Shown in pieces: positions 1-54,190 of a DNA stretch of 54,190 nucleotides. Position 1 is the first letter of the stretch. The number at the start of each line of letters is the position of its first letter. The position numbers and the translations under genes were made by a program. The stretch is from Clostridiales bacterium (GTDB lineage Bacteria > Bacillota > Clostridia > Oscillospirales > Oscillospiraceae), in contig JALFVN010000015.1 of the NCBI GenBank assembly GCA_022787565.1, forward strand, positions 1 to 54,190, read 5' to 3'. Below the pieces are notes generated by a model. The model saw only the letters and a list, made by a program, of their open reading frames with translations. It was not told where the DNA came from and searched no databases.

Positions 1-108
1 TATGCTGAGCTGGACATGCAGAAGGTGCCAGCTAGTAGAATGGAGCACGATGTTTGCGGACATTATGCCCGACCGGATGTGTTAACGCTTCAGGTAAGGG
101 ACGAATAA
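1..108 (+). CDS. C-terminal end of a carbon-nitrogen hydrolase (nitrilase superfamily), cut by window start
   Basis: The first frame is open from base 1 to a TAA at 106-108, giving 35 residues. It contains the stretch GHYARPDVL (residues 20-28), which resembles the Gly-His-Tyr-x-Arg-Pro-Asp segment near the C-terminus of nitrilase-family amidases and nitrile hydrolases. The catalytic Glu-Lys-Cys triad would lie upstream, outside the window, so activity cannot be judged. It reads toward the small genes that follow on the same strand. The family call rests on one short motif; any other protein with the same tail cannot be excluded. Confidence 0.55.
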   Translation, partial: YAELDMQKVPASRMEHDVCGHYARPDVLTLQVRDE

Positions 109-291
109 CAGAATTTAGTTTGATCGCGCAATCAAAAACAAGAGATTCATTGTATACCTAAGCGATATGTTCCCGTGTACTGTGGGGGTAGATTTGTTTC
201 CGTGTTGTATGGACATTCACTGCATCGTCTCAACCCATGTGGAGGCGGTAGTATTGATGTCAAGAATACACAATACAAAAAGGAGACTGAT

Positions 292-336
292 ATGAGATTT
301 GTATCCATAATTGGCGATTCAATCAGCACTTATTAA
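292..336 (+). pseudogene. 14-codon remnant resembling the start of an SGNH/GDSL hydrolase
   Basis: A good ribosome binding site (AAGGAG at about 280-285) precedes an ATG whose frame reads MRFVSIIGDSISTY and then stops. Gly-Asp-Ser-Ile-Ser-Thr is block I of SGNH/GDSL esterases, where the Ser is the nucleophile, and such enzymes often begin with exactly this hydrophobic strand. A working enzyme is about 200 residues, so this is either a gene start cut by deletion or a chance peptide. The following 120 bases are short frames with stops. I see no other gene between 109 and 465. Confidence 0.4.
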
Positions 337-465
337 TATAGGGTGATCTGATTGAAAAGAAATATGGAAATGTTTAAGTCACGCTGAAAGAATAAACAGA
401 GCGCTGATTCATCAGCAATACAATTTGAACAAGAGCCAGAATATACAGAAAGGGCTGATTTGATT

Positions 466-753
466 ATGTCAGAACGGAAAACGCCGGGTATCCAGTGGGA
501 AATACTTCTCGATGATAAGCCGGTAACACAATACTGTTATTTTAAAAACAACGTATCTGCCTTTTGTATTGGTACAGAAGCCATTGATGGACCGAATATT
601 TTATTGAACAGGGATTACTACATCTACTTTTCTGTATCGTATGATGAAAAAATCGATTCCTATCTTGTTATCACTGGCTTCGATGGCCCTTTCAAAAAAT
701 ATCCGCACGGCAAAAAATTTATTTATGGCATCGACAGTTTCACGCTTCTGTAG
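466..753 (+). CDS. Hypothetical protein, about 95 aa
   Basis: I do not recognise this protein. The ATG at 466 lies 11 bases after AAGGG; a TTG at 460 is an alternative start, and the frame stays open upstream to a stop at 385. The product has no signal peptide or membrane segment. It is rich in Tyr, Phe and Asp in its second half, for example a Tyr-Tyr-Ile-Tyr-Phe run near residue 48, which suggests a small beta-rich domain. It lies in AT-rich DNA next to gene remnants and 37 bases before the nitroreductase gene. It could be a degenerate or recently acquired gene. Confidence 0.5.
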   Translation: MSERKTPGIQWEILLDDKPVTQYCYFKNNVSAFCIGTEAIDGPNILLNRDYYIYFSVSYDEKIDSYLVITGFDGPFKKYPHGKKFIYGIDSFTLL

Positions 754-790
754 TAATTTCACTACAGGCACTACATAAGGAGGACAAAAA

Positions 791-1297
791 ATGGAATTAC
801 AGGAAGTTCTGCAGCGCAGAAGAAGTATTCGGAAATATACGGAGGAGCCTGTATCGAAAGAGGATATTGATCTTCTGATGCACGCCGCGATGTCGGGGCC
901 CAGCGCATGCAACAAAACGCCCTGGGAGTTTTATGTGATCACGGACGAGGCGGTACTGGAAAAGCTGCGCAATGCCTCAAGATACTCCAAAATATACGCC
1001 CCGCTGGCCATTGTGGTGTGCGGCAGTCTCTCCCGTGCCTTGCCTTCCCAGCTTGCGCCCTACTGGATACAGGACTGCAGCGCCGCAACCGAGAATATTC
1101 TTCTGGCGGCAACAGATCTGGGCCTGGGAACGGTCTGGTGCGGCATTCATCCCCAAAAAAGAGCGGAAGAGAGAGTCCGGGAGGCTCTGGGCTTGACAGA
1201 AAAGCAAATTCCGCTGAACATCATCTATGTGGGACATCCCGACCAGGTTCAGGAGCCCAGAGATCAGTATAAGGAGAGCTATATTCACTATATCTGA
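791..1297 (+). CDS. Nitroreductase family protein
   Basis: This 168-residue protein is a typical short FMN-dependent nitroreductase, which reduces nitro groups, quinones or flavins with NAD(P)H in the cytoplasm. The N-terminal Arg-Arg-Ser-Ile-Arg-Lys-Tyr (about residues 10-16) is the FMN-phosphate binding motif. The segment around residues 36-45 (Pro-Ser-Ala-Cys-Asn) and the later Gly-Leu-Gly-Thr-Val-Trp-Cys-Gly loop (about residues 111-118) match the family's second and third flavin contacts. The ATG follows AAGGAGG with normal spacing. The gene appears monocistronic; its natural substrate cannot be inferred. Confidence 0.9.
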   Translation: MELQEVLQRRRSIRKYTEEPVSKEDIDLLMHAAMSGPSACNKTPWEFYVITDEAVLEKLRNASRYSKIYAPLAIVVCGSLSRALPSQLAPYWIQDCSAATENILLAATDLGLGTVWCGIHPQKRAEERVREALGLTEKQIPLNIIYVGHPDQVQEPRDQYKESYIHYI

Positions 1298-1415
1298 TAT
1301 TATTCTCCAATAATAGTATTTTACGGCGCAGTACGGGCATCCGTTCAGGATAAGGCCCCGCCGGTTTAGATGCTGTATCTTCTTTTATGATTTTGCCCGG
1401 AAACGAGGAATAACT

Positions 1416-2561
1416 ATGGGTACAACGAAAAAACAACTGACAACATGGGAGGCAGCCTGTATCATCACGGGCTACGGGATCGGCGCAGGCGTGCTCAGCA
1501 TGCCTTATATGGCGGCGCGAAACGGCCTGATTCTCTCCACGCTGATCCTGATCCTCTCCCTGCTTGCAAGCTATGTGCTGCATTTGATGATCGCGGAAAT
1601 TGCGTTGAAGGAGGGCAACGGCGGACAGATCATCTCCTGCCTGAACCGTTTTCTCTTCCGCGGAAAGACAAAGCAGGTTCTCACGGTCATTTTCTTTGTG
1701 CTGATGGCGGTGATCCTGGTGACCAATCTTGCGGCGTATATTTCCGGCGCCGAGGAGATCATCGTGGGTCTGCTCCCCATTCCCTCCATCGCGGCAAAGC
1801 TGCTGTTTTATGCGGTCGCGGCCTCTGTGGTTCTGTTCGGTCTGAAGGCGGTGGGTGTTTCGGAGAAGATCGCCGTAACGGTGATCTTCGCTTTGATCGC
1901 CGCTCTTGCTGTTGCCTCTCTTCTGAATATCCGCAATCCCCTCAGTCTGTCTGCCGGTTCCCTGAACGACGCGCTTGCATATTACGGTCTGGCCATGTTC
2001 GCCATGTCCGCTTTCTTTTCCGTGCCCCAGGCCGTGGAGGGCCTGAGCGGCGACACGAAAAAAATCCGTAAAGCCGTCTTTCTTGGCTTGCTGAATAACT
2101 TTATTCTGATCCTGGTCATTTCCGTCTGTTCCCTGCTCTCCTCCACGGAGATCACCGAATTGGCGATGGTGGGATGGAGCGCCGGAATCGGCCTTTGGGC
2201 TCAGCTTATCGGCGGCCTCTTTACCGTTCTTGCCATGCTGACGACCTATTGGTCTTTGTCCCTCGCCCTGGGCGGCATCGTTGACGACATGCTGCACACC
2301 GGCACAAAGATCAGCTGGCTTTTGGCTACCCTGCCGTCCCTGATTCTGGTGCTGTTTGATGCAGCCGGTTTTCTGGATCTTATGCGGACTGCCGGCGGCC
2401 TTATCGCCATCATCATCGCCGTCATGGTGGTTCCCGCCTATCACAATGCAAGGCGGGATGTGCCTGAAAACAATCTGCTCAGGCGCAGCGGGCTTCCCCT
2501 TGAAATTGTGATCGTGATTGCCTATATCCTGATGGCTGTGGGAAGTGTGGTCCCGGTATGA
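1416..2561 (+). CDS. Amino acid permease (Aa_trans/HAAAP-like)
   Basis: The 381-residue protein is almost entirely hydrophobic with about 11 predicted membrane helices. It starts with Thr-Gly-Tyr-Gly-Ile-Gly-Ala-Gly-Val-Leu-Ser-Met-Pro (about residues 18-30). This is the unwound first helix typical of Aa_trans and HAAAP permeases, which import amino acids with H+ or Na+. The stop overlaps the ATG of the next gene by four bases (ATGA), so the permease and the amidohydrolase are translationally coupled. This suggests the permease brings in the N-acyl or amino compound the amidohydrolase acts on. The specific substrate is not evident. Confidence 0.8.
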   Translation: MGTTKKQLTTWEAACIITGYGIGAGVLSMPYMAARNGLILSTLILILSLLASYVLHLMIAEIALKEGNGGQIISCLNRFLFRGKTKQVLTVIFFVLMAVILVTNLAAYISGAEEIIVGLLPIPSIAAKLLFYAVAASVVLFGLKAVGVSEKIAVTVIFALIAALAVASLLNIRNPLSLSAGSLNDALAYYGLAMFAMSAFFSVPQAVEGLSGDTKKIRKAVFLGLLNNFILILVISVCSLLSSTEITELAMVGWSAGIGLWAQLIGGLFTVLAMLTTYWSLSLALGGIVDDMLHTGTKISWLLATLPSLILVLFDAAGFLDLMRTAGGLIAIIIAVMVVPAYHNARRDVPENNLLRRSGLPLEIVIVIAYILMAVGSVVPV

Positions 2562-4150
2562 AGCAGACGCTGTTTACCAACGCTCACATTCACACCGGCC
2601 GGACTGAGGCGGAGGTATTTTCGGCCATGCTGGTGGAAAAGGGCCTTATCCGGGCGCTGTACTCCGCCGAAGAAGCCGCGGACTATGCCGGGAAAGCCAA
2701 AGTTGTGGATCTTCAGGGCAGACATGTCTATCCCTGCCTGATCGATGCCCATGTGCACATGCTGCTGACCATTGCGGTAATGGCCATGGGCTTCAATCTC
2801 TGTCAGATCACTGCCGGGGGCGTGGAGCCAAACACTATGAAAGGCGTGGAGAATCGTCTGCGCAATTATGTTTCAGGGCAAAAGCCGGACGCTGTTATCG
2901 CCTGCAATAATTACATTATGACAGCCATCGACGAACATCGTATGCCCAGCAGAGAAGAGCTGGACGAATGGGGCGGCGGACGGCCTGTCGTCATATACAA
3001 CATCGACGGGCACAGCACTTCCCTCTCTACCAAAATGCTGGAGCTTGTGGGCATCTCCCCCGAAGGACACAGCGGTATATTGCAGGGGGAAGAGAACGAG
3101 CGGGCCCAGGGCCGCATTATAGACACGGTCAGTTCAATGATCACGCTGCCGGTCCTGGCAAAGGGAATTGCCGAATTTCAGAATACCTGCGCCTCTTACG
3201 GCATCGGTGTGGTGGGCGCATTGGAGGGAAACGGCGATTCGCCCAGAGATCCCACCACCCGGCTGATCGCCGGACTGGCAAGGCACTTTGATGTGGGCGT
3301 CCGGCTGTACCTGCAATATGTGGATCTGGATCGGGTCAGACCCTATCGCAAATGGATGAGCCGTCCGAGAGTCGGCGGCTGCGGCGACTGGGAAATGGAC
3401 GGCTCCGTCGGCTCCCACAGCGCGGCCTTTCCTCTCCCCTTTTCCGACAACGGAAAGACTGCCCCCTGTTATTATACCCAGGACTTTGTGGATCGGCTTG
3501 TTTCGGATGCGGACAAGGCCGGTTATCAGATGGCAAGCCACGCCATCGGAGAAGCTGCCGTTGAACGGATCCTTCTCGCCCTTGAACAGTGCCAGTCTCC
3601 TCGCATGCACCGGATCGAGCACTGCGAATTTACCAGTGACGAGAGCTTCCGTACACTGTGCAAGGGCAAGTATGCGGTGATGATGCAGCCGGGCTATTCC
3701 TGGATCGACAAACGGTATCTGCACACCTACGAACAGTATCTGCCTGCGGAAATCCTGCAGAAAATGCGTCTTAAATCCCTGGTGGATGCAGGGGTCTGTG
3801 TATGCGGATCATCCGATTCTCCCGTACAGGATATGGACCCCTATCTGCAGATGCTGGGAATGGTGCAGTTCTATCATGAAGAGGAATCCCTTTCCCCCTG
3901 CCAGGCCTTCCGATGCTATACCGCAAACGCGGCAAAGAGCATTGAGGAAGAAGCTGTCCGGGGCACGCTGGAAGTGGGGAAAGCGGCGGACTTTTTCACC
4001 GCAGACCGGGATTTTTTCACCCTTTCACCCCGGGAGATCGTGGATTTCCGGCCCATTGAGACTTGGTATGGTGGGAAAAAATACCGGCGGAAAAAGGGCA
4101 CTGTCCCGGAGCTTCTGGCCATGCTGCTGAAAAAACCGAGGAAAATATAG
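2558..4150 (+). CDS. YtcJ-type amidohydrolase
   Basis: This 530-residue protein belongs to the amidohydrolase_3 (YtcJ-like) group of metal-dependent hydrolases that cleave amide or imide bonds. Metal-ligand motifs are visible: His-x-His in DAHVHM (about residues 64-69), a central His in SHAIGEA, a further His in RIEHCEF, and an Asp in CGSSDSP near residue 424. The metal centre therefore looks intact. It shares four bases with the upstream permease gene. A second member of the same family sits at 11493-13115, also beside a transporter. The substrate is unknown. Confidence 0.85.
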   Translation: MKQTLFTNAHIHTGRTEAEVFSAMLVEKGLIRALYSAEEAADYAGKAKVVDLQGRHVYPCLIDAHVHMLLTIAVMAMGFNLCQITAGGVEPNTMKGVENRLRNYVSGQKPDAVIACNNYIMTAIDEHRMPSREELDEWGGGRPVVIYNIDGHSTSLSTKMLELVGISPEGHSGILQGEENERAQGRIIDTVSSMITLPVLAKGIAEFQNTCASYGIGVVGALEGNGDSPRDPTTRLIAGLARHFDVGVRLYLQYVDLDRVRPYRKWMSRPRVGGCGDWEMDGSVGSHSAAFPLPFSDNGKTAPCYYTQDFVDRLVSDADKAGYQMASHAIGEAAVERILLALEQCQSPRMHRIEHCEFTSDESFRTLCKGKYAVMMQPGYSWIDKRYLHTYEQYLPAEILQKMRLKSLVDAGVCVCGSSDSPVQDMDPYLQMLGMVQFYHEEESLSPCQAFRCYTANAAKSIEEEAVRGTLEVGKAADFFTADRDFFTLSPREIVDFRPIETWYGGKKYRRKKGTVPELLAMLLKKPRKI

Positions 4151-4163
4151 ATGATATAAGCCT

Positions 4164-4210
4164 AAAAAACATTCAGCCGGTTCGAAAAATGAACCGGCTG
4201 AATGTTTTTT
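4164..4210. terminator. Bidirectional terminator between the amidohydrolase gene and phoR
   Basis: A perfect 20-bp stem (4164-4183 with 4191-4210) closes a 7-base loop. The arms begin with a run of A and end with a run of T, so either strand yields a GC-rich stem followed by U. The right arm overlaps the TAA stop of the convergent phoR gene. Confidence 0.92.
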
Positions 4211-5867
4211 ATGCCTTGGGAAAACGCACCGTAATGCTGGTCCCCTTCCCTGCCGTGCTTTGCAGGTCGATCTTTGCGTTATGCACCATGGCGGAATGCT
4301 TGACGATGGACAATCCCAGACCTGTGCCGCCAACCTCCTTGGAGTGGCTCTTATCCACCCGGTAAAAGCGTTCAAAAACCCTGCTCTGGTGTTCCGGCGG
4401 GATCCCGATCCCCGTGTCAGACACGTTGAGGACGGAATACTCCCCTTCACAGCTGACGCTAAGCTTTACACTGCCGTTTTCTCTGTTGTATTTAATGGCA
4501 TTATCGCAGAGATTATAGACCATTCCGCTTACAAGCTGCCTCACGCCCCACACATAGGCCGGTCCGCCGCAAAGCTCCAGCGAAACCTTGTTCTCCTTCG
4601 CCTCGTTTCCAAGACTGTCTATCACGGAGCCGGACAGAGCATAGAGATCGATTCTCTCCCGCTGCATATCCTCCGCCCCTTCGTCCAGGCGGGAAAGATG
4701 GATAATATCCTCAACAAGATGGATCAGGCGCTGTGCTTCGGAATAGATCTGTCCCGCAAAGCGGGCTGTATCCTCCGGCCTGACCATGCCGTTTTTCATC
4801 AGCTCCGCGCAGCCGGAAATACTGTGCAACGGGGTTTTCAGCTCGTGGGATACATTGGCGGTAAACTCCCGCCGGAGCTGCTCGGCATTTTCCCGCTCGG
4901 TTATATCAAAAAGCAGCAGGGCCACGCCCCGGGTATTTCCTCCGCCAATAATGGGGCTTGCATCAAGCTGATACTCTCTCCCGGAAAGGCAAAGCTTTGT
5001 CTCCGAACGATTACCTTCTTTTGCCTGTTCAAGGAGCTTCTGCATTTCCAGGGAACGGTTCACCGTAAGAATATCCTCACCCACGCAGCTCTTGTCTGCG
5101 CCAAGGATGTTAAGCGCGGCGTTATTGATGCTGAGGATCGTGCCTCCGGCATTGAGCAGTACAAGGCCCTCGCTCATGTTGCTGGTGACTGCCAGAAACT
5201 CATCCTGTTTCTGCCTGAGTTCCAACGCCTGGCCTTTCAGCTGCCGCTGCTGGCTGTCGATCCGGCGGAGCAGCGGAGAGAGCTCGTCAAAGCCCTCGTT
5301 ATTCAGCGGTTCATCCAGATTCAGTTCATTCAGGGGCCTGACCACCGACTTTGACACACTGGAAGAGAGAACAAGGGCCAGGATCACCGCCACCAGAGAC
5401 ACCAGCAGCACCGGCTGTATCATGCCCAGCACAATAGTCAGCACGCTGTTCTGGGTTATGGAAAGGCGGATGACCGAGCCGTCGTTCAGGCGCTGGGCGG
5501 AATACAGCAGCCGCTCCATCAACGTGCTTGAATATCTGCTGCTGTGGCCATAGCCGCTGGCGATAGCTTGTTTTACCTCTTCCCGATCCAGGTGGTTTTC
5601 CATGACATCCGCATCGCTTGTGCTGTCAAAAAGGACGGTTCCGTCCGCTCCTATCCAGGTAATGCGGTAGCTTTGGGTGTCAAGGCCGTCAAAATAGTCC
5701 GTGCCGTTTTCCTCCACGCCTCTTGCGGCAAGGCCGGCCTCAATTCTCAGCTGGTCCAGCTGCACCCGGGAGAAATAATCATAGAGTATGCCCATGATCA
5801 GCGTGACAGAGGCCAGAAACACAGCAAGGGAAACCAGGCAGATGGCGCGAAATATTCTTTTTGTCAT
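4209..5867 (-). CDS. phoR: Phosphate-type sensor histidine kinase PhoR
   Basis: The 552-residue protein has an N-terminal membrane helix (about 8-30), an extracytoplasmic sensor region, a second helix (about 146-168), a PAS-like region (about 220-320), and a histidine kinase core. The phospho-acceptor His lies in VSHELKTPLHS. The ATPase N-box (NLCDNAIKYN) and glycine boxes (DTGIGIP, GGTGLGLSIVK) are intact. It is the last gene of the pst operon, 31 bases after phoU, which supports a role in phosphate sensing. The usual partner response-regulator gene phoB is absent from this operon. The start was chosen by the GGGGG site before ATG. Confidence 0.88.
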   Translation of the reverse strand: MTKRIFRAICLVSLAVFLASVTLIMGILYDYFSRVQLDQLRIEAGLAARGVEENGTDYFDGLDTQSYRITWIGADGTVLFDSTSDADVMENHLDREEVKQAIASGYGHSSRYSSTLMERLLYSAQRLNDGSVIRLSITQNSVLTIVLGMIQPVLLVSLVAVILALVLSSSVSKSVVRPLNELNLDEPLNNEGFDELSPLLRRIDSQQRQLKGQALELRQKQDEFLAVTSNMSEGLVLLNAGGTILSINNAALNILGADKSCVGEDILTVNRSLEMQKLLEQAKEGNRSETKLCLSGREYQLDASPIIGGGNTRGVALLLFDITERENAEQLRREFTANVSHELKTPLHSISGCAELMKNGMVRPEDTARFAGQIYSEAQRLIHLVEDIIHLSRLDEGAEDMQRERIDLYALSGSVIDSLGNEAKENKVSLELCGGPAYVWGVRQLVSGMVYNLCDNAIKYNRENGSVKLSVSCEGEYSVLNVSDTGIGIPPEHQSRVFERFYRVDKSHSKEVGGTGLGLSIVKHSAMVHNAKIDLQSTAGKGTSITVRFPKA

Positions 5868-5898
5868 CTCAAATCCCCCTTATCTTCCCTCGGGCGGC

Positions 5899-6549
5899 TC
5901 AGTCCGGCACGCCTTCATGCCGTCCGGTGATGGAAAACAGCACCCATTTCGCAATATTCACCGCATGGTCACCGATCCGTTCGAAATACTTTGCGATCAT
6001 CAGCAGATCCAGTGTCTGTTCCCCGTCTGTTCCGGGCTTGCTGAAAAGCTCGATCAGCGCCAGCTTGATCTTGTCGAAATAGTCGTCCACCACATCATCA
6101 TAGACCATCACGGATTTTGCCACAGCGGCGTCCTTTTTCACAAAGGCGTCGATGCTGTCTGTCACCATTTTGATCACTGAAAGGGCCATGTCGTGGATAT
6201 ATTTGGTGTCCCCGCCTGCGGAAATGTTGGCCAGGGAGATGATCTCCGCAATGTCTGAGGACTGATGGCCGATGCGCTCCATATCCGTCACCATTTTCAG
6301 TGCGGAGGAGATAACGCGCAGATCCTTTGCCACCGGCTGCTGCTGCAAAAGCAGCTTGAGGCACATGGATTCAATGTCTCTCTCCTTCCGCTCGATCTGG
6401 GCAGAGAGCTCCGGGACCTTCCTTGCCAGCTCCGTGTCTCCGTCAAGCAGCGCTTTGGCGGACATGGCAATGGCGTTTTCACAGAGGGAGCCCATACTGA
6501 TCATTTCCCTGTTCAGCTCGGTAAGCTGCTTGTCAAATCCCGATCTCAT
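5899..6549 (-). CDS. phoU: Phosphate transport system regulator PhoU
   Basis: This protein of about 216 residues consists of two repeated three-helix PhoU domains. The conserved pattern of acidic residues is visible near residues 75-95 (DLRVISSALKMVTDMERIGHQ) and again near the C-terminus (LLMIAKYFERIGDHAVNIA). PhoU couples the Pst transporter to the kinase and represses Pho signalling when phosphate is ample. The ATG overlaps the pstB stop by one base (TGATG) and follows GGAGG at good spacing, so I prefer it to the TTG one codon upstream. Confidence 0.93.
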   Translation of the reverse strand: MRSGFDKQLTELNREMISMGSLCENAIAMSAKALLDGDTELARKVPELSAQIERKERDIESMCLKLLLQQQPVAKDLRVISSALKMVTDMERIGHQSSDIAEIISLANISAGGDTKYIHDMALSVIKMVTDSIDAFVKKDAAVAKSVMVYDDVVDDYFDKIKLALIELFSKPGTDGEQTLDLLMIAKYFERIGDHAVNIAKWVLFSITGRHEGVPD

Positions 6550-7304
6550 CAACCAAACCTCCCTGTTATATAGTCTTCCGTCTTCTTATTCTGCGGCATG
6601 GAGAACAGCTTCTCCGTGTCATCGTACTCAATAAGTTCACCCAAAAGGAAGAAGGCGGTTTTATCCGAAATACGCACAGCCTGCTGCATGTTATGGGTAA
6701 CGATGACGATAGTATACTGCTTTTTCAGTTCCTCCGCAAGCTCTTCTATCCTTGCGGTGGAAATAGGGTCAAGAGCGGATGTGGGCTCATCCATGAGCAA
6801 TACCTTTGGCCCCACAGCCAGCGCCCGGGCGATGCACAGTCTCTGCTGTTGGCCGCCGGAAAGCCCAAGCGCGGATTTTTTCAGCCTGTCCTTCAGCTCA
6901 TCCCAGATCGCCGCACCCCGCAGCGACTGCTCCACAATCTCGTCCAGTTTGGCCTTGGATCTGACGCCGTGGGTACGCGGTCCGTAGGCAACATTGTCAT
7001 AAACGCTCATGGGAAAAGGATTTGGTTTTTGAAAAACCATACCGATATCGCGCCGCAAAAGGTTTACGTCCACAGACGGCGCGAAAATGTCCTGCCCCTG
7101 GTATTTTACCGTCCCGGTAATCTTTACGCCCTGAACAAGGTCGTTCATCCGGTTCAGGGTTTTCAGAAAAGTGGATTTGCCGCAGCCGGAGGGTCCGATC
7201 AGGGCAGTAATGCTGTTTTCCGGGATCTCCATGCTGATGCCTTTCAGCGCCTGGGTTTCACTGTACCACAGGCAAAGGTTTTCTGTTGTAATGATATTGC
7301 TCAT
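6549..7304 (-). CDS. pstB: Phosphate ABC transporter ATP-binding protein PstB
   Basis: The protein is 251 residues, the normal PstB length. It carries the Walker A motif GPSGCGKST (about residues 37-45), the ABC signature LSGGQQQR, and Walker B followed by Asp-Glu ([11 protein letters not shown]). It powers high-affinity phosphate uptake by the PstCA channel. Its start overlaps the pstA stop by four bases. The H-loop histidine (VTHNMQQA) is present. Confidence 0.96.
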
Positions 7305-8164
7305 GAGTCTCTCCGTTTTTTGAAAAATTTACCCGTAAACTGGGCTGCCAGATTGATAAGAAGCGTCAGGACCATCAGGATCGCCGCAATGGCAAAAGCC
7401 ACTTCAAACTCGCCCTGCTCTTTTGCATACACATACAGTGCAACCGTCAGCGTGGCGCCGGCGCTGGTAAGCCCGTCAAAAAAGCCGTTCAATGCATGGG
7501 CAAAACCGGCGGTAAACAGCAGCGCCGCGGACTCGCCCAGGATCCTGCCCATAGACAGGATGCAGCCGGTCACGATACCGTCCACGCAGCTCGGCAGTAC
7601 CACAGTATAGATAACGCGCCACTTTCCTGCGCCCAGACCGAAGGCGCCCTCACGGTAGCTCTGGGGCACGGCTTTCAGACTCTCCTGGGTAGTGCGCATG
7701 ACCGTGGGCAGATTCATGATCACAAGGGTCAGCGCGCCGGCAAGCAGTGAAGTCTGGAATCCAAGGAATTGGCAAAAGAAGAGCATACCCACAAGGCCGT
7801 AAATAACCGAAGGAATGCCGGAAAGGGTCTCTGCTGCATACTCGATCACGCCAACCAGCTTTTTGTTTTCCGCATATTCCGTCAGGTAGATCGCCGCGCC
7901 AACCCCCAAGGGAAGCACCACCACAAGGCAGGCAATAATGATATAGATCGTATTCAATATATCCGGCAGGATACCAATGCTGTTGGCAAGATAACTGGGC
8001 TTGGTGCTGAGGAGCTTCCAGGTGATGTTGGGAATTCCTTTTATCAACACATAGCCGATGATCGCAATTACCAGCGCGCAGGTAACAAAGACGGAAAAAA
8101 ACATCAGTCCCTGCATGATTCCGCCGTAGATTTTCCGTCTGAGCGGATAGTTTTCTTTTGACAC
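7301..8164 (-). CDS. pstA: Phosphate ABC transporter permease PstA
   Basis: This 287-residue membrane protein has about six helices. The EAA loop contacting PstB is seen in [21 protein letters not shown] (about residues 163-183). It forms the phosphate channel together with PstC. The start is GTG, two bases after the pstC stop, with GGAGG upstream. The order pstC-pstA-pstB is the standard one. Confidence 0.95.
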
Positions 8165-8166
8165 GC

Positions 8167-9048
8167 TCAGCCCTCCTTCTTATGCTTCAGAATCAGGTTC
8201 AGCCCTGCGTTGATCAGCATAATAAACAGAAACAGAACCAGTGCGATGGAGAACAAAGCCTGCCGGTGAAGTCCCGAAGAGTATGCCATCTCACTGGCGA
8301 CGGCAGTCGTAAGAAAACGCACGCTTTGAAACAGAGAAGGCATATTGGTGGCGTTGCCGGAGACCATCATCACCGCCATTGCCTCGCCCAGCGCGCGGCC
8401 CACACCCAAAACAACAGCGGTGGCAATGCCGCTTTTCGCAGCGGGGACTGAGACGCGCATGTACGTCTCGATCTGCGTGGCGCCCAGGGCGAGAGAGCCT
8501 TCCTCGTACTCTCTGGGCACTGCCTCAAGAGAAGTCATGGATACATTGATTATGGAAGGAAGCACCATAACAGACAGGACGATGATGGCCGCAAGCAGAC
8601 TTGACCCATCCGGCACATGGAATAATTTCCTTATTGCCGGAACAAGGATCAGCATACCCACAAGGCCATAGACCACGGATGGGATGCCGGCCAGCAGACT
8701 GACGGCACTGCTTACCACGCTCTTTACCTTCCGCGGCGCCAGCTTTGCAAGGTAGACAGCGGTAAAAAAGCCGATGGGAACGCCGATCAGCAGCGCCCCT
8801 GCCGTACCGTAAACGCTGGAAAGAACAAAGGGCAGAATACCGTAAGCCGGTTCCGCGTAGGTCGGCGCCCACTTTGCGCCGAAAAGGAAATTCACTATTC
8901 CGATTTTGTTAATGGCGGGAATTCCCGCGACAAGGAGATATATGCTGATCAGGAGAACACAAAGCACAGTAATCATTCCCAAAAGGAAAAAGATGCCGTG
9001 TACGATGTCCTCAATGATTTTCTTTCGGTTTTTTGTTTTATTCATCAT
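8167..9048 (-). CDS. pstC: Phosphate ABC transporter permease PstC
   Basis: This 293-residue integral membrane protein carries an EAA loop (SLEAVPREYEEGSLALGATQ) and about six helices, and it pairs with PstA. Two consecutive ATG codons (9048 and 9045) start the frame, and no clear Shine-Dalgarno sequence precedes them; the upstream bases are A/T-rich. A stem-loop lies just upstream, after pstS. Expression may therefore be set below that of the binding protein, which is usual for such operons. Confidence 0.95.
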   Translation of the reverse strand: MMNKTKNRKKIIEDIVHGIFFLLGMITVLCVLLISIYLLVAGIPAINKIGIVNFLFGAKWAPTYAEPAYGILPFVLSSVYGTAGALLIGVPIGFFTAVYLAKLAPRKVKSVVSSAVSLLAGIPSVVYGLVGMLILVPAIRKLFHVPDGSSLLAAIIVLSVMVLPSIINVSMTSLEAVPREYEEGSLALGATQIETYMRVSVPAAKSGIATAVVLGVGRALGEAMAVMMVSGNATNMPSLFQSVRFLTTAVASEMAYSSGLHRQALFSIALVLFLFIMLINAGLNLILKHKKEG

Positions 9049-9068
9049 TATTTTAAAAATGTAAAACG

Positions 9069-9093
9069 CGGCACTTTCAGGTTGAAAGTGCCG
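9069..9093 (-). terminator. Intercistronic hairpin between pstS and pstC
   Basis: An 11-bp perfect stem (9069-9079 with 9083-9093) has a 3-base loop and is followed on the minus strand by CGTTTTACATTTTT. It resembles a leaky terminator or a 3' stabiliser. It would let the abundant periplasmic-type binding protein mRNA outnumber the permease mRNA. Confidence 0.65.
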
Positions 9094-9111
9094 GTTTGAT
9101 TATTCTTTCTG

Positions 9112-9996
9112 TCAGTTTACGGCAACTGCTCCGGCGTCTGCGATAATGGAAGCGGCGTCTGCGGAGGTGATGTAGTCAAAGAAGGCCTGAGCTGCGGGAG
9201 AAAGCTCCTCACCCTCGCGGGTTACCAGAACGAAGGGGCGCTGTACCAGATAGCTGCCGTCCTTAACGGTCTCCTCGGAGGGAGCAACACCTTCAACAAC
9301 GAGAGCCTTAACCGTGTCGCCGATAGAGGCAAGAGAGGCATAACCGATGGCGTCGGGGTTCTGGGCAACGGAGGTGATCACGTCGCCGGTGCTGGTCAGC
9401 TCCTGGCGGTAAACGCAGGCATCAGCGGTTTTGGTGATGCTTTCAAAGCCGTCTCTGGTGCCGCTGCCGGCTTCACGGCCGATCACAACGATCTCGGCGT
9501 CATTTCCGCCAAGCTCACTCCAGTTGGTAATCTCACCGGTGTAGATCTTAGCAATCTGCTCAAGGCTCAGTTCGCCGACAGGGTTTTCGGGGTTGACGAT
9601 AACGGCAATGCCGTCAAGGGCCAGCACGGTAGCCTTAAGTCCGCTGGCTGCTTCCTCGTCCTTCAGGTTGCGGCTGGAAAGGCCGATATCGCAGCGGCCT
9701 TCGGTCACGGCGGTGATGCCGCTGCCGGAACCGGTGGGGTTATAGGTGAAGTTTACATCAGGGTTTGCTTCGGTAAAGGCCTCGCCCAGTGCGCCAATGA
9801 CCTTTTCCATGGAGGTGGAGCCGTCGGTGGAAACAGAGCCGCTGAGCTTTTCTGCCGGTGCGGCGCTTTCCGCTGCGGCAGGCGCTTCGGAAGGCGCGGT
9901 GGAGGCTGCGGGTGCAGCAGCGTTGTTTCCGCAGCCGGAAAGAACCGCTGCCAGCATTACTGCCGTAAGGATAATACCCATAATACGCTTTTTCAT
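9112..9996 (-). CDS. pstS: Phosphate-binding lipoprotein PstS
   Basis: This 294-residue protein starts with a lipoprotein signal peptide ending at Leu-Ser-Gly-Cys (Cys22), so it is anchored to the outer face of the membrane. A low-complexity Ala/Ser/Pro/Glu linker (about residues 26-50) precedes the solute-binding domain. The phosphate-binding elements STSMEKV, PTGSGSGI and REAGSGTRDGFE are visible. It is the first gene of the pst operon, with a Pho-box-like repeat about 90 bases upstream. Confidence 0.95.
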   Translation of the reverse strand: MKKRIMGIILTAVMLAAVLSGCGNNAAAPAASTAPSEAPAAAESAAPAEKLSGSVSTDGSTSMEKVIGALGEAFTEANPDVNFTYNPTGSGSGITAVTEGRCDIGLSSRNLKDEEAASGLKATVLALDGIAVIVNPENPVGELSLEQIAKIYTGEITNWSELGGNDAEIVVIGREAGSGTRDGFESITKTADACVYRQELTSTGDVITSVAQNPDAIGYASLASIGDTVKALVVEGVAPSEETVKDGSYLVQRPFVLVTREGEELSPAAQAFFDYITSADAASIIADAGAVAVN

Positions 9997-10086
9997 TTTG
10001 TATATCTCCTTCGATACATTCTTATAATCATTTCCGATTACGCTTTTGATGATAGCGCATCAAGGTAAGCTCCAATATCGTGATGA

Positions 10087-10103
10087 TGTAAAAACCATGT
10101 AAA
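10087..10103 (-). promoter_or_regulatory. Pho-box-like direct repeat upstream of pstS
   Basis: On the minus strand TTTACA occurs twice with an 11-base period (10098-10103 and 10087-10092), each followed by T, with GGT/T-rich bases between. PhoP/PhoB proteins bind direct hexamer or heptamer repeats spaced by one helical turn, for example TT(A/T)ACA in Bacillus. Its position about 90 bases before the pstS start fits an activator site. Confidence 0.65.
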
Positions 10104-10145
10104 CCTGCGTTTGAAGGAAATCGTTTCAAATCTTGAAAAAAATGC

Positions 10146-10174
10146 TTGAATTGTGGGGGGCTATATGGTATACT
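10146..10174 (+). promoter_or_regulatory. Sigma-A-type promoter of secG
   Basis: The -35 element is TTGAAT (10146-10151) and the -10 element is TATACT (10169-10174), with a 17-base spacer. Transcription should start near 10181, about 38 bases before the secG ATG. Confidence 0.75.
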
Positions 10175-10218
10175 TTCCAATGCTGTTAATTCGTAAAATA
10201 TCGAAAGGATTGAAATAA

Positions 10219-10455
10219 ATGTCTGTACTCACTATCATTCTCACTGTTCTTCAGCTTCTCTCCGGTCTGGCCGTCACTGTCGTCGTTCTGATGCAGAGCG
10301 GCAAGAGCGCAGGACTTTCCGGCGCCATCTCCGGCGGTGCAGAGACCTTCCTGTCCAAAGGTAAGGCCAAGACCTGGGACGCAAAGCTGGCCAAGGCCAC
10401 AAAGTGGTTCGCCCTGGCTTTCGTTCTGCTGACTCTGCTGCTGAACCTGATCTGA
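10219..10455 (+). CDS. secG: Preprotein translocase subunit SecG
   Basis: The 78-residue protein has two membrane helices (about residues 3-22 and 57-77). The central Gly/Ser-rich loop (SGKSAGLSGAISGGAETF) is the hallmark of SecG. It is an accessory subunit of the SecYEG channel. The gene has its own promoter and terminator, so it is monocistronic here, although in many Clostridia secG precedes rnr and smpB. Confidence 0.93.
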   Translation: MSVLTIILTVLQLLSGLAVTVVVLMQSGKSAGLSGAISGGAETFLSKGKAKTWDAKLAKATKWFALAFVLLTLLLNLI

Positions 10456-10472
10456 ATAATTATAAAACCGTG

Positions 10473-10526
10473 AAATGCTCCCCCTGCGAGAGACAGTGAA
10501 AATTGTCCGGGTCAGGGGGAGCATTT
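10473..10526 (+). terminator. Terminator-like hairpin after secG
   Basis: A perfect 14-bp stem (10473-10486 with 10513-10526) starts with AAATGCTCCCCC and encloses a 26-base loop. Its lower stem of A and T at the two ends makes it usable from both sides; it also lies beyond the end of the minus-strand catabolic operon. Confidence 0.75.
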
Positions 10527-10586
10527 CCTTGCGTTCTGGTACTTACAGCTTGATTATATTCCAGAGTAAATTATTCTGTTTATCTC

Positions 10587-11405
10587 TTATTTTTCGTATT
10601 CACGGCGATATTTTTTTACCTGTTCCATAAATGCTTTGACACGCAACAGGTCAACGTGATTTTCGAACTTCCCTTCTTCTTTAAATGTAGTACCCACGGT
10701 TGCTCCATCTGATGTCTTTAACTTTTCAATAATATTGTCAGTACGGCAGCCAGTACCGGTAAAAACAGGGACACCGTTTGTAACTTTTCTGATTTGCCCA
10801 ATGACATTTGACTCTGGCTCTTGTCCAGCGTGGAACCCCATAAGAAGGAATGCATCCGGTTTACAGGAAAAAATCGTTGATCTTGCAATTGCGGTAAGCT
10901 CGCGCTTCACAATATATTCATCTGCCTCGTTATTGATGAAATAGAGCAGCTTGCAGTCATCAAGGCCAAGTGCTTTTTTTCTGCGAAGGACGGTTGCTAT
11001 ATCGGGTACGATTATCCCACAGTCGCCGGCATACACGCCGGTAAAAAGACCACGGACAAAATTTGCTGAAACAGCGGCTGCCAGTTCTATGGACGCAAGC
11101 ACATCAGACTCGCAATCAACCCCGAAGGGCACGCTTATTTCGCTCTTCAATTCGCCAATTACTCTCGCCATTGCGCAAGGACCGATCATATCAACTTTGG
11201 TCTGATAAGGCAGAGAGAACTCATTCGAAAAAAGGATGCCGTCGACGCCTCCATCCTGGAGCGCGTGCAGATCCTTTCTGGCCTCTTCTACCGTTTTTTC
11301 CATGCTGTCTCCCTGACGGAAAAGCGGATCCCCAGGAAAGGCATTCAGATGAAGCAGCGCGATTATCGGTTTTTCTACGCCGAACATTTCTCTGCACCAA
11401 TTCAT
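10587..11405 (-). CDS. BtpA/SgcQ family protein
   Basis: The 272-residue protein matches the BtpA/SgcQ family, TIM-barrel proteins of uncertain reaction. SgcQ is encoded in the E. coli sgc carbohydrate operon. Family features are seen at LLHLNAFPGDP (about residues 17-27), FGVDCESD, and the phosphate-binding-like VFTGTGCRTDN (about residues 215-225). It is the last gene of the minus-strand catabolic cluster, 87 bases after the amidohydrolase gene, and has its own strong Shine-Dalgarno GAGGAGA. Its link with sugar operons supports a carbohydrate role, but the substrate is unknown. Confidence 0.85.
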   Translation of the reverse strand: MNWCREMFGVEKPIIALLHLNAFPGDPLFRQGDSMEKTVEEARKDLHALQDGGVDGILFSNEFSLPYQTKVDMIGPCAMARVIGELKSEISVPFGVDCESDVLASIELAAAVSANFVRGLFTGVYAGDCGIIVPDIATVLRRKKALGLDDCKLLYFINNEADEYIVKRELTAIARSTIFSCKPDAFLLMGFHAGQEPESNVIGQIRKVTNGVPVFTGTGCRTDNIIEKLKTSDGATVGTTFKEEGKFENHVDLLRVKAFMEQVKKYRREYEK

Positions 11406-11492
11406 AATCTTGTCTCCTCTTTTACATGCATACGCATGGTTTTATTTCGGGCCTTTCAGCTTCATTCCCGCCGGCTGAGAGGTCCTTTTTGT

Positions 11493-13115
11493 TCAGGCTT
11501 CATACACGATTTTTCCGTCCATCATGGTAAGAAGAACTCTGCACTGCGGAATTTGCCCGGGAGGAACGCGAAAAAGATCACGGTCAAGAACGATCAAATC
11601 CGCAAATTTACCCGGGCTGAGTGTGCCAATTTCCTTCTCTCTGTTTGTGGAGTATGCTCCTCCATAAGTATAGGCCCGAAGAGTCTCTCCGATCGTGACG
11701 GCTTCCTCTGGATTTATCCCCGTCGGTTTTCCGTCATATCCTACTCTTGTTACCGCGTAAAAGATGGATGCAAAAGGATCATAATCAACGACCGGATAAT
11801 CTGTACCGAATGCCAATGTAGCTCCTGCATCCAGAAAAGATCGGAACGGCCACTCCCACCGGCATCTCGCTTCCCCTATACGACTGATTTTTTCATTATT
11901 TTCAAGGGGCAGATGCCGCGGCTGCATGGAGGGCACGATATTCATTTTTGCAAAGCGTGGTATATCATCAGGATGAATGTTTTCAATATGCTCTATGGCA
12001 TTTCTAAGTTTACTCGTATCATTGACTTCTGCTGATTTTTCAAAGCAGTCAAGTGCAAGCTGCACCGAACCATCCGCAATACAATGCAAACGCACGCCAA
12101 ATCCGTGACGGTTTGCTGAAAGAACCGCTTTTTCATAAAACTCTCTCGGATTCAACGTAGCTCCCCGTGTTTCGGGCTTGTCCGCATACGGTTCAAGAAG
12201 GAAGCCGGTATAGGTAGATGTGACCCCATCCACCATTCCTTTTGCGCCGATCACACAAAGCCGTTCAGAATGAAAACGCCGGCAGAGTTGATGCAATTCC
12301 CGCTGCTCTTCATCATCCTTCAATCCGGGATAAAGATATATGCGCATTGTAAGATCCCCGCTTTTTTCAATACGTTCCAGCGCGTCATAATTCATTCCGG
12401 GCAGAACTCCGGACATTTCACAGAGACTTGTTATGCCAAAACGGTTCATATCTTTTATGAGTTTTCGCTCGACTTCTTCGTCAATTTCCGCATCAGGCTG
12501 ATTCACCATGGCAGCTCCGAAATGAAACCAGGCATTTTCTCGCAGTACGCCGCTCGGTGAACCATCGGGAAGCTTAACGACATCATTGGTATACTCGGGT
12601 AAGGACGGATCAAAGCCGTAGTTTTCAGTAAGTTCTTTCAATGCTTTGCTGTTTACCCAACCGGTATGAGCATCTGCGGCAGCTAAATACACCGGTTTAT
12701 CCGGTACGGCATTATCCAACGTAAATTTTGTTGGCAGAGCCGCGTCACCCCAGCACGCGGGAAACCAACCTTGTCCAATAATACGCTTCAGATCTGGATG
12801 CTTTTGGGCAAAGTTATGCACCATTTCCGCACATTCTTGCTCGGATTTTGAGTCAAACAGATCATTGAGAAAATACGAGCTGGAGAAAAGCGCACCAGCG
12901 GGAAAATGCGCATGGGCCTCTACGAAGCCAGGCATAATCAGGCGATCGCCATAATCACGGATCTCTGTGTTGGAACAAATAAAGGCATCAAGCTCTGCCC
13001 TGGTACCCACAGACAGGATCCTGTTCGCTTTTATTGCTACTCCACCTGAAAATGTATTCTCATTTTCGGCAGTAAATATGGAGTCAGAATACAAAACATA
13101 ATCTGCTTTATTCAT
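11493..13115 (-). CDS. YtcJ-type amidohydrolase (cluster copy)
   Basis: This 540-residue metal-dependent hydrolase is of the amidohydrolase_3 family. The His-x-His pair is in EAHAHF (about residues 64-69). Later ligands are seen in LHCIADGS, AIEHIENI and the Asp of FGTDYPVVDYDP (about residue 446). It is related to the protein at 2558-4150 but clearly diverged. It lies 27 bases after the NhaC-type transporter gene, which suggests that the imported compound carries an amide or similar bond that is hydrolysed first. The exact substrate is not inferable from sequence. Confidence 0.85.
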   Translation of the reverse strand: MNKADYVLYSDSIFTAENENTFSGGVAIKANRILSVGTRAELDAFICSNTEIRDYGDRLIMPGFVEAHAHFPAGALFSSSYFLNDLFDSKSEQECAEMVHNFAQKHPDLKRIIGQGWFPACWGDAALPTKFTLDNAVPDKPVYLAAADAHTGWVNSKALKELTENYGFDPSLPEYTNDVVKLPDGSPSGVLRENAWFHFGAAMVNQPDAEIDEEVERKLIKDMNRFGITSLCEMSGVLPGMNYDALERIEKSGDLTMRIYLYPGLKDDEEQRELHQLCRRFHSERLCVIGAKGMVDGVTSTYTGFLLEPYADKPETRGATLNPREFYEKAVLSANRHGFGVRLHCIADGSVQLALDCFEKSAEVNDTSKLRNAIEHIENIHPDDIPRFAKMNIVPSMQPRHLPLENNEKISRIGEARCRWEWPFRSFLDAGATLAFGTDYPVVDYDPFASIFYAVTRVGYDGKPTGINPEEAVTIGETLRAYTYGGAYSTNREKEIGTLSPGKFADLIVLDRDLFRVPPGQIPQCRVLLTMMDGKIVYEA

Positions 13116-13142
13116 TTTTACCTCACAATTTTCCCTATCACG

Positions 13143-14522
13143 TTACATCTGCTGTATAAAACCAGCAATAAGAAATGCTGCAATCGTCAGAAAATATGAT
13201 ACAAGCGCATACGGGAGCGTTGCTTTTGTCTGATAAATTGGCTTAATATCCACCGCTCTTGAAGCAATTAAGACCGCATCGCCTGCGACATAGGTTGTAC
13301 TGCCTGCTGTTGCAGCACAGACGAGAGCCATACACGATAAAAGAGGATCGATGCCAAGGGCCTTCGCAATAGGTACAACAATCGGCATAAAGAGCATTGA
13401 ACCATCCCAGAAGCCGCCGGCAGAAAAGGTGTATGCAGCGCAGAAAGCAAAAACAAGGGCCGGAAAAGTAAAGGAAGCATTTTCAAAAACGGGTGTTATC
13501 ACAGCAACAATGAATTCAGCAAGGCCTGTGGCTTTATTGATCTCAACAAGCCCCAAAGCCACAGCAATCACGCAGCAAACCTGAACATTTCCAGCAATTC
13601 CTTCAAAAGCAGCATCGAAGATTTTCCAGATACTAAGCTTCCTGCTGACAAGCAGCATTAGGGCTGTCACGAAAATTGCTCCCAAACAGCCTACAAGAAC
13701 ATCATTCGTTATGATGGTTAAGGCTGTAATAACAATCATCGGTATGAGAAAAAATATTGGATTGGCCTTTTCCTGACTGCCCGGGCTTTCCGGGTCTGCC
13801 TTGATTTCTTTCTCATCCGCGCTGCGCTCCGCTGTACATACGATCCCTGTTCCTTTTGCATATTGGTCATCTTTTTTACTTATTCCCAAAAGCGGAAAGA
13901 CACCAAAAATAACAAGCAGGCATATGATCAGACTGATCCATGCGTAAAACAAATACGGTATACCCGCAAGATATGCCCCGAATCCACTGCCGTTCACAAC
14001 GATTCCATAGTCTTCAAATAACCCGCTGTAAAACACCGCCCATGTTGAAATCGGGATCAGAACACATACCGGTGCCGCTGTGCAGTTAACAACAAAGCCG
14101 AATAGAGTACGCGGTACCTTATGCCTGTCGCAAATACGCTTCATAGAAGCCGCCACTGCCATGTTGTTGAGATAATCGTCAACACAAATGATCCAGCCAA
14201 GCAGATAGGTCAGGAGCAAAGCTTTCTTTCTTGAGTTTGCAAATTTCCCCAGCCAGTGCGCAAAATATAGGGCGTAATCCGATACGATAAGCAGCCTTAT
14301 CAGTATTCCAAACAAAGCCAGCAGCATAAAAAGATATCCCACAGTACCGCCCATAAACGCCAGTTGTATTTTCTCTATCCATACGGCAGGAAAATTAATG
14401 CCGCCGATAAGTATTGCACCAACCAACGAAGCGGCCGTTAGCGCCAGCAAAGTTCTTCTGGTCGTAAAAACCAGCACAAGCAAAACAATGATCGGAAGCA
14501 GCGACAACACACCAAGATTCAT
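13143..14522 (-). CDS. NhaC-family Na+/H+ antiporter-like transporter 1
   Basis: The 459-residue protein has about 11-12 membrane helices. It carries the paired-domain features of NhaC (Na+/H+ antiporter) proteins, such as DDYLNNMAVAASMKRICDRHKVPR (about residues 115-138) and the second-half segment SAGGFWDGSMLFMPIVVPIAKALG. Members of this group also exchange small organic anions or amines. Sitting in a catabolic operon without any ABC or PTS genes, it is likely a substrate carrier. A hydrophilic loop of about 45 charged residues lies near residue 230. A 10-bp tandem repeat lies just upstream of its ribosome binding site. Confidence 0.85.
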   Translation of the reverse strand: MNLGVLSLLPIIVLLVLVFTTRRTLLALTAASLVGAILIGGINFPAVWIEKIQLAFMGGTVGYLFMLLALFGILIRLLIVSDYALYFAHWLGKFANSRKKALLLTYLLGWIICVDDYLNNMAVAASMKRICDRHKVPRTLFGFVVNCTAAPVCVLIPISTWAVFYSGLFEDYGIVVNGSGFGAYLAGIPYLFYAWISLIICLLVIFGVFPLLGISKKDDQYAKGTGIVCTAERSADEKEIKADPESPGSQEKANPIFFLIPMIVITALTIITNDVLVGCLGAIFVTALMLLVSRKLSIWKIFDAAFEGIAGNVQVCCVIAVALGLVEINKATGLAEFIVAVITPVFENASFTFPALVFAFCAAYTFSAGGFWDGSMLFMPIVVPIAKALGIDPLLSCMALVCAATAGSTTYVAGDAVLIASRAVDIKPIYQTKATLPYALVSYFLTIAAFLIAGFIQQM

Positions 14523-14540
14523 TTAACAACCCCTCTGTCA

Positions 14541-14576
14541 TCTTTTTAAGTCTTTTTAAGTCTTTTTAAGTCTTTA
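14541..14576 (-). repeat. 10-bp tandem repeat upstream of nhaC-1
   Basis: TCTTTTTAAG is repeated three times without error (14541-14570), followed by a partial fourth unit. It ends 19 bases before the nhaC-1 ATG and leaves the GAGGGG ribosome binding site intact. On the coding strand it reads CTTAAAAAGA, so it gives an A-rich leader. Confidence 0.95.
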
Positions 14577-14592
14577 TTGGTAGAATTCTTTT

Positions 14593-15384
14593 TCAAATCA
14601 GGTAAAAATGCTTCATCGCGTGGAAAACACCTTCTTCTTCTACGGTAAGCGTACACCAGTCTGCTGCGCATTTGACTTCCTCCGGCGAATCCCCCATTGC
14701 GATGCTTACATCCACGCTCTTCAACATTTCAAGATCATTTTGACTGTCACCTATTGCGTAACTTCGCATCCCATTGAATTCCGGAAGTGAGAGTACAAGT
14801 GAGATCCCACTTGCTTTATTTACCCCGTGAAGCCTCGTCTGTCCGTTTTGCGGAGAATACTCAACAAGATCTGAATGCTCTTCAATCAATGTTTTAAGAT
14901 TCCCCAGAGAATCCACGCTTTTATACTCCATATCAAGCGAAGAAATGTGGGCCAAAACCTCATTTCTGTACAGATCGTCAAGCCTACGCACAACGCCGGT
15001 TTCAAGCTGAGAGGGTACCATGTACTCAGTACGCAACACCTCATTTTTTCCCAGGATGAGCGCCGGTATCTTTTGATCAATAAGGGCTTTAACTGTTTTC
15101 AGAAGCATGTCACGCGGGATAAAACGATGCCTCAACTCATGATTGCCTACACAGACGATGGCGCCCATGCAGGAGATAACGCCGTCAAAGCCAAGGGAGT
15201 AGATGTCTTTGGATATATCTGCCGGCGACCTTCCCGTACACAGGAAAAGCTTATGTCCGCCTTTATGCAGCTGGGCAAAGCACTCCCTTGTCTTTAATGT
15301 TACTGTTTCTTCATACCGGCACAGCGTCCCGTCGATATCAAAAAAAATGGCCGAAGGCGGTGCCATATCATGATAATTTTCCAT
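14593..15384 (-). CDS. HAD-superfamily hydrolase, Cof/IIB type
   Basis: This protein of about 263 residues is a HAD phosphatase of the Cof-like IIB group. Motif I is FFDIDGTLC (Asp nucleophile near residue 15), motif II is LFLCTGR, and motif IV is AIGDSQNDLEML near the C-terminus. It probably dephosphorylates a sugar phosphate. The chosen ATG (15384) overlaps the end of the FGGY kinase gene by 17 bases and follows GAGGT; an ATG at 15366 is possible. The open frame extends further upstream, but that part lies inside the kinase gene. Confidence 0.85.
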   Translation of the reverse strand: MENYHDMAPPSAIFFDIDGTLCRYEETVTLKTRECFAQLHKGGHKLFLCTGRSPADISKDIYSLGFDGVISCMGAIVCVGNHELRHRFIPRDMLLKTVKALIDQKIPALILGKNEVLRTEYMVPSQLETGVVRRLDDLYRNEVLAHISSLDMEYKSVDSLGNLKTLIEEHSDLVEYSPQNGQTRLHGVNKASGISLVLSLPEFNGMRSYAIGDSQNDLEMLKSVDVSIAMGDSPEEVKCAADWCTLTVEEEGVFHAMKHFYLI

Positions 15385-16912
15385 TATAGTCTGATACCTC
15401 GTGCATGATAGGCTTAAGCGCCGAATAAAGCCTGCCATACCATTCCAGATATTGCTTATATCTTTCATGATTATCCATATCCGGGTTAAACTCGCTCCCG
15501 CTTCGTATATAGCTTTCCAGCGAGGCACAGCTTCCGATCGCGCCGGCACCAACCGCCGCGATCATGGCATCACCATAGGATGATCCTATGGTAACTGCGG
15601 CAGTTTTAACCGTAAAGCCAGTCACATCCGATATGATCTGAAGCCACTCGTGGTTTTGTGCACCGCCACCCACACACATGAAATTTCTGATCTCCAGTCC
15701 GTGCTCATTCAGAATTTGAATATGCTGGGCTATGGAATAGGCCACCCCTTCAAGCGCCGCCTTATACAAATGTGCGCGAGTGTGGCTTTGGAGCAGGCCA
15801 AAAAACACGCCTCTCGCTTTTGGATCATTGATTGGTGTGCGCTCTCCGGCAAAATACGGTAAAACAATGATACCATCGGAGCCGGCAGGTATTTCCCTGG
15901 CGCACTGGGCCATTCTGGCAAAGGCGTTTTCCCCTGTTTTCGCTTGCGCGGCGAGGTAATCCACAAATATATTGTCACGTAGCCATTTTGTCAGCGCGCC
16001 TGCCGTGTTTGTCCCGCCATCCTGACAAAAGGTTCCCGGGATAAGATAGTCCTCTGACCATATCCGCTCATCATCGATCATACGGTCGCTGCAATATATA
16101 ATATAGCAAGTCGATCCCAGCTGCACCATCAGATCCCCGGGCTGCAGAACCCCTGTGCTTATGGCTTCTGCGCCTGAGTCATCCGTCCCCGTAACAACGA
16201 GAGTCCCCGGTAAGAGCCCGGTTTGAGACGCCGCAATCTCAGTAACCGTACCAACCACTTCATGCATTTCATGGCCCTCGGCAAGCTGATCGGCCCTGCA
16301 ATACAGCTCTTCGGCGATTCCGGCGTCAACAGACAAGTCCGTACGGTAACAAGGCGCGAAAGAAGAGACCGCAAGATAACGGTCGATGACAAAGCGACCT
16401 GTCAGTTTAGCGGTAAGGTAAGAAGAGGCCGTAAGAAATTTATATGCTTTTTCATGTATCTCCGGCTCGTTGTTTTTTATCCAGAGAATCTTTGGCATAC
16501 AATCAGACGAGCAGAGCGGTCTATCCCCAAACAAGGAATACATTCTTTCCGGTCCGTAGTATTCCGTAATCTGATCGATTTCCCTGGTTGCTCTTGCGTC
16601 AATGCCGTAGAGAATCGCTTTGCGAAGCGGAACGCAATTTTCATCAACAGGAACAACATCTGCACTGAGCGCGCTTGCGCCTACGGCTTTGATCATTTCA
16701 GGATGTATCCCAGAGCGCCCGATCAGTTCATTTGACAGCTTGCAGAAATCGCCCCACCACACTTTTTCTGCATCATGTTCATAATAATTCGGTTTTGGAT
16801 TTTCCAACTCATGTGAGGTCACAGCCGAGCAGATGACCTGGCAGCAGCTATCGATGATGACCCCCTTGGACTCGTTTGTCCCGATATCGATTCCCATAAA
16901 AAAATCTGGCAT
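15368..16912 (-). CDS. FGGY-family carbohydrate kinase (xylulokinase-like)
   Basis: The 514-residue protein is an ATP-dependent sugar kinase of the FGGY fold. The N-terminal phosphate loop GIDIGTNESKGVIID (about residues 7-21) and the C-terminal CVGGGAQNHEWLQIISDVTG (about residues 416-435) are characteristic. The middle motif VVTGTDDSGAEAISTGV supplies the catalytic Asp region. It resembles xylulokinases, but substrate specificity within FGGY cannot be read from sequence. It is the third sugar kinase in the cluster, besides two of PfkB type, and has GGAGG seven bases before ATG. Confidence 0.88.
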   Translation of the reverse strand: MPDFFMGIDIGTNESKGVIIDSCCQVICSAVTSHELENPKPNYYEHDAEKVWWGDFCKLSNELIGRSGIHPEMIKAVGASALSADVVPVDENCVPLRKAILYGIDARATREIDQITEYYGPERMYSLFGDRPLCSSDCMPKILWIKNNEPEIHEKAYKFLTASSYLTAKLTGRFVIDRYLAVSSFAPCYRTDLSVDAGIAEELYCRADQLAEGHEMHEVVGTVTEIAASQTGLLPGTLVVTGTDDSGAEAISTGVLQPGDLMVQLGSTCYIIYCSDRMIDDERIWSEDYLIPGTFCQDGGTNTAGALTKWLRDNIFVDYLAAQAKTGENAFARMAQCAREIPAGSDGIIVLPYFAGERTPINDPKARGVFFGLLQSHTRAHLYKAALEGVAYSIAQHIQILNEHGLEIRNFMCVGGGAQNHEWLQIISDVTGFTVKTAAVTIGSSYGDAMIAAVGAGAIGSCASLESYIRSGSEFNPDMDNHERYKQYLEWYGRLYSALKPIMHEVSDYNGKLS

Positions 16913-16947
16913 TTCCGAACCTCCTTTTCTGCATGCTCAAAGCCGGT

Positions 16948-18048
16948 TCACAGAGTGAGGATGCTATTTATTTTTTGCTCCATATCAGCCGCCTCTTTCG
17001 CTTCAAGTTTTCCAAAACGATAGTGAAATGCCGTCTCTTGTCCGCCGCAAAGGCACTTTTGCAGCCCATGATTGACCGCGTAGGCTCGCCCCATATGGTT
17101 TCCGGTCGTTGGCAGAGCAAATCCGCAGGACATTTCGTCACCGGTCCAACTAAACCAACGCAGTCCATTGTTCAAAATTTTTGTTTCAAAACCTACATAA
17201 CATGCGCTCGCATCCGGGCGGATCATCATAGAGTGTGCCCATCCGCTTTCATCAGCGTTATAGTGGATACAAACGCATAGTTCGGGATTGTAGCACTGGT
17301 CCCTGAAGCTGAGAACATCGCCCAGATCCGGCTTTTCCGCAAGGCTTAAAGTATACTCACGCAAGCGCTTTGAATCTGCATCATTGAGCATATCTCCAGA
17401 GTCCGTCTCGAATACCTCAATATGCGCTTTGTCTTTAGGTGCGCTGTAAACCAGTCTTGCCCCGTCAACAGGCCTCCAGTTGATATGGGACATATACATA
17501 TAGCGAAAAAGCGTACTGCGCAAATTTCTGATATTGCATGTCATGTCAAGCAGCTTCTTTCCTGCATGGAGTCTGAGCGCAGGGCAAAAAGTATAGCTTG
17601 TATCAATGGAAAGCTTATACAGGTATTCGCCTTTGACTTCGATGTATTCTCCCTCTTCATCACTTCCGAGAATGATCGAAATGTTCCTGTACCTGGCATG
17701 AGGAAGCTCTCCGTGCATAGGATGCGCATCTTCCTCACTGGGATTTCCCATTGCAGTCAACCCGCAATGAATTAGAAAAGCTCCATAGCTTTCGTCGAAT
17801 ACGTTATCTGTTTCTTCCGGAATCTCAAACATGGATTTCATTGTCATGTCTTCATCGTCAATAAAAAGACGCCATATTTGCTGTCCCTGATATGGCAGCA
17901 GAATATATCTGACCGGGCCATTGCTTATTTCCAGTGCTTCTACTCCCGTTTCATATTTGAAGCATATTGCAGAAAAGCTGCCGCTGCGAAGCAGACACAA
18001 CGGTTTCTCTGAAAACATGGAGCGCTCCAGACTAATCTGTACAGTCAT
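16948..18048 (-). CDS. DUF4432 / aldose-1-epimerase-like protein
   Basis: This protein of about 366 residues resembles DUF4432 proteins, beta-sandwich relatives of aldose 1-epimerases (mutarotases) often found in sugar operons. The histidine-rich segment HPMHGELPHARY (about residues 108-119) corresponds to the galactose-mutarotase-type active-site His. The glycine and tryptophan pattern near LRWFSWTGDE (about residues 311-320) is also typical. The start at 18048 follows AAAGGAGG. It lies downstream of a terminator-like hairpin, so it may be expressed less than the first half of the operon. It probably interconverts sugar anomers or epimers. Confidence 0.8.
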   Translation of the reverse strand: MTVQISLERSMFSEKPLCLLRSGSFSAICFKYETGVEALEISNGPVRYILLPYQGQQIWRLFIDDEDMTMKSMFEIPEETDNVFDESYGAFLIHCGLTAMGNPSEEDAHPMHGELPHARYRNISIILGSDEEGEYIEVKGEYLYKLSIDTSYTFCPALRLHAGKKLLDMTCNIRNLRSTLFRYMYMSHINWRPVDGARLVYSAPKDKAHIEVFETDSGDMLNDADSKRLREYTLSLAEKPDLGDVLSFRDQCYNPELCVCIHYNADESGWAHSMMIRPDASACYVGFETKILNNGLRWFSWTGDEMSCGFALPTTGNHMGRAYAVNHGLQKCLCGGQETAFHYRFGKLEAKEAADMEQKINSILTL

Positions 18049-18075
18049 TTTTCCTCCTTTTTCCTGATAAAGTGT

Positions 18076-18109
18076 AAAAACGGCGCAACGCAAGAAAAGC
18101 GCTGCGCCG
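18076..18109 (-). terminator. Terminator inside the catabolic cluster, after nhaC-2
   Basis: On the minus strand a GC-rich stem (18103-18109 with 18081-18087, extended inside by three pairs) is followed directly by TTTTT (18080-18076). It separates the first six genes from the last six and could attenuate the distal half. Confidence 0.75.
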
Positions 18110-18145
18110 CTCAATCCAACAATTGATGTTTCTCTTTTTACTTCA

Positions 18146-19657
18146 TCACATAATCACACCGCAAACGGTAAACAGGATAGCGGATATGATCCAACATACA
18201 ATCATTATGCTGTACTGGGCAAAAGTCTGATCATAGAGATCAATAGCGCCGGTTGATGCGCAGGCCAGCATACCGCCGTCCGAGGAGAATGCGACTTCAT
18301 ATCCCCACAGACCAGCGCTGACGAGAGCCGCAATAGCAATGGGAACAGATGCGCCTACATTAACAGCTACGCCCACAACGATGGGCATTGCAATGAGATA
18401 AAGCGTGTAGTTAAAGGTAACAAGCATTTCTGTGAGAGAGAACGCGATGAAGATGATCAGGGGCAGGAACGCCGGGGAAACTACGCCGCTGACGAGATCC
18501 ACAACGTATTCTACAAAGCCCAGGTCTGCCAGCCCATTGCAGATGACAAGGCCAAAAGTACACATCATACACATTGTGGTCATTGAGGCGAGACCTTCTG
18601 TAATCGAGTTTGCTGCATCGATGGGCTGGAATACGCCGGTAATCACATAATACACGAAAGTGGTGATCAGTCCCCAGGTCAGACCATAGGTCATATCCCA
18701 TTCAAAAATAAATCCGAAGACAATTATCGCCAGAACCGGAACGCAGAAATGGCTGAGATTACATTTGGCTCTGGGTTCAGGAGCGGCTTCTGGCTCTTCC
18801 GGCTCCTGGAGAACGCCGTCAATGTATCGTGCTTTTGCCTCGGGTATTACTGAACCGCCGTCTTCAACCCTTTTATACGCATTTTTCATCTTGCCAAAGG
18901 GTTTGATCAGACCGCCAATGATAAGCCAGCACATCAGCAGGCAAACTATCGGGAAAAAGCAGAAGGGCAGACATTTGGTAATAAAGTACATCAGGCCGGA
19001 GCTCTCCCCGATAATATCCAGATCCCACATTTCGATGACTGCCCCGATATAGACAGCCCAGGCGCCGATAGGGAGAATTGTGGAAAGGTTGCAGGAGCTT
19101 GCGCGAAGAACATATGCTGTCATTTCACGGGGAACCTTGTATTCATCCGTAAGCGGAGTAATAATGCTTCCGACAACAAGAGTACTGGTATAGTCGTCAA
19201 CAGCAAGAGGAATACACATAAGAGAGGCTGCAAACAGTGCAAATTTACTTGTTTTGGCCTTCTTCGCAACCCAACGTGCAAAGTAAGTACCCGATCCGCT
19301 GATTTTAAACATCATCGTGACAATACCGCCCAGCATGAAGAGCATGAGCACCCACCATCCGTCCGGATCAGTGACATTGGCTATTATGGATTCGACAAAG
19401 CCTCCCACAAAGCCAGCGCGATATTTCAGGAACACAGTCAACATAGCCGTCCAGAAAAAGCCTTCAACTATTCTGTGCGTTGCAACAATGAAAACAAATA
19501 TTGCAACAGGCGGTATAAAGGTCCAGGCCATGTAGTTTTCGCCCTCTTCCAGGACAGGGCAGAACAGCGCTATGACTGCGAAGCAGATGGCGACGAATGA
19601 ATAACTGATGAGATTTCTTTTCATCTCGCTTGTCCATTTTTTCGGGGTTTTCTCCAT
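18146..19657 (-). CDS. NhaC-family Na+/H+ antiporter-like transporter 2
   Basis: This 503-residue protein has about 12 membrane helices. It carries the NhaC signature region AVDDYTSTLVVGSIITPLTDEYKVPREMTAYVLR, seen here in part as VDDYTSTL and later DEYKVPRE (about residues 150-180). It has the same architecture as transporter 1 but is clearly diverged, with a longer N-terminus and a central charged loop around residues 255-290. Two such carriers in one operon suggest two related substrates, or uptake of substrate plus export of a product. It precedes a strong hairpin. Confidence 0.85.
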   Translation of the reverse strand: MEKTPKKWTSEMKRNLISYSFVAICFAVIALFCPVLEEGENYMAWTFIPPVAIFVFIVATHRIVEGFFWTAMLTVFLKYRAGFVGGFVESIIANVTDPDGWWVLMLFMLGGIVTMMFKISGSGTYFARWVAKKAKTSKFALFAASLMCIPLAVDDYTSTLVVGSIITPLTDEYKVPREMTAYVLRASSCNLSTILPIGAWAVYIGAVIEMWDLDIIGESSGLMYFITKCLPFCFFPIVCLLMCWLIIGGLIKPFGKMKNAYKRVEDGGSVIPEAKARYIDGVLQEPEEPEAAPEPRAKCNLSHFCVPVLAIIVFGFIFEWDMTYGLTWGLITTFVYYVITGVFQPIDAANSITEGLASMTTMCMMCTFGLVICNGLADLGFVEYVVDLVSGVVSPAFLPLIIFIAFSLTEMLVTFNYTLYLIAMPIVVGVAVNVGASVPIAIAALVSAGLWGYEVAFSSDGGMLACASTGAIDLYDQTFAQYSIMIVCWIISAILFTVCGVIM

Positions 19658-19696
19658 CTTTTTTTCCTCCTTTTTGCTTGATTTCTTTGTTTATAT

Positions 19697-20527
19697 TTAA
19701 CCCTGCTTTAGCCCGACGTTCTCAAGAGCCTGACGCACAGCTCTGATCGCGCGCTGGTTAAACAGGATCGGTTCCGTACGGTATTCGTCGAAAAGTTCTA
19801 TGGAGCAGTAGCCGTCATAGCCGTAGCTGTCAAGCATACTGAGGACCTCTTCAACAGGGAGCTCACCGTCGCCCAGAATAAGATGATCCTCTACATCTTT
19901 TTTGCAGTCGACAAGATGGACATGCACAAGATCCTTTCCCAGCCGTTCAAAATAGTTGGAAGAAGGCTCTCCAACAGTCAGCGGCGCAGCCAAATCCAGC
20001 ATGGCCTTTACTTTGGGGCTGTTGATTTCCTTAAGCGCCCGGACAACATCGTCAGAACGGATCAGAATATTTCCTTCCCACGGAGTTACTGTTTCAAGAA
20101 TCATGGTAACACCATCCACAGACTCGGAGTAGGCCGCCAGCTCTTTCATATACTTGATGAACTGCGCCCAGTCTTCATCAGTGGTATACTCATAGCTGCA
20201 TTGAAGTGCCGCCATAACCATATACGGGCAATGAATCGCTTTGCATAGATCAATACACTGGCGAAAATACTCCATGCTCTCCTCAATCCATCGCTCATCC
20301 CGCCAAAGCAGACATGCCATGTCGGGTTCAAAAGACACAATTGGAAGCTTGTACTTTGCAGACAGATCGTTTATTTTCTGAATATCCTCAGGCCGCATAT
20401 CCGGTGCGTAAGCATGCGGACGTCCGCCCCATATTTCTATTCCGTCATAGCCAAACTTTGAGGCAATCTCAAAGCTCTTTTCAATCGGCCACCTATGCAG
20501 GCTGTTCGTGAAAAAAGAAATCTTCAT
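19697..20527 (-). CDS. Sugar phosphate isomerase/epimerase family protein
   Basis: The 276-residue protein has the xylose-isomerase-like TIM barrel fold of sugar phosphate isomerases and epimerases such as tagatose 3-epimerase, hydroxypyruvate isomerase and IolE/IolI. Conserved acidic and His ligands for a divalent metal are visible: Glu in MILETVTPWEGN (about residues 141-152), Asp in AMLDLAAP, His-x-His in VHVHLVDCK (about residues 202-210), and Glu in CSIELFDEYR (about residues 247-256). It likely acts on a ketose or its acid. Its start follows GGAGAAAAA. Confidence 0.88.
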   Translation of the reverse strand: MKISFFTNSLHRWPIEKSFEIASKFGYDGIEIWGGRPHAYAPDMRPEDIQKINDLSAKYKLPIVSFEPDMACLLWRDERWIEESMEYFRQCIDLCKAIHCPYMVMAALQCSYEYTTDEDWAQFIKYMKELAAYSESVDGVTMILETVTPWEGNILIRSDDVVRALKEINSPKVKAMLDLAAPLTVGEPSSNYFERLGKDLVHVHLVDCKKDVEDHLILGDGELPVEEVLSMLDSYGYDGYCSIELFDEYRTEPILFNQRAIRAVRQALENVGLKQG

Positions 20528-20579
20528 TTTTTCTCCTTTTCTTTTTATACTGTATCTGCTTCTGCCTTTTCTCGCGGCG

Positions 20580-21527
20580 TTATGGATATCTTTTCAGCAC
20601 CTCGTTCATTTCTTCGATTGTGAGGTAACGTTCGATCGGGCCGTCCTTACTGGGCTTCTGAACAAACCAGGCGCAATACTTGTTTGCATATTCCAGCGCC
20701 TGCTGTACGCTCTTTCCCCATATCAGGCACTGAACAAATACAGCCAGGAAAGCATCTCCTGCGCCGCTCTCATCCACAAGGTCAACCTTAATGCCGCCGA
20801 CCTCACCGCAGCCTCTTTCGCCCCATGCTACAGCGCCGTTTCCGCCGAGCGTGATGATTGTATTTTTTACGCAGAACTTTTTGCACAAAGCTTCCGCCGC
20901 TTCCTTCCAGCTGCAGATCGACCCGGGTTTTGCGCCGAGCAGCAGCTCTGCCTCTCTGGCATTAACCGCAATTGTATTTACAAAAGGCATTTTCTCCACA
21001 TAGTCTGGATCATCGAAAGGACTGAGATTCATAAAAACCTTCATCCCCTCTTCCGCGGCGGCACGCGAGCACTCATATGCCACTTCCTTCGGTATTTCCA
21101 GACCCGTGATAAGGTATTCCGCACCTTTAAGTGCTTTAATGTGGGGCAGTGTCTCTTCCAGCGTCAGGTCAGAGCCAGGAGAGTCAAAATTGATTATCAG
21201 ATTCTCACCATTCTCCGCAATAAGAATCAAGCCCAGGCTGGTCTTTATCCCCTCCTGAAGCCAGAAATGCTCCAGATTCACGCCTGCGTCACGCAGCCAC
21301 TGTTCATTGAGCTCCCCGCCGTCATCCTTGCCGACCTTACCGACGTAGGCGACATCGCCGCCCAGGCGGCCGATCACTATTGCATTATTGACACCTTTGC
21401 CGGAATCTTTCGCGTAACGGAGATTGGTCGGTATGGCTGTTTCACCTTTACGCGGGATGCGCTTAACATCACAATACTGTCCTATCCCAGCGCCGTTCAA
21501 GCAAACAACTTTTGGTATATGTCCCAT
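20580..21527 (-). CDS. PfkB-family carbohydrate kinase 1
   Basis: The 315-residue kinase is of the ribokinase/PfkB family. It has the N-terminal substrate-binding motif DSGKGVNNAIVIGRLGG (about residues 41-57) and the C-terminal DESGAGDAF signature with GAGD at 255-258, where Asp258 is the catalytic base. It is a paralogue of the kinase at 22476-23432. Both begin with an unusual shared segment NG(A/H)G(I/L)G(Q/E)YCDVKRIP. A dapA-like gene lies between them. Its likely role is ATP-dependent phosphorylation of a sugar, sugar acid or amino-sugar derivative. Confidence 0.88.
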   Translation of the reverse strand: MGHIPKVVCLNGAGIGQYCDVKRIPRKGETAIPTNLRYAKDSGKGVNNAIVIGRLGGDVAYVGKVGKDDGGELNEQWLRDAGVNLEHFWLQEGIKTSLGLILIAENGENLIINFDSPGSDLTLEETLPHIKALKGAEYLITGLEIPKEVAYECSRAAAEEGMKVFMNLSPFDDPDYVEKMPFVNTIAVNAREAELLLGAKPGSICSWKEAAEALCKKFCVKNTIITLGGNGAVAWGERGCGEVGGIKVDLVDESGAGDAFLAVFVQCLIWGKSVQQALEYANKYCAWFVQKPSKDGPIERYLTIEEMNEVLKRYP

Positions 21528-21539
21528 TTCTGCCTCCGT

Positions 21540-22454
21540 TCAATATCTCTTTGTGATCCCGAAGTCCTTGACCATCTGGTCAAACTTCTTCAGCTCATCT
21601 TCAGGTATATAAAGCATATGGTCCGGATGACGTGTGCCTTTAACATCAATACATGCCGTATATTTCATTGCGTAGATATACGCAGCAGAATCAGGAAACT
21701 GCTGCATAAAAGTACGCAGCTTGAGCACAATTCGCTGTGCCTGCCATGCTTTTTCATATTCTCCCGCAACAAAATAGTCGTATATGTCTTTCATCTGATC
21801 CAGGAAGGGAACGCTCATAAAGCTGACAGATGCGGAGGCTCCCATTGCCATGTGAGTGAAAAGCGTGGCGTCTGAACCGGAAATGATGCTGAAATCCTCC
21901 TTAAGGTCATCGAGTTCATCAATGCACTTGTTGAGGTGGATGATGTCACGGGTCGCATCCTTATAGCCGCGGAGGTTTGGATATTCGTGCGCAAGGCGCC
22001 CAAGCATCTCAGGCGCTACGAGTTCATTCATCTCGCGGCAGTTAAACAAAATTGTCGGAATATCCGTGGCAGCAAGCTGCGCCGACAGATACTGGTGTGC
22101 CGCTTCCTGTGTCAGGGTATAAAAAGGAGGCAGCGAAATAGATAAGGCTTTCACATCGAGCTTCCGGTATTCCTCAACAAGCCACATCGCGTCATGGAGA
22201 CAATTGGCCAGAACAACCGCAACTACCATGCAGTCTGTTCCTTTTACCGCCTCCTGGGCACATTTAACGACCTCAAGCCGTTCTTCAAGGGAAAGAGAAT
22301 AGGTCTCATCACCAAATCCGTTAACAAAAAGTCCTGATGCTCCGCGCATCGCAAGATTACTAAAAATTTTTGAAGTTGTTCCGAAGTCAATAGATCCATC
22401 AGGATTATAAGAGATCATGGGTTCTGAGATAATGCCATTGAAATATTTTGCCAT
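21540..22454 (-). CDS. DapA-like (dihydrodipicolinate synthase/N-acetylneuraminate lyase family) protein
   Basis: This 304-residue TIM-barrel protein belongs to the class I pyruvate-dependent aldolase group that includes dihydrodipicolinate synthase, KDG aldolase and sialic acid lyase. The Schiff-base lysine is retained as Lys165 in GYKDAT. The usual Tyr of the YN-x-P motif is replaced by Phe137 (LFNCRE), and the usual GTTGE loop reads GFGDE (46-50). Chemistry may therefore differ from classical aldolases. It is flanked by two PfkB kinase genes, so it may split the phosphorylated product of either one. Confidence 0.85.
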   Translation of the reverse strand: MAKYFNGIISEPMISYNPDGSIDFGTTSKIFSNLAMRGASGLFVNGFGDETYSLSLEERLEVVKCAQEAVKGTDCMVVAVVLANCLHDAMWLVEEYRKLDVKALSISLPPFYTLTQEAAHQYLSAQLAATDIPTILFNCREMNELVAPEMLGRLAHEYPNLRGYKDATRDIIHLNKCIDELDDLKEDFSIISGSDATLFTHMAMGASASVSFMSVPFLDQMKDIYDYFVAGEYEKAWQAQRIVLKLRTFMQQFPDSAAYIYAMKYTACIDVKGTRHPDHMLYIPEDELKKFDQMVKDFGITKRY

Positions 22455-22475
22455 AATTATTCCTTCTTTCTTTAT

Positions 22476-23432
22476 TTAAAACAGAAGCTCTTCTTTACCA
22501 AGTGACTTGAATATTTCCGGAATTTTTTCTTTCCAAGGATAATGCTCAAGAGATCCCTGTTTCGTCACCGTATATGCGGCATAAACATTTGCCCACTCCA
22601 TGGATTCGCGGAGTGTCTTTCCCTTGCTCAGGCAAAAGGTAACAGCCCCAAGGAACCCGTCACCCGCACCGGTTTCATCGACCATATTTACTTTCACGCT
22701 CGGGCAGAAGAACGTCCCTTCTTCAGTAACTGCACCTGAGCCCATACCGCCAAGCGTTATGATGACGTTGGAACATTTATATTTTTCCCGTAAGGCCATG
22801 CCCAGCTCTTCCCAGCTCATATTTACTTCCGGGTCCAGTTCAAGCAGTTCATAGGACTCTCCCTCGTTTACAACAAGGTAATCTACATAGGGCAGTTCTT
22901 CGATTTTCATGCCTACGCGCAGCGGGCTTGGATTCAGTAATGTCACCATCCCCAACTCTTTTCCCGTTTTGCAGGCTTGTAAGCCGGAATTGACATCCTG
23001 CGCGAAACCGGAGCTGACAAACTTTGCTCCTGCCATTTTGCGCATACAACGATCCACTTCGTCAGGCTGCACACTGTAGAGATCGTTATCAAAATCCAAG
23101 AGCATATTTTCTCCGTTTTCTGCAATGATGCACAGGCCGAGACATGATTCAATTGACGGATCAAGCCAATAGTAAGTGGTGTCCACATTAGACTCGCCCA
23201 ACCACTTGTACCCAAGTTCTCCTGCCAGATCAACGCCGCATTTTCCGATGAAAGCTACATTTCCGCCCAAACGTCCTATAGCGCATGCAGTATTCGTGCC
23301 CTTTCCAGCGTCCATCTCAAAGCGGCGGTTGTATGCAGTGCATGTTTCACCGGGGTTAGGGATACGTTTGACATCGCAATACTCCCCTAAGCCATGCCCG
23401 TTGCATACAATAATATCCGGTATTTTCGCCAT
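22476..23432 (-). CDS. PfkB-family carbohydrate kinase 2
   Basis: This 318-residue ribokinase-family enzyme has the DAGKGTNTACAIGRLGG substrate loop (about residues 42-58) and a DETGAGDGF signature with GAGD at 255-258. Its TAATG junction with the preceding NagB-like gene overlaps by one base, so the two are coupled. It resembles kinase 1 over its whole length, which suggests duplication within the cluster. The two may act on different intermediates, or form a heteromer. No substrate-specific residues could be assigned. Confidence 0.88.
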   Translation of the reverse strand: MAKIPDIIVCNGHGLGEYCDVKRIPNPGETCTAYNRRFEMDAGKGTNTACAIGRLGGNVAFIGKCGVDLAGELGYKWLGESNVDTTYYWLDPSIESCLGLCIIAENGENMLLDFDNDLYSVQPDEVDRCMRKMAGAKFVSSGFAQDVNSGLQACKTGKELGMVTLLNPSPLRVGMKIEELPYVDYLVVNEGESYELLELDPEVNMSWEELGMALREKYKCSNVIITLGGMGSGAVTEEGTFFCPSVKVNMVDETGAGDGFLGAVTFCLSKGKTLRESMEWANVYAAYTVTKQGSLEHYPWKEKIPEIFKSLGKEELLF

Positions 23433-24328
23433 TATATTACCTCCTTGATAATTCCGTCCGTTACAGGCGGCTGTGCAGTAGCGGGATCGGTAAAGACCAG
23501 CACCTCTGGAACATATTCAGGAAACAGTGTTGCAGGGTATTCGACTGTCGGTTCGCTGAACATCAAAACACGAATAGATGTCTGCTTCCAACTCCCTGTA
23601 GTTACCATAAAGACAGCCTTTTTTGCCGTAAGCATGGATTTAAAGCCAATGGTAATTGCCATGGGGGGGACGATTTGGACAAAACCGCCAATATCCCTCT
23701 CACTCAAAGAAATCAACGTGTCTTCATTAAGATGAACGATTCTGGTTTTTGACTGCGCATATTCTTCGACAGATATACGGTAATAGGGAGAGTTAGGTGC
23801 TTCACAAAAGGCAACAAGACCTTTATAACCAAGACCTGCGTATACTGTGTCCACGCCGCCCAATTCTTCAACTTTCCTGTCCAGATAATCGATATCGTTT
23901 ATATCCGGCCAGATTCGCTGATCCTCCGGCACATTGAGTTCCTCATCAATAATTCCGTAAAAATCATGGAGCATATTCGCCTTCAAACTGAAGTAGTTGT
24001 TGATTTCAGGGTAGGGCCTCCCTTGCCAGTCGAGAAAATCATCCATGTGAAAGACCCATACATTCTTTAAACTGATCCGTTCCTTATTGACTCTTTGCGC
24101 AAAATATTTATACTGTCCCATAGGGCCGCAGGGCAAAACCCATTTTGTCGGTTTGCCCTCGGCATTGTTTTTGATGACCTCCTCTGCCATCATATTTCCG
24201 ACGCGCATAGATACTTCCGCTTTCTCCATGATTTTCACTTTGATCTTTGATTCAGGATGGTTTTCAAGTTTTTCAGCGGGAATGCTGCACCATTTGATCA
24301 TTTTTTCCAGGTCCATGTTTGATGACAT
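23432..24328 (-). CDS. NagB-like (glucosamine-6-phosphate deaminase family) protein with altered active site
   Basis: The 298-residue protein aligns with glucosamine-6-phosphate isomerase/deaminase over its length: FHMDDF (93-98), then GLGYKGLVAFCEAP (165-178), then MAITIGFKSMLTAKK (223-237), with Lys248 after Thr-Gly-Ser-Trp. In E. coli NagB the second motif is GVGNDGHIAFNEP, where Asp141 and His143 drive ring opening. Here these become Lys169 and Leu171, while Glu176 (Glu148) and Asp96 (Asp72) remain. It is probably not a standard deaminase. It is the first gene of the cluster and is transcribed away from the GntR genes. Confidence 0.82.
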   Translation of the reverse strand: MSSNMDLEKMIKWCSIPAEKLENHPESKIKVKIMEKAEVSMRVGNMMAEEVIKNNAEGKPTKWVLPCGPMGQYKYFAQRVNKERISLKNVWVFHMDDFLDWQGRPYPEINNYFSLKANMLHDFYGIIDEELNVPEDQRIWPDINDIDYLDRKVEELGGVDTVYAGLGYKGLVAFCEAPNSPYYRISVEEYAQSKTRIVHLNEDTLISLSERDIGGFVQIVPPMAITIGFKSMLTAKKAVFMVTTGSWKQTSIRVLMFSEPTVEYPATLFPEYVPEVLVFTDPATAQPPVTDGIIKEVI

Positions 24329-24393
24329 AATCTTCCTCCCTTAACAAAAATAGTGATATTGCCTCTCCCCCTCCTCAGAGGGATCTGTGATGA

Positions 24394-24422
24394 CACATAA
24401 GGATACTGGCAAAAATCAGCAA
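24394..24422 (-). promoter_or_regulatory. Predicted promoter of the catabolic operon
   Basis: On the minus strand TTGCTG (24422-24417) and TATGTG (24399-24394) are separated by 17 bases. The 18-bp palindrome at 24422-24439 abuts the -35 element. Transcription should start about 60 bases before the NagB-like ATG, leaving a leader with a strong GGGAGG site. The rest of the 326-base intergenic stretch is AT-rich and holds no gene. Confidence 0.5.
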
Positions 24423-24439
24423 TATGTTACATAACATAT
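24422..24439. promoter_or_regulatory. Palindromic operator candidate for the GntR pair
   Basis: ATATGTTA and TAACATAT form perfect 8-bp arms with a 2-base centre. GntR/HutC-family repressors bind palindromes of this size. Its overlap with the -35 of the divergent operon suggests repression by blocking RNA polymerase. Confidence 0.6.
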
Positions 24440-24598
24440 ATATCACTTAGCGTATTTATATTACCACATTCTTTTTTTAGCGTCAATAATGATCATCACT
24501 GCGGCGTGTATTTTGTCAAATGTGCTAATTTCGTGTCCCGATTTTTAGAATAATTCACGGTTAAAATCTTGTTAATTCAGCAGGCGTTTGATTTTGTG

Positions 24599-24627
24599 TT
24601 GCGAAAAGCTTGAAAATGTTGTAGTAT
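24599..24627 (+). promoter_or_regulatory. Predicted promoter of the gntR pair
   Basis: TTGCGA (24599-24604) and TAGTAT (24622-24627) are 17 bases apart. The AGGAGG ribosome binding site and the ATG at 24655 follow closely. CTTGAA and TTCAAG flanking the -10 form a small inverted repeat. Confidence 0.5.
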
Positions 24628-24654
24628 ATTCAAGAAAAGCAGAGGAGGTATAAG

Positions 24655-25383
24655 ATGAGTATACCACTTTACGAACAACTCGCAGATACATTGCGTGATA
24701 AGATGTATGCTGGAGAATATACTTTTGGGGACCGTCTTCCGTCTGAGCGCGCGCTGGCATCTGAGTTTGGAATAAGCCATCTCACTGTGCGCAGGGCTCT
24801 CACTATGCTTGAGGAGGAGGGCCTGATTGTCCGTATACAAGGTAAAGGAACATTTGTCAAATCAACGCGTCTTGCCGTAAATATGCAGGCTATGGGCAGC
24901 TTTTCAAGCGTACTTAAAGGGCAAAACACCAATGTAACCAGCAAGGTTTTATATAGTGGGCTGCGCAGGGCACGTTCAAAGTTTTCAAGATTGTTTGGAA
25001 TCAGTGAGGACAGTCAGGTGTTTGAATGTATTAAGCTCAAAAGCAGTAACGGTATACCTTTGGCTATCGAGCAGACAGCCGTCCCCCTGGAATATGTTCC
25101 TGATATTGCTGACTATGATTACAGCGTTTATTCCCTTTATGACGTATACCGGAAAAATAAAATAACCATCGTTCGTGAAGATCAGTATCTTGAGATCGTT
25201 AAGGTATATAACCCTATTGCATCCATCCTCGGTAAGGAAGACGGCGACGATGTTTTTCTTCTGAAATCTTCTGCCTTTGACAGTCTTGGCCGTTTAGTGG
25301 AAAGTACGAAGATGTATGACAATGATGAACGCCTTATTTTTTATCTTTCAGGCGTCAGTTGTGCACAGGAGGCAAATAAGTGA
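24655..25383 (+). CDS. GntR-family (HutC/UTRA) transcriptional regulator 1
   Basis: This 242-residue regulator has an N-terminal winged helix-turn-helix of the GntR type (about residues 1-70, with LPSERALASEFGISHLTVRRALTMLEEEGLI) and a C-terminal UTRA ligand-binding domain (about residues 85-235). UTRA domains usually bind a sugar phosphate or related metabolite. It diverges from the catabolic operon and very likely represses it until the inducer appears. Its stop overlaps the GTG start of a second regulator by four bases. Confidence 0.92.
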   Translation: MSIPLYEQLADTLRDKMYAGEYTFGDRLPSERALASEFGISHLTVRRALTMLEEEGLIVRIQGKGTFVKSTRLAVNMQAMGSFSSVLKGQNTNVTSKVLYSGLRRARSKFSRLFGISEDSQVFECIKLKSSNGIPLAIEQTAVPLEYVPDIADYDYSVYSLYDVYRKNKITIVREDQYLEIVKVYNPIASILGKEDGDDVFLLKSSAFDSLGRLVESTKMYDNDERLIFYLSGVSCAQEANK

Positions 25384-26108
25384 GCAAATACAGTCAGTTT
25401 GTCAGTGACGATATCCGGGAGGATATAGAAGAATATATCTATGTCCATAATCTGAAGCCAGGCGACGCTCTTCCAAGCGAACGTACCTTGTGTGAAATTC
25501 TGGGCTGTAATCGTGTTTCACTGCGCCGTGCGCTTGCCCAGCTCGCCGGAGATGGTGTAATTTTCGCCGTTCAGGGCAGCGGAACATTTTTGGCCCCTCC
25601 TAAATTTATTGAAGAGTCCTCGAACTTTATCTCTTTCTCATCTTCATGGCAGACTGTCGGCCACAGGGTAACCAGCCGTCAGCTCAGTTTTCTCGAATTG
25701 GACGCCAACCTGAAAATTTCCAGAATGCTTGGTATTCCTCTGGGGACAAAAGTTTTTGAGTTAAAAAGACTTCGTCTTATCGACGACGTTCTTATTTCCA
25801 TCGAGACATCCTATCTGGAAAAAACAAAATGCCCTACCCTGATATCATACAATTTTGATGGGGACGCTTCCCTTTACAAGGTATTGGAGAAGAATTTTGG
25901 CCTTCATATTACCCAATTACAGCAAAATATCAGAACAACAAAAATTAGAAGCGATGAGGCGGAACTGCTCTGTGTAGAAAAAGGCACTGCCGCGTTTTAT
26001 ATTTCGGCTGTTGGCCTGGCCGATGACAATGAAATCATTGAGCACAGCCTGACGGTCTCACGCGCCGACAGATATGCCATGCACTATCGGGCCGGATCGC
26101 CCTACTAA
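25380..26108 (+). CDS. GntR-family (HutC/UTRA) transcriptional regulator 2
   Basis: This protein, also 242 residues, has the same architecture: a GntR helix-turn-helix (about 1-72, LPSERTLCEILGCNRVSLRRALAQLAGDGVI) and a UTRA domain. It starts with GTG inside the stop of regulator 1 (GTGA), preceded by AGGAGG, so the two are co-translated. Sequence similarity to regulator 1 is moderate, with different UTRA halves. The two may form heterodimers, or respond to two different intermediates and control the two halves of the operon. It ends before a strong terminator. Confidence 0.92.
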   Translation: MSKYSQFVSDDIREDIEEYIYVHNLKPGDALPSERTLCEILGCNRVSLRRALAQLAGDGVIFAVQGSGTFLAPPKFIEESSNFISFSSSWQTVGHRVTSRQLSFLELDANLKISRMLGIPLGTKVFELKRLRLIDDVLISIETSYLEKTKCPTLISYNFDGDASLYKVLEKNFGLHITQLQQNIRTTKIRSDEAELLCVEKGTAAFYISAVGLADDNEIIEHSLTVSRADRYAMHYRAGSPY

Positions 26109-26136
26109 CCGGTTTAAATTCCTCATAAAAGCCAGC

Positions 26137-26175
26137 AAAAACCTGCTCGGTCAATTTTGAACCGGGCAGGTTTTT
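26137..26175. terminator. Bidirectional terminator after the gntR pair
   Basis: A 15-bp stem (26137-26151 with 26161-26175, one T-G pair) encloses a 9-base loop and is flanked by A and T runs. It serves the gntR genes on the plus strand and the hypothetical gene on the minus strand. Confidence 0.9.
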
Positions 26176-26184
26176 ATATGCTAT

Positions 26185-26988
26185 TCATTTAAAATATTCG
26201 ATTCCGTATTGATGAAAGGCAAAACATGCCCTTCTTTCAAGTTCATCAGGATCTTCAAAAAATGGACAAAATTCTCCCAGCGCTTTCGGTTTGGGAGGGT
26301 TCAGTGCATCCGGGAAATTTCCTGCATAGGTAAGTCTGGAACTGAGGGCTTCAAATTGTTTTTTGCTGTTTATGCACAAAACCAAGTCGAACACTTGATC
26401 TTTGCGGGCGTAAAGGTGGTTGACCAGATAGCCTCCTCTGTTGAGTTCTTCCGTTGTTGACGGCAATGCTGCATCCAACCATAGGATTTTATAGATGACA
26501 GGGTAGATTTTTTTGCCGACCGTATCAAATTCTTTCACGCGGATAAGCAAAGATGTATCATCAAGATAAGCATCTTTCGCCTCTTTGCTGCGCATGGGAA
26601 AGGCATATACATCGCCCACCGCCCATGTACAGTAATTTTTTATAGGCGCGGGCTTTCTTTCCTTTGGCGCTTGTCTGTATTCCGGGGAAAACAGCTTTGC
26701 ACAGAGCGTTTTTGCTACAGTTTTGCTCAGTGAGATGTCCGGCTGCATCAAATAATCAAGGCCGGCTTTGGCTTTCTGTGCAACGTCTTCTGTTACCTCT
26801 CTGTACCGGCACTGGGCTTCGCCCACAGCAACCCAGAAAACAGCGCCGTCATCCGGGTCATTGATTTCATTTTCGTTTTGAGCACACAATAAGGCAAGGG
26901 TTTCTTCTCTGGTTTTTCCGGACTTTCGAAGATCGTAATAATCTTCTTTGATCTCACTGCGGTAGGGGAAATAGGAGAGATTGAGCAT
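26185..26988 (-). CDS. Hypothetical protein, 267 aa
   Basis: I do not recognise this protein with confidence. It is soluble, with no signal peptide. Its N-terminal part (about residues 1-95) is helical and charged. A later stretch, AVGDVYAFPMRSKEAKDA (about residues 123-140), recalls the start of Imm26-like beta domains, where Gly-Asp-x-x-Ala-Phe/Ile-Pro is common. The C-terminus ends ERRACFAFHQYGIEYFK. It is six bases downstream of the Spx/ArsC-like gene on the same strand, so it is probably the tail of that operon. An immunity-like or general housekeeping role is only a guess. Confidence 0.7.
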   Translation of the reverse strand: MLNLSYFPYRSEIKEDYYDLRKSGKTREETLALLCAQNENEINDPDDGAVFWVAVGEAQCRYREVTEDVAQKAKAGLDYLMQPDISLSKTVAKTLCAKLFSPEYRQAPKERKPAPIKNYCTWAVGDVYAFPMRSKEAKDAYLDDTSLLIRVKEFDTVGKKIYPVIYKILWLDAALPSTTEELNRGGYLVNHLYARKDQVFDLVLCINSKKQFEALSSRLTYAGNFPDALNPPKPKALGEFCPFFEDPDELERRACFAFHQYGIEYFK

Positions 26989-26994
26989 AATTTT

Positions 26995-27327
26995 TTACTC
27001 CCAGTTTTTCCACACATCCGGGCAATAGCCAACGGTGGCCTGCTTCCCGTTGCGGACAATGGGTGTTTTGATCAGATAGGGCACTTCATAAAGCTTATCC
27101 AGCTTGGCCTCTGTGGAGGCAAGGTACAGGAAGAGAGGATAATCCTCGTCCTCCCGGTTGACCATTGCCTCAAGACCCACGGCATTTTTTACCGAGCTCA
27201 GTTCTCCCCTGCTCATGCCGTATTTGATCACGTCCACAAACTGATATTTTATTCTGCGCTCCTTGAAATAGCGCTCGGCCTTTTTTGTGTCAAAGCACTT
27301 TGCCTTGCCGAAGATCTGTATATTCAT
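26995..27327 (-). CDS. ArsC/Spx-family thioredoxin-fold protein
   Basis: The 110-residue protein has the arsenate reductase/Spx fold: IQIFGKAKCFDTKKAERYFKERRI at the N-terminus (about residues 3-26) and TPIVRNGKQATVGY near residue 88. Only one cysteine (Cys11) is present in the redox motif (C-F-D-T), so it lacks the CxxC of Spx and looks like the single-Cys members often called YfgD or ArsC-like. It lies directly after RNase J. A regulator or a glutaredoxin-linked reductase are both possible; arsenate reduction is not supported by neighbours. Confidence 0.82.
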   Translation of the reverse strand: MNIQIFGKAKCFDTKKAERYFKERRIKYQFVDVIKYGMSRGELSSVKNAVGLEAMVNREDEDYPLFLYLASTEAKLDKLYEVPYLIKTPIVRNGKQATVGYCPDVWKNWE

Positions 27328-27330
27328 GGT

Positions 27331-28989
27331 TTATATCTCTGTGATCACGGGCAGGATCATAGGACTTCTTCTGGTAGTCTTATAGAGGTAACCGGAGAGG
27401 TTGTTTTTCACCTTGCTCTTTATGGTGGTCCAGTCGCTGATATGCTGGGCTTCGCAGGCAGCCACAGACTCCAGCGTAACCCGCTTCAGCTCATCCATCA
27501 TCTCTTCCGCTTCCTTGACATAGATAAAACCGCGGGTGACGATCTCCGGGTCAGCAATCATCACATGATCCTGTGAAGAGAAGGGCATGACCACGACCAC
27601 CATACCGTCCTCAGCCAGACGGTGCCTGTCGCGCATGACAACGCTGCCCACTTCGCCCACGCCGCTGCCGTCCACAAGAACTGCGCCGGAGGGCACCGTG
27701 TTTTCACAGGTAATGGCCTTCTTGGTTATTTCGATCACTTTGCCGTTTTCGCCGATGACAATGTTTTTCGGCTGCACGCCCATCATCTTGCCGATCGCCG
27801 CGTGCTTTACCAGCATACGGTACTCGCCGTGGACCGGGATGAAAAACTTGGGCTTTGTCAGGGCCAGCATCATCTTCTGCTCCTCCTGAGAGGCATGTCC
27901 GGAAACGTGCAGGTCGGTATGGCGGTCATAGATGACCTCCGCGCCCTTGTGGAAAAGCTCGTCCACCACGCGGCTGATCATATTCTCATTGCCGGGGATA
28001 GCGGAAGCGGAGATGATCACCCGGTCCCCTGCGTCAATGCGTACCTGCTTATGCTCGGAAAAAGCCATGCGGTAAAGGGCGGACATGGTCTCACCCTGGC
28101 TTCCGGTGGAGATGATGACCACTTGGTTTTTGGGCAGCTTGTTGATGTGCTCGATATCCACCATCACATTTTCCGGGATATCCATATAGCCAAGGACCGT
28201 AGATACCCGGAGCACATTTTCCATGCTGCGCCCGGTTATCGCCACCTTGCGCTTATATTTTGCGGCCACATTCACGATCTGCTGAAGCCGGTGTACATTG
28301 GAGGCAAAGGTGGTGATGATGATGCGCTTGTCGCAGCCCATGAACAGCTTGTCGAAGCTCTCCCCCACCTTACGCTCGGAGTCGGAATGGCCCGGCTTTT
28401 CCACATTGGTGGAATCACTGAGCAGGGCAAGTACCCCCTCGTTGCCCAGCTGCCCCAGACGCACAAGGTCGATCATGCCGCCGGATATGGGCGTAACGTC
28501 GATTTTGAAGTCGCCGGTGTGGATCACCGTGCCCAGCGGGGTGCTGATGGCCAGGGCCACAGAATCCGGAATGCTGTGGTTCACGTGGATAAATTCCACG
28601 GTAAAGCAGCCCAGGCGGAAAACGGAACCGGCCTTTTTCGTGAATATCTGGGTATTGTAAAGCAGGTCATGCTCCTCAAGCTTCAGCTCAACCAGAGCGG
28701 CGGTGAGCGGGGTGGTATAGATCGGAATGTCCAGATCCTTCAGCACATAGGGTACCGCGCCGATGTGGTCCTCGTGCCCATGGGTCAGGATCAGGCCCCG
28801 TATACGGTCCGCGTTGGCACGCAGATAGCTGACGTCCGGCAAAACGATGTCGATGCCGTACATATCCTCGTCGGGAAAGCCCATGCCGCAGTCCACCACA
28901 ATAATGTCGCTGCCAAACTCATAGGCCGTCATGTTCTTTCCGATCTCGCCAAGTCCTCCCAAGGGTATAATTTTCAGTTTAGATATCAT
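27331..28989 (-). CDS. rnj: Ribonuclease J
   Basis: This protein of about 552 residues is the metallo-beta-lactamase/beta-CASP ribonuclease that performs 5' exonucleolytic and endonucleolytic mRNA and rRNA processing in Firmicutes. The motif HGHEDHIGAVPY (about residues 71-82) supplies the two-zinc site, and further ligands occur in HTGDFKID. The C-terminal region (VHGEYRML, about residue 365 on) completes the beta-CASP motifs. The ATG at 28989 follows GGAGG; the upstream extension of the frame has no good start signal. Confidence 0.95.
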   Translation of the reverse strand: MISKLKIIPLGGLGEIGKNMTAYEFGSDIIVVDCGMGFPDEDMYGIDIVLPDVSYLRANADRIRGLILTHGHEDHIGAVPYVLKDLDIPIYTTPLTAALVELKLEEHDLLYNTQIFTKKAGSVFRLGCFTVEFIHVNHSIPDSVALAISTPLGTVIHTGDFKIDVTPISGGMIDLVRLGQLGNEGVLALLSDSTNVEKPGHSDSERKVGESFDKLFMGCDKRIIITTFASNVHRLQQIVNVAAKYKRKVAITGRSMENVLRVSTVLGYMDIPENVMVDIEHINKLPKNQVVIISTGSQGETMSALYRMAFSEHKQVRIDAGDRVIISASAIPGNENMISRVVDELFHKGAEVIYDRHTDLHVSGHASQEEQKMMLALTKPKFFIPVHGEYRMLVKHAAIGKMMGVQPKNIVIGENGKVIEITKKAITCENTVPSGAVLVDGSGVGEVGSVVMRDRHRLAEDGMVVVVMPFSSQDHVMIADPEIVTRGFIYVKEAEEMMDELKRVTLESVAACEAQHISDWTTIKSKVKNNLSGYLYKTTRRSPMILPVITEI

Positions 28990-29113
28990 ATATCCTCCAT
29001 TTCTGTAAAAATGCACGCAAAATCCTGACCGCGCCATACTGCGGCGAGGCTTGCTTATGTACATAATTCAAGTATATCCGGTTTATTGTTTTTTCATAAG
29101 GTGAGGGAGAGAA

Positions 29114-29713
29114 TCACATCTCCGTTCTTCCCTCGATAGCCCGGTTTAATGTAGCGTCGTCCGCAAACTCAAGGTTTGAGCCCACCGGGATGCCGTAGGC
29201 AAGGCGCGTCACCTTGATATTGAAGGGCTTGAGCAGCCGGGAGATATACATGGCTGTGGCCTCCCCTTCCGTGTCCGGGTTGGTGGCCATGATCACTTCC
29301 TCCACATCCGATTCCGCCACACGGACAAGAAGCTCCTTGATGCGGATATCATCCGGCCCCACATGGCTCATGGGCGAAAGAACGCCGTGGAGCACATGGT
29401 AGGTGCCGTTATATTCCCGTCCCCGTTCAATGCTGAGCACATCCCGCGGCTCAGATACCACGCAGATGGTGGATTTATCCCGTCTGTCGCTTGCGCAGAT
29501 GGAGCAGATCTCCCCCTCGGTAAGGTTCTGACACACAGAGCAGCAGCGGACATTGGCTTTTGCCTCGGTAATGGCGTCGGCAAAAGCTTTTGCCGACTCG
29601 TCAGGCAGAGCCAGCACATGAAAAGCCAGCCGCTGGGCACTCTTTCTTCCGATTCCGGGAAGAGAAGCAAATTGATCAATCAGGTTTTCCAGGGATGCAG
29701 GGAAAAATGACAT
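29114..29713 (-). CDS. recR: Recombination protein RecR
   Basis: The 199-residue protein has the helix-hairpin-helix segment (SLPGIGRKSAQRLAF, about residues 17-31), a four-cysteine zinc finger (CCSVCQNLTEGEICSIC, about 57-73) and a Toprim domain (CVVSEPRDVLSIE). It works with RecO and RecF to load RecA on gaps. In Clostridia it usually follows dnaX and a YbaB gene, but here it follows rpe by 26 bases. Confidence 0.97.
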   Translation of the reverse strand: MSFFPASLENLIDQFASLPGIGRKSAQRLAFHVLALPDESAKAFADAITEAKANVRCCSVCQNLTEGEICSICASDRRDKSTICVVSEPRDVLSIERGREYNGTYHVLHGVLSPMSHVGPDDIRIKELLVRVAESDVEEVIMATNPDTEGEATAMYISRLLKPFNIKVTRLAYGIPVGSNLEFADDATLNRAIEGRTEM

Positions 29714-29739
29714 AGAATTTTACTCCGAAAAAATAAGAA

Positions 29740-30396
29740 TCAGGCGTTGCGTATGGCGCTGACGGCAGCCTGTCTGTCTGCCTTGCCGAACACCGCGCTG
29801 CCGGCAACAAGAACATTTGCACCGGCCTCTTTCACCAGCTTTGCCGTTACGGCGTCCACACCGCCGTCTACCTCCAGCTCACAGCCCGGGCAGGAAAGGT
29901 CCAGCATTCTGCGTACTTCGGCAATTTTGGGCAGCTGGTCGTGCATGAAGCGCTGGCCGCCAAAGCCAGGCTCTACCGTCATGATGAGCACAAGATCCAC
30001 CATGCCCAGGTAAGGGATAAGCGCGTCCGCCGGCGTTTTCGGCTTGAGGGTAACGCCGGTCTTTTTGCCAAGACTTCTGACCTTTTCGATGGCCGACCTG
30101 ATGTTCTCTTCACAGTCTGCCTCCACATGGACATTCAGCAGGTCTGCCCCGGCAGAGCAGAATTGCTCCACATAGCGCAGGGGCCGGTCGATCATCAGAT
30201 GGACATCAATAAACATATCCGTCGCCTTGCGCAGGGATTTGAGCACAGGAATCCCGATGGAGATATTGGGGACAAACTGTCCGTCCATAACGTCAAAATG
30301 GACGTAATCCGCTCCGGCTTTTTTGATTTCAGCCACTTCATCGCCAAGATGGGCAAAATCCGCAGAGAGGATTGACGGCGCAATTTTTATCATCAA
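29740..30396 (-). CDS. rpe: Ribulose-phosphate 3-epimerase
   Basis: This 218-residue TIM barrel interconverts ribulose-5-phosphate and xylulose-5-phosphate in the pentose phosphate pathway. Active-site elements are visible: SILSADFAHL (about 8-17), VHFDVMDGQFVPN (about 32-44), and the phosphate/Asp region ELEVDGGVDA (about 176-185). It is the first gene of the minus-strand run and has its own sigma-A-type promoter. Nothing unusual is seen. Confidence 0.96.
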   Translation of the reverse strand: MMIKIAPSILSADFAHLGDEVAEIKKAGADYVHFDVMDGQFVPNISIGIPVLKSLRKATDMFIDVHLMIDRPLRYVEQFCSAGADLLNVHVEADCEENIRSAIEKVRSLGKKTGVTLKPKTPADALIPYLGMVDLVLIMTVEPGFGGQRFMHDQLPKIAEVRRMLDLSCPGCELEVDGGVDAVTAKLVKEAGANVLVAGSAVFGKADRQAAVSAIRNA

Positions 30397-30443
30397 AGCA
30401 GGTCTCCTTTTTTCTTATCTGGCTCCGGATAACAATCTGATTT

Positions 30444-30473
30444 ATTATACTACAAAGCAATAGAATTTTGCAA
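30444..30473 (-). promoter_or_regulatory. Sigma-A-type promoter of rpe
   Basis: On the minus strand the -35 is TTGCAA (30473-30468) and the -10 is a perfect TATAAT (30449-30444), with an 18-base spacer. It is back to back with the promoter of the xpaC-like gene. Confidence 0.65.
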
Positions 30474-30478
30474 TACTC

Positions 30479-30507
30479 TTGACGCACAGAATATTTCGAT
30501 ATAAAAT
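30479..30507 (+). promoter_or_regulatory. Sigma-A-type promoter of the xpaC-telA module
   Basis: TTGACG (30479-30484) and TAAAAT (30502-30507) are 17 bases apart. The predicted start near 30514 leaves a leader of about 28 bases before the TTG start codon. Confidence 0.7.
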
Positions 30508-30541
30508 ATTATCTTGAAAAAAAGTGACGGGGGAATGTGAT

Positions 30542-31243
30542 TTGCAGAAACAAAAGAAGAAAAAGAAGTCTGTCAGCCCGATCTATACCTTTGCGCTGAC
30601 CTGGCTGGTTCTGTCTCTTATCTTTCCTCTGCACAAAATATGGGGATTGCTGATCACCGTTGCCCTTTGCAGCTTCACCGCTTTTATCGCCGGGCGCATT
30701 TCGGCAAAGCGCCGCAGCAAAGAGGAGGCTGCTGAGCAGCAGGAACGTCAGGCCGAAGAGAAGCAGGCCCAGCCCCGGAAAAAGAGCTATGGCCCGGAGA
30801 TCGACCCTATTCTGGAGGAGGGTAACCGCGCCCTCAGCGAAATGGGACGGCTGTACATGTCCATCAAGGATGTGGAGGTGCGCCAGAAAATCAATGAGAT
30901 CATGCGCATTACGGACAAAATAACCCAGGACGCCATCAACGACCCCTCCGACATTCCGCAGATCAAAAAGTTTATGAACTACTATCTGCCCACCACCATC
31001 AAGCTGCTCAACGCCTATGACCGGATGAGCGCCCAGGGCATTGAGGGCGAAAATCTTGACAAGAGCATGAAGAACATCAACGAGATGCTGGACGCCGCCA
31101 TCGTCGCCTATAAAAAACGTCTGGACTCCCTGTTCGCCAATCAGGCGCTGGATATCGAAACGGATATCGAAGTGATGAACACCATGCTCGCCCGTGAGGG
31201 TCTCACCGGCGGAAGTGATTTCAGAATCAAACAGGATAATTAA
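30542..31243 (+). CDS. XpaC-like protein (5-bromo-4-chloroindolyl phosphate hydrolysis family)
   Basis: This protein of about 233 residues has a Lys-rich N-terminus, two membrane helices (about residues 14-48), an acidic/basic coiled segment, then a helical domain (from about residue 80) like that of XpaC. In Bacillus XpaC is encoded next to a TelA homologue. I chose the TTG at 30542 because GGGGGAA lies seven bases before it; the in-frame GTG at 30524 lacks a ribosome binding site. It is followed by telA after 24 bases. A membrane-linked role in envelope stress is plausible but unproven. Confidence 0.8.
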   Translation: MQKQKKKKKSVSPIYTFALTWLVLSLIFPLHKIWGLLITVALCSFTAFIAGRISAKRRSKEEAAEQQERQAEEKQAQPRKKSYGPEIDPILEEGNRALSEMGRLYMSIKDVEVRQKINEIMRITDKITQDAINDPSDIPQIKKFMNYYLPTTIKLLNAYDRMSAQGIEGENLDKSMKNINEMLDAAIVAYKKRLDSLFANQALDIETDIEVMNTMLAREGLTGGSDFRIKQDN

Positions 31244-31267
31244 TACAGAAAAGAAAGGAATCATTCA

Positions 31268-32413
31268 ATGAGTACTGATAACTACGTTCCCAGCCTTACC
31301 CTGGAGCCCAATGCCGCTGCCGCAGTGGAGGAGGCTCCCGCCCCTCAGGCTGTTAAAGAGGACATTCCCGTAGAAAAGCCGGAGCTCAGCAAGCTCTCCC
31401 CCGCTGAGCAGGCCGCCGTTAAAGAATTTGCCGGAAAAATCGACATTCTCAACACCGAACAGGTCATGAATTACGGCAGCGCCGCCCAGAAGAATATCAC
31501 AGAATTTTCCGACGCTGCTCTCAGCAGTGTGCGGACCAAGGATCTGGGCGAAGTGGGCGACATGCTGAGCGATCTGGTTATCGAGCTGAAGGGTCTGAAC
31601 TTTGACCCGGAAGAGAAAAAGGGCTTCCTTGGCCTGTTTAAAAAGACCTCCCAGAATATCGCCGCGCTGAAGGCCCAGTTCGACAAGGCCGAGGTCAACG
31701 TGGACAAGATCGTGGAGTCTTTGGAAAAACACGAGATCACGCTGATGAAGGACATCAGCCTGATGGATAAGATGTACGAGCGCAACCAGGAGTACTTGAA
31801 GGAGCTGACCATGTACATTCTGGCAGGCAAGATCAAAATCGAGCAGCTGCGCAATGTGGAACTGCCCGAGATTCAGAACAAGGCCCGCCAGTCCGGTCTG
31901 CCTGAGGATGCCCAGGCGGCGAACGATTTTGCCAATATGATCGGCCGCTTCGAAAAGAAGATCCACGATCTGGAGCTGACACGCACCATCTCCATCCAGA
32001 TGTCTCCCCAGATCCGCATGATTCAGAACAACGACACCCTGATGGCGGAAAAGATCCGGTCCTCCATTGTCAATACCATTCCCCTCTGGAAAAGCCAGAT
32101 GGTCATGGCACTGTCCCTCCACCACTCCGAGCAGGCCATGAAGGCCCAGCGTGAGGTGACCGATGTGACAAACGAGCTGCTGACCAAGAACGCCCAGGCA
32201 CTGCATCAGGGCAGCGTCAGCATCGCCAGAGAGGCAGAGCGCGGGATCGTGGACATGGAGACCCTCAAGAAAACCAACCAGGAGCTTATCGCCACGCTGG
32301 ACGAGGTACGTCAGATCCAGGACGACGGTCGTGCTCGCCGCGCCCAGGCCGAGGAGGAGCTGGGCCGCATCGAGGGCGAGCTCAAGCAGAAGCTGCTGGA
32401 TATGAAGGGCTGA
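31268..32413 (+). CDS. TelA-family (toxic anion resistance) protein
   Basis: The 381-residue protein belongs to the TelA/KlaA family, tied to tellurite and other toxic anion or envelope stress resistance. It is nearly all helical and hydrophilic. The conserved core EKKGFLGLFKKTSQNIAALKAQF (about residues 115-137), seen here in part as GFLGLFKK, and the repeated Asn-Thr/Gln-rich helices (ISIQMSPQIRMIQ) are family features. An N-terminal Ala/Pro/Glu stretch (about 10-45) is likely disordered. It is cotranscribed with the XpaC-like gene. How TelA acts is not known. Confidence 0.9.
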   Translation: MSTDNYVPSLTLEPNAAAAVEEAPAPQAVKEDIPVEKPELSKLSPAEQAAVKEFAGKIDILNTEQVMNYGSAAQKNITEFSDAALSSVRTKDLGEVGDMLSDLVIELKGLNFDPEEKKGFLGLFKKTSQNIAALKAQFDKAEVNVDKIVESLEKHEITLMKDISLMDKMYERNQEYLKELTMYILAGKIKIEQLRNVELPEIQNKARQSGLPEDAQAANDFANMIGRFEKKIHDLELTRTISIQMSPQIRMIQNNDTLMAEKIRSSIVNTIPLWKSQMVMALSLHHSEQAMKAQREVTDVTNELLTKNAQALHQGSVSIAREAERGIVDMETLKKTNQELIATLDEVRQIQDDGRARRAQAEEELGRIEGELKQKLLDMKG

Positions 32414-32434
32414 TAAAAAGTCCGGGAGAAAGCA

Positions 32435-32989
32435 ATGAATTTGTTGAAGAAACCTTTTGTGGCGGTGCTGCTCTCCGCGCTGATCATCTGTACTTCCACC
32501 CTGCTGTCTGTGGATGTGAAGCTGGGAAAGGAATGCCAGAACATTACCGACGGCTTTTACGACGGCGTGGTCTATGAAAACTATCAGCACAAGAGCATTG
32601 CAAGCCAGATCAAAAATATCTGCGGCGCTGCAGACGGCATGGTCACCATCGCCAACAATTACGACATTGACACAGACCCGGTCAGTGCCGCAACGGCGGA
32701 GATGAAAAGTGCGCTGAGCTTTGGCTCTGTCTCCTATATCTACGGATTGTATGAGGAGCTTCTCAGCGCCCTGAAGCCCCTGGAGGAACAGCTCAGCCTT
32801 GCGGCGCTCAGCGACAGAGACAGGGATGGCTATGCGCAGTATTCCTCCACCATCAGCGGCGCCCAGTCTGTCATTGAAAACTCCGGTTATAACGAGAGCG
32901 TCCGTGCTTTCTATCGTGACGAACTCCACTTCCCCGCCGATTTCCTTGCGGAGCTTGTGGGCGTGGATCTTCCGGAGCTTTTCGCATAA
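32435..32989 (+). CDS. LemA-like secreted or membrane-anchored helical protein
   Basis: This 184-residue protein begins with a membrane helix or uncleaved signal (about residues 5-25). The C-terminal half matches the LemA pattern: a helix ending with GYNESVRAFYRDELHFPADFLAEL (about residues 151-174), where Tyr-Asn-x-x-Val-Arg and Phe-Pro are the LemA hallmarks. The rest is diverged. The next gene encodes a TPM-domain protein, the common partner of LemA, which strengthens the call. LemA function is not settled; it is a membrane protein of the cell envelope. Confidence 0.75.
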   Translation: MNLLKKPFVAVLLSALIICTSTLLSVDVKLGKECQNITDGFYDGVVYENYQHKSIASQIKNICGAADGMVTIANNYDIDTDPVSAATAEMKSALSFGSVSYIYGLYEELLSALKPLEEQLSLAALSDRDRDGYAQYSSTISGAQSVIENSGYNESVRAFYRDELHFPADFLAELVGVDLPELFA

Positions 32990-33001
32990 ACTGAGTGTAC
33001 G

Positions 33002-33880
33002 ATGAAAAAAATTCTTTCTTTTCTTTTTGTCCTGTGCCTTTGTCTGAGCGTCAGCGTCAGCGCTTTTGCCGTGGTAGACCGGAGCGAAAGCTTTTATGTC
33101 GCGGACTATTCCAACGTGCTCTCCAACGACACGGAGCAGATGATCATCAACTACAACGGCTCCCTTGAGCAGCAATGCCAGGGCGCCCAGATCGTTGTGG
33201 TCACGGTGGACTATCTGGACGGCATGTATTCAGATGAATATGCCTATCAGCTCTTTAACGACTGGGGCGTAGGCTCTGCCGACTATAATAACGGTATGCT
33301 CCTGCTGCTGGCCGTTCAGGAAAACAAGGCCTGGCTTGCCTACGGTCTGGGGCTGAATTCCCTGATCGACAGCGATCAGGTGGATTCCCTGCTGGATCAA
33401 TATTTCTGGAAGGATTTTGACCGGGGCAACTATGATGAGGCGGTCGCCAGTCTCTTCAAGGCTTTGCTTGTCTGGTATGACGAGCAGTATGATGCCCAGG
33501 TCGTCCAATCCGGGACTTCTGCAAGCCAGGGAAATGGATACACTGTTGGGTACAGTGAGCCCGGTCTTGGTACGCGGCTTTCCCATGCGCTCAGCTCCAT
33601 CATCAGAATCCTGGTGGTCATTGCCGTCCTCTCTGCGCTCTTTGGCAGCGGAAGAAGGCGCGGCGGCGGATCATGGCTTCCCTGGTTTCTTCTGTTCAAT
33701 TCCTGGAACAACAATCGCCGCAGAGGGCCGTGGGACGACGATCATCGCGGCGGCCCCAGAGGTCCCGGAGGCTTCGGCGGCGGTGGCTTCGGCGGCGGTG
33801 GCTTCGGTGGAGGCGGTTTCGGCGGAGGCAGCGGCTTTGGCGGCGGAGGGTTCTCCGGCGGAGGCGGCGGTCGCCGTTAA
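33002..33880 (+). CDS. TPM-domain protein with Gly-rich tail
   Basis: This 292-residue protein has a cleavable signal peptide (about 1-22), a TPM (TPM_phosphatase, YgcG-like) domain (about 28-150, with DYSNVLSNDTEQMI and YGLGLNSLIDSDQV), one membrane helix (about 199-217), and a C-terminal tail of Gly-Gly-Phe-Gly repeats (about 245-292). The TPM domain therefore faces outside. Similar proteins with Gly-rich tails sit beside LemA in many bacteria. The ATG is 12 bases after the lemA-like stop. A role in membrane-protein upkeep is the usual inference. Confidence 0.9.
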   Translation: MKKILSFLFVLCLCLSVSVSAFAVVDRSESFYVADYSNVLSNDTEQMIINYNGSLEQQCQGAQIVVVTVDYLDGMYSDEYAYQLFNDWGVGSADYNNGMLLLLAVQENKAWLAYGLGLNSLIDSDQVDSLLDQYFWKDFDRGNYDEAVASLFKALLVWYDEQYDAQVVQSGTSASQGNGYTVGYSEPGLGTRLSHALSSIIRILVVIAVLSALFGSGRRRGGGSWLPWFLLFNSWNNNRRRGPWDDDHRGGPRGPGGFGGGGFGGGGFGGGGFGGGSGFGGGGFSGGGGGRR

Positions 33881-33913
33881 AAATAACAATACCAGAATAA
33901 GAGGTAGAAAGAA

Positions 33914-34384
33914 ATGTCAATCGAAAAAGGACGCGCATATTTCCGCAGCTTGGGGATAGAGGACAGAGTACAGGAATTTACTGTTTCTTCTGCCACCGTG
34001 GAGCTTGCGGCTCAGGCTCTCGGTGTTGAGGGCGCAAGAATAGCAAAGACCCTCTCTTTCAAAACGGCGGATGGATGTATGCTCATCCTTGCAGCGGGAG
34101 ACGCCAGAATCGACAACCATAAGTTCAAGGATAAATTCCATTTCAAGGCAAAGATGCTCACCGCAGACGAGGTTCTGGAGCTGGTAGGCCATCCGGTGGG
34201 CGGTGTGTGTCCCTTCGGCATCAATGAAGGAATCCCCGTTTATCTGGACAGGAGTCTTCAGCGCTTTGAGACCGTTTTTCCCGCCGTGGGCAGCGCCAGC
34301 AGCGCCATTGAGCTGAATCTTGAGGAGCTTTTCGAATACTCCAAAGCCCTTGAGTGGATCGATGTCTGCAAGCTTCCCGAATAA
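33914..34384 (+). CDS. YbaK/EbsC-family aminoacyl-tRNA deacylase
   Basis: The 156-residue protein has the YbaK/ProX fold that hydrolyses mischarged tRNAs such as Cys-tRNA-Pro in trans. Features include the conserved Lys in ARIAKTLSFKT (about residues 41-51), the Gly-rich GHPVGGVCPFGI (about 94-105) and the ALEWIDVCK end. The gene starts with ATG after AGGTAGAAAG and follows the TPM gene by 33 bases. It is probably independent in function from the envelope module. Confidence 0.9.
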   Translation: MSIEKGRAYFRSLGIEDRVQEFTVSSATVELAAQALGVEGARIAKTLSFKTADGCMLILAAGDARIDNHKFKDKFHFKAKMLTADEVLELVGHPVGGVCPFGINEGIPVYLDRSLQRFETVFPAVGSASSAIELNLEELFEYSKALEWIDVCKLPE

Positions 34385-34406
34385 TCCTGAATAAAGAAAA
34401 ATCATT

Positions 34407-34443
34407 ATGGGCAAGACGCCGTGCAAAGCAGTTTCTTGCCCAT
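34407..34443 (+). terminator. Hairpin after the ybaK-like gene
   Basis: A 10-bp perfect stem (34407-34416 with 34434-34443) has a 17-base loop and is followed by TTCC. The U tract is weak, so it is a probable rather than certain terminator. Confidence 0.5.
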
Positions 34444-34507
34444 TTCCTATTGAAAAAAACGATTTAACCGCAGTTGGCTTACGCATGTGTAGATTGGAGG
34501 CTGAAAA

Positions 34508-35881
34508 ATGAACATAGAGGAGCTCTTAAACCGGCAGCGCGCATTTTTTCGCAGCGGAGCAACCCTCTCCGTGGATTTTCGACTTGAGCATCTCAAAAAG
34601 CTGTACCGTGCCGTTCAGAAATACGAGAGTGAGATCGGCAGAGCGCTTTGCAGCGACCTGGGAAAAAGCGATTTTGAGGGCTTTATGTGCGAGACGGGGC
34701 TGGTTTTATCCGAGCTGCACTACATGATCCGCCATACCCGCAGCTTTGCCCGGGAGCGCCGGGTACACACGCCCCTGGCCCAGTTTGCGTCCGGAAGTTT
34801 CCGGAAGCCCTCCCCCTATGGGAACACGCTGATCATGAGTCCATGGAACTACCCCTTTCTTCTGACCCTGGATCCCCTGGCAGACGCCATTGCCGCCGGG
34901 AATACCGCTATTGTGAAGCCCAGCGCCTATTCTCCGGCCACCAGCGCCCTGATCCGGAAGATCATCGAGGAGTGCTTCCCGCCGGAATATGTGGCGGTGG
35001 TGACCGGCGGACGGGAGGAAAACCGTGCTTTGCTTGAGCAGAAGTTTGACTTTGTTTTCTTCACCGGCAGTCAGAGCGTGGGAAAAGAGGTGCTACGGCA
35101 CACGGCGGAAACCCTGACTCCCGCTGTTTTGGAGCTGGGCGGAAAAAGCCCCTGCATTGTAGACAGCACAGCCAAAATCCAACTTGCCGCGAAACGGATC
35201 GTTTTCGGTAAGCTGATCAACTGCGGGCAGACCTGCGTGGCTCCCGATTATATTCTCTGCCAGCGCAGCGTGAAGGATCAGCTTGTACAGGAGCTCTGCC
35301 GCCAGATCAAGCTACAGTACGGCGAGGCCCCCCTGTCAAATCCGGATTACGGCAGGATCATCAACGAAAAACACTTTGATCGGATCTGCGGCCTGATCGA
35401 CCGGGAGAAAACCGTGCTGGGCGGCAAGACAAACAGAGAAACGCTGCAAATTGAGCCCACGGTGATGGACAATGTATCCTGGCACGATCCTGTGATGCAG
35501 CAGGAAATCTTTGGCCCGATTCTGCCCGTTCTGACCTTTGATACTTTTGAAGAGCTTTATTCCCTTTTGACCGAAAGGCCAAAACCGCTGGCCCTCTATC
35601 TGTTCTCCGAGGATAAGCGGCGGATGAAGGAGATCTCTCAGCGCTGTTCTTACGGCGGCGGCTGTATGAACGACACCCTGATTCATCTGGCCACCAGTGA
35701 AATGGGCTTCGGCGGCGTGGGTGAGAGCGGTATGGGCGCTTACCACGGTCGGGATGGTTTCAATGCATTTTCCCATACCAAAAGTATCGTGGAAAAGAAG
35801 ACCTGGATCGACCTGCCCATACGGTATCAGCCCTATAACAAAGGTGTATATGCCAAACTCCTGCATATATTCCTGAAATAA
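34508..35881 (+). CDS. Aldehyde dehydrogenase family protein
   Basis: This 457-residue enzyme is like class 3 (fatty) aldehyde dehydrogenases that oxidise aldehydes with NAD(P)+. The NAD-binding FFTGSQSVGKEV (about residues 184-195), the general-base Glu in LELGGKSP (about 210-217), and the catalytic Cys in NCGQTCVAPDY (about residues 238-248) are intact. The C-terminal GESGMGAYHG is typical of the class 3 group. It has no operon partner and is flanked by hairpins on both sides. The substrate is unknown. Confidence 0.93.
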   Translation: MNIEELLNRQRAFFRSGATLSVDFRLEHLKKLYRAVQKYESEIGRALCSDLGKSDFEGFMCETGLVLSELHYMIRHTRSFARERRVHTPLAQFASGSFRKPSPYGNTLIMSPWNYPFLLTLDPLADAIAAGNTAIVKPSAYSPATSALIRKIIEECFPPEYVAVVTGGREENRALLEQKFDFVFFTGSQSVGKEVLRHTAETLTPAVLELGGKSPCIVDSTAKIQLAAKRIVFGKLINCGQTCVAPDYILCQRSVKDQLVQELCRQIKLQYGEAPLSNPDYGRIINEKHFDRICGLIDREKTVLGGKTNRETLQIEPTVMDNVSWHDPVMQQEIFGPILPVLTFDTFEELYSLLTERPKPLALYLFSEDKRRMKEISQRCSYGGGCMNDTLIHLATSEMGFGGVGESGMGAYHGRDGFNAFSHTKSIVEKKTWIDLPIRYQPYNKGVYAKLLHIFLK

Positions 35882-35892
35882 GGCAAAATAAC

Positions 35893-35925
35893 GCCCTCTG
35901 CACATCATAACGAAGCGCAGAGGGC
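35893..35925. terminator. Bidirectional terminator between the ALDH gene and tyrS
   Basis: A 9-bp perfect GC-rich stem (35893-35901 with 35917-35925) is flanked by ATATTTTG on the right and by A-rich bases on the left, so it can serve both convergent genes. Confidence 0.75.
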
Positions 35926-35934
35926 ATATTTTGT

Positions 35935-37158
35935 TTATTTCAGGATGACCTTGTTGGAATTTTTCTTGCCGCGCCAGAGGATGACACCGTTTTTCAGTTC
36001 ATCTGCGCTGAAGCTTTTGCCGATGTCCGTCACCTTCGTGCCGTCCGCAGATACGCCGCCCTGCTGAATGTTCCGGCGGGCGTCGGATTTGGAGGAGCAG
36101 AGACCGGTTTTGACAAGCAGACTCATAATGTCGATGCATCCGTCGCTCAGGTCCGCTTCGGTCAGTTCGGTGGTCGGCATATTGTCGCTGGCCCCTGCGC
36201 CGGAGAAGAGCGCCTTTGCGGAAGCCTCTGCCGATTTTGCTTCCTCTTCGCCATGGACGAGGCTGGTAAGCTCGTAGGCCAGGATCTCCTTTGCCCGGTT
36301 GAGCTGGCTGCCCTCCCATTTATCCATCTCGTCGATCTGCTCAAGAGGCAGGAAGGTCAGCATACGGATGCACTTGAGCACGTCGGAGTCGGCCACATTG
36401 CGCCAGTACTGGTAAAATTCAAAGGGGCTTGTCTTATTGGGATCAAGCCACACGGCATTTCCGGCGGTCTTGCCCATCTTCTTGCCCTGGGAGTCGGTGA
36501 GCAGGGTGATGGTCATGGCATGGGCGTCTTTGCCCAGCTTACGGCGGATCAGCTCCGTGCCGCCCAGCATATTGCTCCACTGATCGTCCCCGCCGAACTG
36601 CATGTTGCAGTTGTAGTGCTGGAACAGGTAGTAGAAGTCGTAGCTCTGCATGATCATGTAGTTGAATTCCAGGAAGCTCAGGCCCTTTTCCATGCGCTGC
36701 TTGTAGCACTCTGCCCGGAGCATGTTGTTGACGGAGAAGCAGGCGCCAACCTCACGCAGCAGTTCAACATAGTTCAGGCTCAAAAGCCAGTCGGCGTTGT
36801 TGATCATGAGAGCCTTGCCCTCGGAAAAGTCGATAAAGCGCTCCATCTGCCGTTTGAAGCACTCGGCGTTATGCTCGATATCCTCCCGGGTGAGCATCTT
36901 GCGCATGTCGGTACGGCCGGAGGGATCGCCGATCATGGTAGTGCCGCCGCCGATCAGGGCAATGGGCTTATTCCCGGCCATCTGAAGGCGCTTCATCAGG
37001 GTCAAAGCCATGAAGTGCCCGGCTGTAAGGCTGTCCGCCGTACAGTCAAAGCCGATATAGAAGGTGGCCTTGCCGTTATTGATCATTTCCCGGATCTCGT
37101 CCTCGTTGGTCACCTGGGCAATCAGTCCTCTTGCCACCAGTTCTTCATAAATTCCCAT
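35935..37158 (-). CDS. tyrS: Tyrosyl-tRNA synthetase
   Basis: This class I synthetase of about 407 residues charges tRNA-Tyr. The HIGH-equivalent is the TAGH of SLTAGHFMALTL (about residue 47), the KMSKS-equivalent is KMGKT in SQGKKMGKTAGNA, and an S4 RNA-binding domain ends the protein (SSKSDARRNIQQGGV). The start at 37158 has AGAGG eight bases upstream. It lies 22 bases after the C_GCAxxG_C_C gene, and both are downstream of a T-box leader with a tyrosine specifier, so uncharged tRNA-Tyr should switch it on. Confidence 0.97.
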   Translation of the reverse strand: MGIYEELVARGLIAQVTNEDEIREMINNGKATFYIGFDCTADSLTAGHFMALTLMKRLQMAGNKPIALIGGGTTMIGDPSGRTDMRKMLTREDIEHNAECFKRQMERFIDFSEGKALMINNADWLLSLNYVELLREVGACFSVNNMLRAECYKQRMEKGLSFLEFNYMIMQSYDFYYLFQHYNCNMQFGGDDQWSNMLGGTELIRRKLGKDAHAMTITLLTDSQGKKMGKTAGNAVWLDPNKTSPFEFYQYWRNVADSDVLKCIRMLTFLPLEQIDEMDKWEGSQLNRAKEILAYELTSLVHGEEEAKSAEASAKALFSGAGASDNMPTTELTEADLSDGCIDIMSLLVKTGLCSSKSDARRNIQQGGVSADGTKVTDIGKSFSADELKNGVILWRGKKNSNKVILK

Positions 37159-37180
37159 ATCCATTACCTCTTTCAAAAGT

Positions 37181-37567
37181 TTATTTGTTTCCTATGATTT
37201 CCTCGGCCATCCGGGCCGCATTTTCAATTAATTCCGCACAGCTTTTGCCCGCCTTCTTCAGTTCAAGGCATCTGACGCATCCGTACTTTTCCCGGAAGAA
37301 GTTGACCAGTTGTTTTGTCTGCGCGGCTGTTCCGGCTTTAACCTCAGGATCCCCTGGGTCCCCGGACTGAGAAACGCCGATCGCCATTACCGCGCCGGAG
37401 ATCGCTCCGCAGATTTCCCCGCTGCGTATACCGCCGCCAAAGCCGGCGGAGATCGCCTGGGCCGTTTTTTCGTCCAGCCCCGTATAATCGCCGCAGGCGC
37501 AAAGCACACTCTGCGCGCAATTAAAGCCGCTTTGGTGGAGCTTCGTCGCTTTTTCTTTGATATCCAT
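37181..37567 (-). CDS. C_GCAxxG_C_C family protein
   Basis: This 128-residue protein carries the family cysteine pattern: FNCAQSVLCACG (about residues 15-26), then ICGAISG (about 53-59), then YGCVRCLELKKAGKSC (about 93-108). Such proteins may bind a metal or redox cofactor through these cysteines; the biochemical role is not established. The start at 37567 is preceded by AAGGAG. It is the first gene under the tyrosine T-box leader, ahead of tyrS. Confidence 0.88.
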   Translation of the reverse strand: MDIKEKATKLHQSGFNCAQSVLCACGDYTGLDEKTAQAISAGFGGGIRSGEICGAISGAVMAIGVSQSGDPGDPEVKAGTAAQTKQLVNFFREKYGCVRCLELKKAGKSCAELIENAARMAEEIIGNK

Positions 37568-37838
37568 GATAATCTCCTTACAAAAAGCCCCCTGTCCCTT
37601 GGGACAGAGGGCATTGTTATGCGGTACCACCTCTGTATATCCGCGCCTCACGGCGCAGACCTCACGGAGTGCGAAGCACTCCCGCGCTATACCGGGCGTC
37701 CCCGTCACAGCCTACTTGCCCCTCGCTTTCGGTGTGCCGCTCCAAACCGTATTCGTTCTGCCTCTCTCTCCCTCTTCCAGCAAACGAGGTCTCTCTGCAC
37801 AGAGATAACAGCCTACTCCTGTTCTTCATCGCGTTACC
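37568..37838 (-). ncRNA. T-box riboswitch leader, tyrosine specifier
   Basis: On the minus strand the T-box sequence AGAGGTGGTACCGC occurs at 37634-37621, close to the consensus AGGGTGGNACCGCG that binds the free tRNA acceptor end. Upstream, a stem I region holds GAATACGG, with TAC (37751-37749), a tyrosine codon, in the specifier position. An AGTA motif and purine-rich stem lie before it. A terminator hairpin (37612-37587) with TTTTT (37586-37582) follows the T-box. When tRNA-Tyr is uncharged, the antiterminator forms and the operon is read. Confidence 0.93.
37582..37612 (-). terminator. Rho-independent terminator of the T-box leader
   Basis: An 11-bp stem with one G-U pair encloses a 4-base loop, followed by five T on the minus strand. 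It ends 15 bases before the ATG of the C_GCAxxG_C_C gene, with AAGGAG between. Confidence 0.92.
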
Positions 37839-37843
37839 TGTGG

Positions 37844-37872
37844 ATTATACCGTATACTTTATTTCCTGTCAA
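37844..37872 (-). promoter_or_regulatory. Consensus sigma-A promoter for the T-box operon
   Basis: On the minus strand the -35 is TTGACA (37872-37867), the -10 is TATAAT (37849-37844) and the spacer is 17 bases: all consensus. The -35 overlaps the stop codon of recN at 37869. Confidence 0.93.
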
Positions 37873-39554
37873 GACACGGCTTTCTTAAACTCTTCCGCGG
37901 CCGCAAGCTGCTCCTGGGCGCTGGCCAGCGTGGTGGGCGTAATATTGTCTCCACCGTGGAGCCGGGCAAGCTCACGTTTTCTGCCCTCGGTGTCCAGGGC
38001 TCGTACCTGGGTGAAGGTTCTTCCCTGTCGCTCCTCCTTGGAGATGACAAAATGGCTGTCGGCCATAGCGGCAATCTGGGGCAGATGGGTCACACACATC
38101 ACCTGCTTGCCTTTGGAAACGCTGTACAGCTTTTCGCCCACGCGCTGGGCAGCAATGCCGGATACGCCCGTATCGATCTCATCAAAAATCATGGTAGAGA
38201 CCGGATCTTTTTCCGCAAATACATTTTTCATGGCCAGCATGATCCGGCTCAGCTCACCGCCGGAGGCAATCTTGCTGATGCGGCCCATCTCCTCGCCGGC
38301 ATTTGCCGACATAACAAAGCGGATCTGATCCATTCCGTTTGCGTCAAAACCAAGCTTGTTTTCCACCGGGGCAAACTCCACGGCAAAGCGCACGGAAGGC
38401 ATATTCAGATCCCTTAGCTCGGAAACAATGCGGTTTTCCAGCGCGTCCGCGGCCTGATGACGCATGCGGCTCAGGTTTTCCGCTGCGGAAAGGCAGCGGG
38501 TTTTCTGTGCTTCCAGCTCCTTGTTCAGCTTCAGAAGCCGCTCATCGGAATACTGGATCTCGTCCAGCTTATCGCGGCACTGACAGAGATAGTCCATCAG
38601 CTCCGCTTCATCCTTTCCATATTTTCGGTTCAGCTTATTGAGAAGGGCAAGCCGGGTCTCCAACCGGTCATATTCCTCCGGGGAGAAGTCCAGGCTTTCC
38701 TTGAAATCCCGGAGAAGCTCCGCCGCATCGGTAAGGGAAAACACCGCGTCGCTTATGCTGCTCCGTGCCTTTTCCAGTTCCGGCGCAATAGCCGCGGCGC
38801 GCTGGGCATAGTATTCCGCGTTCTGCGCCAGCGTAAGGGCATTTTCCTCTCCGCCGTACAGGGCGGAGTATGCCTCGTCAATGGCCTCGGTCAGCTTTTC
38901 GGCGTTTCTGAGCAGGTCGCGGCGGGAAGAGAGCTCGTCCATTTCTCCCACCTTCAGCTCAGCTTTTTCCAGTTCGCTGATCTGAAAGCTGAGACTGTCG
39001 CTCAGTCGGGCTTTTTCCAGCTCATCCATGTTGAGCTTAGCCATTTCTTTTTCAATGGCTCTGTATTTTTCATACTGCCTGCCGTATTCCGCAAGGCTGT
39101 CTTCATAAGAGCCGAAACGGTCCAGATATTCCCTGTGTCTGCGCTCATCCATCAGCTGGCGCCCGTCGTTCTGCCCGTGGATATCCACCAGCAGGGCGGC
39201 AAGCTCCTTCATCTGGGCGGCGGTGACCGGGGCTCCGCATACCCGGCAGGAGCTTTTCCCGTCAGCGCTGATACGGCGCTGCAGGATCAGTTCATCCTCC
39301 GCTTCGATCTCGTTATCCCGAAGCCACTGCTCCGTGGCCCTGTCCAGGTCGAAAACCGCGCTGACCAGGCCCTTCTCTGCGCCATGGCGCACAAGCTCGC
39401 GGCTGACTCTTTCGCCCAGGACCGCGCCGATGGAGTCGATCACGATGGATTTGCCGGCGCCGGTTTCGCCGGTGAGCACATTCAGTCCGCCGGCAAAGCT
39501 GATGTCCGCCCGTTCAATGACCGCAATATTTTCAATGTGAAGCTCATTTAACAT
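37869..39554 (-). CDS. recN: DNA repair protein RecN
   Basis: This SMC-like ATPase of about 561 residues acts in double-strand break repair. Walker A is GETGAGKSIVID (about residues 31-42). A long coiled coil occupies the middle (about 150-370), and the ABC signature and Walker B (KIASGGELSRIMLAMK, then MIFDEIDTGVSG) are in the C-terminal half. The start at 39554 has AGGA close by, and the longer GTG start lacks a ribosome binding site. It follows argR, the standard Firmicute order. Confidence 0.96.
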   Translation of the reverse strand: MLNELHIENIAVIERADISFAGGLNVLTGETGAGKSIVIDSIGAVLGERVSRELVRHGAEKGLVSAVFDLDRATEQWLRDNEIEAEDELILQRRISADGKSSCRVCGAPVTAAQMKELAALLVDIHGQNDGRQLMDERRHREYLDRFGSYEDSLAEYGRQYEKYRAIEKEMAKLNMDELEKARLSDSLSFQISELEKAELKVGEMDELSSRRDLLRNAEKLTEAIDEAYSALYGGEENALTLAQNAEYYAQRAAAIAPELEKARSSISDAVFSLTDAAELLRDFKESLDFSPEEYDRLETRLALLNKLNRKYGKDEAELMDYLCQCRDKLDEIQYSDERLLKLNKELEAQKTRCLSAAENLSRMRHQAADALENRIVSELRDLNMPSVRFAVEFAPVENKLGFDANGMDQIRFVMSANAGEEMGRISKIASGGELSRIMLAMKNVFAEKDPVSTMIFDEIDTGVSGIAAQRVGEKLYSVSKGKQVMCVTHLPQIAAMADSHFVISKEERQGRTFTQVRALDTEGRKRELARLHGGDNITPTTLASAQEQLAAAEEFKKAVS

Positions 39555-39583
39555 AATCCTGCTCCCCACGCCGGAATAACCGG

Positions 39584-40036
39584 TTAAAAAATGGTCTCGA
39601 TCTCGTGATAAAACCTGAGGGCTGATTCACTGTCCCTCATGGCAAGAAAAGCCGTGTCGTCTCCCGCAAGGGTACCGACCAGATTTTCGATGTGCATCCC
39701 GTCAATGGCGGAGCACGCCGCCGAGGCAAGTCCAGGCAGCGTTTTAATCACCAGAAGATTCTGCGCCACATCAAAGGATATAAGACTCTCCTTCAAAATG
39801 GTTTTCAGTTTCTGGCTGGAATTATCCTGCTCAGGTCTTGCCGCCTGTACATAACGGTAGTTCCCCTTCGGCCCAAGCTCCTTAACCAGACGCATGTCTT
39901 TAATGTCTCTTGAAAGCGTGGCCTGTGTGCTTTTCACGCCGCGTTCCGCAAGGGCACGCATGAGCTGGTGTTGGGTCTCGATATCACGCTCTGAAATGAT
40001 CTCCAGTATAACGCTCTGTCTGCCCGGTTTCATCAA
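39584..40036 (-). CDS. argR: Arginine repressor ArgR
   Basis: The 150-residue regulator has an N-terminal winged helix (about residues 5-70, with STQATLSRDIKDMRLVKEL) and a C-terminal arginine-binding, hexamer-forming domain in which the GTLAGDDTAF motif (about 121-130) is intact. It senses arginine and controls its synthesis and breakdown. Its place between nadK and recN is conserved among Clostridia and Bacilli. Confidence 0.95.
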   Translation of the reverse strand: MMKPGRQSVILEIISERDIETQHQLMRALAERGVKSTQATLSRDIKDMRLVKELGPKGNYRYVQAARPEQDNSSQKLKTILKESLISFDVAQNLLVIKTLPGLASAACSAIDGMHIENLVGTLAGDDTAFLAMRDSESALRFYHEIETIF

Positions 40037-40057
40037 CTTCCCTCCAGTTTTTTTCGA

Positions 40058-40903
40058 TCAAGTCAATTTTTCAAATGCCAGTTCATAAAAGCTCTTTCGC
40101 CCCATGTCCACCATGAGTGTGCAGTGTTCAGAACGTTCTGCCAAAAGCATATCGCCGTTGGACAGGTCTAACACGGGGTTTCCGTCAACGGAAAGATAAG
40201 CCTTGCGCCCGTGAAGCTTTTCCGCTTTGACGCTGATCCTGCGCCCGGGACCAAGCACAAAGGAGCGTGCGCTCATCATATGAGCGCAGATGGGGCTGAG
40301 GATCATGGCGTCTGCCTCCGGCTCAACAATGGGACCGCCGGCAGACATGGAGTATCCGGTGGAGCCGGTGGCGGTGGAAATGATCACGCCGTCTCCCGAA
40401 AAGCTGGTCATCCTCTCCCCGTCACACCAGGCGCTGATCTTCACACAGTCCCCATAGCCATGGACCACTGCATCATTCAGGGCATAGTCGGTATAAACCG
40501 CCTTGCCGTCCCGGATCAGAGATACGTCCAGCATCGTTCTTCTGCTTATTTTATACTCGCCCCTGGCCGCTTTAACGATCAGGCCGATATCCTCGGGCTC
40601 CAGCGCAGCCATAAAGCCTTTGGTGCCCAGATTTACGCCCAGGAGCGGGACTTCCAGCCCCTTGATCTGCCTGGACACGGCAAGAATCGTTCCATCGCCG
40701 CCGATGATGATGATCAGCGAGCAGTCCCGGGCAATATCGCCCAGACGCTCCGTTTCAATATTGTCCGGAATAACACGGTCATTTTCTCCGGCAAAAACCG
40801 GGCAGACCGCCGTTTTGAAACCTGCGTCGTTTAATAGCTTCACGGCCTGTCTGGTCAGTTTCAGCTCCGCGTCGCGGAAAGGATTCGGACAAATGGCAAT
40901 CAA
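40058..40903 (-). CDS. nadK: NAD kinase
   Basis: The 281-residue enzyme phosphorylates NAD+ to NADP+. The signature GGDGTILAV is near residue 69, and the second motif NDAVVHGYGD and TATGSTGYSMSAGGP (about residues 177-191) are intact. It lies 19 bases after the tlyA gene and before argR, as usual in this block. Confidence 0.96.
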   Translation of the reverse strand: MIAICPNPFRDAELKLTRQAVKLLNDAGFKTAVCPVFAGENDRVIPDNIETERLGDIARDCSLIIIIGGDGTILAVSRQIKGLEVPLLGVNLGTKGFMAALEPEDIGLIVKAARGEYKISRRTMLDVSLIRDGKAVYTDYALNDAVVHGYGDCVKISAWCDGERMTSFSGDGVIISTATGSTGYSMSAGGPIVEPEADAMILSPICAHMMSARSFVLGPGRRISVKAEKLHGRKAYLSVDGNPVLDLSNGDMLLAERSEHCTLMVDMGRKSFYELAFEKLT

Positions 40904-40922
40904 TTTTGCTGCTCCCTTTCTG

Positions 40923-41717
40923 TTACAGTGCTTTGTGGGACGCTTCCACTACGGCATCCACGTCTATCTCCGCAGGCGCAAAAATGCCGTTTTTCATATG
41001 GCATATATATTCTATGTTTCCCTCCGGGCCTTTTATGGGGGAAAAGTCCAGGCCCTGCACGGAAAGCCCGATCTCCGGGGCAAAATCCAGGATTCCCCTG
41101 ACCACCTGGCGGTGTACCGCCTCATCCCGGACAACGCCTTTTTTGCCCACTTCCTCCCGTCCGGCCTCGAACTGGGGCTTAATGAGACAGATGATGTCTG
41201 CGTTTTCCTTCAGAAGCAGCCTGACCGCCGGAAGAACCAGACGGATGGAAATGAAGGACACGTCCATCACCGCAAGGTCAAGCAGCTCGGGAATCTGCTC
41301 GGAAGTGACATATCTCAGGTTCGTGCGCTCAAGGTTGACGACTCTTTCATCGGTTCTCAGCTTCCAGGCCAGCTGCCCGTAGCCCACATCCACGGCGTAC
41401 ACCTTTTCCGCGCCATGCTGCAAAAGAACGTCGGTAAAGCCGCCGGTAGAGGCGCCGCAGTCGATGCATCTTTTTCCGGCAGGATCTACCGGGAAGACCT
41501 TCAGCGCCTTGTCCAGCTTGAAGCCTCCGCGGCTGACAAAGGGAATGGCCTCTCCCCTGACCTCGATTCTGGCGTCCGGGGCAACCGGCATCCCGGGCTT
41601 GTCCGCCCGCTGGCCGTTGACAAAAACAAGGCCGCTCATGATGGTGGTCTTTGCTCTCTCCCGGCTCTCTGTATAGCCCAGGTCAAAGACCAGCTGATCC
41701 AATCTGACTTTTTTCAT
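40923..41717 (-). CDS. TlyA-family rRNA methyltransferase
   Basis: This 264-residue protein combines an N-terminal S4 RNA-binding domain (about 1-60) with an FtsJ-like SAM-dependent methyltransferase domain. The SAM loop is DCGASTGGFTDVLLQHGA (about residues 81-98), and the catalytic Asp/Lys pair is seen in MDVSFIS and LIKPQFEAGR. TlyA proteins 2'-O-methylate rRNA cytidines. The start overlaps the dxs stop by four bases, which couples the two. Confidence 0.93.
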   Translation of the reverse strand: MKKVRLDQLVFDLGYTESRERAKTTIMSGLVFVNGQRADKPGMPVAPDARIEVRGEAIPFVSRGGFKLDKALKVFPVDPAGKRCIDCGASTGGFTDVLLQHGAEKVYAVDVGYGQLAWKLRTDERVVNLERTNLRYVTSEQIPELLDLAVMDVSFISIRLVLPAVRLLLKENADIICLIKPQFEAGREEVGKKGVVRDEAVHRQVVRGILDFAPEIGLSVQGLDFSPIKGPEGNIEYICHMKNGIFAPAEIDVDAVVEASHKAL

Positions 41718-43567
41718 TGCGTCTTTCCGTTATCCGAACAAATCTCCAGGGCGGATCGGGCGATTCCCTCTCCGTCCAGGCCGTAATCGTGCAGAAGCTC
41801 CTGCACAGAGCCTTGAGGAACGATCCCGTCCCCCAGATTCAAAAGCTTTATTTCTTTCAGGGTGATGGCGTTCTCTGCTGCCGCGGCGGCAAGCTGTTCA
41901 CCCACCGAGCCGGGAGCGCATGCCTCCTCTGCCACGAGGAGACGGCCCGTTTTACCGAGGGAGTTCAACGTCATGGTAAAGGAATTTGGCCTGATCCATC
42001 CCAGCTTGATGATCTCAGCCCCGATCCCCTGCTTTGCAAGGATCTCCGCGGCAGCGAGGGCCTGATTCACCATTGTCCCATAGCAGACCAGGGTCAGATC
42101 ATTACCCGGGCGGATAAGCTGCTCCGGCGCAAGGGAGGAGCCGGTGTATTCCCCTTCTCCGCCTCTGGGGTAACGCAGAGCCACAGGGCCTTTGACCTCT
42201 TTGATGGCAAAGCCCAGCATGTCATGAAGCTCCGAAAAGCTTGCCGGACACAGCACGGTCATCCCCGGTACGGAGCTGAGATAGTTTACATCAAACAGGC
42301 CGTGATGGGTCTCCCCGTCGCTGCCCACAAGACCGGCCCGATCCACGGCCAACACCACATGGAGCTTTTGCAGGGCTACATCGTGAATCAGCATGTCGTA
42401 ACCGCGCTGCAGAAAGCTGGAATAAACGGCAAAAACAGGAACTGCGCCCTGCTTTGCCATTCCGGCCGCCATTGCGACGGCGTGGCCTTCCGCGATCCCG
42501 GTGTCGAAAAACCGCTCCGGGAAACATTTTGCGAAAGCATCCAGTCCGGTGCCGCCGGCCATGGCAGCGGTTATGGCCGCGATCATTTTATTCTGTGCGG
42601 CATATTCGCAGAGGTATTCTCCGAATTTGGAAGAAAAACTGTCCCCCGATTGCTCCAGCTGGCCGGTTTCCGGGTCGAACTTTCCCACACCGTGGTACAT
42701 GTCCGGACGCTGCTCGGCGTAAGGGCAGCCCTTTCCCTTTGTGGTCACCACATGCAGCAGCACCGGCTCGCGCATATCCTTTGCCCAGCGCAGTACCGTT
42801 TCCAGCTTGTTCACATCGTGCCCGTCCACAGGGCCCAGATAGTAAAGACCCATCTCACCAAAGGCGTTTCCCGGCAGCAGCTTTCTTTTCAGCCACTCCT
42901 TGATCCTGTGGTTAAAGCGGTACAGCCCGGGAAGCTTGCAGAAGACCTCCCTGTACCAGCGCTTGAAGCTGATGTAGCCCGGCTTCACCCGCATATCCTG
43001 CAGAAGTCTTGCCATGCCGCCCACATTCTCATTGATGGACATGTTGTTGTCGTTGAGGATAATGACCATGGGCTCGCCGCTGGAAGCGGCATTGGCCAAG
43101 CCCTCATAGGCAAGACCGCCGGTAAGGGCCCCGTCGCCGATAAGGGCCGCAACATCATAATCCTCTCCGGCCAGGGTTCGGGCTCTCGCCATCCCCAGCG
43201 CTACCGAGACGGAATTGGACGCGTGTCCGGCAATAAAAGCGTCGTCCTCTTTTTCATAGGGCTTGGGAAATCCGGAAATTCCACCATGCTGGCGCAGCGT
43301 GGCAAATGAATCTCTCCGGCCGGTGATGATCTTATGGGCATAGCTCTGGTGTCCCACATCAAATACGATCCTGTCGTAAGCGGTATCATACACCCTATGC
43401 AGGGCAACCGTCAGCTCAACGGTGCCCAGATTGGAAGAAAGATGGCCTCCGGTACGGGAGACATTTTTTATAATGAAAGAACGCAGTTCATCGCAGAGAG
43501 GGAGAAGCTCATCCGCATTCAATTTTTTTACATCTTCAGATGAATTGATCTTATCCAATATACTCAA
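41714..43567 (-). CDS. dxs: 1-deoxy-D-xylulose-5-phosphate synthase
   Basis: This thiamine-diphosphate enzyme of about 617 residues makes the first intermediate of the MEP isoprenoid pathway. The motif GDGALTGGLAYEGLANA with the following Asn (NDNNMSI) binds ThDP-Mg, and the acceptor-binding HDVN and the C-terminal transketolase domain are intact. I prefer the TTG at 43567 (reading MSILDKINSSEDVKKL), with AGGGG upstream, because it fits the family N-terminus. A TTG at 43597, also with a fair ribosome binding site, would add ten residues. Confidence 0.95.
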   Translation of the reverse strand: MSILDKINSSEDVKKLNADELLPLCDELRSFIIKNVSRTGGHLSSNLGTVELTVALHRVYDTAYDRIVFDVGHQSYAHKIITGRRDSFATLRQHGGISGFPKPYEKEDDAFIAGHASNSVSVALGMARARTLAGEDYDVAALIGDGALTGGLAYEGLANAASSGEPMVIILNDNNMSINENVGGMARLLQDMRVKPGYISFKRWYREVFCKLPGLYRFNHRIKEWLKRKLLPGNAFGEMGLYYLGPVDGHDVNKLETVLRWAKDMREPVLLHVVTTKGKGCPYAEQRPDMYHGVGKFDPETGQLEQSGDSFSSKFGEYLCEYAAQNKMIAAITAAMAGGTGLDAFAKCFPERFFDTGIAEGHAVAMAAGMAKQGAVPVFAVYSSFLQRGYDMLIHDVALQKLHVVLAVDRAGLVGSDGETHHGLFDVNYLSSVPGMTVLCPASFSELHDMLGFAIKEVKGPVALRYPRGGEGEYTGSSLAPEQLIRPGNDLTLVCYGTMVNQALAAAEILAKQGIGAEIIKLGWIRPNSFTMTLNSLGKTGRLLVAEEACAPGSVGEQLAAAAAENAITLKEIKLLNLGDGIVPQGSVQELLHDYGLDGEGIARSALEICSDNGKTQ

Positions 43568-43609
43568 GACAAAACCCCTGATTTCAGAAGGGCCCAAAAG
43601 TACCCCTCT

Positions 43610-44479
43610 TTATTTTTTTCTTAGGGCAAGGGAGTCCGCCAGACGGCACAAAAAGCCTGTGTCCGCAAAAATCCCCTCCAGTGCACCCTTTGCGTAATCG
43701 GTAAGCTTTTTTACCAACCGCTCACACTCTTGCTGTCCGTAGAGCACCATATAGGTATTTTTGCTCTCCTGGGCGTCGGAGCCGATAGGCTTGCCCAGCT
43801 CCTCCTCGGTGCTGAGCACATCCAGCATATCGTCCCTGATCTGAAAAGCCATGCCAAGACCAGCGCCAAACATGCCCGCCGCTTCCAGCATCCGTTCATT
43901 TCCGCCTGCGGCGGCAACGCCCATCTGACAGGCGGCAGTCAGCAGCGCACCGGTCTTGCGGCTGTTGATCTCATCCAGCTCCCGGGCAGAAAGCTGCTTT
44001 CCCTCGCCCAGCATATCCAGATACTGCCCTCCGCACATGCCGTCCAGTCCCACTGCCCCGGCAAGGATCTCCGCGCAGGCGGCCCGCCGTTCGGCCGGCA
44101 GATCACTGCGGAGAATGGTCCCGAAGGCCTCCGCCTGCAGGGCGTCCCCCGCCAGCGTGGCGGTGCACTCGCCGTAAACCACATGGTTGGTGGGTCTTCC
44201 CCGGCGCAGCTCGTCGTTGTCCATGCAGGGCAGATCGTCATGGATGAGACTGTATGTATGCAGCATCTCCACAGCGCAGGCCACAGGAAGGGCGGCGTTT
44301 ATCTCCCCGCCGGAGACCCGGCAGAATTCCAGCACCAGCATTGGCCGTATCCGCTTTCCCCCGGCCAGCAGGCTGTATCGCATGGCCTGGGCAAGGCCGC
44401 CCTGGGGAAGCTCCTCATGGGCCTTGAAATATCCGTCCAGCGCCTGATCAACAAGCGCTTTGTATTCCTTTTCCGTCAT
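43610..44479 (-). CDS. ispA: Farnesyl diphosphate synthase (geranyltranstransferase)
   Basis: This polyprenyl synthetase of about 289 residues has the first Asp-rich motif in HDDLPCMDNDELRRGRPT (about residues 80-97) and the second in FQIRDDMLDVL (about 215-225), with Lys and Arg contacts between. It builds farnesyl diphosphate from IPP and DMAPP. Starts at 44479 and 44491 are both possible; the latter overlaps xseB by 11 bases. It sits beside dxs in the same pathway and operon. Confidence 0.92.
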   Translation of the reverse strand: MTEKEYKALVDQALDGYFKAHEELPQGGLAQAMRYSLLAGGKRIRPMLVLEFCRVSGGEINAALPVACAVEMLHTYSLIHDDLPCMDNDELRRGRPTNHVVYGECTATLAGDALQAEAFGTILRSDLPAERRAACAEILAGAVGLDGMCGGQYLDMLGEGKQLSARELDEINSRKTGALLTAACQMGVAAAGGNERMLEAAGMFGAGLGMAFQIRDDMLDVLSTEEELGKPIGSDAQESKNTYMVLYGQQECERLVKKLTDYAKGALEGIFADTGFLCRLADSLALRKK

Positions 44480-44480
44480 A

Positions 44481-44714
44481 TCACTGTTCATCCTCAAAAG
44501 GCAGCTCCACAGGTTCCCGGTTTTCACCCTTTTTGAGCTTTACCACCTGCTGTTCCGCCTCGTCAAGCATCGTACCGCAGTTTTTGATCAGCCCTGTCCC
44601 CTCCTCAAAAAGGGTAAGGGATTCCTTCAAAGGCAGATCTCCCTTTTCCAGATGGCGGACGATCTCGTCCAGCCTGGCCAGGGACTGTTCAAAGCTGAGT
44701 TTTTTTGTAGCCAT
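44481..44714 (-). CDS. xseB: Exodeoxyribonuclease VII small subunit
   Basis: The 77-residue protein begins with the helical hairpin FEQSLARLDEIVRHLEKGDLPLKESLTLFEEGTGL (about residues 7-41), seen here in part as LDEIVRHLEKGDLPLKE, the hallmark of XseB. It binds XseA to form the single-strand exonuclease VII. It follows xseA by nine bases. Confidence 0.95.
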   Translation of the reverse strand: MATKKLSFEQSLARLDEIVRHLEKGDLPLKESLTLFEEGTGLIKNCGTMLDEAEQQVVKLKKGENREPVELPFEDEQ

Positions 44715-44723
44715 ATCGCTCTC

Positions 44724-45932
44724 CTATAGTTTATCCGTAACTGATTGAACAAGGCAGTCTGCACTGCCGTCGGCAAGGCGCAGGGAAAGATGCTCCCCGG
44801 CTTCAAGTCCTTTCACCGATCTCACCGGCTCGCCGTTGGTTTTGGCGGCGATGGCGTAGCCTCTTGAAAGGACACGCAGCGGGCTCATGGCGTCAAGAGA
44901 CGCAGCAAGACGCACATAGCGCTGCCTTTTTGCCGAAAGCGCCCTCTCCTGGGCGGAGATGAGCCGGTCTCTCCCGTGGTCAAGCTCTATGCGCCTGTTG
45001 TCAATATAAACCGAAGGGTCGGAAAGGACCCTTTTGCTTTCCAGACTGCTGAGCCGCTCCTTCAGCCTGTCCAGCAGCTTTGTCATAGCCTGGGCGCTGC
45101 GGATATCATAGCCTCTGAGCACATCCAGCATCTCGTTTTTATCCGGCACGGCGATCTCCGCCGCGTTGGAAGGCGTAGACGCCCGCCGGTCGGCCACATA
45201 GTCGGAAATGGTCACGTCCGGCTCATGCCCGACAGCGGAAATAACGGGTATCGCTGAAGCGTAGATGGCCCTCGCTACCCGCTCATCGTTAAAGGCCCAG
45301 AGATCCTCAATGGAGCCGCCTCCGCGTCCGGTAATGATCAGGTCCGCCAGCTTGAATTCGTTTGCGTATCGGATGGCTCCGGCGATCTCCGCCGGAGCTT
45401 CCGTCCCCTGCACTCTGACAGGCAGCAGCAGGACCTTTGTCAGAGGCCACCTGTGGCTCAGGATACGGATCATATCGTGGACAGCAGCACCGGCCGATGA
45501 AGTGATAATGGCAATACGTTCGGGAAATTGTGGCAGGGCTTTTTTATGGGCAGGGTCAAACAGCCCCTCCGCAGAGAGCTTTGCTTTCAGCTGCTCAAAG
45601 GCCACCTGCAGATCCCCGGTTCCTTCCGGCATCAGGGCGCTGCAGTACAGCTGGTATGCTCCGTCCCTGGGGTAAACGGAAACCCGGCCGAAAGCGGTCA
45701 CACCCATCCCGCTCTCCGGGCGGAAGCGCAGCTTTGAAGCGCTGCTTTTGAACATAACGCAGCGCAGACTGCTTTCGCTGTCCTTCAGCGTAAAGTAGTG
45801 GTGCCCGGAGGGATAGATCTTATAGTTGGACAGTTCCCCTCTTACACATACGTCGGCAAGCAGCGGGTCAAGATCCAGAAGACCCTTAATACGGTTATTG
45901 AGCTCCGTTACGGTAAAGGTCTGCTTTTCCAT
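44724..45932 (-). CDS. xseA: Exodeoxyribonuclease VII large subunit
   Basis: The 402-residue protein has an N-terminal OB-fold (about 1-100) and a catalytic domain with conserved GRGGGSIEDLWAFNDE (about residues 183-198) and SAVGHEPDVTISDYVADRRASTPSNAAE, in part GHEPDVTISD (about 214-223). A coiled coil follows. Together with XseB it degrades single-stranded DNA in both directions. It follows nusB directly (one base between stop and start). Confidence 0.96.
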   Translation of the reverse strand: MEKQTFTVTELNNRIKGLLDLDPLLADVCVRGELSNYKIYPSGHHYFTLKDSESSLRCVMFKSSASKLRFRPESGMGVTAFGRVSVYPRDGAYQLYCSALMPEGTGDLQVAFEQLKAKLSAEGLFDPAHKKALPQFPERIAIITSSAGAAVHDMIRILSHRWPLTKVLLLPVRVQGTEAPAEIAGAIRYANEFKLADLIITGRGGGSIEDLWAFNDERVARAIYASAIPVISAVGHEPDVTISDYVADRRASTPSNAAEIAVPDKNEMLDVLRGYDIRSAQAMTKLLDRLKERLSSLESKRVLSDPSVYIDNRRIELDHGRDRLISAQERALSAKRQRYVRLAASLDAMSPLRVLSRGYAIAAKTNGEPVRSVKGLEAGEHLSLRLADGSADCLVQSVTDKL

Positions 45933-45933
45933 T

Positions 45934-46398
45934 TTACTGCTGTTCGGGCTGAGCGCTCAGCTCGCCCCGGAAAAAGCCTCCCAGAACACCGTTTACAAAA
46001 GCGACGGTATCCGGCTCGTCATAGCCCTTGTCCAGCTCCACGGCCTCGTTTATGGCAGCGGCATTGGGAATATCGTCCATATAAAGGATCTCACAGATGG
46101 CGCAGCGAAGGACGGCGGCAGCCGTTTTGGAGATGCGCTCCACCTTCCAGCCCTTGGAATAGCGCTCGATATAGCCGTCCAGCTCGCTTCTGTTTTCCGC
46201 GATCAGGCCGGTAAGACGGCGGATATAGGCCATCTGTCTCTCGTCGGGGTACTCGGCAAAAAGCTCGTCCTCTGCGGAAAGGCTTGCATAGTGTTCCTCG
46301 GAAAAGAAATCGTCCAGAAGCTCCGCCGCTTCCATACCGTTGGCTGCCGCGGCAAAGCTGAGCTGAATTGCGATCTCCCGTGCGGTGGTCCTTGTCAT
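45934..46398 (-). CDS. nusB: Transcription antitermination factor NusB
   Basis: This 154-residue all-helical protein binds the BoxA RNA element with NusE and helps rRNA synthesis. The features ISKTAAAVLRCAICEILYMDDIPNAAAINEAVELDKGYDEP (about residues 92-130), here in short form AICEILYMDDIP, match the conserved C-terminal half. It follows the Asp23 gene by 18 bases, the usual Clostridial arrangement. Confidence 0.94.
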   Translation of the reverse strand: MTRTTAREIAIQLSFAAAANGMEAAELLDDFFSEEHYASLSAEDELFAEYPDERQMAYIRRLTGLIAENRSELDGYIERYSKGWKVERISKTAAAVLRCAICEILYMDDIPNAAAINEAVELDKGYDEPDTVAFVNGVLGGFFRGELSAQPEQQ

Positions 46399-46416
46399 CG
46401 TCTTTCCTCCAGTCCT

Positions 46417-46779
46417 TTATTTTTCAAAGGAGATGCCGGAAACATGGACATTGACCTGAGAATGTTCAAAGCCCGTGGTGGAAGAGATCACATTCATCAC
46501 CTTTTCCTGAACGGTCTGGGCCACCTTGACGATGTTGCAGCCGTAGCTGACGGTGATGATGGCGTCCACAACGATCTGGTTGTCCACAAACTGGATCTTT
46601 ACGCCCCTGGACACGGTCTTCAGCCCGATCAGCTCGGCAAGCTCCGCCCCGGCGGTGTTGGCCAGTCCTGCAACGCCTTCGATCTCGGATATGGCCGTGC
46701 GGACCATGCTGGAGATAACTTCTTCCGAAATATTGATGCTGCCGTTTTCTTCCTGGCAGGTAATATAATTGTCGTTCAT
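46417..46779 (-). CDS. Asp23/Gls24 family envelope stress protein
   Basis: This protein of about 120 residues has the Asp23 fold: ISEEVISSMVRTAISEIEGVAGLA (about residues 16-39), in part EEVISSMVRTAISEIEGV, then the strands KIQFVDNQIVVDAIITVSYG and a final VNVHVSGISF. In Bacilli the homologue YqhY affects lipid synthesis; its gene lies between accBC and nusB. The start at 46779 has AGGAGG seven bases upstream. No acc genes are seen here. Confidence 0.93.
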   Translation of the reverse strand: MNDNYITCQEENGSINISEEVISSMVRTAISEIEGVAGLANTAGAELAELIGLKTVSRGVKIQFVDNQIVVDAIITVSYGCNIVKVAQTVQEKVMNVISSTTGFEHSQVNVHVSGISFEK

Positions 46780-46892
46780 GGTAATCCTCCTATATTTAGT
46801 CACAGTATTCTACCACGTTGCGGGGAAAAAATAAAGTATAATTATTGAATTTCCCGTGAATATGCGCCGGAAAGGTCCGGAAGCAGCAATAT

Positions 46893-46923
46893 CCCGCCGC
46901 CCGGACGGCAGCCGGGCGGCGGG
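46893..46923 (-). terminator. Strong GC hairpin after spoIIIAH
   Basis: A perfect 12-bp all G/C stem (46893-46904 with 46912-46923) has a 7-base loop. It lies 12 bases after the spoIIIAH stop. The minus-strand continuation is ATATTGC rather than a T run, so it may be a stabiliser or a terminator without a clear U tract. Confidence 0.6.
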
Positions 46924-46935
46924 ACTGAGCGCAGA

Positions 46936-47472
46936 TCAGGCCTTTACCTGTATAATACTCAGCTGGGATGCCTCGTACTCTGTTTCGCTGCAAATGATTT
47001 CGGTTATTCTTGCCACGGCGTCCTCGCTCAGGCCCTCTTCCGGCGCCGGGACGGCCACCGTGATCCGGCCGTCGCCTATGTATACAACGCAGTCGGCAAA
47101 CTCCTTGGCGATCAGCAGGTTTTCGATCTGGGCCTCCTTCATGGAGGTGGTCGCCATGGCGGATATTGCGCTCATGGCACTGTCAATGGTCTCCTGGGAG
47201 GCAGTCTCCGCTGTGGCCGCGGACTGCAGAAGCTGCAAAGCCTCATCCCGGGATACCTGTCTTGTGAGTCTTGCTTCGGCAAAATAGCTTGCCGTCACGC
47301 TCTCCCCATCGGCCGAAAGGGCGTTTGCCTGGGCCAGAGCCTCATCCTCGGCGGATACCATCTCCGCATCCGGCTCACCCCATCTGTTGTTGTAGGACCA
47401 GTTGAGCAGCACAGCCGCACACACGAACAGCAATACCGCGATCATCGTAATGTTTCTTTTCCTGTTTTTCAT
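46936..47472 (-). CDS. spoIIIAH: Stage III sporulation protein AH
   Basis: This protein of about 178 residues has one N-terminal membrane helix (about 7-25), a charged linker and the YscJ/FliF-like ring-building domain that pairs with forespore SpoIIQ to form the feeding channel during sporulation. The C-terminal stretch ITVAVPAPEEGLSEDAVARITEIICSET (about residues 141-168), in part DAVARITEIICSET, is typical. The start at 47472 follows GGGAGGAG. It is the last gene of the spoIIIA operon. Confidence 0.93.
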   Translation of the reverse strand: MKNRKRNITMIAVLLFVCAAVLLNWSYNNRWGEPDAEMVSAEDEALAQANALSADGESVTASYFAEARLTRQVSRDEALQLLQSAATAETASQETIDSAMSAISAMATTSMKEAQIENLLIAKEFADCVVYIGDGRITVAVPAPEEGLSEDAVARITEIICSETEYEASQLSIIQVKA

Positions 47473-47493
47473 TATTGCTACTCCTCCCAAACT

Positions 47494-47811
47494 TTAATCC
47501 GCCAGCTTCAGTATGGTGATCCTGTCTGAGCCAAAACCAGTATATGAGCTTATGGCCCGGATAATATCCAATTTTACGGCGGCATTTTCCGCACCGCGGC
47601 ACACCACGACCACCCCGCTGTCGGATATGATTACCTGCGCTTCCCCAACACCCTCCACGCGGGAGAGCATCTGCTGTATCCGCTCGTCGCCCTCTGCCGT
47701 TTCGTTTTTCTCCGTACCTGTCGGAAGCAGCATCAGCGCAACACCCAGAATAAGAATCAGAAGCGGATATTTGCATTTATCCAGCAGTTCCCTTGCCTTT
47801 GTTTTATTCAT
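47494..47811 (-). CDS. spoIIIAG: Stage III sporulation protein AG, short form
   Basis: This 105-residue protein has one membrane helix (about 16-30) and a compact C-terminal region (QQMLSRVEGVGEAQVIIS, then VVVVCRGAENAAVKLDIIRAISSYTG). It retains the ring-building fold of SpoIIIAG but is less than half the length of the Bacillus protein, which is about 230 residues, with the middle beta-triangle insertion missing. Its start overlaps the spoIIIAF end by eight bases. In the channel it should form a ring on the mother-cell side. Confidence 0.88.
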   Translation of the reverse strand: MNKTKARELLDKCKYPLLILILGVALMLLPTGTEKNETAEGDERIQQMLSRVEGVGEAQVIISDSGVVVVCRGAENAAVKLDIIRAISSYTGFGSDRITILKLAD

Positions 47812-48283
47812 TTCCGCTCCATTCCTGATTTTCTGCCGGTATCCCCAGCTCCGCCAGGATCACATCGGTCAGACGCTTCCGCTGATCTTCGGTACAGTCG
47901 GACCGTATTTTTGCCGACTGCGGTACCCAAACGCCCTCAATGCTCCAGAAGGCTCTTACGCTTACCCCAGCAAGCGGTATGCCAAGGCTTTCCGCTTTGT
48001 CCATAATATATGTGGCGCATTCCTGCTCTATGACTGTCCGGCTCATGCTGTCTCTTACCTGGCTCCCTCTCTCCTCAAGCTGCTCCCCCATTTCCCTGTA
48101 TTTTGCAAGCTCCAGCGAATATTGTGCCAGATCCAGCTTTCCCAGAGGCAGAAGCACCGTCATGATCAGCACCACCGTGCAGGCAATGGTGGACGCCTTT
48201 TTCACGCCTCCCTCGGGCATCAGGCCCAGCGCGATCCCGCAGAAAACAGACAGACCGCAGAGCTGGCGCAGAGCCTCGCTCAT
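47804..48283 (-). CDS. spoIIIAF: Stage III sporulation protein AF
   Basis: The 159-residue protein has two N-terminal membrane helices (about 7-22 and 30-48) and a soluble C-terminal domain of SpoIIIAF type, ending in a low-identity region. It belongs to the mother-cell membrane complex needed for forespore sigma-G activity. It overlaps the genes on both sides (four bases with spoIIIAE and eight with spoIIIAG), so the operon is tightly coupled. Confidence 0.93.
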   Translation of the reverse strand: MSEALRQLCGLSVFCGIALGLMPEGGVKKASTIACTVVLIMTVLLPLGKLDLAQYSLELAKYREMGEQLEERGSQVRDSMSRTVIEQECATYIMDKAESLGIPLAGVSVRAFWSIEGVWVPQSAKIRSDCTEDQRKRLTDVILAELGIPAENQEWSGNE

Positions 48284-49377
48284 ACCGCCACCACCTTTAT
48301 CGCCGCCATAAAGGAGAAAAACAGCATGATCCCGCAGCAGCCCACCAGGCCCAGAAGCATGGACATAGCCGTTCCGATATCATTGAGCAGGCCGGAGAGC
48401 CTGCCGCCCGGGATCATGTCTGCCACGGCGGCGGACACTTTGAAAAGAAACACCTTTACCGACAGCATGGCAAAGGGCCCGGCGCACAGCGCGCATACCG
48501 CCGCAAGGCAGAAAACCCCGGCAGAGTTTTTGATGACGGAGGCCGCCGACAGCACCACCGCCGCCGCGTCGGATATGATCCCTCCTACCACCGGCAGGGC
48601 GCTGGAGATCACCGTTTTGGCCGTTTTCACCGCTGCGGCGTCGGTACTGCCGGTGATCAGACCGGTCAGGCCGATATAAGCGCTGAAAGCGATGGTCAGC
48701 CCGGTCATTACCGTTGTAGCCGTCCATTTCACCACCCTTCCCGCTGTACGGAGCATGGAATTGGGGCTGATGCTGCCCGTAATGGATATGGCGATATAGC
48801 CGTATATCAAAGGGATAATCAGCTTTTGGGAAACACTCATCAGCACATCCAGAGAAAGACATACCGCGGCGTATTTGGCCGGGGAAGACACAACGGCTCC
48901 ACAGGCAGCCGCAGCGGAAAACACGGCCGGCATGGCTGCCTTGGAGTAGTCGGACAGCCGGTTCAACGATGAAACGGCGGAAGAGACGATCCCGTCCATG
49001 CTGCCGGCGACCATAGCCGCCACGGCAACGCAGGCTGCCATACTGATGTATTCGCCTATTCCCTTTTCCGCGCACAAAGACATCCCCGCGGCACAGAACA
49101 CCGAAATGGCCGCAATGGCGAAAACCGATTGCAGTTGCTCCTTCAGTCCGGCGCTGATCTTCTCCAGCAGGCTTTTGAACAGTCTGGACAAGGCGCCGCC
49201 GGCATCGTAATTTCCGCTGAGCTCCGGTTGTCCGATTATCCCCTTTTCCTCCTCCTGAAGTCCGTCCGCCACGGCGTACAAGCCCAAGTCCTCCGCCGCG
49301 TCGTCGTACAGCTCCTCAGCATAGCAGGTTGCGGAAAAAAGGGGAAACAGCAGCAAAATAATCAGCAGCTTTTTCAA
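48280..49377 (-). CDS. spoIIIAE: Stage III sporulation protein AE
   Basis: This protein of about 365 residues has an N-terminal signal peptide (MKKLLIILLLFPLFSATCYA) and about eight membrane helices, as in SpoIIIAE, a component of the feeding-tube apparatus. I chose the TTG at 49377, whose second and third bases overlap the spoIIIAD stop (TTGA), because it has GGGGGG upstream and gives an N-terminal signal. The open frame extends a further 21 residues upstream inside spoIIIAD, but without a start signal. Confidence 0.92.
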   Translation of the reverse strand: MKKLLIILLLFPLFSATCYAEELYDDAAEDLGLYAVADGLQEEEKGIIGQPELSGNYDAGGALSRLFKSLLEKISAGLKEQLQSVFAIAAISVFCAAGMSLCAEKGIGEYISMAACVAVAAMVAGSMDGIVSSAVSSLNRLSDYSKAAMPAVFSAAAACGAVVSSPAKYAAVCLSLDVLMSVSQKLIIPLIYGYIAISITGSISPNSMLRTAGRVVKWTATTVMTGLTIAFSAYIGLTGLITGSTDAAAVKTAKTVISSALPVVGGIISDAAAVVLSAASVIKNSAGVFCLAAVCALCAGPFAMLSVKVFLFKVSAAVADMIPGGRLSGLLNDIGTAMSMLLGLVGCCGIMLFFSFMAAIKVVAV

Positions 49378-49763
49378 ATCATCCCCCCTATCGCCGTCAG
49401 CATACTCAGCAGCAGCGGCATGATGATGCACAAGGCGCACACCGTCCCCGCAAGCTCTACCGCGGAGGCCGCAGACGCCTGGGATGCGTCTTTACAAAGA
49501 TCCGCGCTCATTTTGGTAATGATCGCAACGGCGACGCATTTGATCACAGGCTTGATCAGGGTCTCGCTGACGCCGAAGATGCGCTGCACAGCCTGGGCAA
49601 GCTCCGTAAAGCTTTTTGCAAAGCCCAGGGCCGCCCCCATGATAAGCGTCACTGCGCCGATGCTCAGCAGCAGCGTCAGCTCCGGGTTTGTCCGCCGCAG
49701 AAGGAGACCGATCAGCGCCGCGGTCAGCGCCAGGGCCGCTGCCTTTCCGACCAGCGCCATCAA
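49374..49763 (-). CDS. spoIIIAD: Stage III sporulation protein AD
   Basis: This 129-residue membrane protein has about four helices and is related to SpoIIIAC. Typical features include LTLLLSIGAVTLIMGAALGFAKSFTEL (about residues 29-55), in part MGAALGFAKSFTEL, and CKDASQASAASAVELAGT (about residues 90-107). The start overlaps the spoIIIAC stop by four bases. It forms part of the mother-cell side of the sporulation channel. Confidence 0.94.
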   Translation of the reverse strand: MMALVGKAAALALTAALIGLLLRRTNPELTLLLSIGAVTLIMGAALGFAKSFTELAQAVQRIFGVSETLIKPVIKCVAVAIITKMSADLCKDASQASAASAVELAGTVCALCIIMPLLLSMLTAIGGMI

Positions 49764-49954
49764 AGTCCGAACAGGCTTTTGATCATGGTGAATAGCTCGC
49801 TGATTTTCTGCACCACGATCATCAGCACCACCACAAGGGCGGTAATGGTGGTCATCAGGGCCTGCTCCTCCCGTCCCGAGCGCTGAAGAAGAATATTCAG
49901 TACAGCCACAAGTATGCCCACCGCGGCAATTTTAAAAATCAGGTCAACATCCAT
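49760..49954 (-). CDS. spoIIIAC: Stage III sporulation protein AC
   Basis: This 64-residue protein has two membrane helices (about 6-24 and 33-52) with a short loop holding SGREEQA, the usual SpoIIIAC pattern. Its length is normal for the family. It precedes spoIIIAD with overlap, in the conserved order AC-AD. Confidence 0.95.
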   Translation of the reverse strand: MDVDLIFKIAAVGILVAVLNILLQRSGREEQALMTTITALVVVLMIVVQKISELFTMIKSLFGL

Positions 49955-49963
49955 TGTGCGCTC

Positions 49964-50473
49964 CTAAAGTAAGAGTATGATGATAAATCCGCCTGCCGCG
50001 GCGTTGACGCCGAAAAGGAGCCTCCTGCATTGGGGATAATCCGCTCTCCCCTTTTCTTCCGCGCCGCGAAGCTCCTCAAGGCAGGAAGAGACCACAGAAA
50101 TCTGCTCGGAAAGCTCATATTTTCCCAATACCGCTCCCGCTTTCTTTACCGTCTCCAGCTCCCTTTGCCCCAGGCAGCTCAGGTGTTTCTCCGCCGCCGC
50201 GTTCCACAGTGCGGAGAAGTCTTTCTCCGCCAAAAGAGGCAGCGCCGAGTCAACTGTCCGGAAAAAGCCTCCCGCAGGCCCCTGGCACCGTTCTGTCAGC
50301 AGCGAAAGCAGCTCGGGCATGGGGGTCAGCCTTGTTCCCAGCTCTGCCCGGATTAGCGCAAATCCGGTGCAAAGCTCCGCAAGGCAGTTGATCTCCGCTT
50401 TTTTATTCCCCGTCAAAGTCAGGAACAGGAGGAAAAACGCGCTGATGATCGCGCCGATACCCGCAACTTTCAT
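49964..50473 (-). CDS. spoIIIAB: Stage III sporulation protein AB
   Basis: This protein of about 169 residues has membrane helices at both ends (about 5-22 and 150-168) around a cytoplasmic helical domain, as SpoIIIAB does. Recognisable parts are INCLAELCTGFALIRAELGTRLTPMPELL (about residues 27-55), in part FALIRAELGTRLTPMPELL, and LGKYELSEQ (about 114-122). The ATG overlaps the spoIIIAA stop by four bases. Confidence 0.93.
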   Translation of the reverse strand: MKVAGIGAIISAFFLLFLTLTGNKKAEINCLAELCTGFALIRAELGTRLTPMPELLSLLTERCQGPAGGFFRTVDSALPLLAEKDFSALWNAAAEKHLSCLGQRELETVKKAGAVLGKYELSEQISVVSSCLEELRGAEEKGRADYPQCRRLLFGVNAAAGGFIIILLL

Positions 50474-51336
50474 GCCAGTCTCTCCGTTTTGTAGTGCCGC
50501 TCCCCTTTTTCCATACCGATCACCACGGCGCATTGGAATATGCCCTGCTCTAAAAGCGCTCTGTATACCGGGCGCTTTTTCAGTTCATCCGTTCCCGCCG
50601 CATGGGCGCTTGCCAGTATGCCTGTGCCGCAGCCGACAATATCTCTGACAACGGCGGCATCTTCGTTTTTTGTGATCTCGTCCATGGCGATGACCTGCGG
50701 GTTCATGCCACGCAGCAGGATCATTGCCGCCGCGTCCTTGGGGGCCCCGGTGATCACGTCGCTGCGCCGCCCCAGATCAAAATGGGCCGCAGCACCGTCA
50801 AAAGCTGCCAACTCGTTTCTCTCGTCGATCACGCCGAACCTTGTTCCGCTGTCGGAAAGGCGCCGGATGAGCTCCCGCAGCGCCGTAGTTTTTCCCATTC
50901 CCGGTGGGGAGATGACCAGGGTATTTTCATATCCCCGGGCATACAGCTCCCTGATCACCCCGTCACATATGCCCCTGTGCTCCTGAGGTATGCGTATGGC
51001 CAGGGAGGACAGATTCCGAAAGCCCTTGATCTCTCCCCCGCTCATTATGGCCGATCCGCATATCCCTATGCGAAGGCCCCTGCTGCTGACAAAGCCCCCG
51101 GCGATCTGGCTCATTGCCGTATGTACAGAAGCTCCTGTGGCTTTTTCCATGGTGCGGATCAGGTCTGTCTCCGTAATCGGTTCTCCGGAGAGGACGTGCT
51201 CTGTCCCTCTGTACAGAAAGCCGGGTCGCCTGCCTGTCCTCAGCCGTATCTCCTCAGCATGTCCAAAGGCGCTTTGCCTGTATTCCTCCATGTATCTTGC
51301 CGGGAGAAGCTGCATTGCGTGCTCATGATTGTTCAT
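50470..51336 (-). CDS. spoIIIAA: Stage III sporulation protein AA (ATPase)
   Basis: This protein of about 288 residues is the AAA-type ATPase that opens the spoIIIA operon. Walker A is SPPGMGKTT (about residues 143-151) and Walker B is in NPQVIAMDEI (about 208-217). It is related to secretion ATPases and is thought to drive assembly of the SpoIIIA-SpoIIQ channel. The start at 51336 has AGGAAGTGAG upstream; the open frame continues further but holds no better start. Confidence 0.95.
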   Translation of the reverse strand: MNNHEHAMQLLPARYMEEYRQSAFGHAEEIRLRTGRRPGFLYRGTEHVLSGEPITETDLIRTMEKATGASVHTAMSQIAGGFVSSRGLRIGICGSAIMSGGEIKGFRNLSSLAIRIPQEHRGICDGVIRELYARGYENTLVISPPGMGKTTALRELIRRLSDSGTRFGVIDERNELAAFDGAAAHFDLGRRSDVITGAPKDAAAMILLRGMNPQVIAMDEITKNEDAAVVRDIVGCGTGILASAHAAGTDELKKRPVYRALLEQGIFQCAVVIGMEKGERHYKTERLA

Positions 51337-51355
51337 TGTCTCACTTCCTATGGAC

Positions 51356-51383
51356 AATCTATGCTCTGCCGCCGCAAATATTC
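51356..51383 (-). promoter_or_regulatory. Sigma-E-like promoter of the spoIIIA operon
   Basis: On the minus strand GAATATT (51383-51377) and CATAGATT (51363-51356) are 13 bases apart. The sigma-E consensus is kmATATT and CATACAnT with about 14-15 bases, so the -10 differs at one position. This fits expression in the mother cell, as in Bacillus. Confidence 0.7.
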
Positions 51384-51412
51384 TTGAAACTTGAGTAGGG
51401 TTGTGATATGAT
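51384..51412 (+). promoter_or_regulatory. Sigma-A-type promoter of the small membrane protein gene
   Basis: TTGAAA (51384-51389) and TATGAT (51407-51412) are 17 bases apart. It is back to back with the sigma-E site. Confidence 0.75.
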
Positions 51413-51451
51413 TTCAGCCATGAATAAAAATGGATTTTTGGAGGAAAAACC

Positions 51452-51928
51452 ATGGAAATGAAAATAATATTTGCCGGAGCCATTTTTTTCGGCGGCTGGC
51501 TATGGTTCTATCTGTTTCTCAGGCAGCTTCTGTTCAATCTCTGCACCGCTTTTCCCCTGATCAAGGCAATGAATACCGCGCAGCCCGAGCTGATCGCCAT
51601 CGGCGCAAAGAGATACACGATTGTCTCAGTCGGCTCCTGTCTGGTGGTCAGCGCTATTGTAGTGGCTGTCGTTGTGATCTTCTGCCCGCTCTATCTGCTC
51701 ATCAGCTTTTTTGCCGGGGCTGTGGTGGGGCTGGTCATGTATATCGGCAGGCTCTCCCCTAAAAACCGACCCATGTTTGACACATTCTGCAACGCTTACT
51801 ACCGCTTTGTGCCTGATGATGAGCTGCGCACCCATATGTATAACAAAAACCCCCATAAGATGAAGGTCAGACTTCATACCATGGGAGTAAGCACCGACTG
51901 GGTCCCCGAGTTCAAGGACAAGGAATAA
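51452..51928 (+). CDS. Hypothetical membrane protein, 158 aa
   Basis: I do not recognise the family. The protein has an N-terminal membrane helix (about 7-25), two further closely spaced helices (about 55-80 and 80-100), and a charged soluble C-terminus (about 105-158). The gene has a good promoter and GGAGG, and ends at a strong terminator, so it is likely a real single gene. It diverges from spoIIIAA, but a sporulation role is not supported by its sigma-A-like promoter. What it does is unknown. Confidence 0.75.
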   Translation: MEMKIIFAGAIFFGGWLWFYLFLRQLLFNLCTAFPLIKAMNTAQPELIAIGAKRYTIVSVGSCLVVSAIVVAVVVIFCPLYLLISFFAGAVVGLVMYIGRLSPKNRPMFDTFCNAYYRFVPDDELRTHMYNKNPHKMKVRLHTMGVSTDWVPEFKDKE

Positions 51929-51950
51929 TAAGATATTTTCAGCGTAATAA

Positions 51951-51987
51951 AGCAGATGTTCAGCCAAAGCTGAGCATCTGCTTTTTT
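51951..51987 (+). terminator. Terminator after the small membrane protein gene
   Basis: A 13-pair stem with one T-G wobble (51951-51964 with 51969-51982) has a 4-base loop and a following run of T. It also faces the VOC gene from the other side. Confidence 0.9.
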
Positions 51988-51997
51988 GTATTTCCGG

Positions 51998-52396
51998 TCA
52001 AAGCTCTGCCGTATCCCGCAGTTCGATAATGGTTCCCTCCGGGGCAATCACTTTACAGAGCTTGCTCCCCAGCACCGCATAGACCGCCTTTCCGTCCTTC
52101 CGGCGAAAATGATCGTACCCGGCGGCGAGAATACGCGCTGCTTCCCGCTCCACATCCTCCACCAGAAAGCACAGGTGGGCGATCCCCTCCGCTTCTTTAT
52201 CCATCGGAGAGAAGAGCGCTCTTCCTTTGGGCGTCTGCAGTTCGATCATAAAGCCATCCGGCGCTTTCAGCCAGCTGTTATAGGCCCGCATATGGAAGTT
52301 TTCCGTTTCGGAGAGAAGCGCAAAGCCGAGCAGCTGCGTATAAAAATGTTTTGAAGCCTGGTAATCGTTGGTCTGAATACAGACATGGTGAGCCAT
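51998..52396 (-). CDS. VOC (glyoxalase/bleomycin resistance) family protein
   Basis: The protein of about 132 residues has the vicinal-oxygen-chelate fold. It starts with HHVCIQTNDYQASKHFYTQLLGF (about residues 3-25), in part SKHFYTQLLGF, with a mid-region metal-ligand candidate in GFMIELQT (Glu) and IAHLCFLVEDVE (His). Members include lactoylglutathione lyases, dioxygenases and thiol-transferases; the residues seen do not fix which. The ATG at 52396 was preferred to a TTG one codon upstream. Confidence 0.85.
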   Translation of the reverse strand: MAHHVCIQTNDYQASKHFYTQLLGFALLSETENFHMRAYNSWLKAPDGFMIELQTPKGRALFSPMDKEAEGIAHLCFLVEDVEREAARILAAGYDHFRRKDGKAVYAVLGSKLCKVIAPEGTIIELRDTAEL

Positions 52397-52492
52397 CAAT
52401 GGATTATCCCCCTCTGCGGTTATCTTAACTGCAATATAATTTGTTCAGTAGTCATTAATATAGCACATAATGCTGTTTACTGCAATGAAATG

Positions 52493-52524
52493 AAAAAACG
52501 GCAGGGCTAATGATAACCCTGCCG
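52493..52524 (-). terminator. Terminator of the amt-PII gene
   Basis: On the minus strand an 8-bp stem (52524-52517 with 52506-52499) with a 10-base loop is followed by TTTTTT (52498-52493). It sits about 80 bases after the amt stop. Confidence 0.88.
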
Positions 52525-52603
52525 CATGAAAAAGTCATTCTGAACGGGGAGGAACAGCGAGTAAAGCCGCAGTGCGGTCAAACCTGGCAGTTTTCAGCCT
52601 GAC

Positions 52604-54190
52604 TTATTCATCAATCTGAAGCGCATCATAACCGGATTCGCCGGTGCGGATGCGGACAACATCCTCCACGTCGTAGACGAAGATCTTGCCGTCTCCCAGA
52701 CTGCCGGTGTGGAGCGCCGCGTTGGCTGCCGCCACAACAAGCTGGGGATCCACCTTGGAAACCACGATATCCACCTGCACCTTGGGCGTCAGGTGCATGC
52801 TCATCTCGACGCCGCGGTACTGGCCGGACTTGCCCTTCTGGGTGCCGCAGCCCATAACGCTGGTAACGGTCATGCCGGTAACGCCGATGGCCTCCATGGT
52901 GTCGCGCAGGGTACCGAAGCGCTCTTCGTTGCACAGGATGCGGACAAGGGTGTAGCGCTTCTTGCCCACGGGCGTTTCCCGTTCCGAGCCGGACAGATCC
53001 AGCGCAAAGGGCTTGAGACCGGCCACATCCGCAGGTCCCTCGGACTTTGCGCCCAGATGGGCCTCCAGAGGCAGGAAGTCGGCATAGGCGCTGGTAAGGC
53101 CGTGCTCGGTGATATCCAGGCCCTCGATCTCCTCCTGTGCGCTGACACGCAGGCCGTTAACCGCCTTGATCACCTTGAAAACAACAACCATACAAACTAA
53201 GGTATACACAGCGATGGCGGCAACGCCGGCAAGCTGCACAAGCAGCTGATGAACACCGCCGCCGTAGAACAGGCCCTTGCTGCCGTAGCTCTCGTTGCAG
53301 GCAAACAGACCAACGGCGATGGTGCCCCAGGCACCGTTTACACAGTGGACAGCAACGGCGCCAACAGGGTCGTCAATGTGGAACCGGAAATCCAGGACTT
53401 CCACCGCCACATCCACTAAAATACCGGAGACAATGCCGATAATCGTTGCGCCCAGAGCGTCAACGCTGGCGCAGCCTGCGGTGATGGCCACAAGGCCGGC
53501 AAGAGAGGCGTTCAGGCACATGGACACATCGGGCTTGCCGTTTTTGAGCCAGGTGTAGATCATGCAGGTGACGGTAGCCACGGCGGGAGAAATGGTGGTT
53601 GTACCGAAGATCTTTGCCATTTCGTCAACATCTGCGGCAGCCGCGCCGTTGAAGCCGTACCAGCCGAACCAGAGGATAAACACGCCCAGCGCGCCGAGAG
53701 TGACAGAGTGACCGGGGATGGCGTTGGAGGTAACGGTACCGTCTTCATTTTTGCTGTACTTTCCGATACGGGGGCCAAGAATGGCAGCGCCGATCAGCGC
53801 GGACAGGCCGCCCACCATGTGGATAACGGAGGAACCGGCAAAATCGATGTAGCTCAGGCCGGCGAGCCAGCCGCCGCCCCAGACCCAGCCGGCCTCAATG
53901 GGATAGACCACAAGGCTGATGATGGCGGAGTAGATGCAGTAGGCAGAGAACTTGGTGCGTTCGGCCATGGCGCCGGAAACAATGGTGGCCGCCGTTGCAC
54001 AGAACACCAGCTGAAATACAAAAGCAGACCAGTCAAAGCTCTCAAAATCCGTGAACAGGGTCAGGTCTGGCTTGCCGATCAGGCCGAAGAAGGTATGCTC
54101 GCCCATCATCAGGCCGTAGCCCAGCAGCATAAACACCACTGTGCCAATGCAGAAGTCCATCAGGTTTTTCATGATGATGTTGCCGGCGTT
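52604..54190 (-). CDS. Ammonium transporter fused to a PII domain (amt-glnK-like), start cut by window end
   Basis: The visible 528 residues comprise an Amt channel (about 1-380 of the visible part) and a C-terminal PII-like domain (about 410-528). The N-terminus is cut: the last bases read NAGNII before MKNLMDF, so the first roughly 50 residues lie outside. The Amt core has SVIHMVGG and HSVTLGALGVFILWFGW, seen as HSVTLGALGVFILW. The PII part has GVTGMTVTSVMGCGTQKG and GQYRGVEMS: Gln39 and Tyr46 equivalents are kept, but Tyr51, the uridylylation site of E. coli GlnB, is Met. It probably self-gates ammonium uptake by 2-oxoglutarate and ATP/ADP. Confidence 0.93.
   Translation of the reverse strand, partial: NAGNIIMKNLMDFCIGTVVFMLLGYGLMMGEHTFFGLIGKPDLTLFTDFESFDWSAFVFQLVFCATAATIVSGAMAERTKFSAYCIYSAIISLVVYPIEAGWVWGGGWLAGLSYIDFAGSSVIHMVGGLSALIGAAILGPRIGKYSKNEDGTVTSNAIPGHSVTLGALGVFILWFGWYGFNGAAAADVDEMAKIFGTTTISPAVATVTCMIYTWLKNGKPDVSMCLNASLAGLVAITAGCASVDALGATIIGIVSGILVDVAVEVLDFRFHIDDPVGAVAVHCVNGAWGTIAVGLFACNESYGSKGLFYGGGVHQLLVQLAGVAAIAVYTLVCMVVVFKVIKAVNGLRVSAQEEIEGLDITEHGLTSAYADFLPLEAHLGAKSEGPADVAGLKPFALDLSGSERETPVGKKRYTLVRILCNEERFGTLRDTMEAIGVTGMTVTSVMGCGTQKGKSGQYRGVEMSMHLTPKVQVDIVVSKVDPQLVVAAANAALHTGSLGDGKIFVYDVEDVVRIRTGESGYDALQIDE

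Follow-up and report, generated by a model that had tools for sequence, protein, structure and literature searches.

A NagB-containing gene cluster in an Oscillospiraceae genome as a candidate operon for ketosamine catabolism

Glycated amino acids form on heating of food (PMC9749803), and the bacterial systems described for such compounds provide the nearest comparison for the gene cluster reported here. With frlABCD-frlR of E. coli (fructoselysine and psicoselysine), the cluster shares an FrlC-like epimerase, a PfkB-family kinase and a GntR/UTRA regulator, and its relatives in other genomes share an FrlA-like permease; however, the cluster is without a recognised FrlB or FrlA, and carries in addition NagB-like, DapA-like, DUF4432 and HAD proteins, a second PfkB kinase, an FGGY kinase, a BtpA protein, an amidohydrolase and NhaC carriers. 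For gfrABCDEF of Salmonella (fructoselysine and glucoselysine), phosphorylation followed by deglycation is proposed, as we propose here, while that system has a mannose-family PTS and two deglycases (PMC12675984) and no PTS gene is recognised in our cluster. Similarly, in the Intestinimonas AF211 fructoselysine cluster a kinase step precedes deglycation, but with an ABC transporter and a fructoseamine deglycase (PMC4697335), neither of which is recognised in the window. Among open-licence papers we found none describing the present gene set, in agreement with the original prediction, which knew of no described pathway with it. Our reading, drawn from the sequences, is that the cluster would be a catabolic operon for a ketosamine, namely an Amadori-type glycated amine or amino acid or its C3 epimer, with a probability of roughly 0.55.

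The window is the whole stretch of 54,190 nucleotides that was analysed (contig JALFVN010000015.1 of assembly GCA_022787565.1, Clostridiales bacterium), and its features of interest are as follows.

23432..24328, minus strand: NagB-like protein of 298 aa, candidate ketosamine-6-phosphate deglycase
22476..23432, minus strand: PfkB-family sugar kinase 1 (PF00294, 134.5 bits)
21540..22454, minus strand: DapA/DHDPS-family protein (PF00701), candidate Schiff-base lyase or aldolase
20580..21527, minus strand: PfkB-family sugar kinase 2 (PF00294, 145.4 bits)
19697..20527, minus strand: FrlC-like sugar isomerase/epimerase (NF007360, 245.1 bits)
18146..19657, minus strand: NhaC/ion-transporter-superfamily carrier 1 (PF03553, 37.5 bits)
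16948..18114, minus strand: DUF4432 protein (PF14486, 60.3 bits), likely ATG near 18048
15368..16912, minus strand: FGGY-family sugar kinase (PF00370/PF02782)
14593..15552, minus strand: Cof-type HAD phosphatase (PF08282, 137.9 bits), likely start near 15384
13143..14522, minus strand: NhaC/DctM-type carrier 2 (PF03553, 37.3 bits; PF06808, 27.9 bits)
11493..13115, minus strand: Amidohydro_3-family protein (PF07969, 269.9 bits)
10587..11405, minus strand: BtpA/SgcQ-family protein (PF03437, 215.6 bits)
24655..25383, plus strand: GntR/UTRA regulator 1 (PF00392, PF07702)
25380..26108, plus strand: GntR/UTRA regulator 2 (PF00392, PF07702)
24422..24486, minus strand: putative operon promoter and palindrome (consensus scan, palindrome search)
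26185..26988, minus strand: 267-aa protein in the inserted stretch, without Pfam or NCBIfam match

Open reading frames together with Pfam and NCBIfam searches confirmed the predicted gene set of three sugar kinases, two NhaC carriers and divergent twin GntR regulators: the minus strand carries all twelve frames, from 10587 to 24328, two plus-strand GntR/UTRA genes (24655-25383 and 25380-26108) diverge from this run, and as predicted the twelve include no recognisable ABC or PTS gene. The families assigned are BtpA, Amidohydro_3, Na_H_antiporter (twice, both matches weak at 37.3 and 37.5 bits yet above the 23-bit cut-off), HAD Hydrolase_3, FGGY, DUF4432, AP_endonuc_2, PfkB (twice) and DHDPS. 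The intergenic spacing is operon-like: NagB and PfkB1 overlap by 1 nt, the gaps onward from PfkB1 through NhaC1 are 21, 12, 52 and 39 nt, the NhaC1-DUF4432 gap is 31 nt (97 nt if the likely ATG is used), the DUF4432-FGGY gap is 35 nt, FGGY and HAD overlap, and the rest of the run is spaced by 70, 27 and 87 nt. From our own reading of the translations, two starts are probably over-called, namely the TTG at 15552 listed for HAD, with the real start near 15384, and the TTG at 18114 listed for DUF4432, with the start near 18048. Upstream of the run, a consensus scan gave a promoter-like TTGACG-17-TAATAT at 24486-24458, a weak signal since 26 such sites were seen where 24.7 are expected by chance, and a palindrome search gave 24439-24422, downstream of the putative promoter, as a possible GntR operator. 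Within the NhaC1-DUF4432 gap there is a terminator-like hairpin at 18110-18085 (26 sites of this kind against 15.2, sd 4.6, in shuffled sequence), so that the half of the cluster 3' of it may be expressed less.

The block appears to be an island acquired from elsewhere. In fact, two congeners have the flanking genes together with the island absent, and the GC content is 47% in the island against 53-55% in the flanks. The phosphate Pst ABC genes form its left flank. The 267-aa protein (26185..26988) has no tblastn match in loci L123 or L124. The same arrangement is found in a Sphaerochaeta metagenome-assembled genome (locus L021, a contig for which mis-binning is possible), where NagB-PfkB1-DapA-PfkB2-Iso-NhaC1-DUF4432-HAD and both GntR genes stand at 55-95% identity (80% for NhaC1, 62% for HAD); of the first nine genes this locus lacks FGGY and keeps the other eight in the same order, and such sharing argues that the window cluster is not due to chance. 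The gene without Pfam match adjoining GntR2 is unrelated to the gene at the same place in L021. Moreover, DUF4432 relatives occur in L021, L022, L109 and L104, a PfkB gene follows NagB in all seven loci from L021 to L027, and the core is co-conserved across several phyla. The cluster does look catabolic, as originally claimed. In the phylum sample the NagB-like protein was found in 4 of 398 genomes at E <= 1e-40, its own counted, while PfkB1 was found in the own genome alone among 295 of the order (E <= 1e-40), and DapA in the own genome alone among 398 of the phylum (E <= 1e-45). No other window gene lies near the NagB relative on the long stretches of G229 and G411, and in G312 that relative is adjoined by a PfkB gene only, on a short contig. 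Within the scope of three kinds of search, a phage or plasmid element was rejected: the cluster had no megablast match in plasmids, a single-protein scan of viral contigs gave no relative of the NagB-like protein, and plasmids at E <= 1e-30 gave no DapA relative and three records with a NagB relative of 32-35% identity.

The company kept by related genes bears on the substrate. For example in Helcococcus sueciensis, a same-strand run reads DapA-DUF4432-Iso-PfkB-permease-NagB-PfkB, its permease sharing 49% identity with E. coli FrlA. Among 70 loci, relatives of E. coli FrlA occur in seven of the eight belonging to the NagB clade of the window protein, the exception L021 having NhaC1, and outside the clade in three of 62, at 27-33% identity. 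In Coriobacteriales, relatives of the core, FGGY, BtpA and GntR genes lie near FrlC-like (52-54%) and FrlD-like (35-46%) genes. The best FGGY relatives (G713-G715, 49-50%) are in three loci that are all frl-linked; the best GntR2 relatives in these genomes and the best BtpA relatives in G713 and G714 (51-52%) likewise lie near FrlC/FrlD relatives. The regulators themselves, although of FrlR type, belong to a common family and discriminate weakly for an Frl-type pathway: regulator 1 is 26% identical to E. coli FrlR and 62% to its L021 counterpart, and regulator 2 is 55% identical to L021, with its best relatives in G713-G716 (35-42%) beside FGGY. No FrlA-like carrier, nor any other known importer type (ABC, PTS), is recognised in the window cluster; as the carrier of the Helcococcus and Coriobacteriales loci is an FrlA-like amino-acid permease, NhaC1 may be a carrier swap for it. 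The Na+/H+-type entry of the original prediction would depend on the two weak NhaC matches. Of the three substrates originally guessed, a charged sugar, an N-acylated sugar or an Amadori-type compound, it is the last that is favoured by this company and by the FrlC similarity of the window isomerase.

It is possible, if doubtful, that the run consists of two adjoining modules, each with its own substrate: a core of eight genes, running from NagB to HAD but leaving out FGGY, and FGGY-NhaC2-amidohydrolase-BtpA. The Sphaerochaeta locus indeed holds the core alone, with the best FGGY (33%) and BtpA (45%) relatives of that genome ~6 kb apart on another contig, and the hairpin after NhaC1 is consistent with such a division; however, the contig that holds NagB/DapA in G713 and G714 also carries the relatives of FGGY, BtpA and the two GntR genes, within ~25 kb, and the same relatives adjoin those of FrlC and FrlD.

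Turning to the enzymes, the best match of the isomerase is NF007360 (fructoselysine 3-epimerase), nearly full-length with 245.1 bits over residues 1-270, below the cut-off of 305 and with the next family at 47.5 bits; it is 36% identical to E. coli FrlC and keeps the E-D-H-E residues. The two PfkB kinases, 40% identical to each other, score 165 and 171 bits against ribokinase and 62 and 37 bits against fructoselysine 6-kinase NF007321, where the cut-off for an FrlD-type enzyme is 247. The DapA-like protein shares with the DapA / KDG aldolase family its sequence kinship and the Schiff-base lysine, kept in 6/6 proteins (the window one and five relatives, aligned with 3hij and 1xky), but it differs in the GTTGE motif, both Thr of which are lost in the same six, and in the catalytic Tyr, which is replaced by Phe; we take the lysine to form the Schiff base, GTTGE to hold the keto-acid carboxylate and the Tyr to be catalytic. 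The retained lysine and the ribokinase-like and xylulokinase-like kinases would suit a rare-sugar or sugar-acid route, with a plain ketose 3-epimerase in the FrlC-like protein, kinases leading to a ketose phosphate and a 2-keto-3-deoxy sugar-acid-type aldolase in the DapA-like one. We consider this route unlikely, as the loss of both threonines of the carboxylate-holding motif and the FrlA-, FrlC-, FrlD- and FrlR-like genes surrounding the relatives argue against it. The DUF4432 protein is presumably mutarotase-like, by fold kinship. The amidohydrolase had been predicted to open the substrate first, which finds no support: its gene is absent from the stretch of L021, the closest relative locus, and its frl-linked relatives are 27-28% identical only, for instance 28% in the Olsenella frl-like locus L114, which is weak evidence given the size of the family.

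In Pfam the first gene stays unmatched at E <= 0.001, while in NCBIfam it matches NagB models below their cut-offs (nagB, TIGR00502, 68.5 bits against a cut-off of 236.9). While D72, E148, R172 and K208 of E. coli NagB glucosamine-6-phosphate deaminase are kept as D96, E176, R211 and K248, the window protein has K169 and L171 at the places of D141 and H143, so that among the four residues tested (D72, D141, H143, E148) D and E are kept with K and L in between; an ordinary NagB was rejected on account of these replacements, H143 being called catalytic in PMC4008608. The loss of D141 is general in the subfamily (70/70), and the change of H143 to Leu marks one clade with support 100/100, the same clade that is frl-linked, whose loci are not independent and fit one origin. 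For most members of the subfamily the examined stretch shows no neighbouring frl-like gene, which counts against a ketosamine. That the NagB-like protein deaminates ordinary or N-substituted glucosamine 6-phosphate is quite improbable, for the family kinship, the NagB-PfkB pairs in Acidobacteria and the L031 pair, which has a GH2 exo-beta-D-glucosaminidase-like gene two genes upstream of it, are set against the replaced D141 and H143, the score far below the nagB cut-off and the nagA model, which comes near its cut-off in none of the twelve (19.3 bits for the amidohydrolase, cut-off 225.65).

A search with the FrlB model recognised no FrlB-type deglycase in the own genome, where the sole match (39.4 bits) is a 615-codon open frame of GlmS size, and gave no match in the Sphaerochaeta and Helcococcus genomes at E <= 1e-5; since the model passed its own cut-off in 0 of 14 control genomes, E. 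coli among these, and matched no SIS protein in G711 and G712, GlmS included, distant SIS enzymes could be missed. An ordinary frl operon was rejected, as no FrlB is recognised in the genome. In the Coriobacteriales loci SIS proteins are present alongside the NagB-like one, so that NagB there need not be the deglycase.

In the ketosamine pathway as we propose it, the substrate would enter via an NhaC-type carrier, the FrlC-like enzyme would epimerise C3 from the psicosyl to the fructosyl form, and a PfkB kinase would phosphorylate the sugar, at O6 by analogy. The NagB-like enzyme, given a substrate that is already open or is opened in a different way, would then set free the amine or amino acid together with a hexose 6-phosphate, in place of the SIS-domain deglycase FrlB; the scheme of the original prediction was without an amine-releasing step, for which this protein is a candidate. 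The DapA-like and DUF4432 proteins, the second kinase and HAD would process an epimer or cleavage product, while FGGY, BtpA, the amidohydrolase and the second carrier would play an accessory part, perhaps for a sister substrate. We count for this pathway the isomerase match, the FrlA/FrlC/FrlD company, the lack of a recognised FrlB and the NagB residue pattern, and against it the isomerase score below cut-off, the more ribokinase-like kinases and the lack of an FrlA-like carrier in the cluster. Only tentatively, and with rather low expectation, do we suggest a detailed chemistry of non-SIS type: a NagB-fold deglycase, without the D141/H143 pair, acting on fructosyl or psicosyl amino acids phosphorylated at position 6, a DapA-fold enzyme that has lost the keto-acid site and cuts or deaminates the ketosamine through a Schiff base with its carbonyl, and FGGY phosphorylating the deoxysugar or dicarbonyl product of that step.

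To sum up, the cluster is probably a route for the use of glycated amino acids, of a kind already known but with an unusual NagB-fold enzyme where the established cleaving enzyme would stand. A dedicated deglycase closes the bacterial routes used for comparison, and a second solution of NagB fold would widen the range of anaerobes recognisable as users of such compounds. The DapA-like and DUF4432 proteins gain a testable setting, and the NagB-fold deglycase, if true, would be a clear case in which to test how the reaction changes within a deaminase family.

As originally noted, a twelve-gene cluster with twin divergent GntR genes is indeed present in the window, which is contig C71 of a genome of 2.63 Mb in 77 contigs (99.14% complete, 4.04% contaminated). 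The features concerned are:

24328-10587, minus strand: twelve genes in the order NagB-like, PfkB1, DapA-like, PfkB2, FrlC-like isomerase, NhaC1, DUF4432, FGGY kinase, HAD phosphatase, NhaC2, amidohydrolase and BtpA
24655-26108, plus strand: GntR/UTRA pair (GntR1, GntR2), divergent from the twelve-gene run
24486-24458: promoter-like site 5' of the NagB-like gene
24439-24422: palindrome 5' of the NagB-like gene
18110-18085: terminator-like hairpin in the gap from NhaC1 to the likely start of DUF4432
26185-26988: 267-aa protein in the inserted stretch

Pfam has no model that matches the NagB-like protein at E<=0.001; only NCBIfam NagB models pick it up, with scores under their cut-offs. NhaC1 and NhaC2 match PF03553 weakly, with 37.5 and 37.3 bits respectively. 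No description of this gene set was found in the open-access literature by title and abstract. The promoter-like site, of a kind whose count in the region is at chance level, and the palindrome lie 94-158 nt ahead of the NagB start; a shared operator is unsupported, as the palindromes listed for the nearest relative, a Sphaerochaeta locus, lie in the middle of the gap or close to GntR1, with none ahead of NagB. The hairpin could weaken expression in the cluster's downstream half.

The cluster is an acquired island. Among eight congener contigs fetched for the empty-site comparison, both flanks are visible in two (L123 and L124) and not in the other six, in some of them from a contig end or a different gene order after RNase J. 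Both L123 and L124 carry RNase J, a Spx/ArsC-like gene and orf10186, with about 0.8 kb between the last two in L123 and about 90 nt between their matches in L124, whereas in the window these two are separated by about 16.5 kb that contains the cluster, both GntR genes and the gene of the 267-aa protein, which has neither a Pfam or NCBIfam match nor a match at the two empty sites. The cluster has a GC content of 0.47 and the GntR genes one of 0.449, while the flanks are at 0.528 and 0.55. The contig itself fits the genus, since 12 of 15 congeners searched have a 73-87% identical match to the RNase J adjoining the island, the other three, which are 68, 65 and 71% complete, having none. Moreover, no NagB-like match above 32% identity was found in 24 congeners, several of which are incomplete MAGs, and PfkB1 (E<=1e-40, 295 genomes of the order) and DapA (E<=1e-45, 398 of the phylum) were each matched in the own genome only.

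Relatives of the cluster were sought by scanning genome contigs with an alignment of four NagB-like proteins, which gave 70 loci. The nearest, the Sphaerochaeta locus, is on a MAG contig that could be mis-binned; it lacks FGGY and keeps eight core genes in the window's order (NagB 84, PfkB1 80, DapA 89, PfkB2 71, Iso 95, NhaC1 80, DUF4432 60 and HAD 62% identical) together with the divergent pair (GntR1 62%, GntR2 55%). In Helcococcus sueciensis a single strand carries DapA-DUF4432-Iso-PfkB-permease-NagB-PfkB. The Coriobacteriales loci have permease-NagB-PfkB, one of them (L033) terminating inside NagB, and in those whose contig extends far enough (L023, L025, L109), the permease is preceded by SIS-ROK-SIS. 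The divergent side is DapA-DUF4432-Iso-PfkB in L109, and DapA and PfkB in L106, a stretch of the same contig as L023 and overlapping it; in genome G715 DapA-DUF4432-Iso-PfkB is on a separate contig, L104. In the SIS-ROK-SIS sets (L023:4934-8105, L109:5722-8824), GlmS-like isomerase domains flank a ROK kinase; standing ahead of the FrlA-like permease, these sets may provide a parallel route of deglycation.

An alignment with E. coli NagB shows D72, E148, R172 and K208 kept in the window protein as D96, E176, R211 and K248, with D141 replaced by K169 and H143 by L171; D72, D141, R172 and K208 are positions of the active site. His143 is described as catalytic and contacting Glu148 in the R structure in a passage of PMC4008608, and as involved in catalysis in a figure legend of PMC3009595. 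None of the 70 relatives has Asp141, and eight have Leu in place of His143, namely those with an FrlA-like permease or, in the Sphaerochaeta locus, the core module. The nine rows with Leu, of which the window is one, are split off from the rest of a 71-row tree by a single branch with 100/100 support, and because of this the Leu counts are read as a single inherited change across Bacillota, Spirochaetota and Actinomycetota, not nine independent ones. Ring opening may be needless or achieved otherwise, which would suit an open-chain ketosamine. Elsewhere in the subfamily, an Acidobacterium MAG (L031:3099-5930 and 9980-11912) carries a GH2 exo-beta-D-glucosaminidase-like gene and, two genes further downstream, a D141-less NagB and a PfkB kinase, which hints that the wider NagB subfamily is used on amino sugars.

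The neighbours of the Leu clade of NagB include relatives of genes of the E. coli fructoselysine operon, frl. The Helcococcus permease scores 452 bits with the FrlA model (cut-off 800; next family 161) and is 49% identical to E. coli FrlA, and that of L023 scores 335 bits with 38% identity. Counting query matches of at least half length at E<=1e-15 within the available stretches, four of the eight clade contigs being shorter than 9 kb, E. coli FrlA relatives occur in 7/8 clade loci versus 3/62 others (27-33% identity), FrlC relatives in 5/8 versus 0/62, window DapA relatives in 4/8 versus 0/62 and window DUF4432 relatives in 3/8 versus 0/62, with FrlB and FrlD relatives in one of the eight each. 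The isomerase of the window shares 36% identity with E. coli FrlC and keeps the E-D-H-E residues, the metal ligands of its family. A second stretch in Coriobacteriales-type genomes G713 and G714 has FGGY2-BtpA-(esterase in L106)-FGGY-GntR1-GntR2, then FrlC (53-54%) and FrlD (35-36%) relatives and an additional, divergent FrlD relative (46%). The best FGGY relatives genome-wide in G713, G714 and G715 (49-50%) are all in such frl-linked stretches, as are the best GntR2 relatives of all three and the best BtpA relatives of G713 and G714; the fetched part of the contig around the best BtpA relative in G715 has no further window or frl gene. Within 15 kb, an Olsenella contig has two FrlD-like genes (32-33%), FrlB- (30%), FrlC- (25%) and Iso-like (30%) genes, an amidohydrolase (28%), FrlR (32%), BtpA (45%) and a cut-off FGGY (48%). 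A UPF0047, an Amidohydro_2 and an esterase-family gene (L106:8152-9440 and 4110-4904) also lie among FrlC/FrlD/FGGY/BtpA-like genes, with no obvious role.

As for the deglycase, the FrlB model matches the own genome at one place (39.4 bits), inside a 615-codon open frame read from its size as GlmS. At E<=1e-5 it has no match in the Sphaerochaeta and Helcococcus genomes and three to five in each of genomes G713-G716, some GlmS-sized. The curated cut-off is exceeded in no control, E. coli included, and not a single SIS protein was matched in the Sphaerochaeta and Helcococcus genomes, so that distant SIS enzymes could be missed. The FrlA- and FrlC-like genes suggest that the Helcococcus operon handles a ketosamine, and if so, some other enzyme would be needed to release the amine. 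NagB frees ammonia from an amino-sugar phosphate, and its chemistry comes nearest. In the DapA-like enzyme and five relatives (6/6) the Schiff-base lysine is kept and both threonines of the GTTGE motif are gone, while a Tyr to Phe change is limited to the window and the Sphaerochaeta locus; its substrate is likely other than an alpha-keto acid, and the step may cut C3-C4, eliminate the amine, or act otherwise.

Searches recognised no FrlB, no FrlA within the cluster and no kinase of FrlD grade, and for that reason the cluster is kept out of the frl family. The original interpretation holds in part: opening by the amidohydrolase is not supported, its relatives in frl-linked loci being only 27-28% identical, which is weak as the family is large; the Amadori-type (ketosamine) substrate is favoured by the frl-type neighbours. 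On these genomic comparisons, the cluster probably serves ketosamine utilisation, working in outline like the frl pathway.
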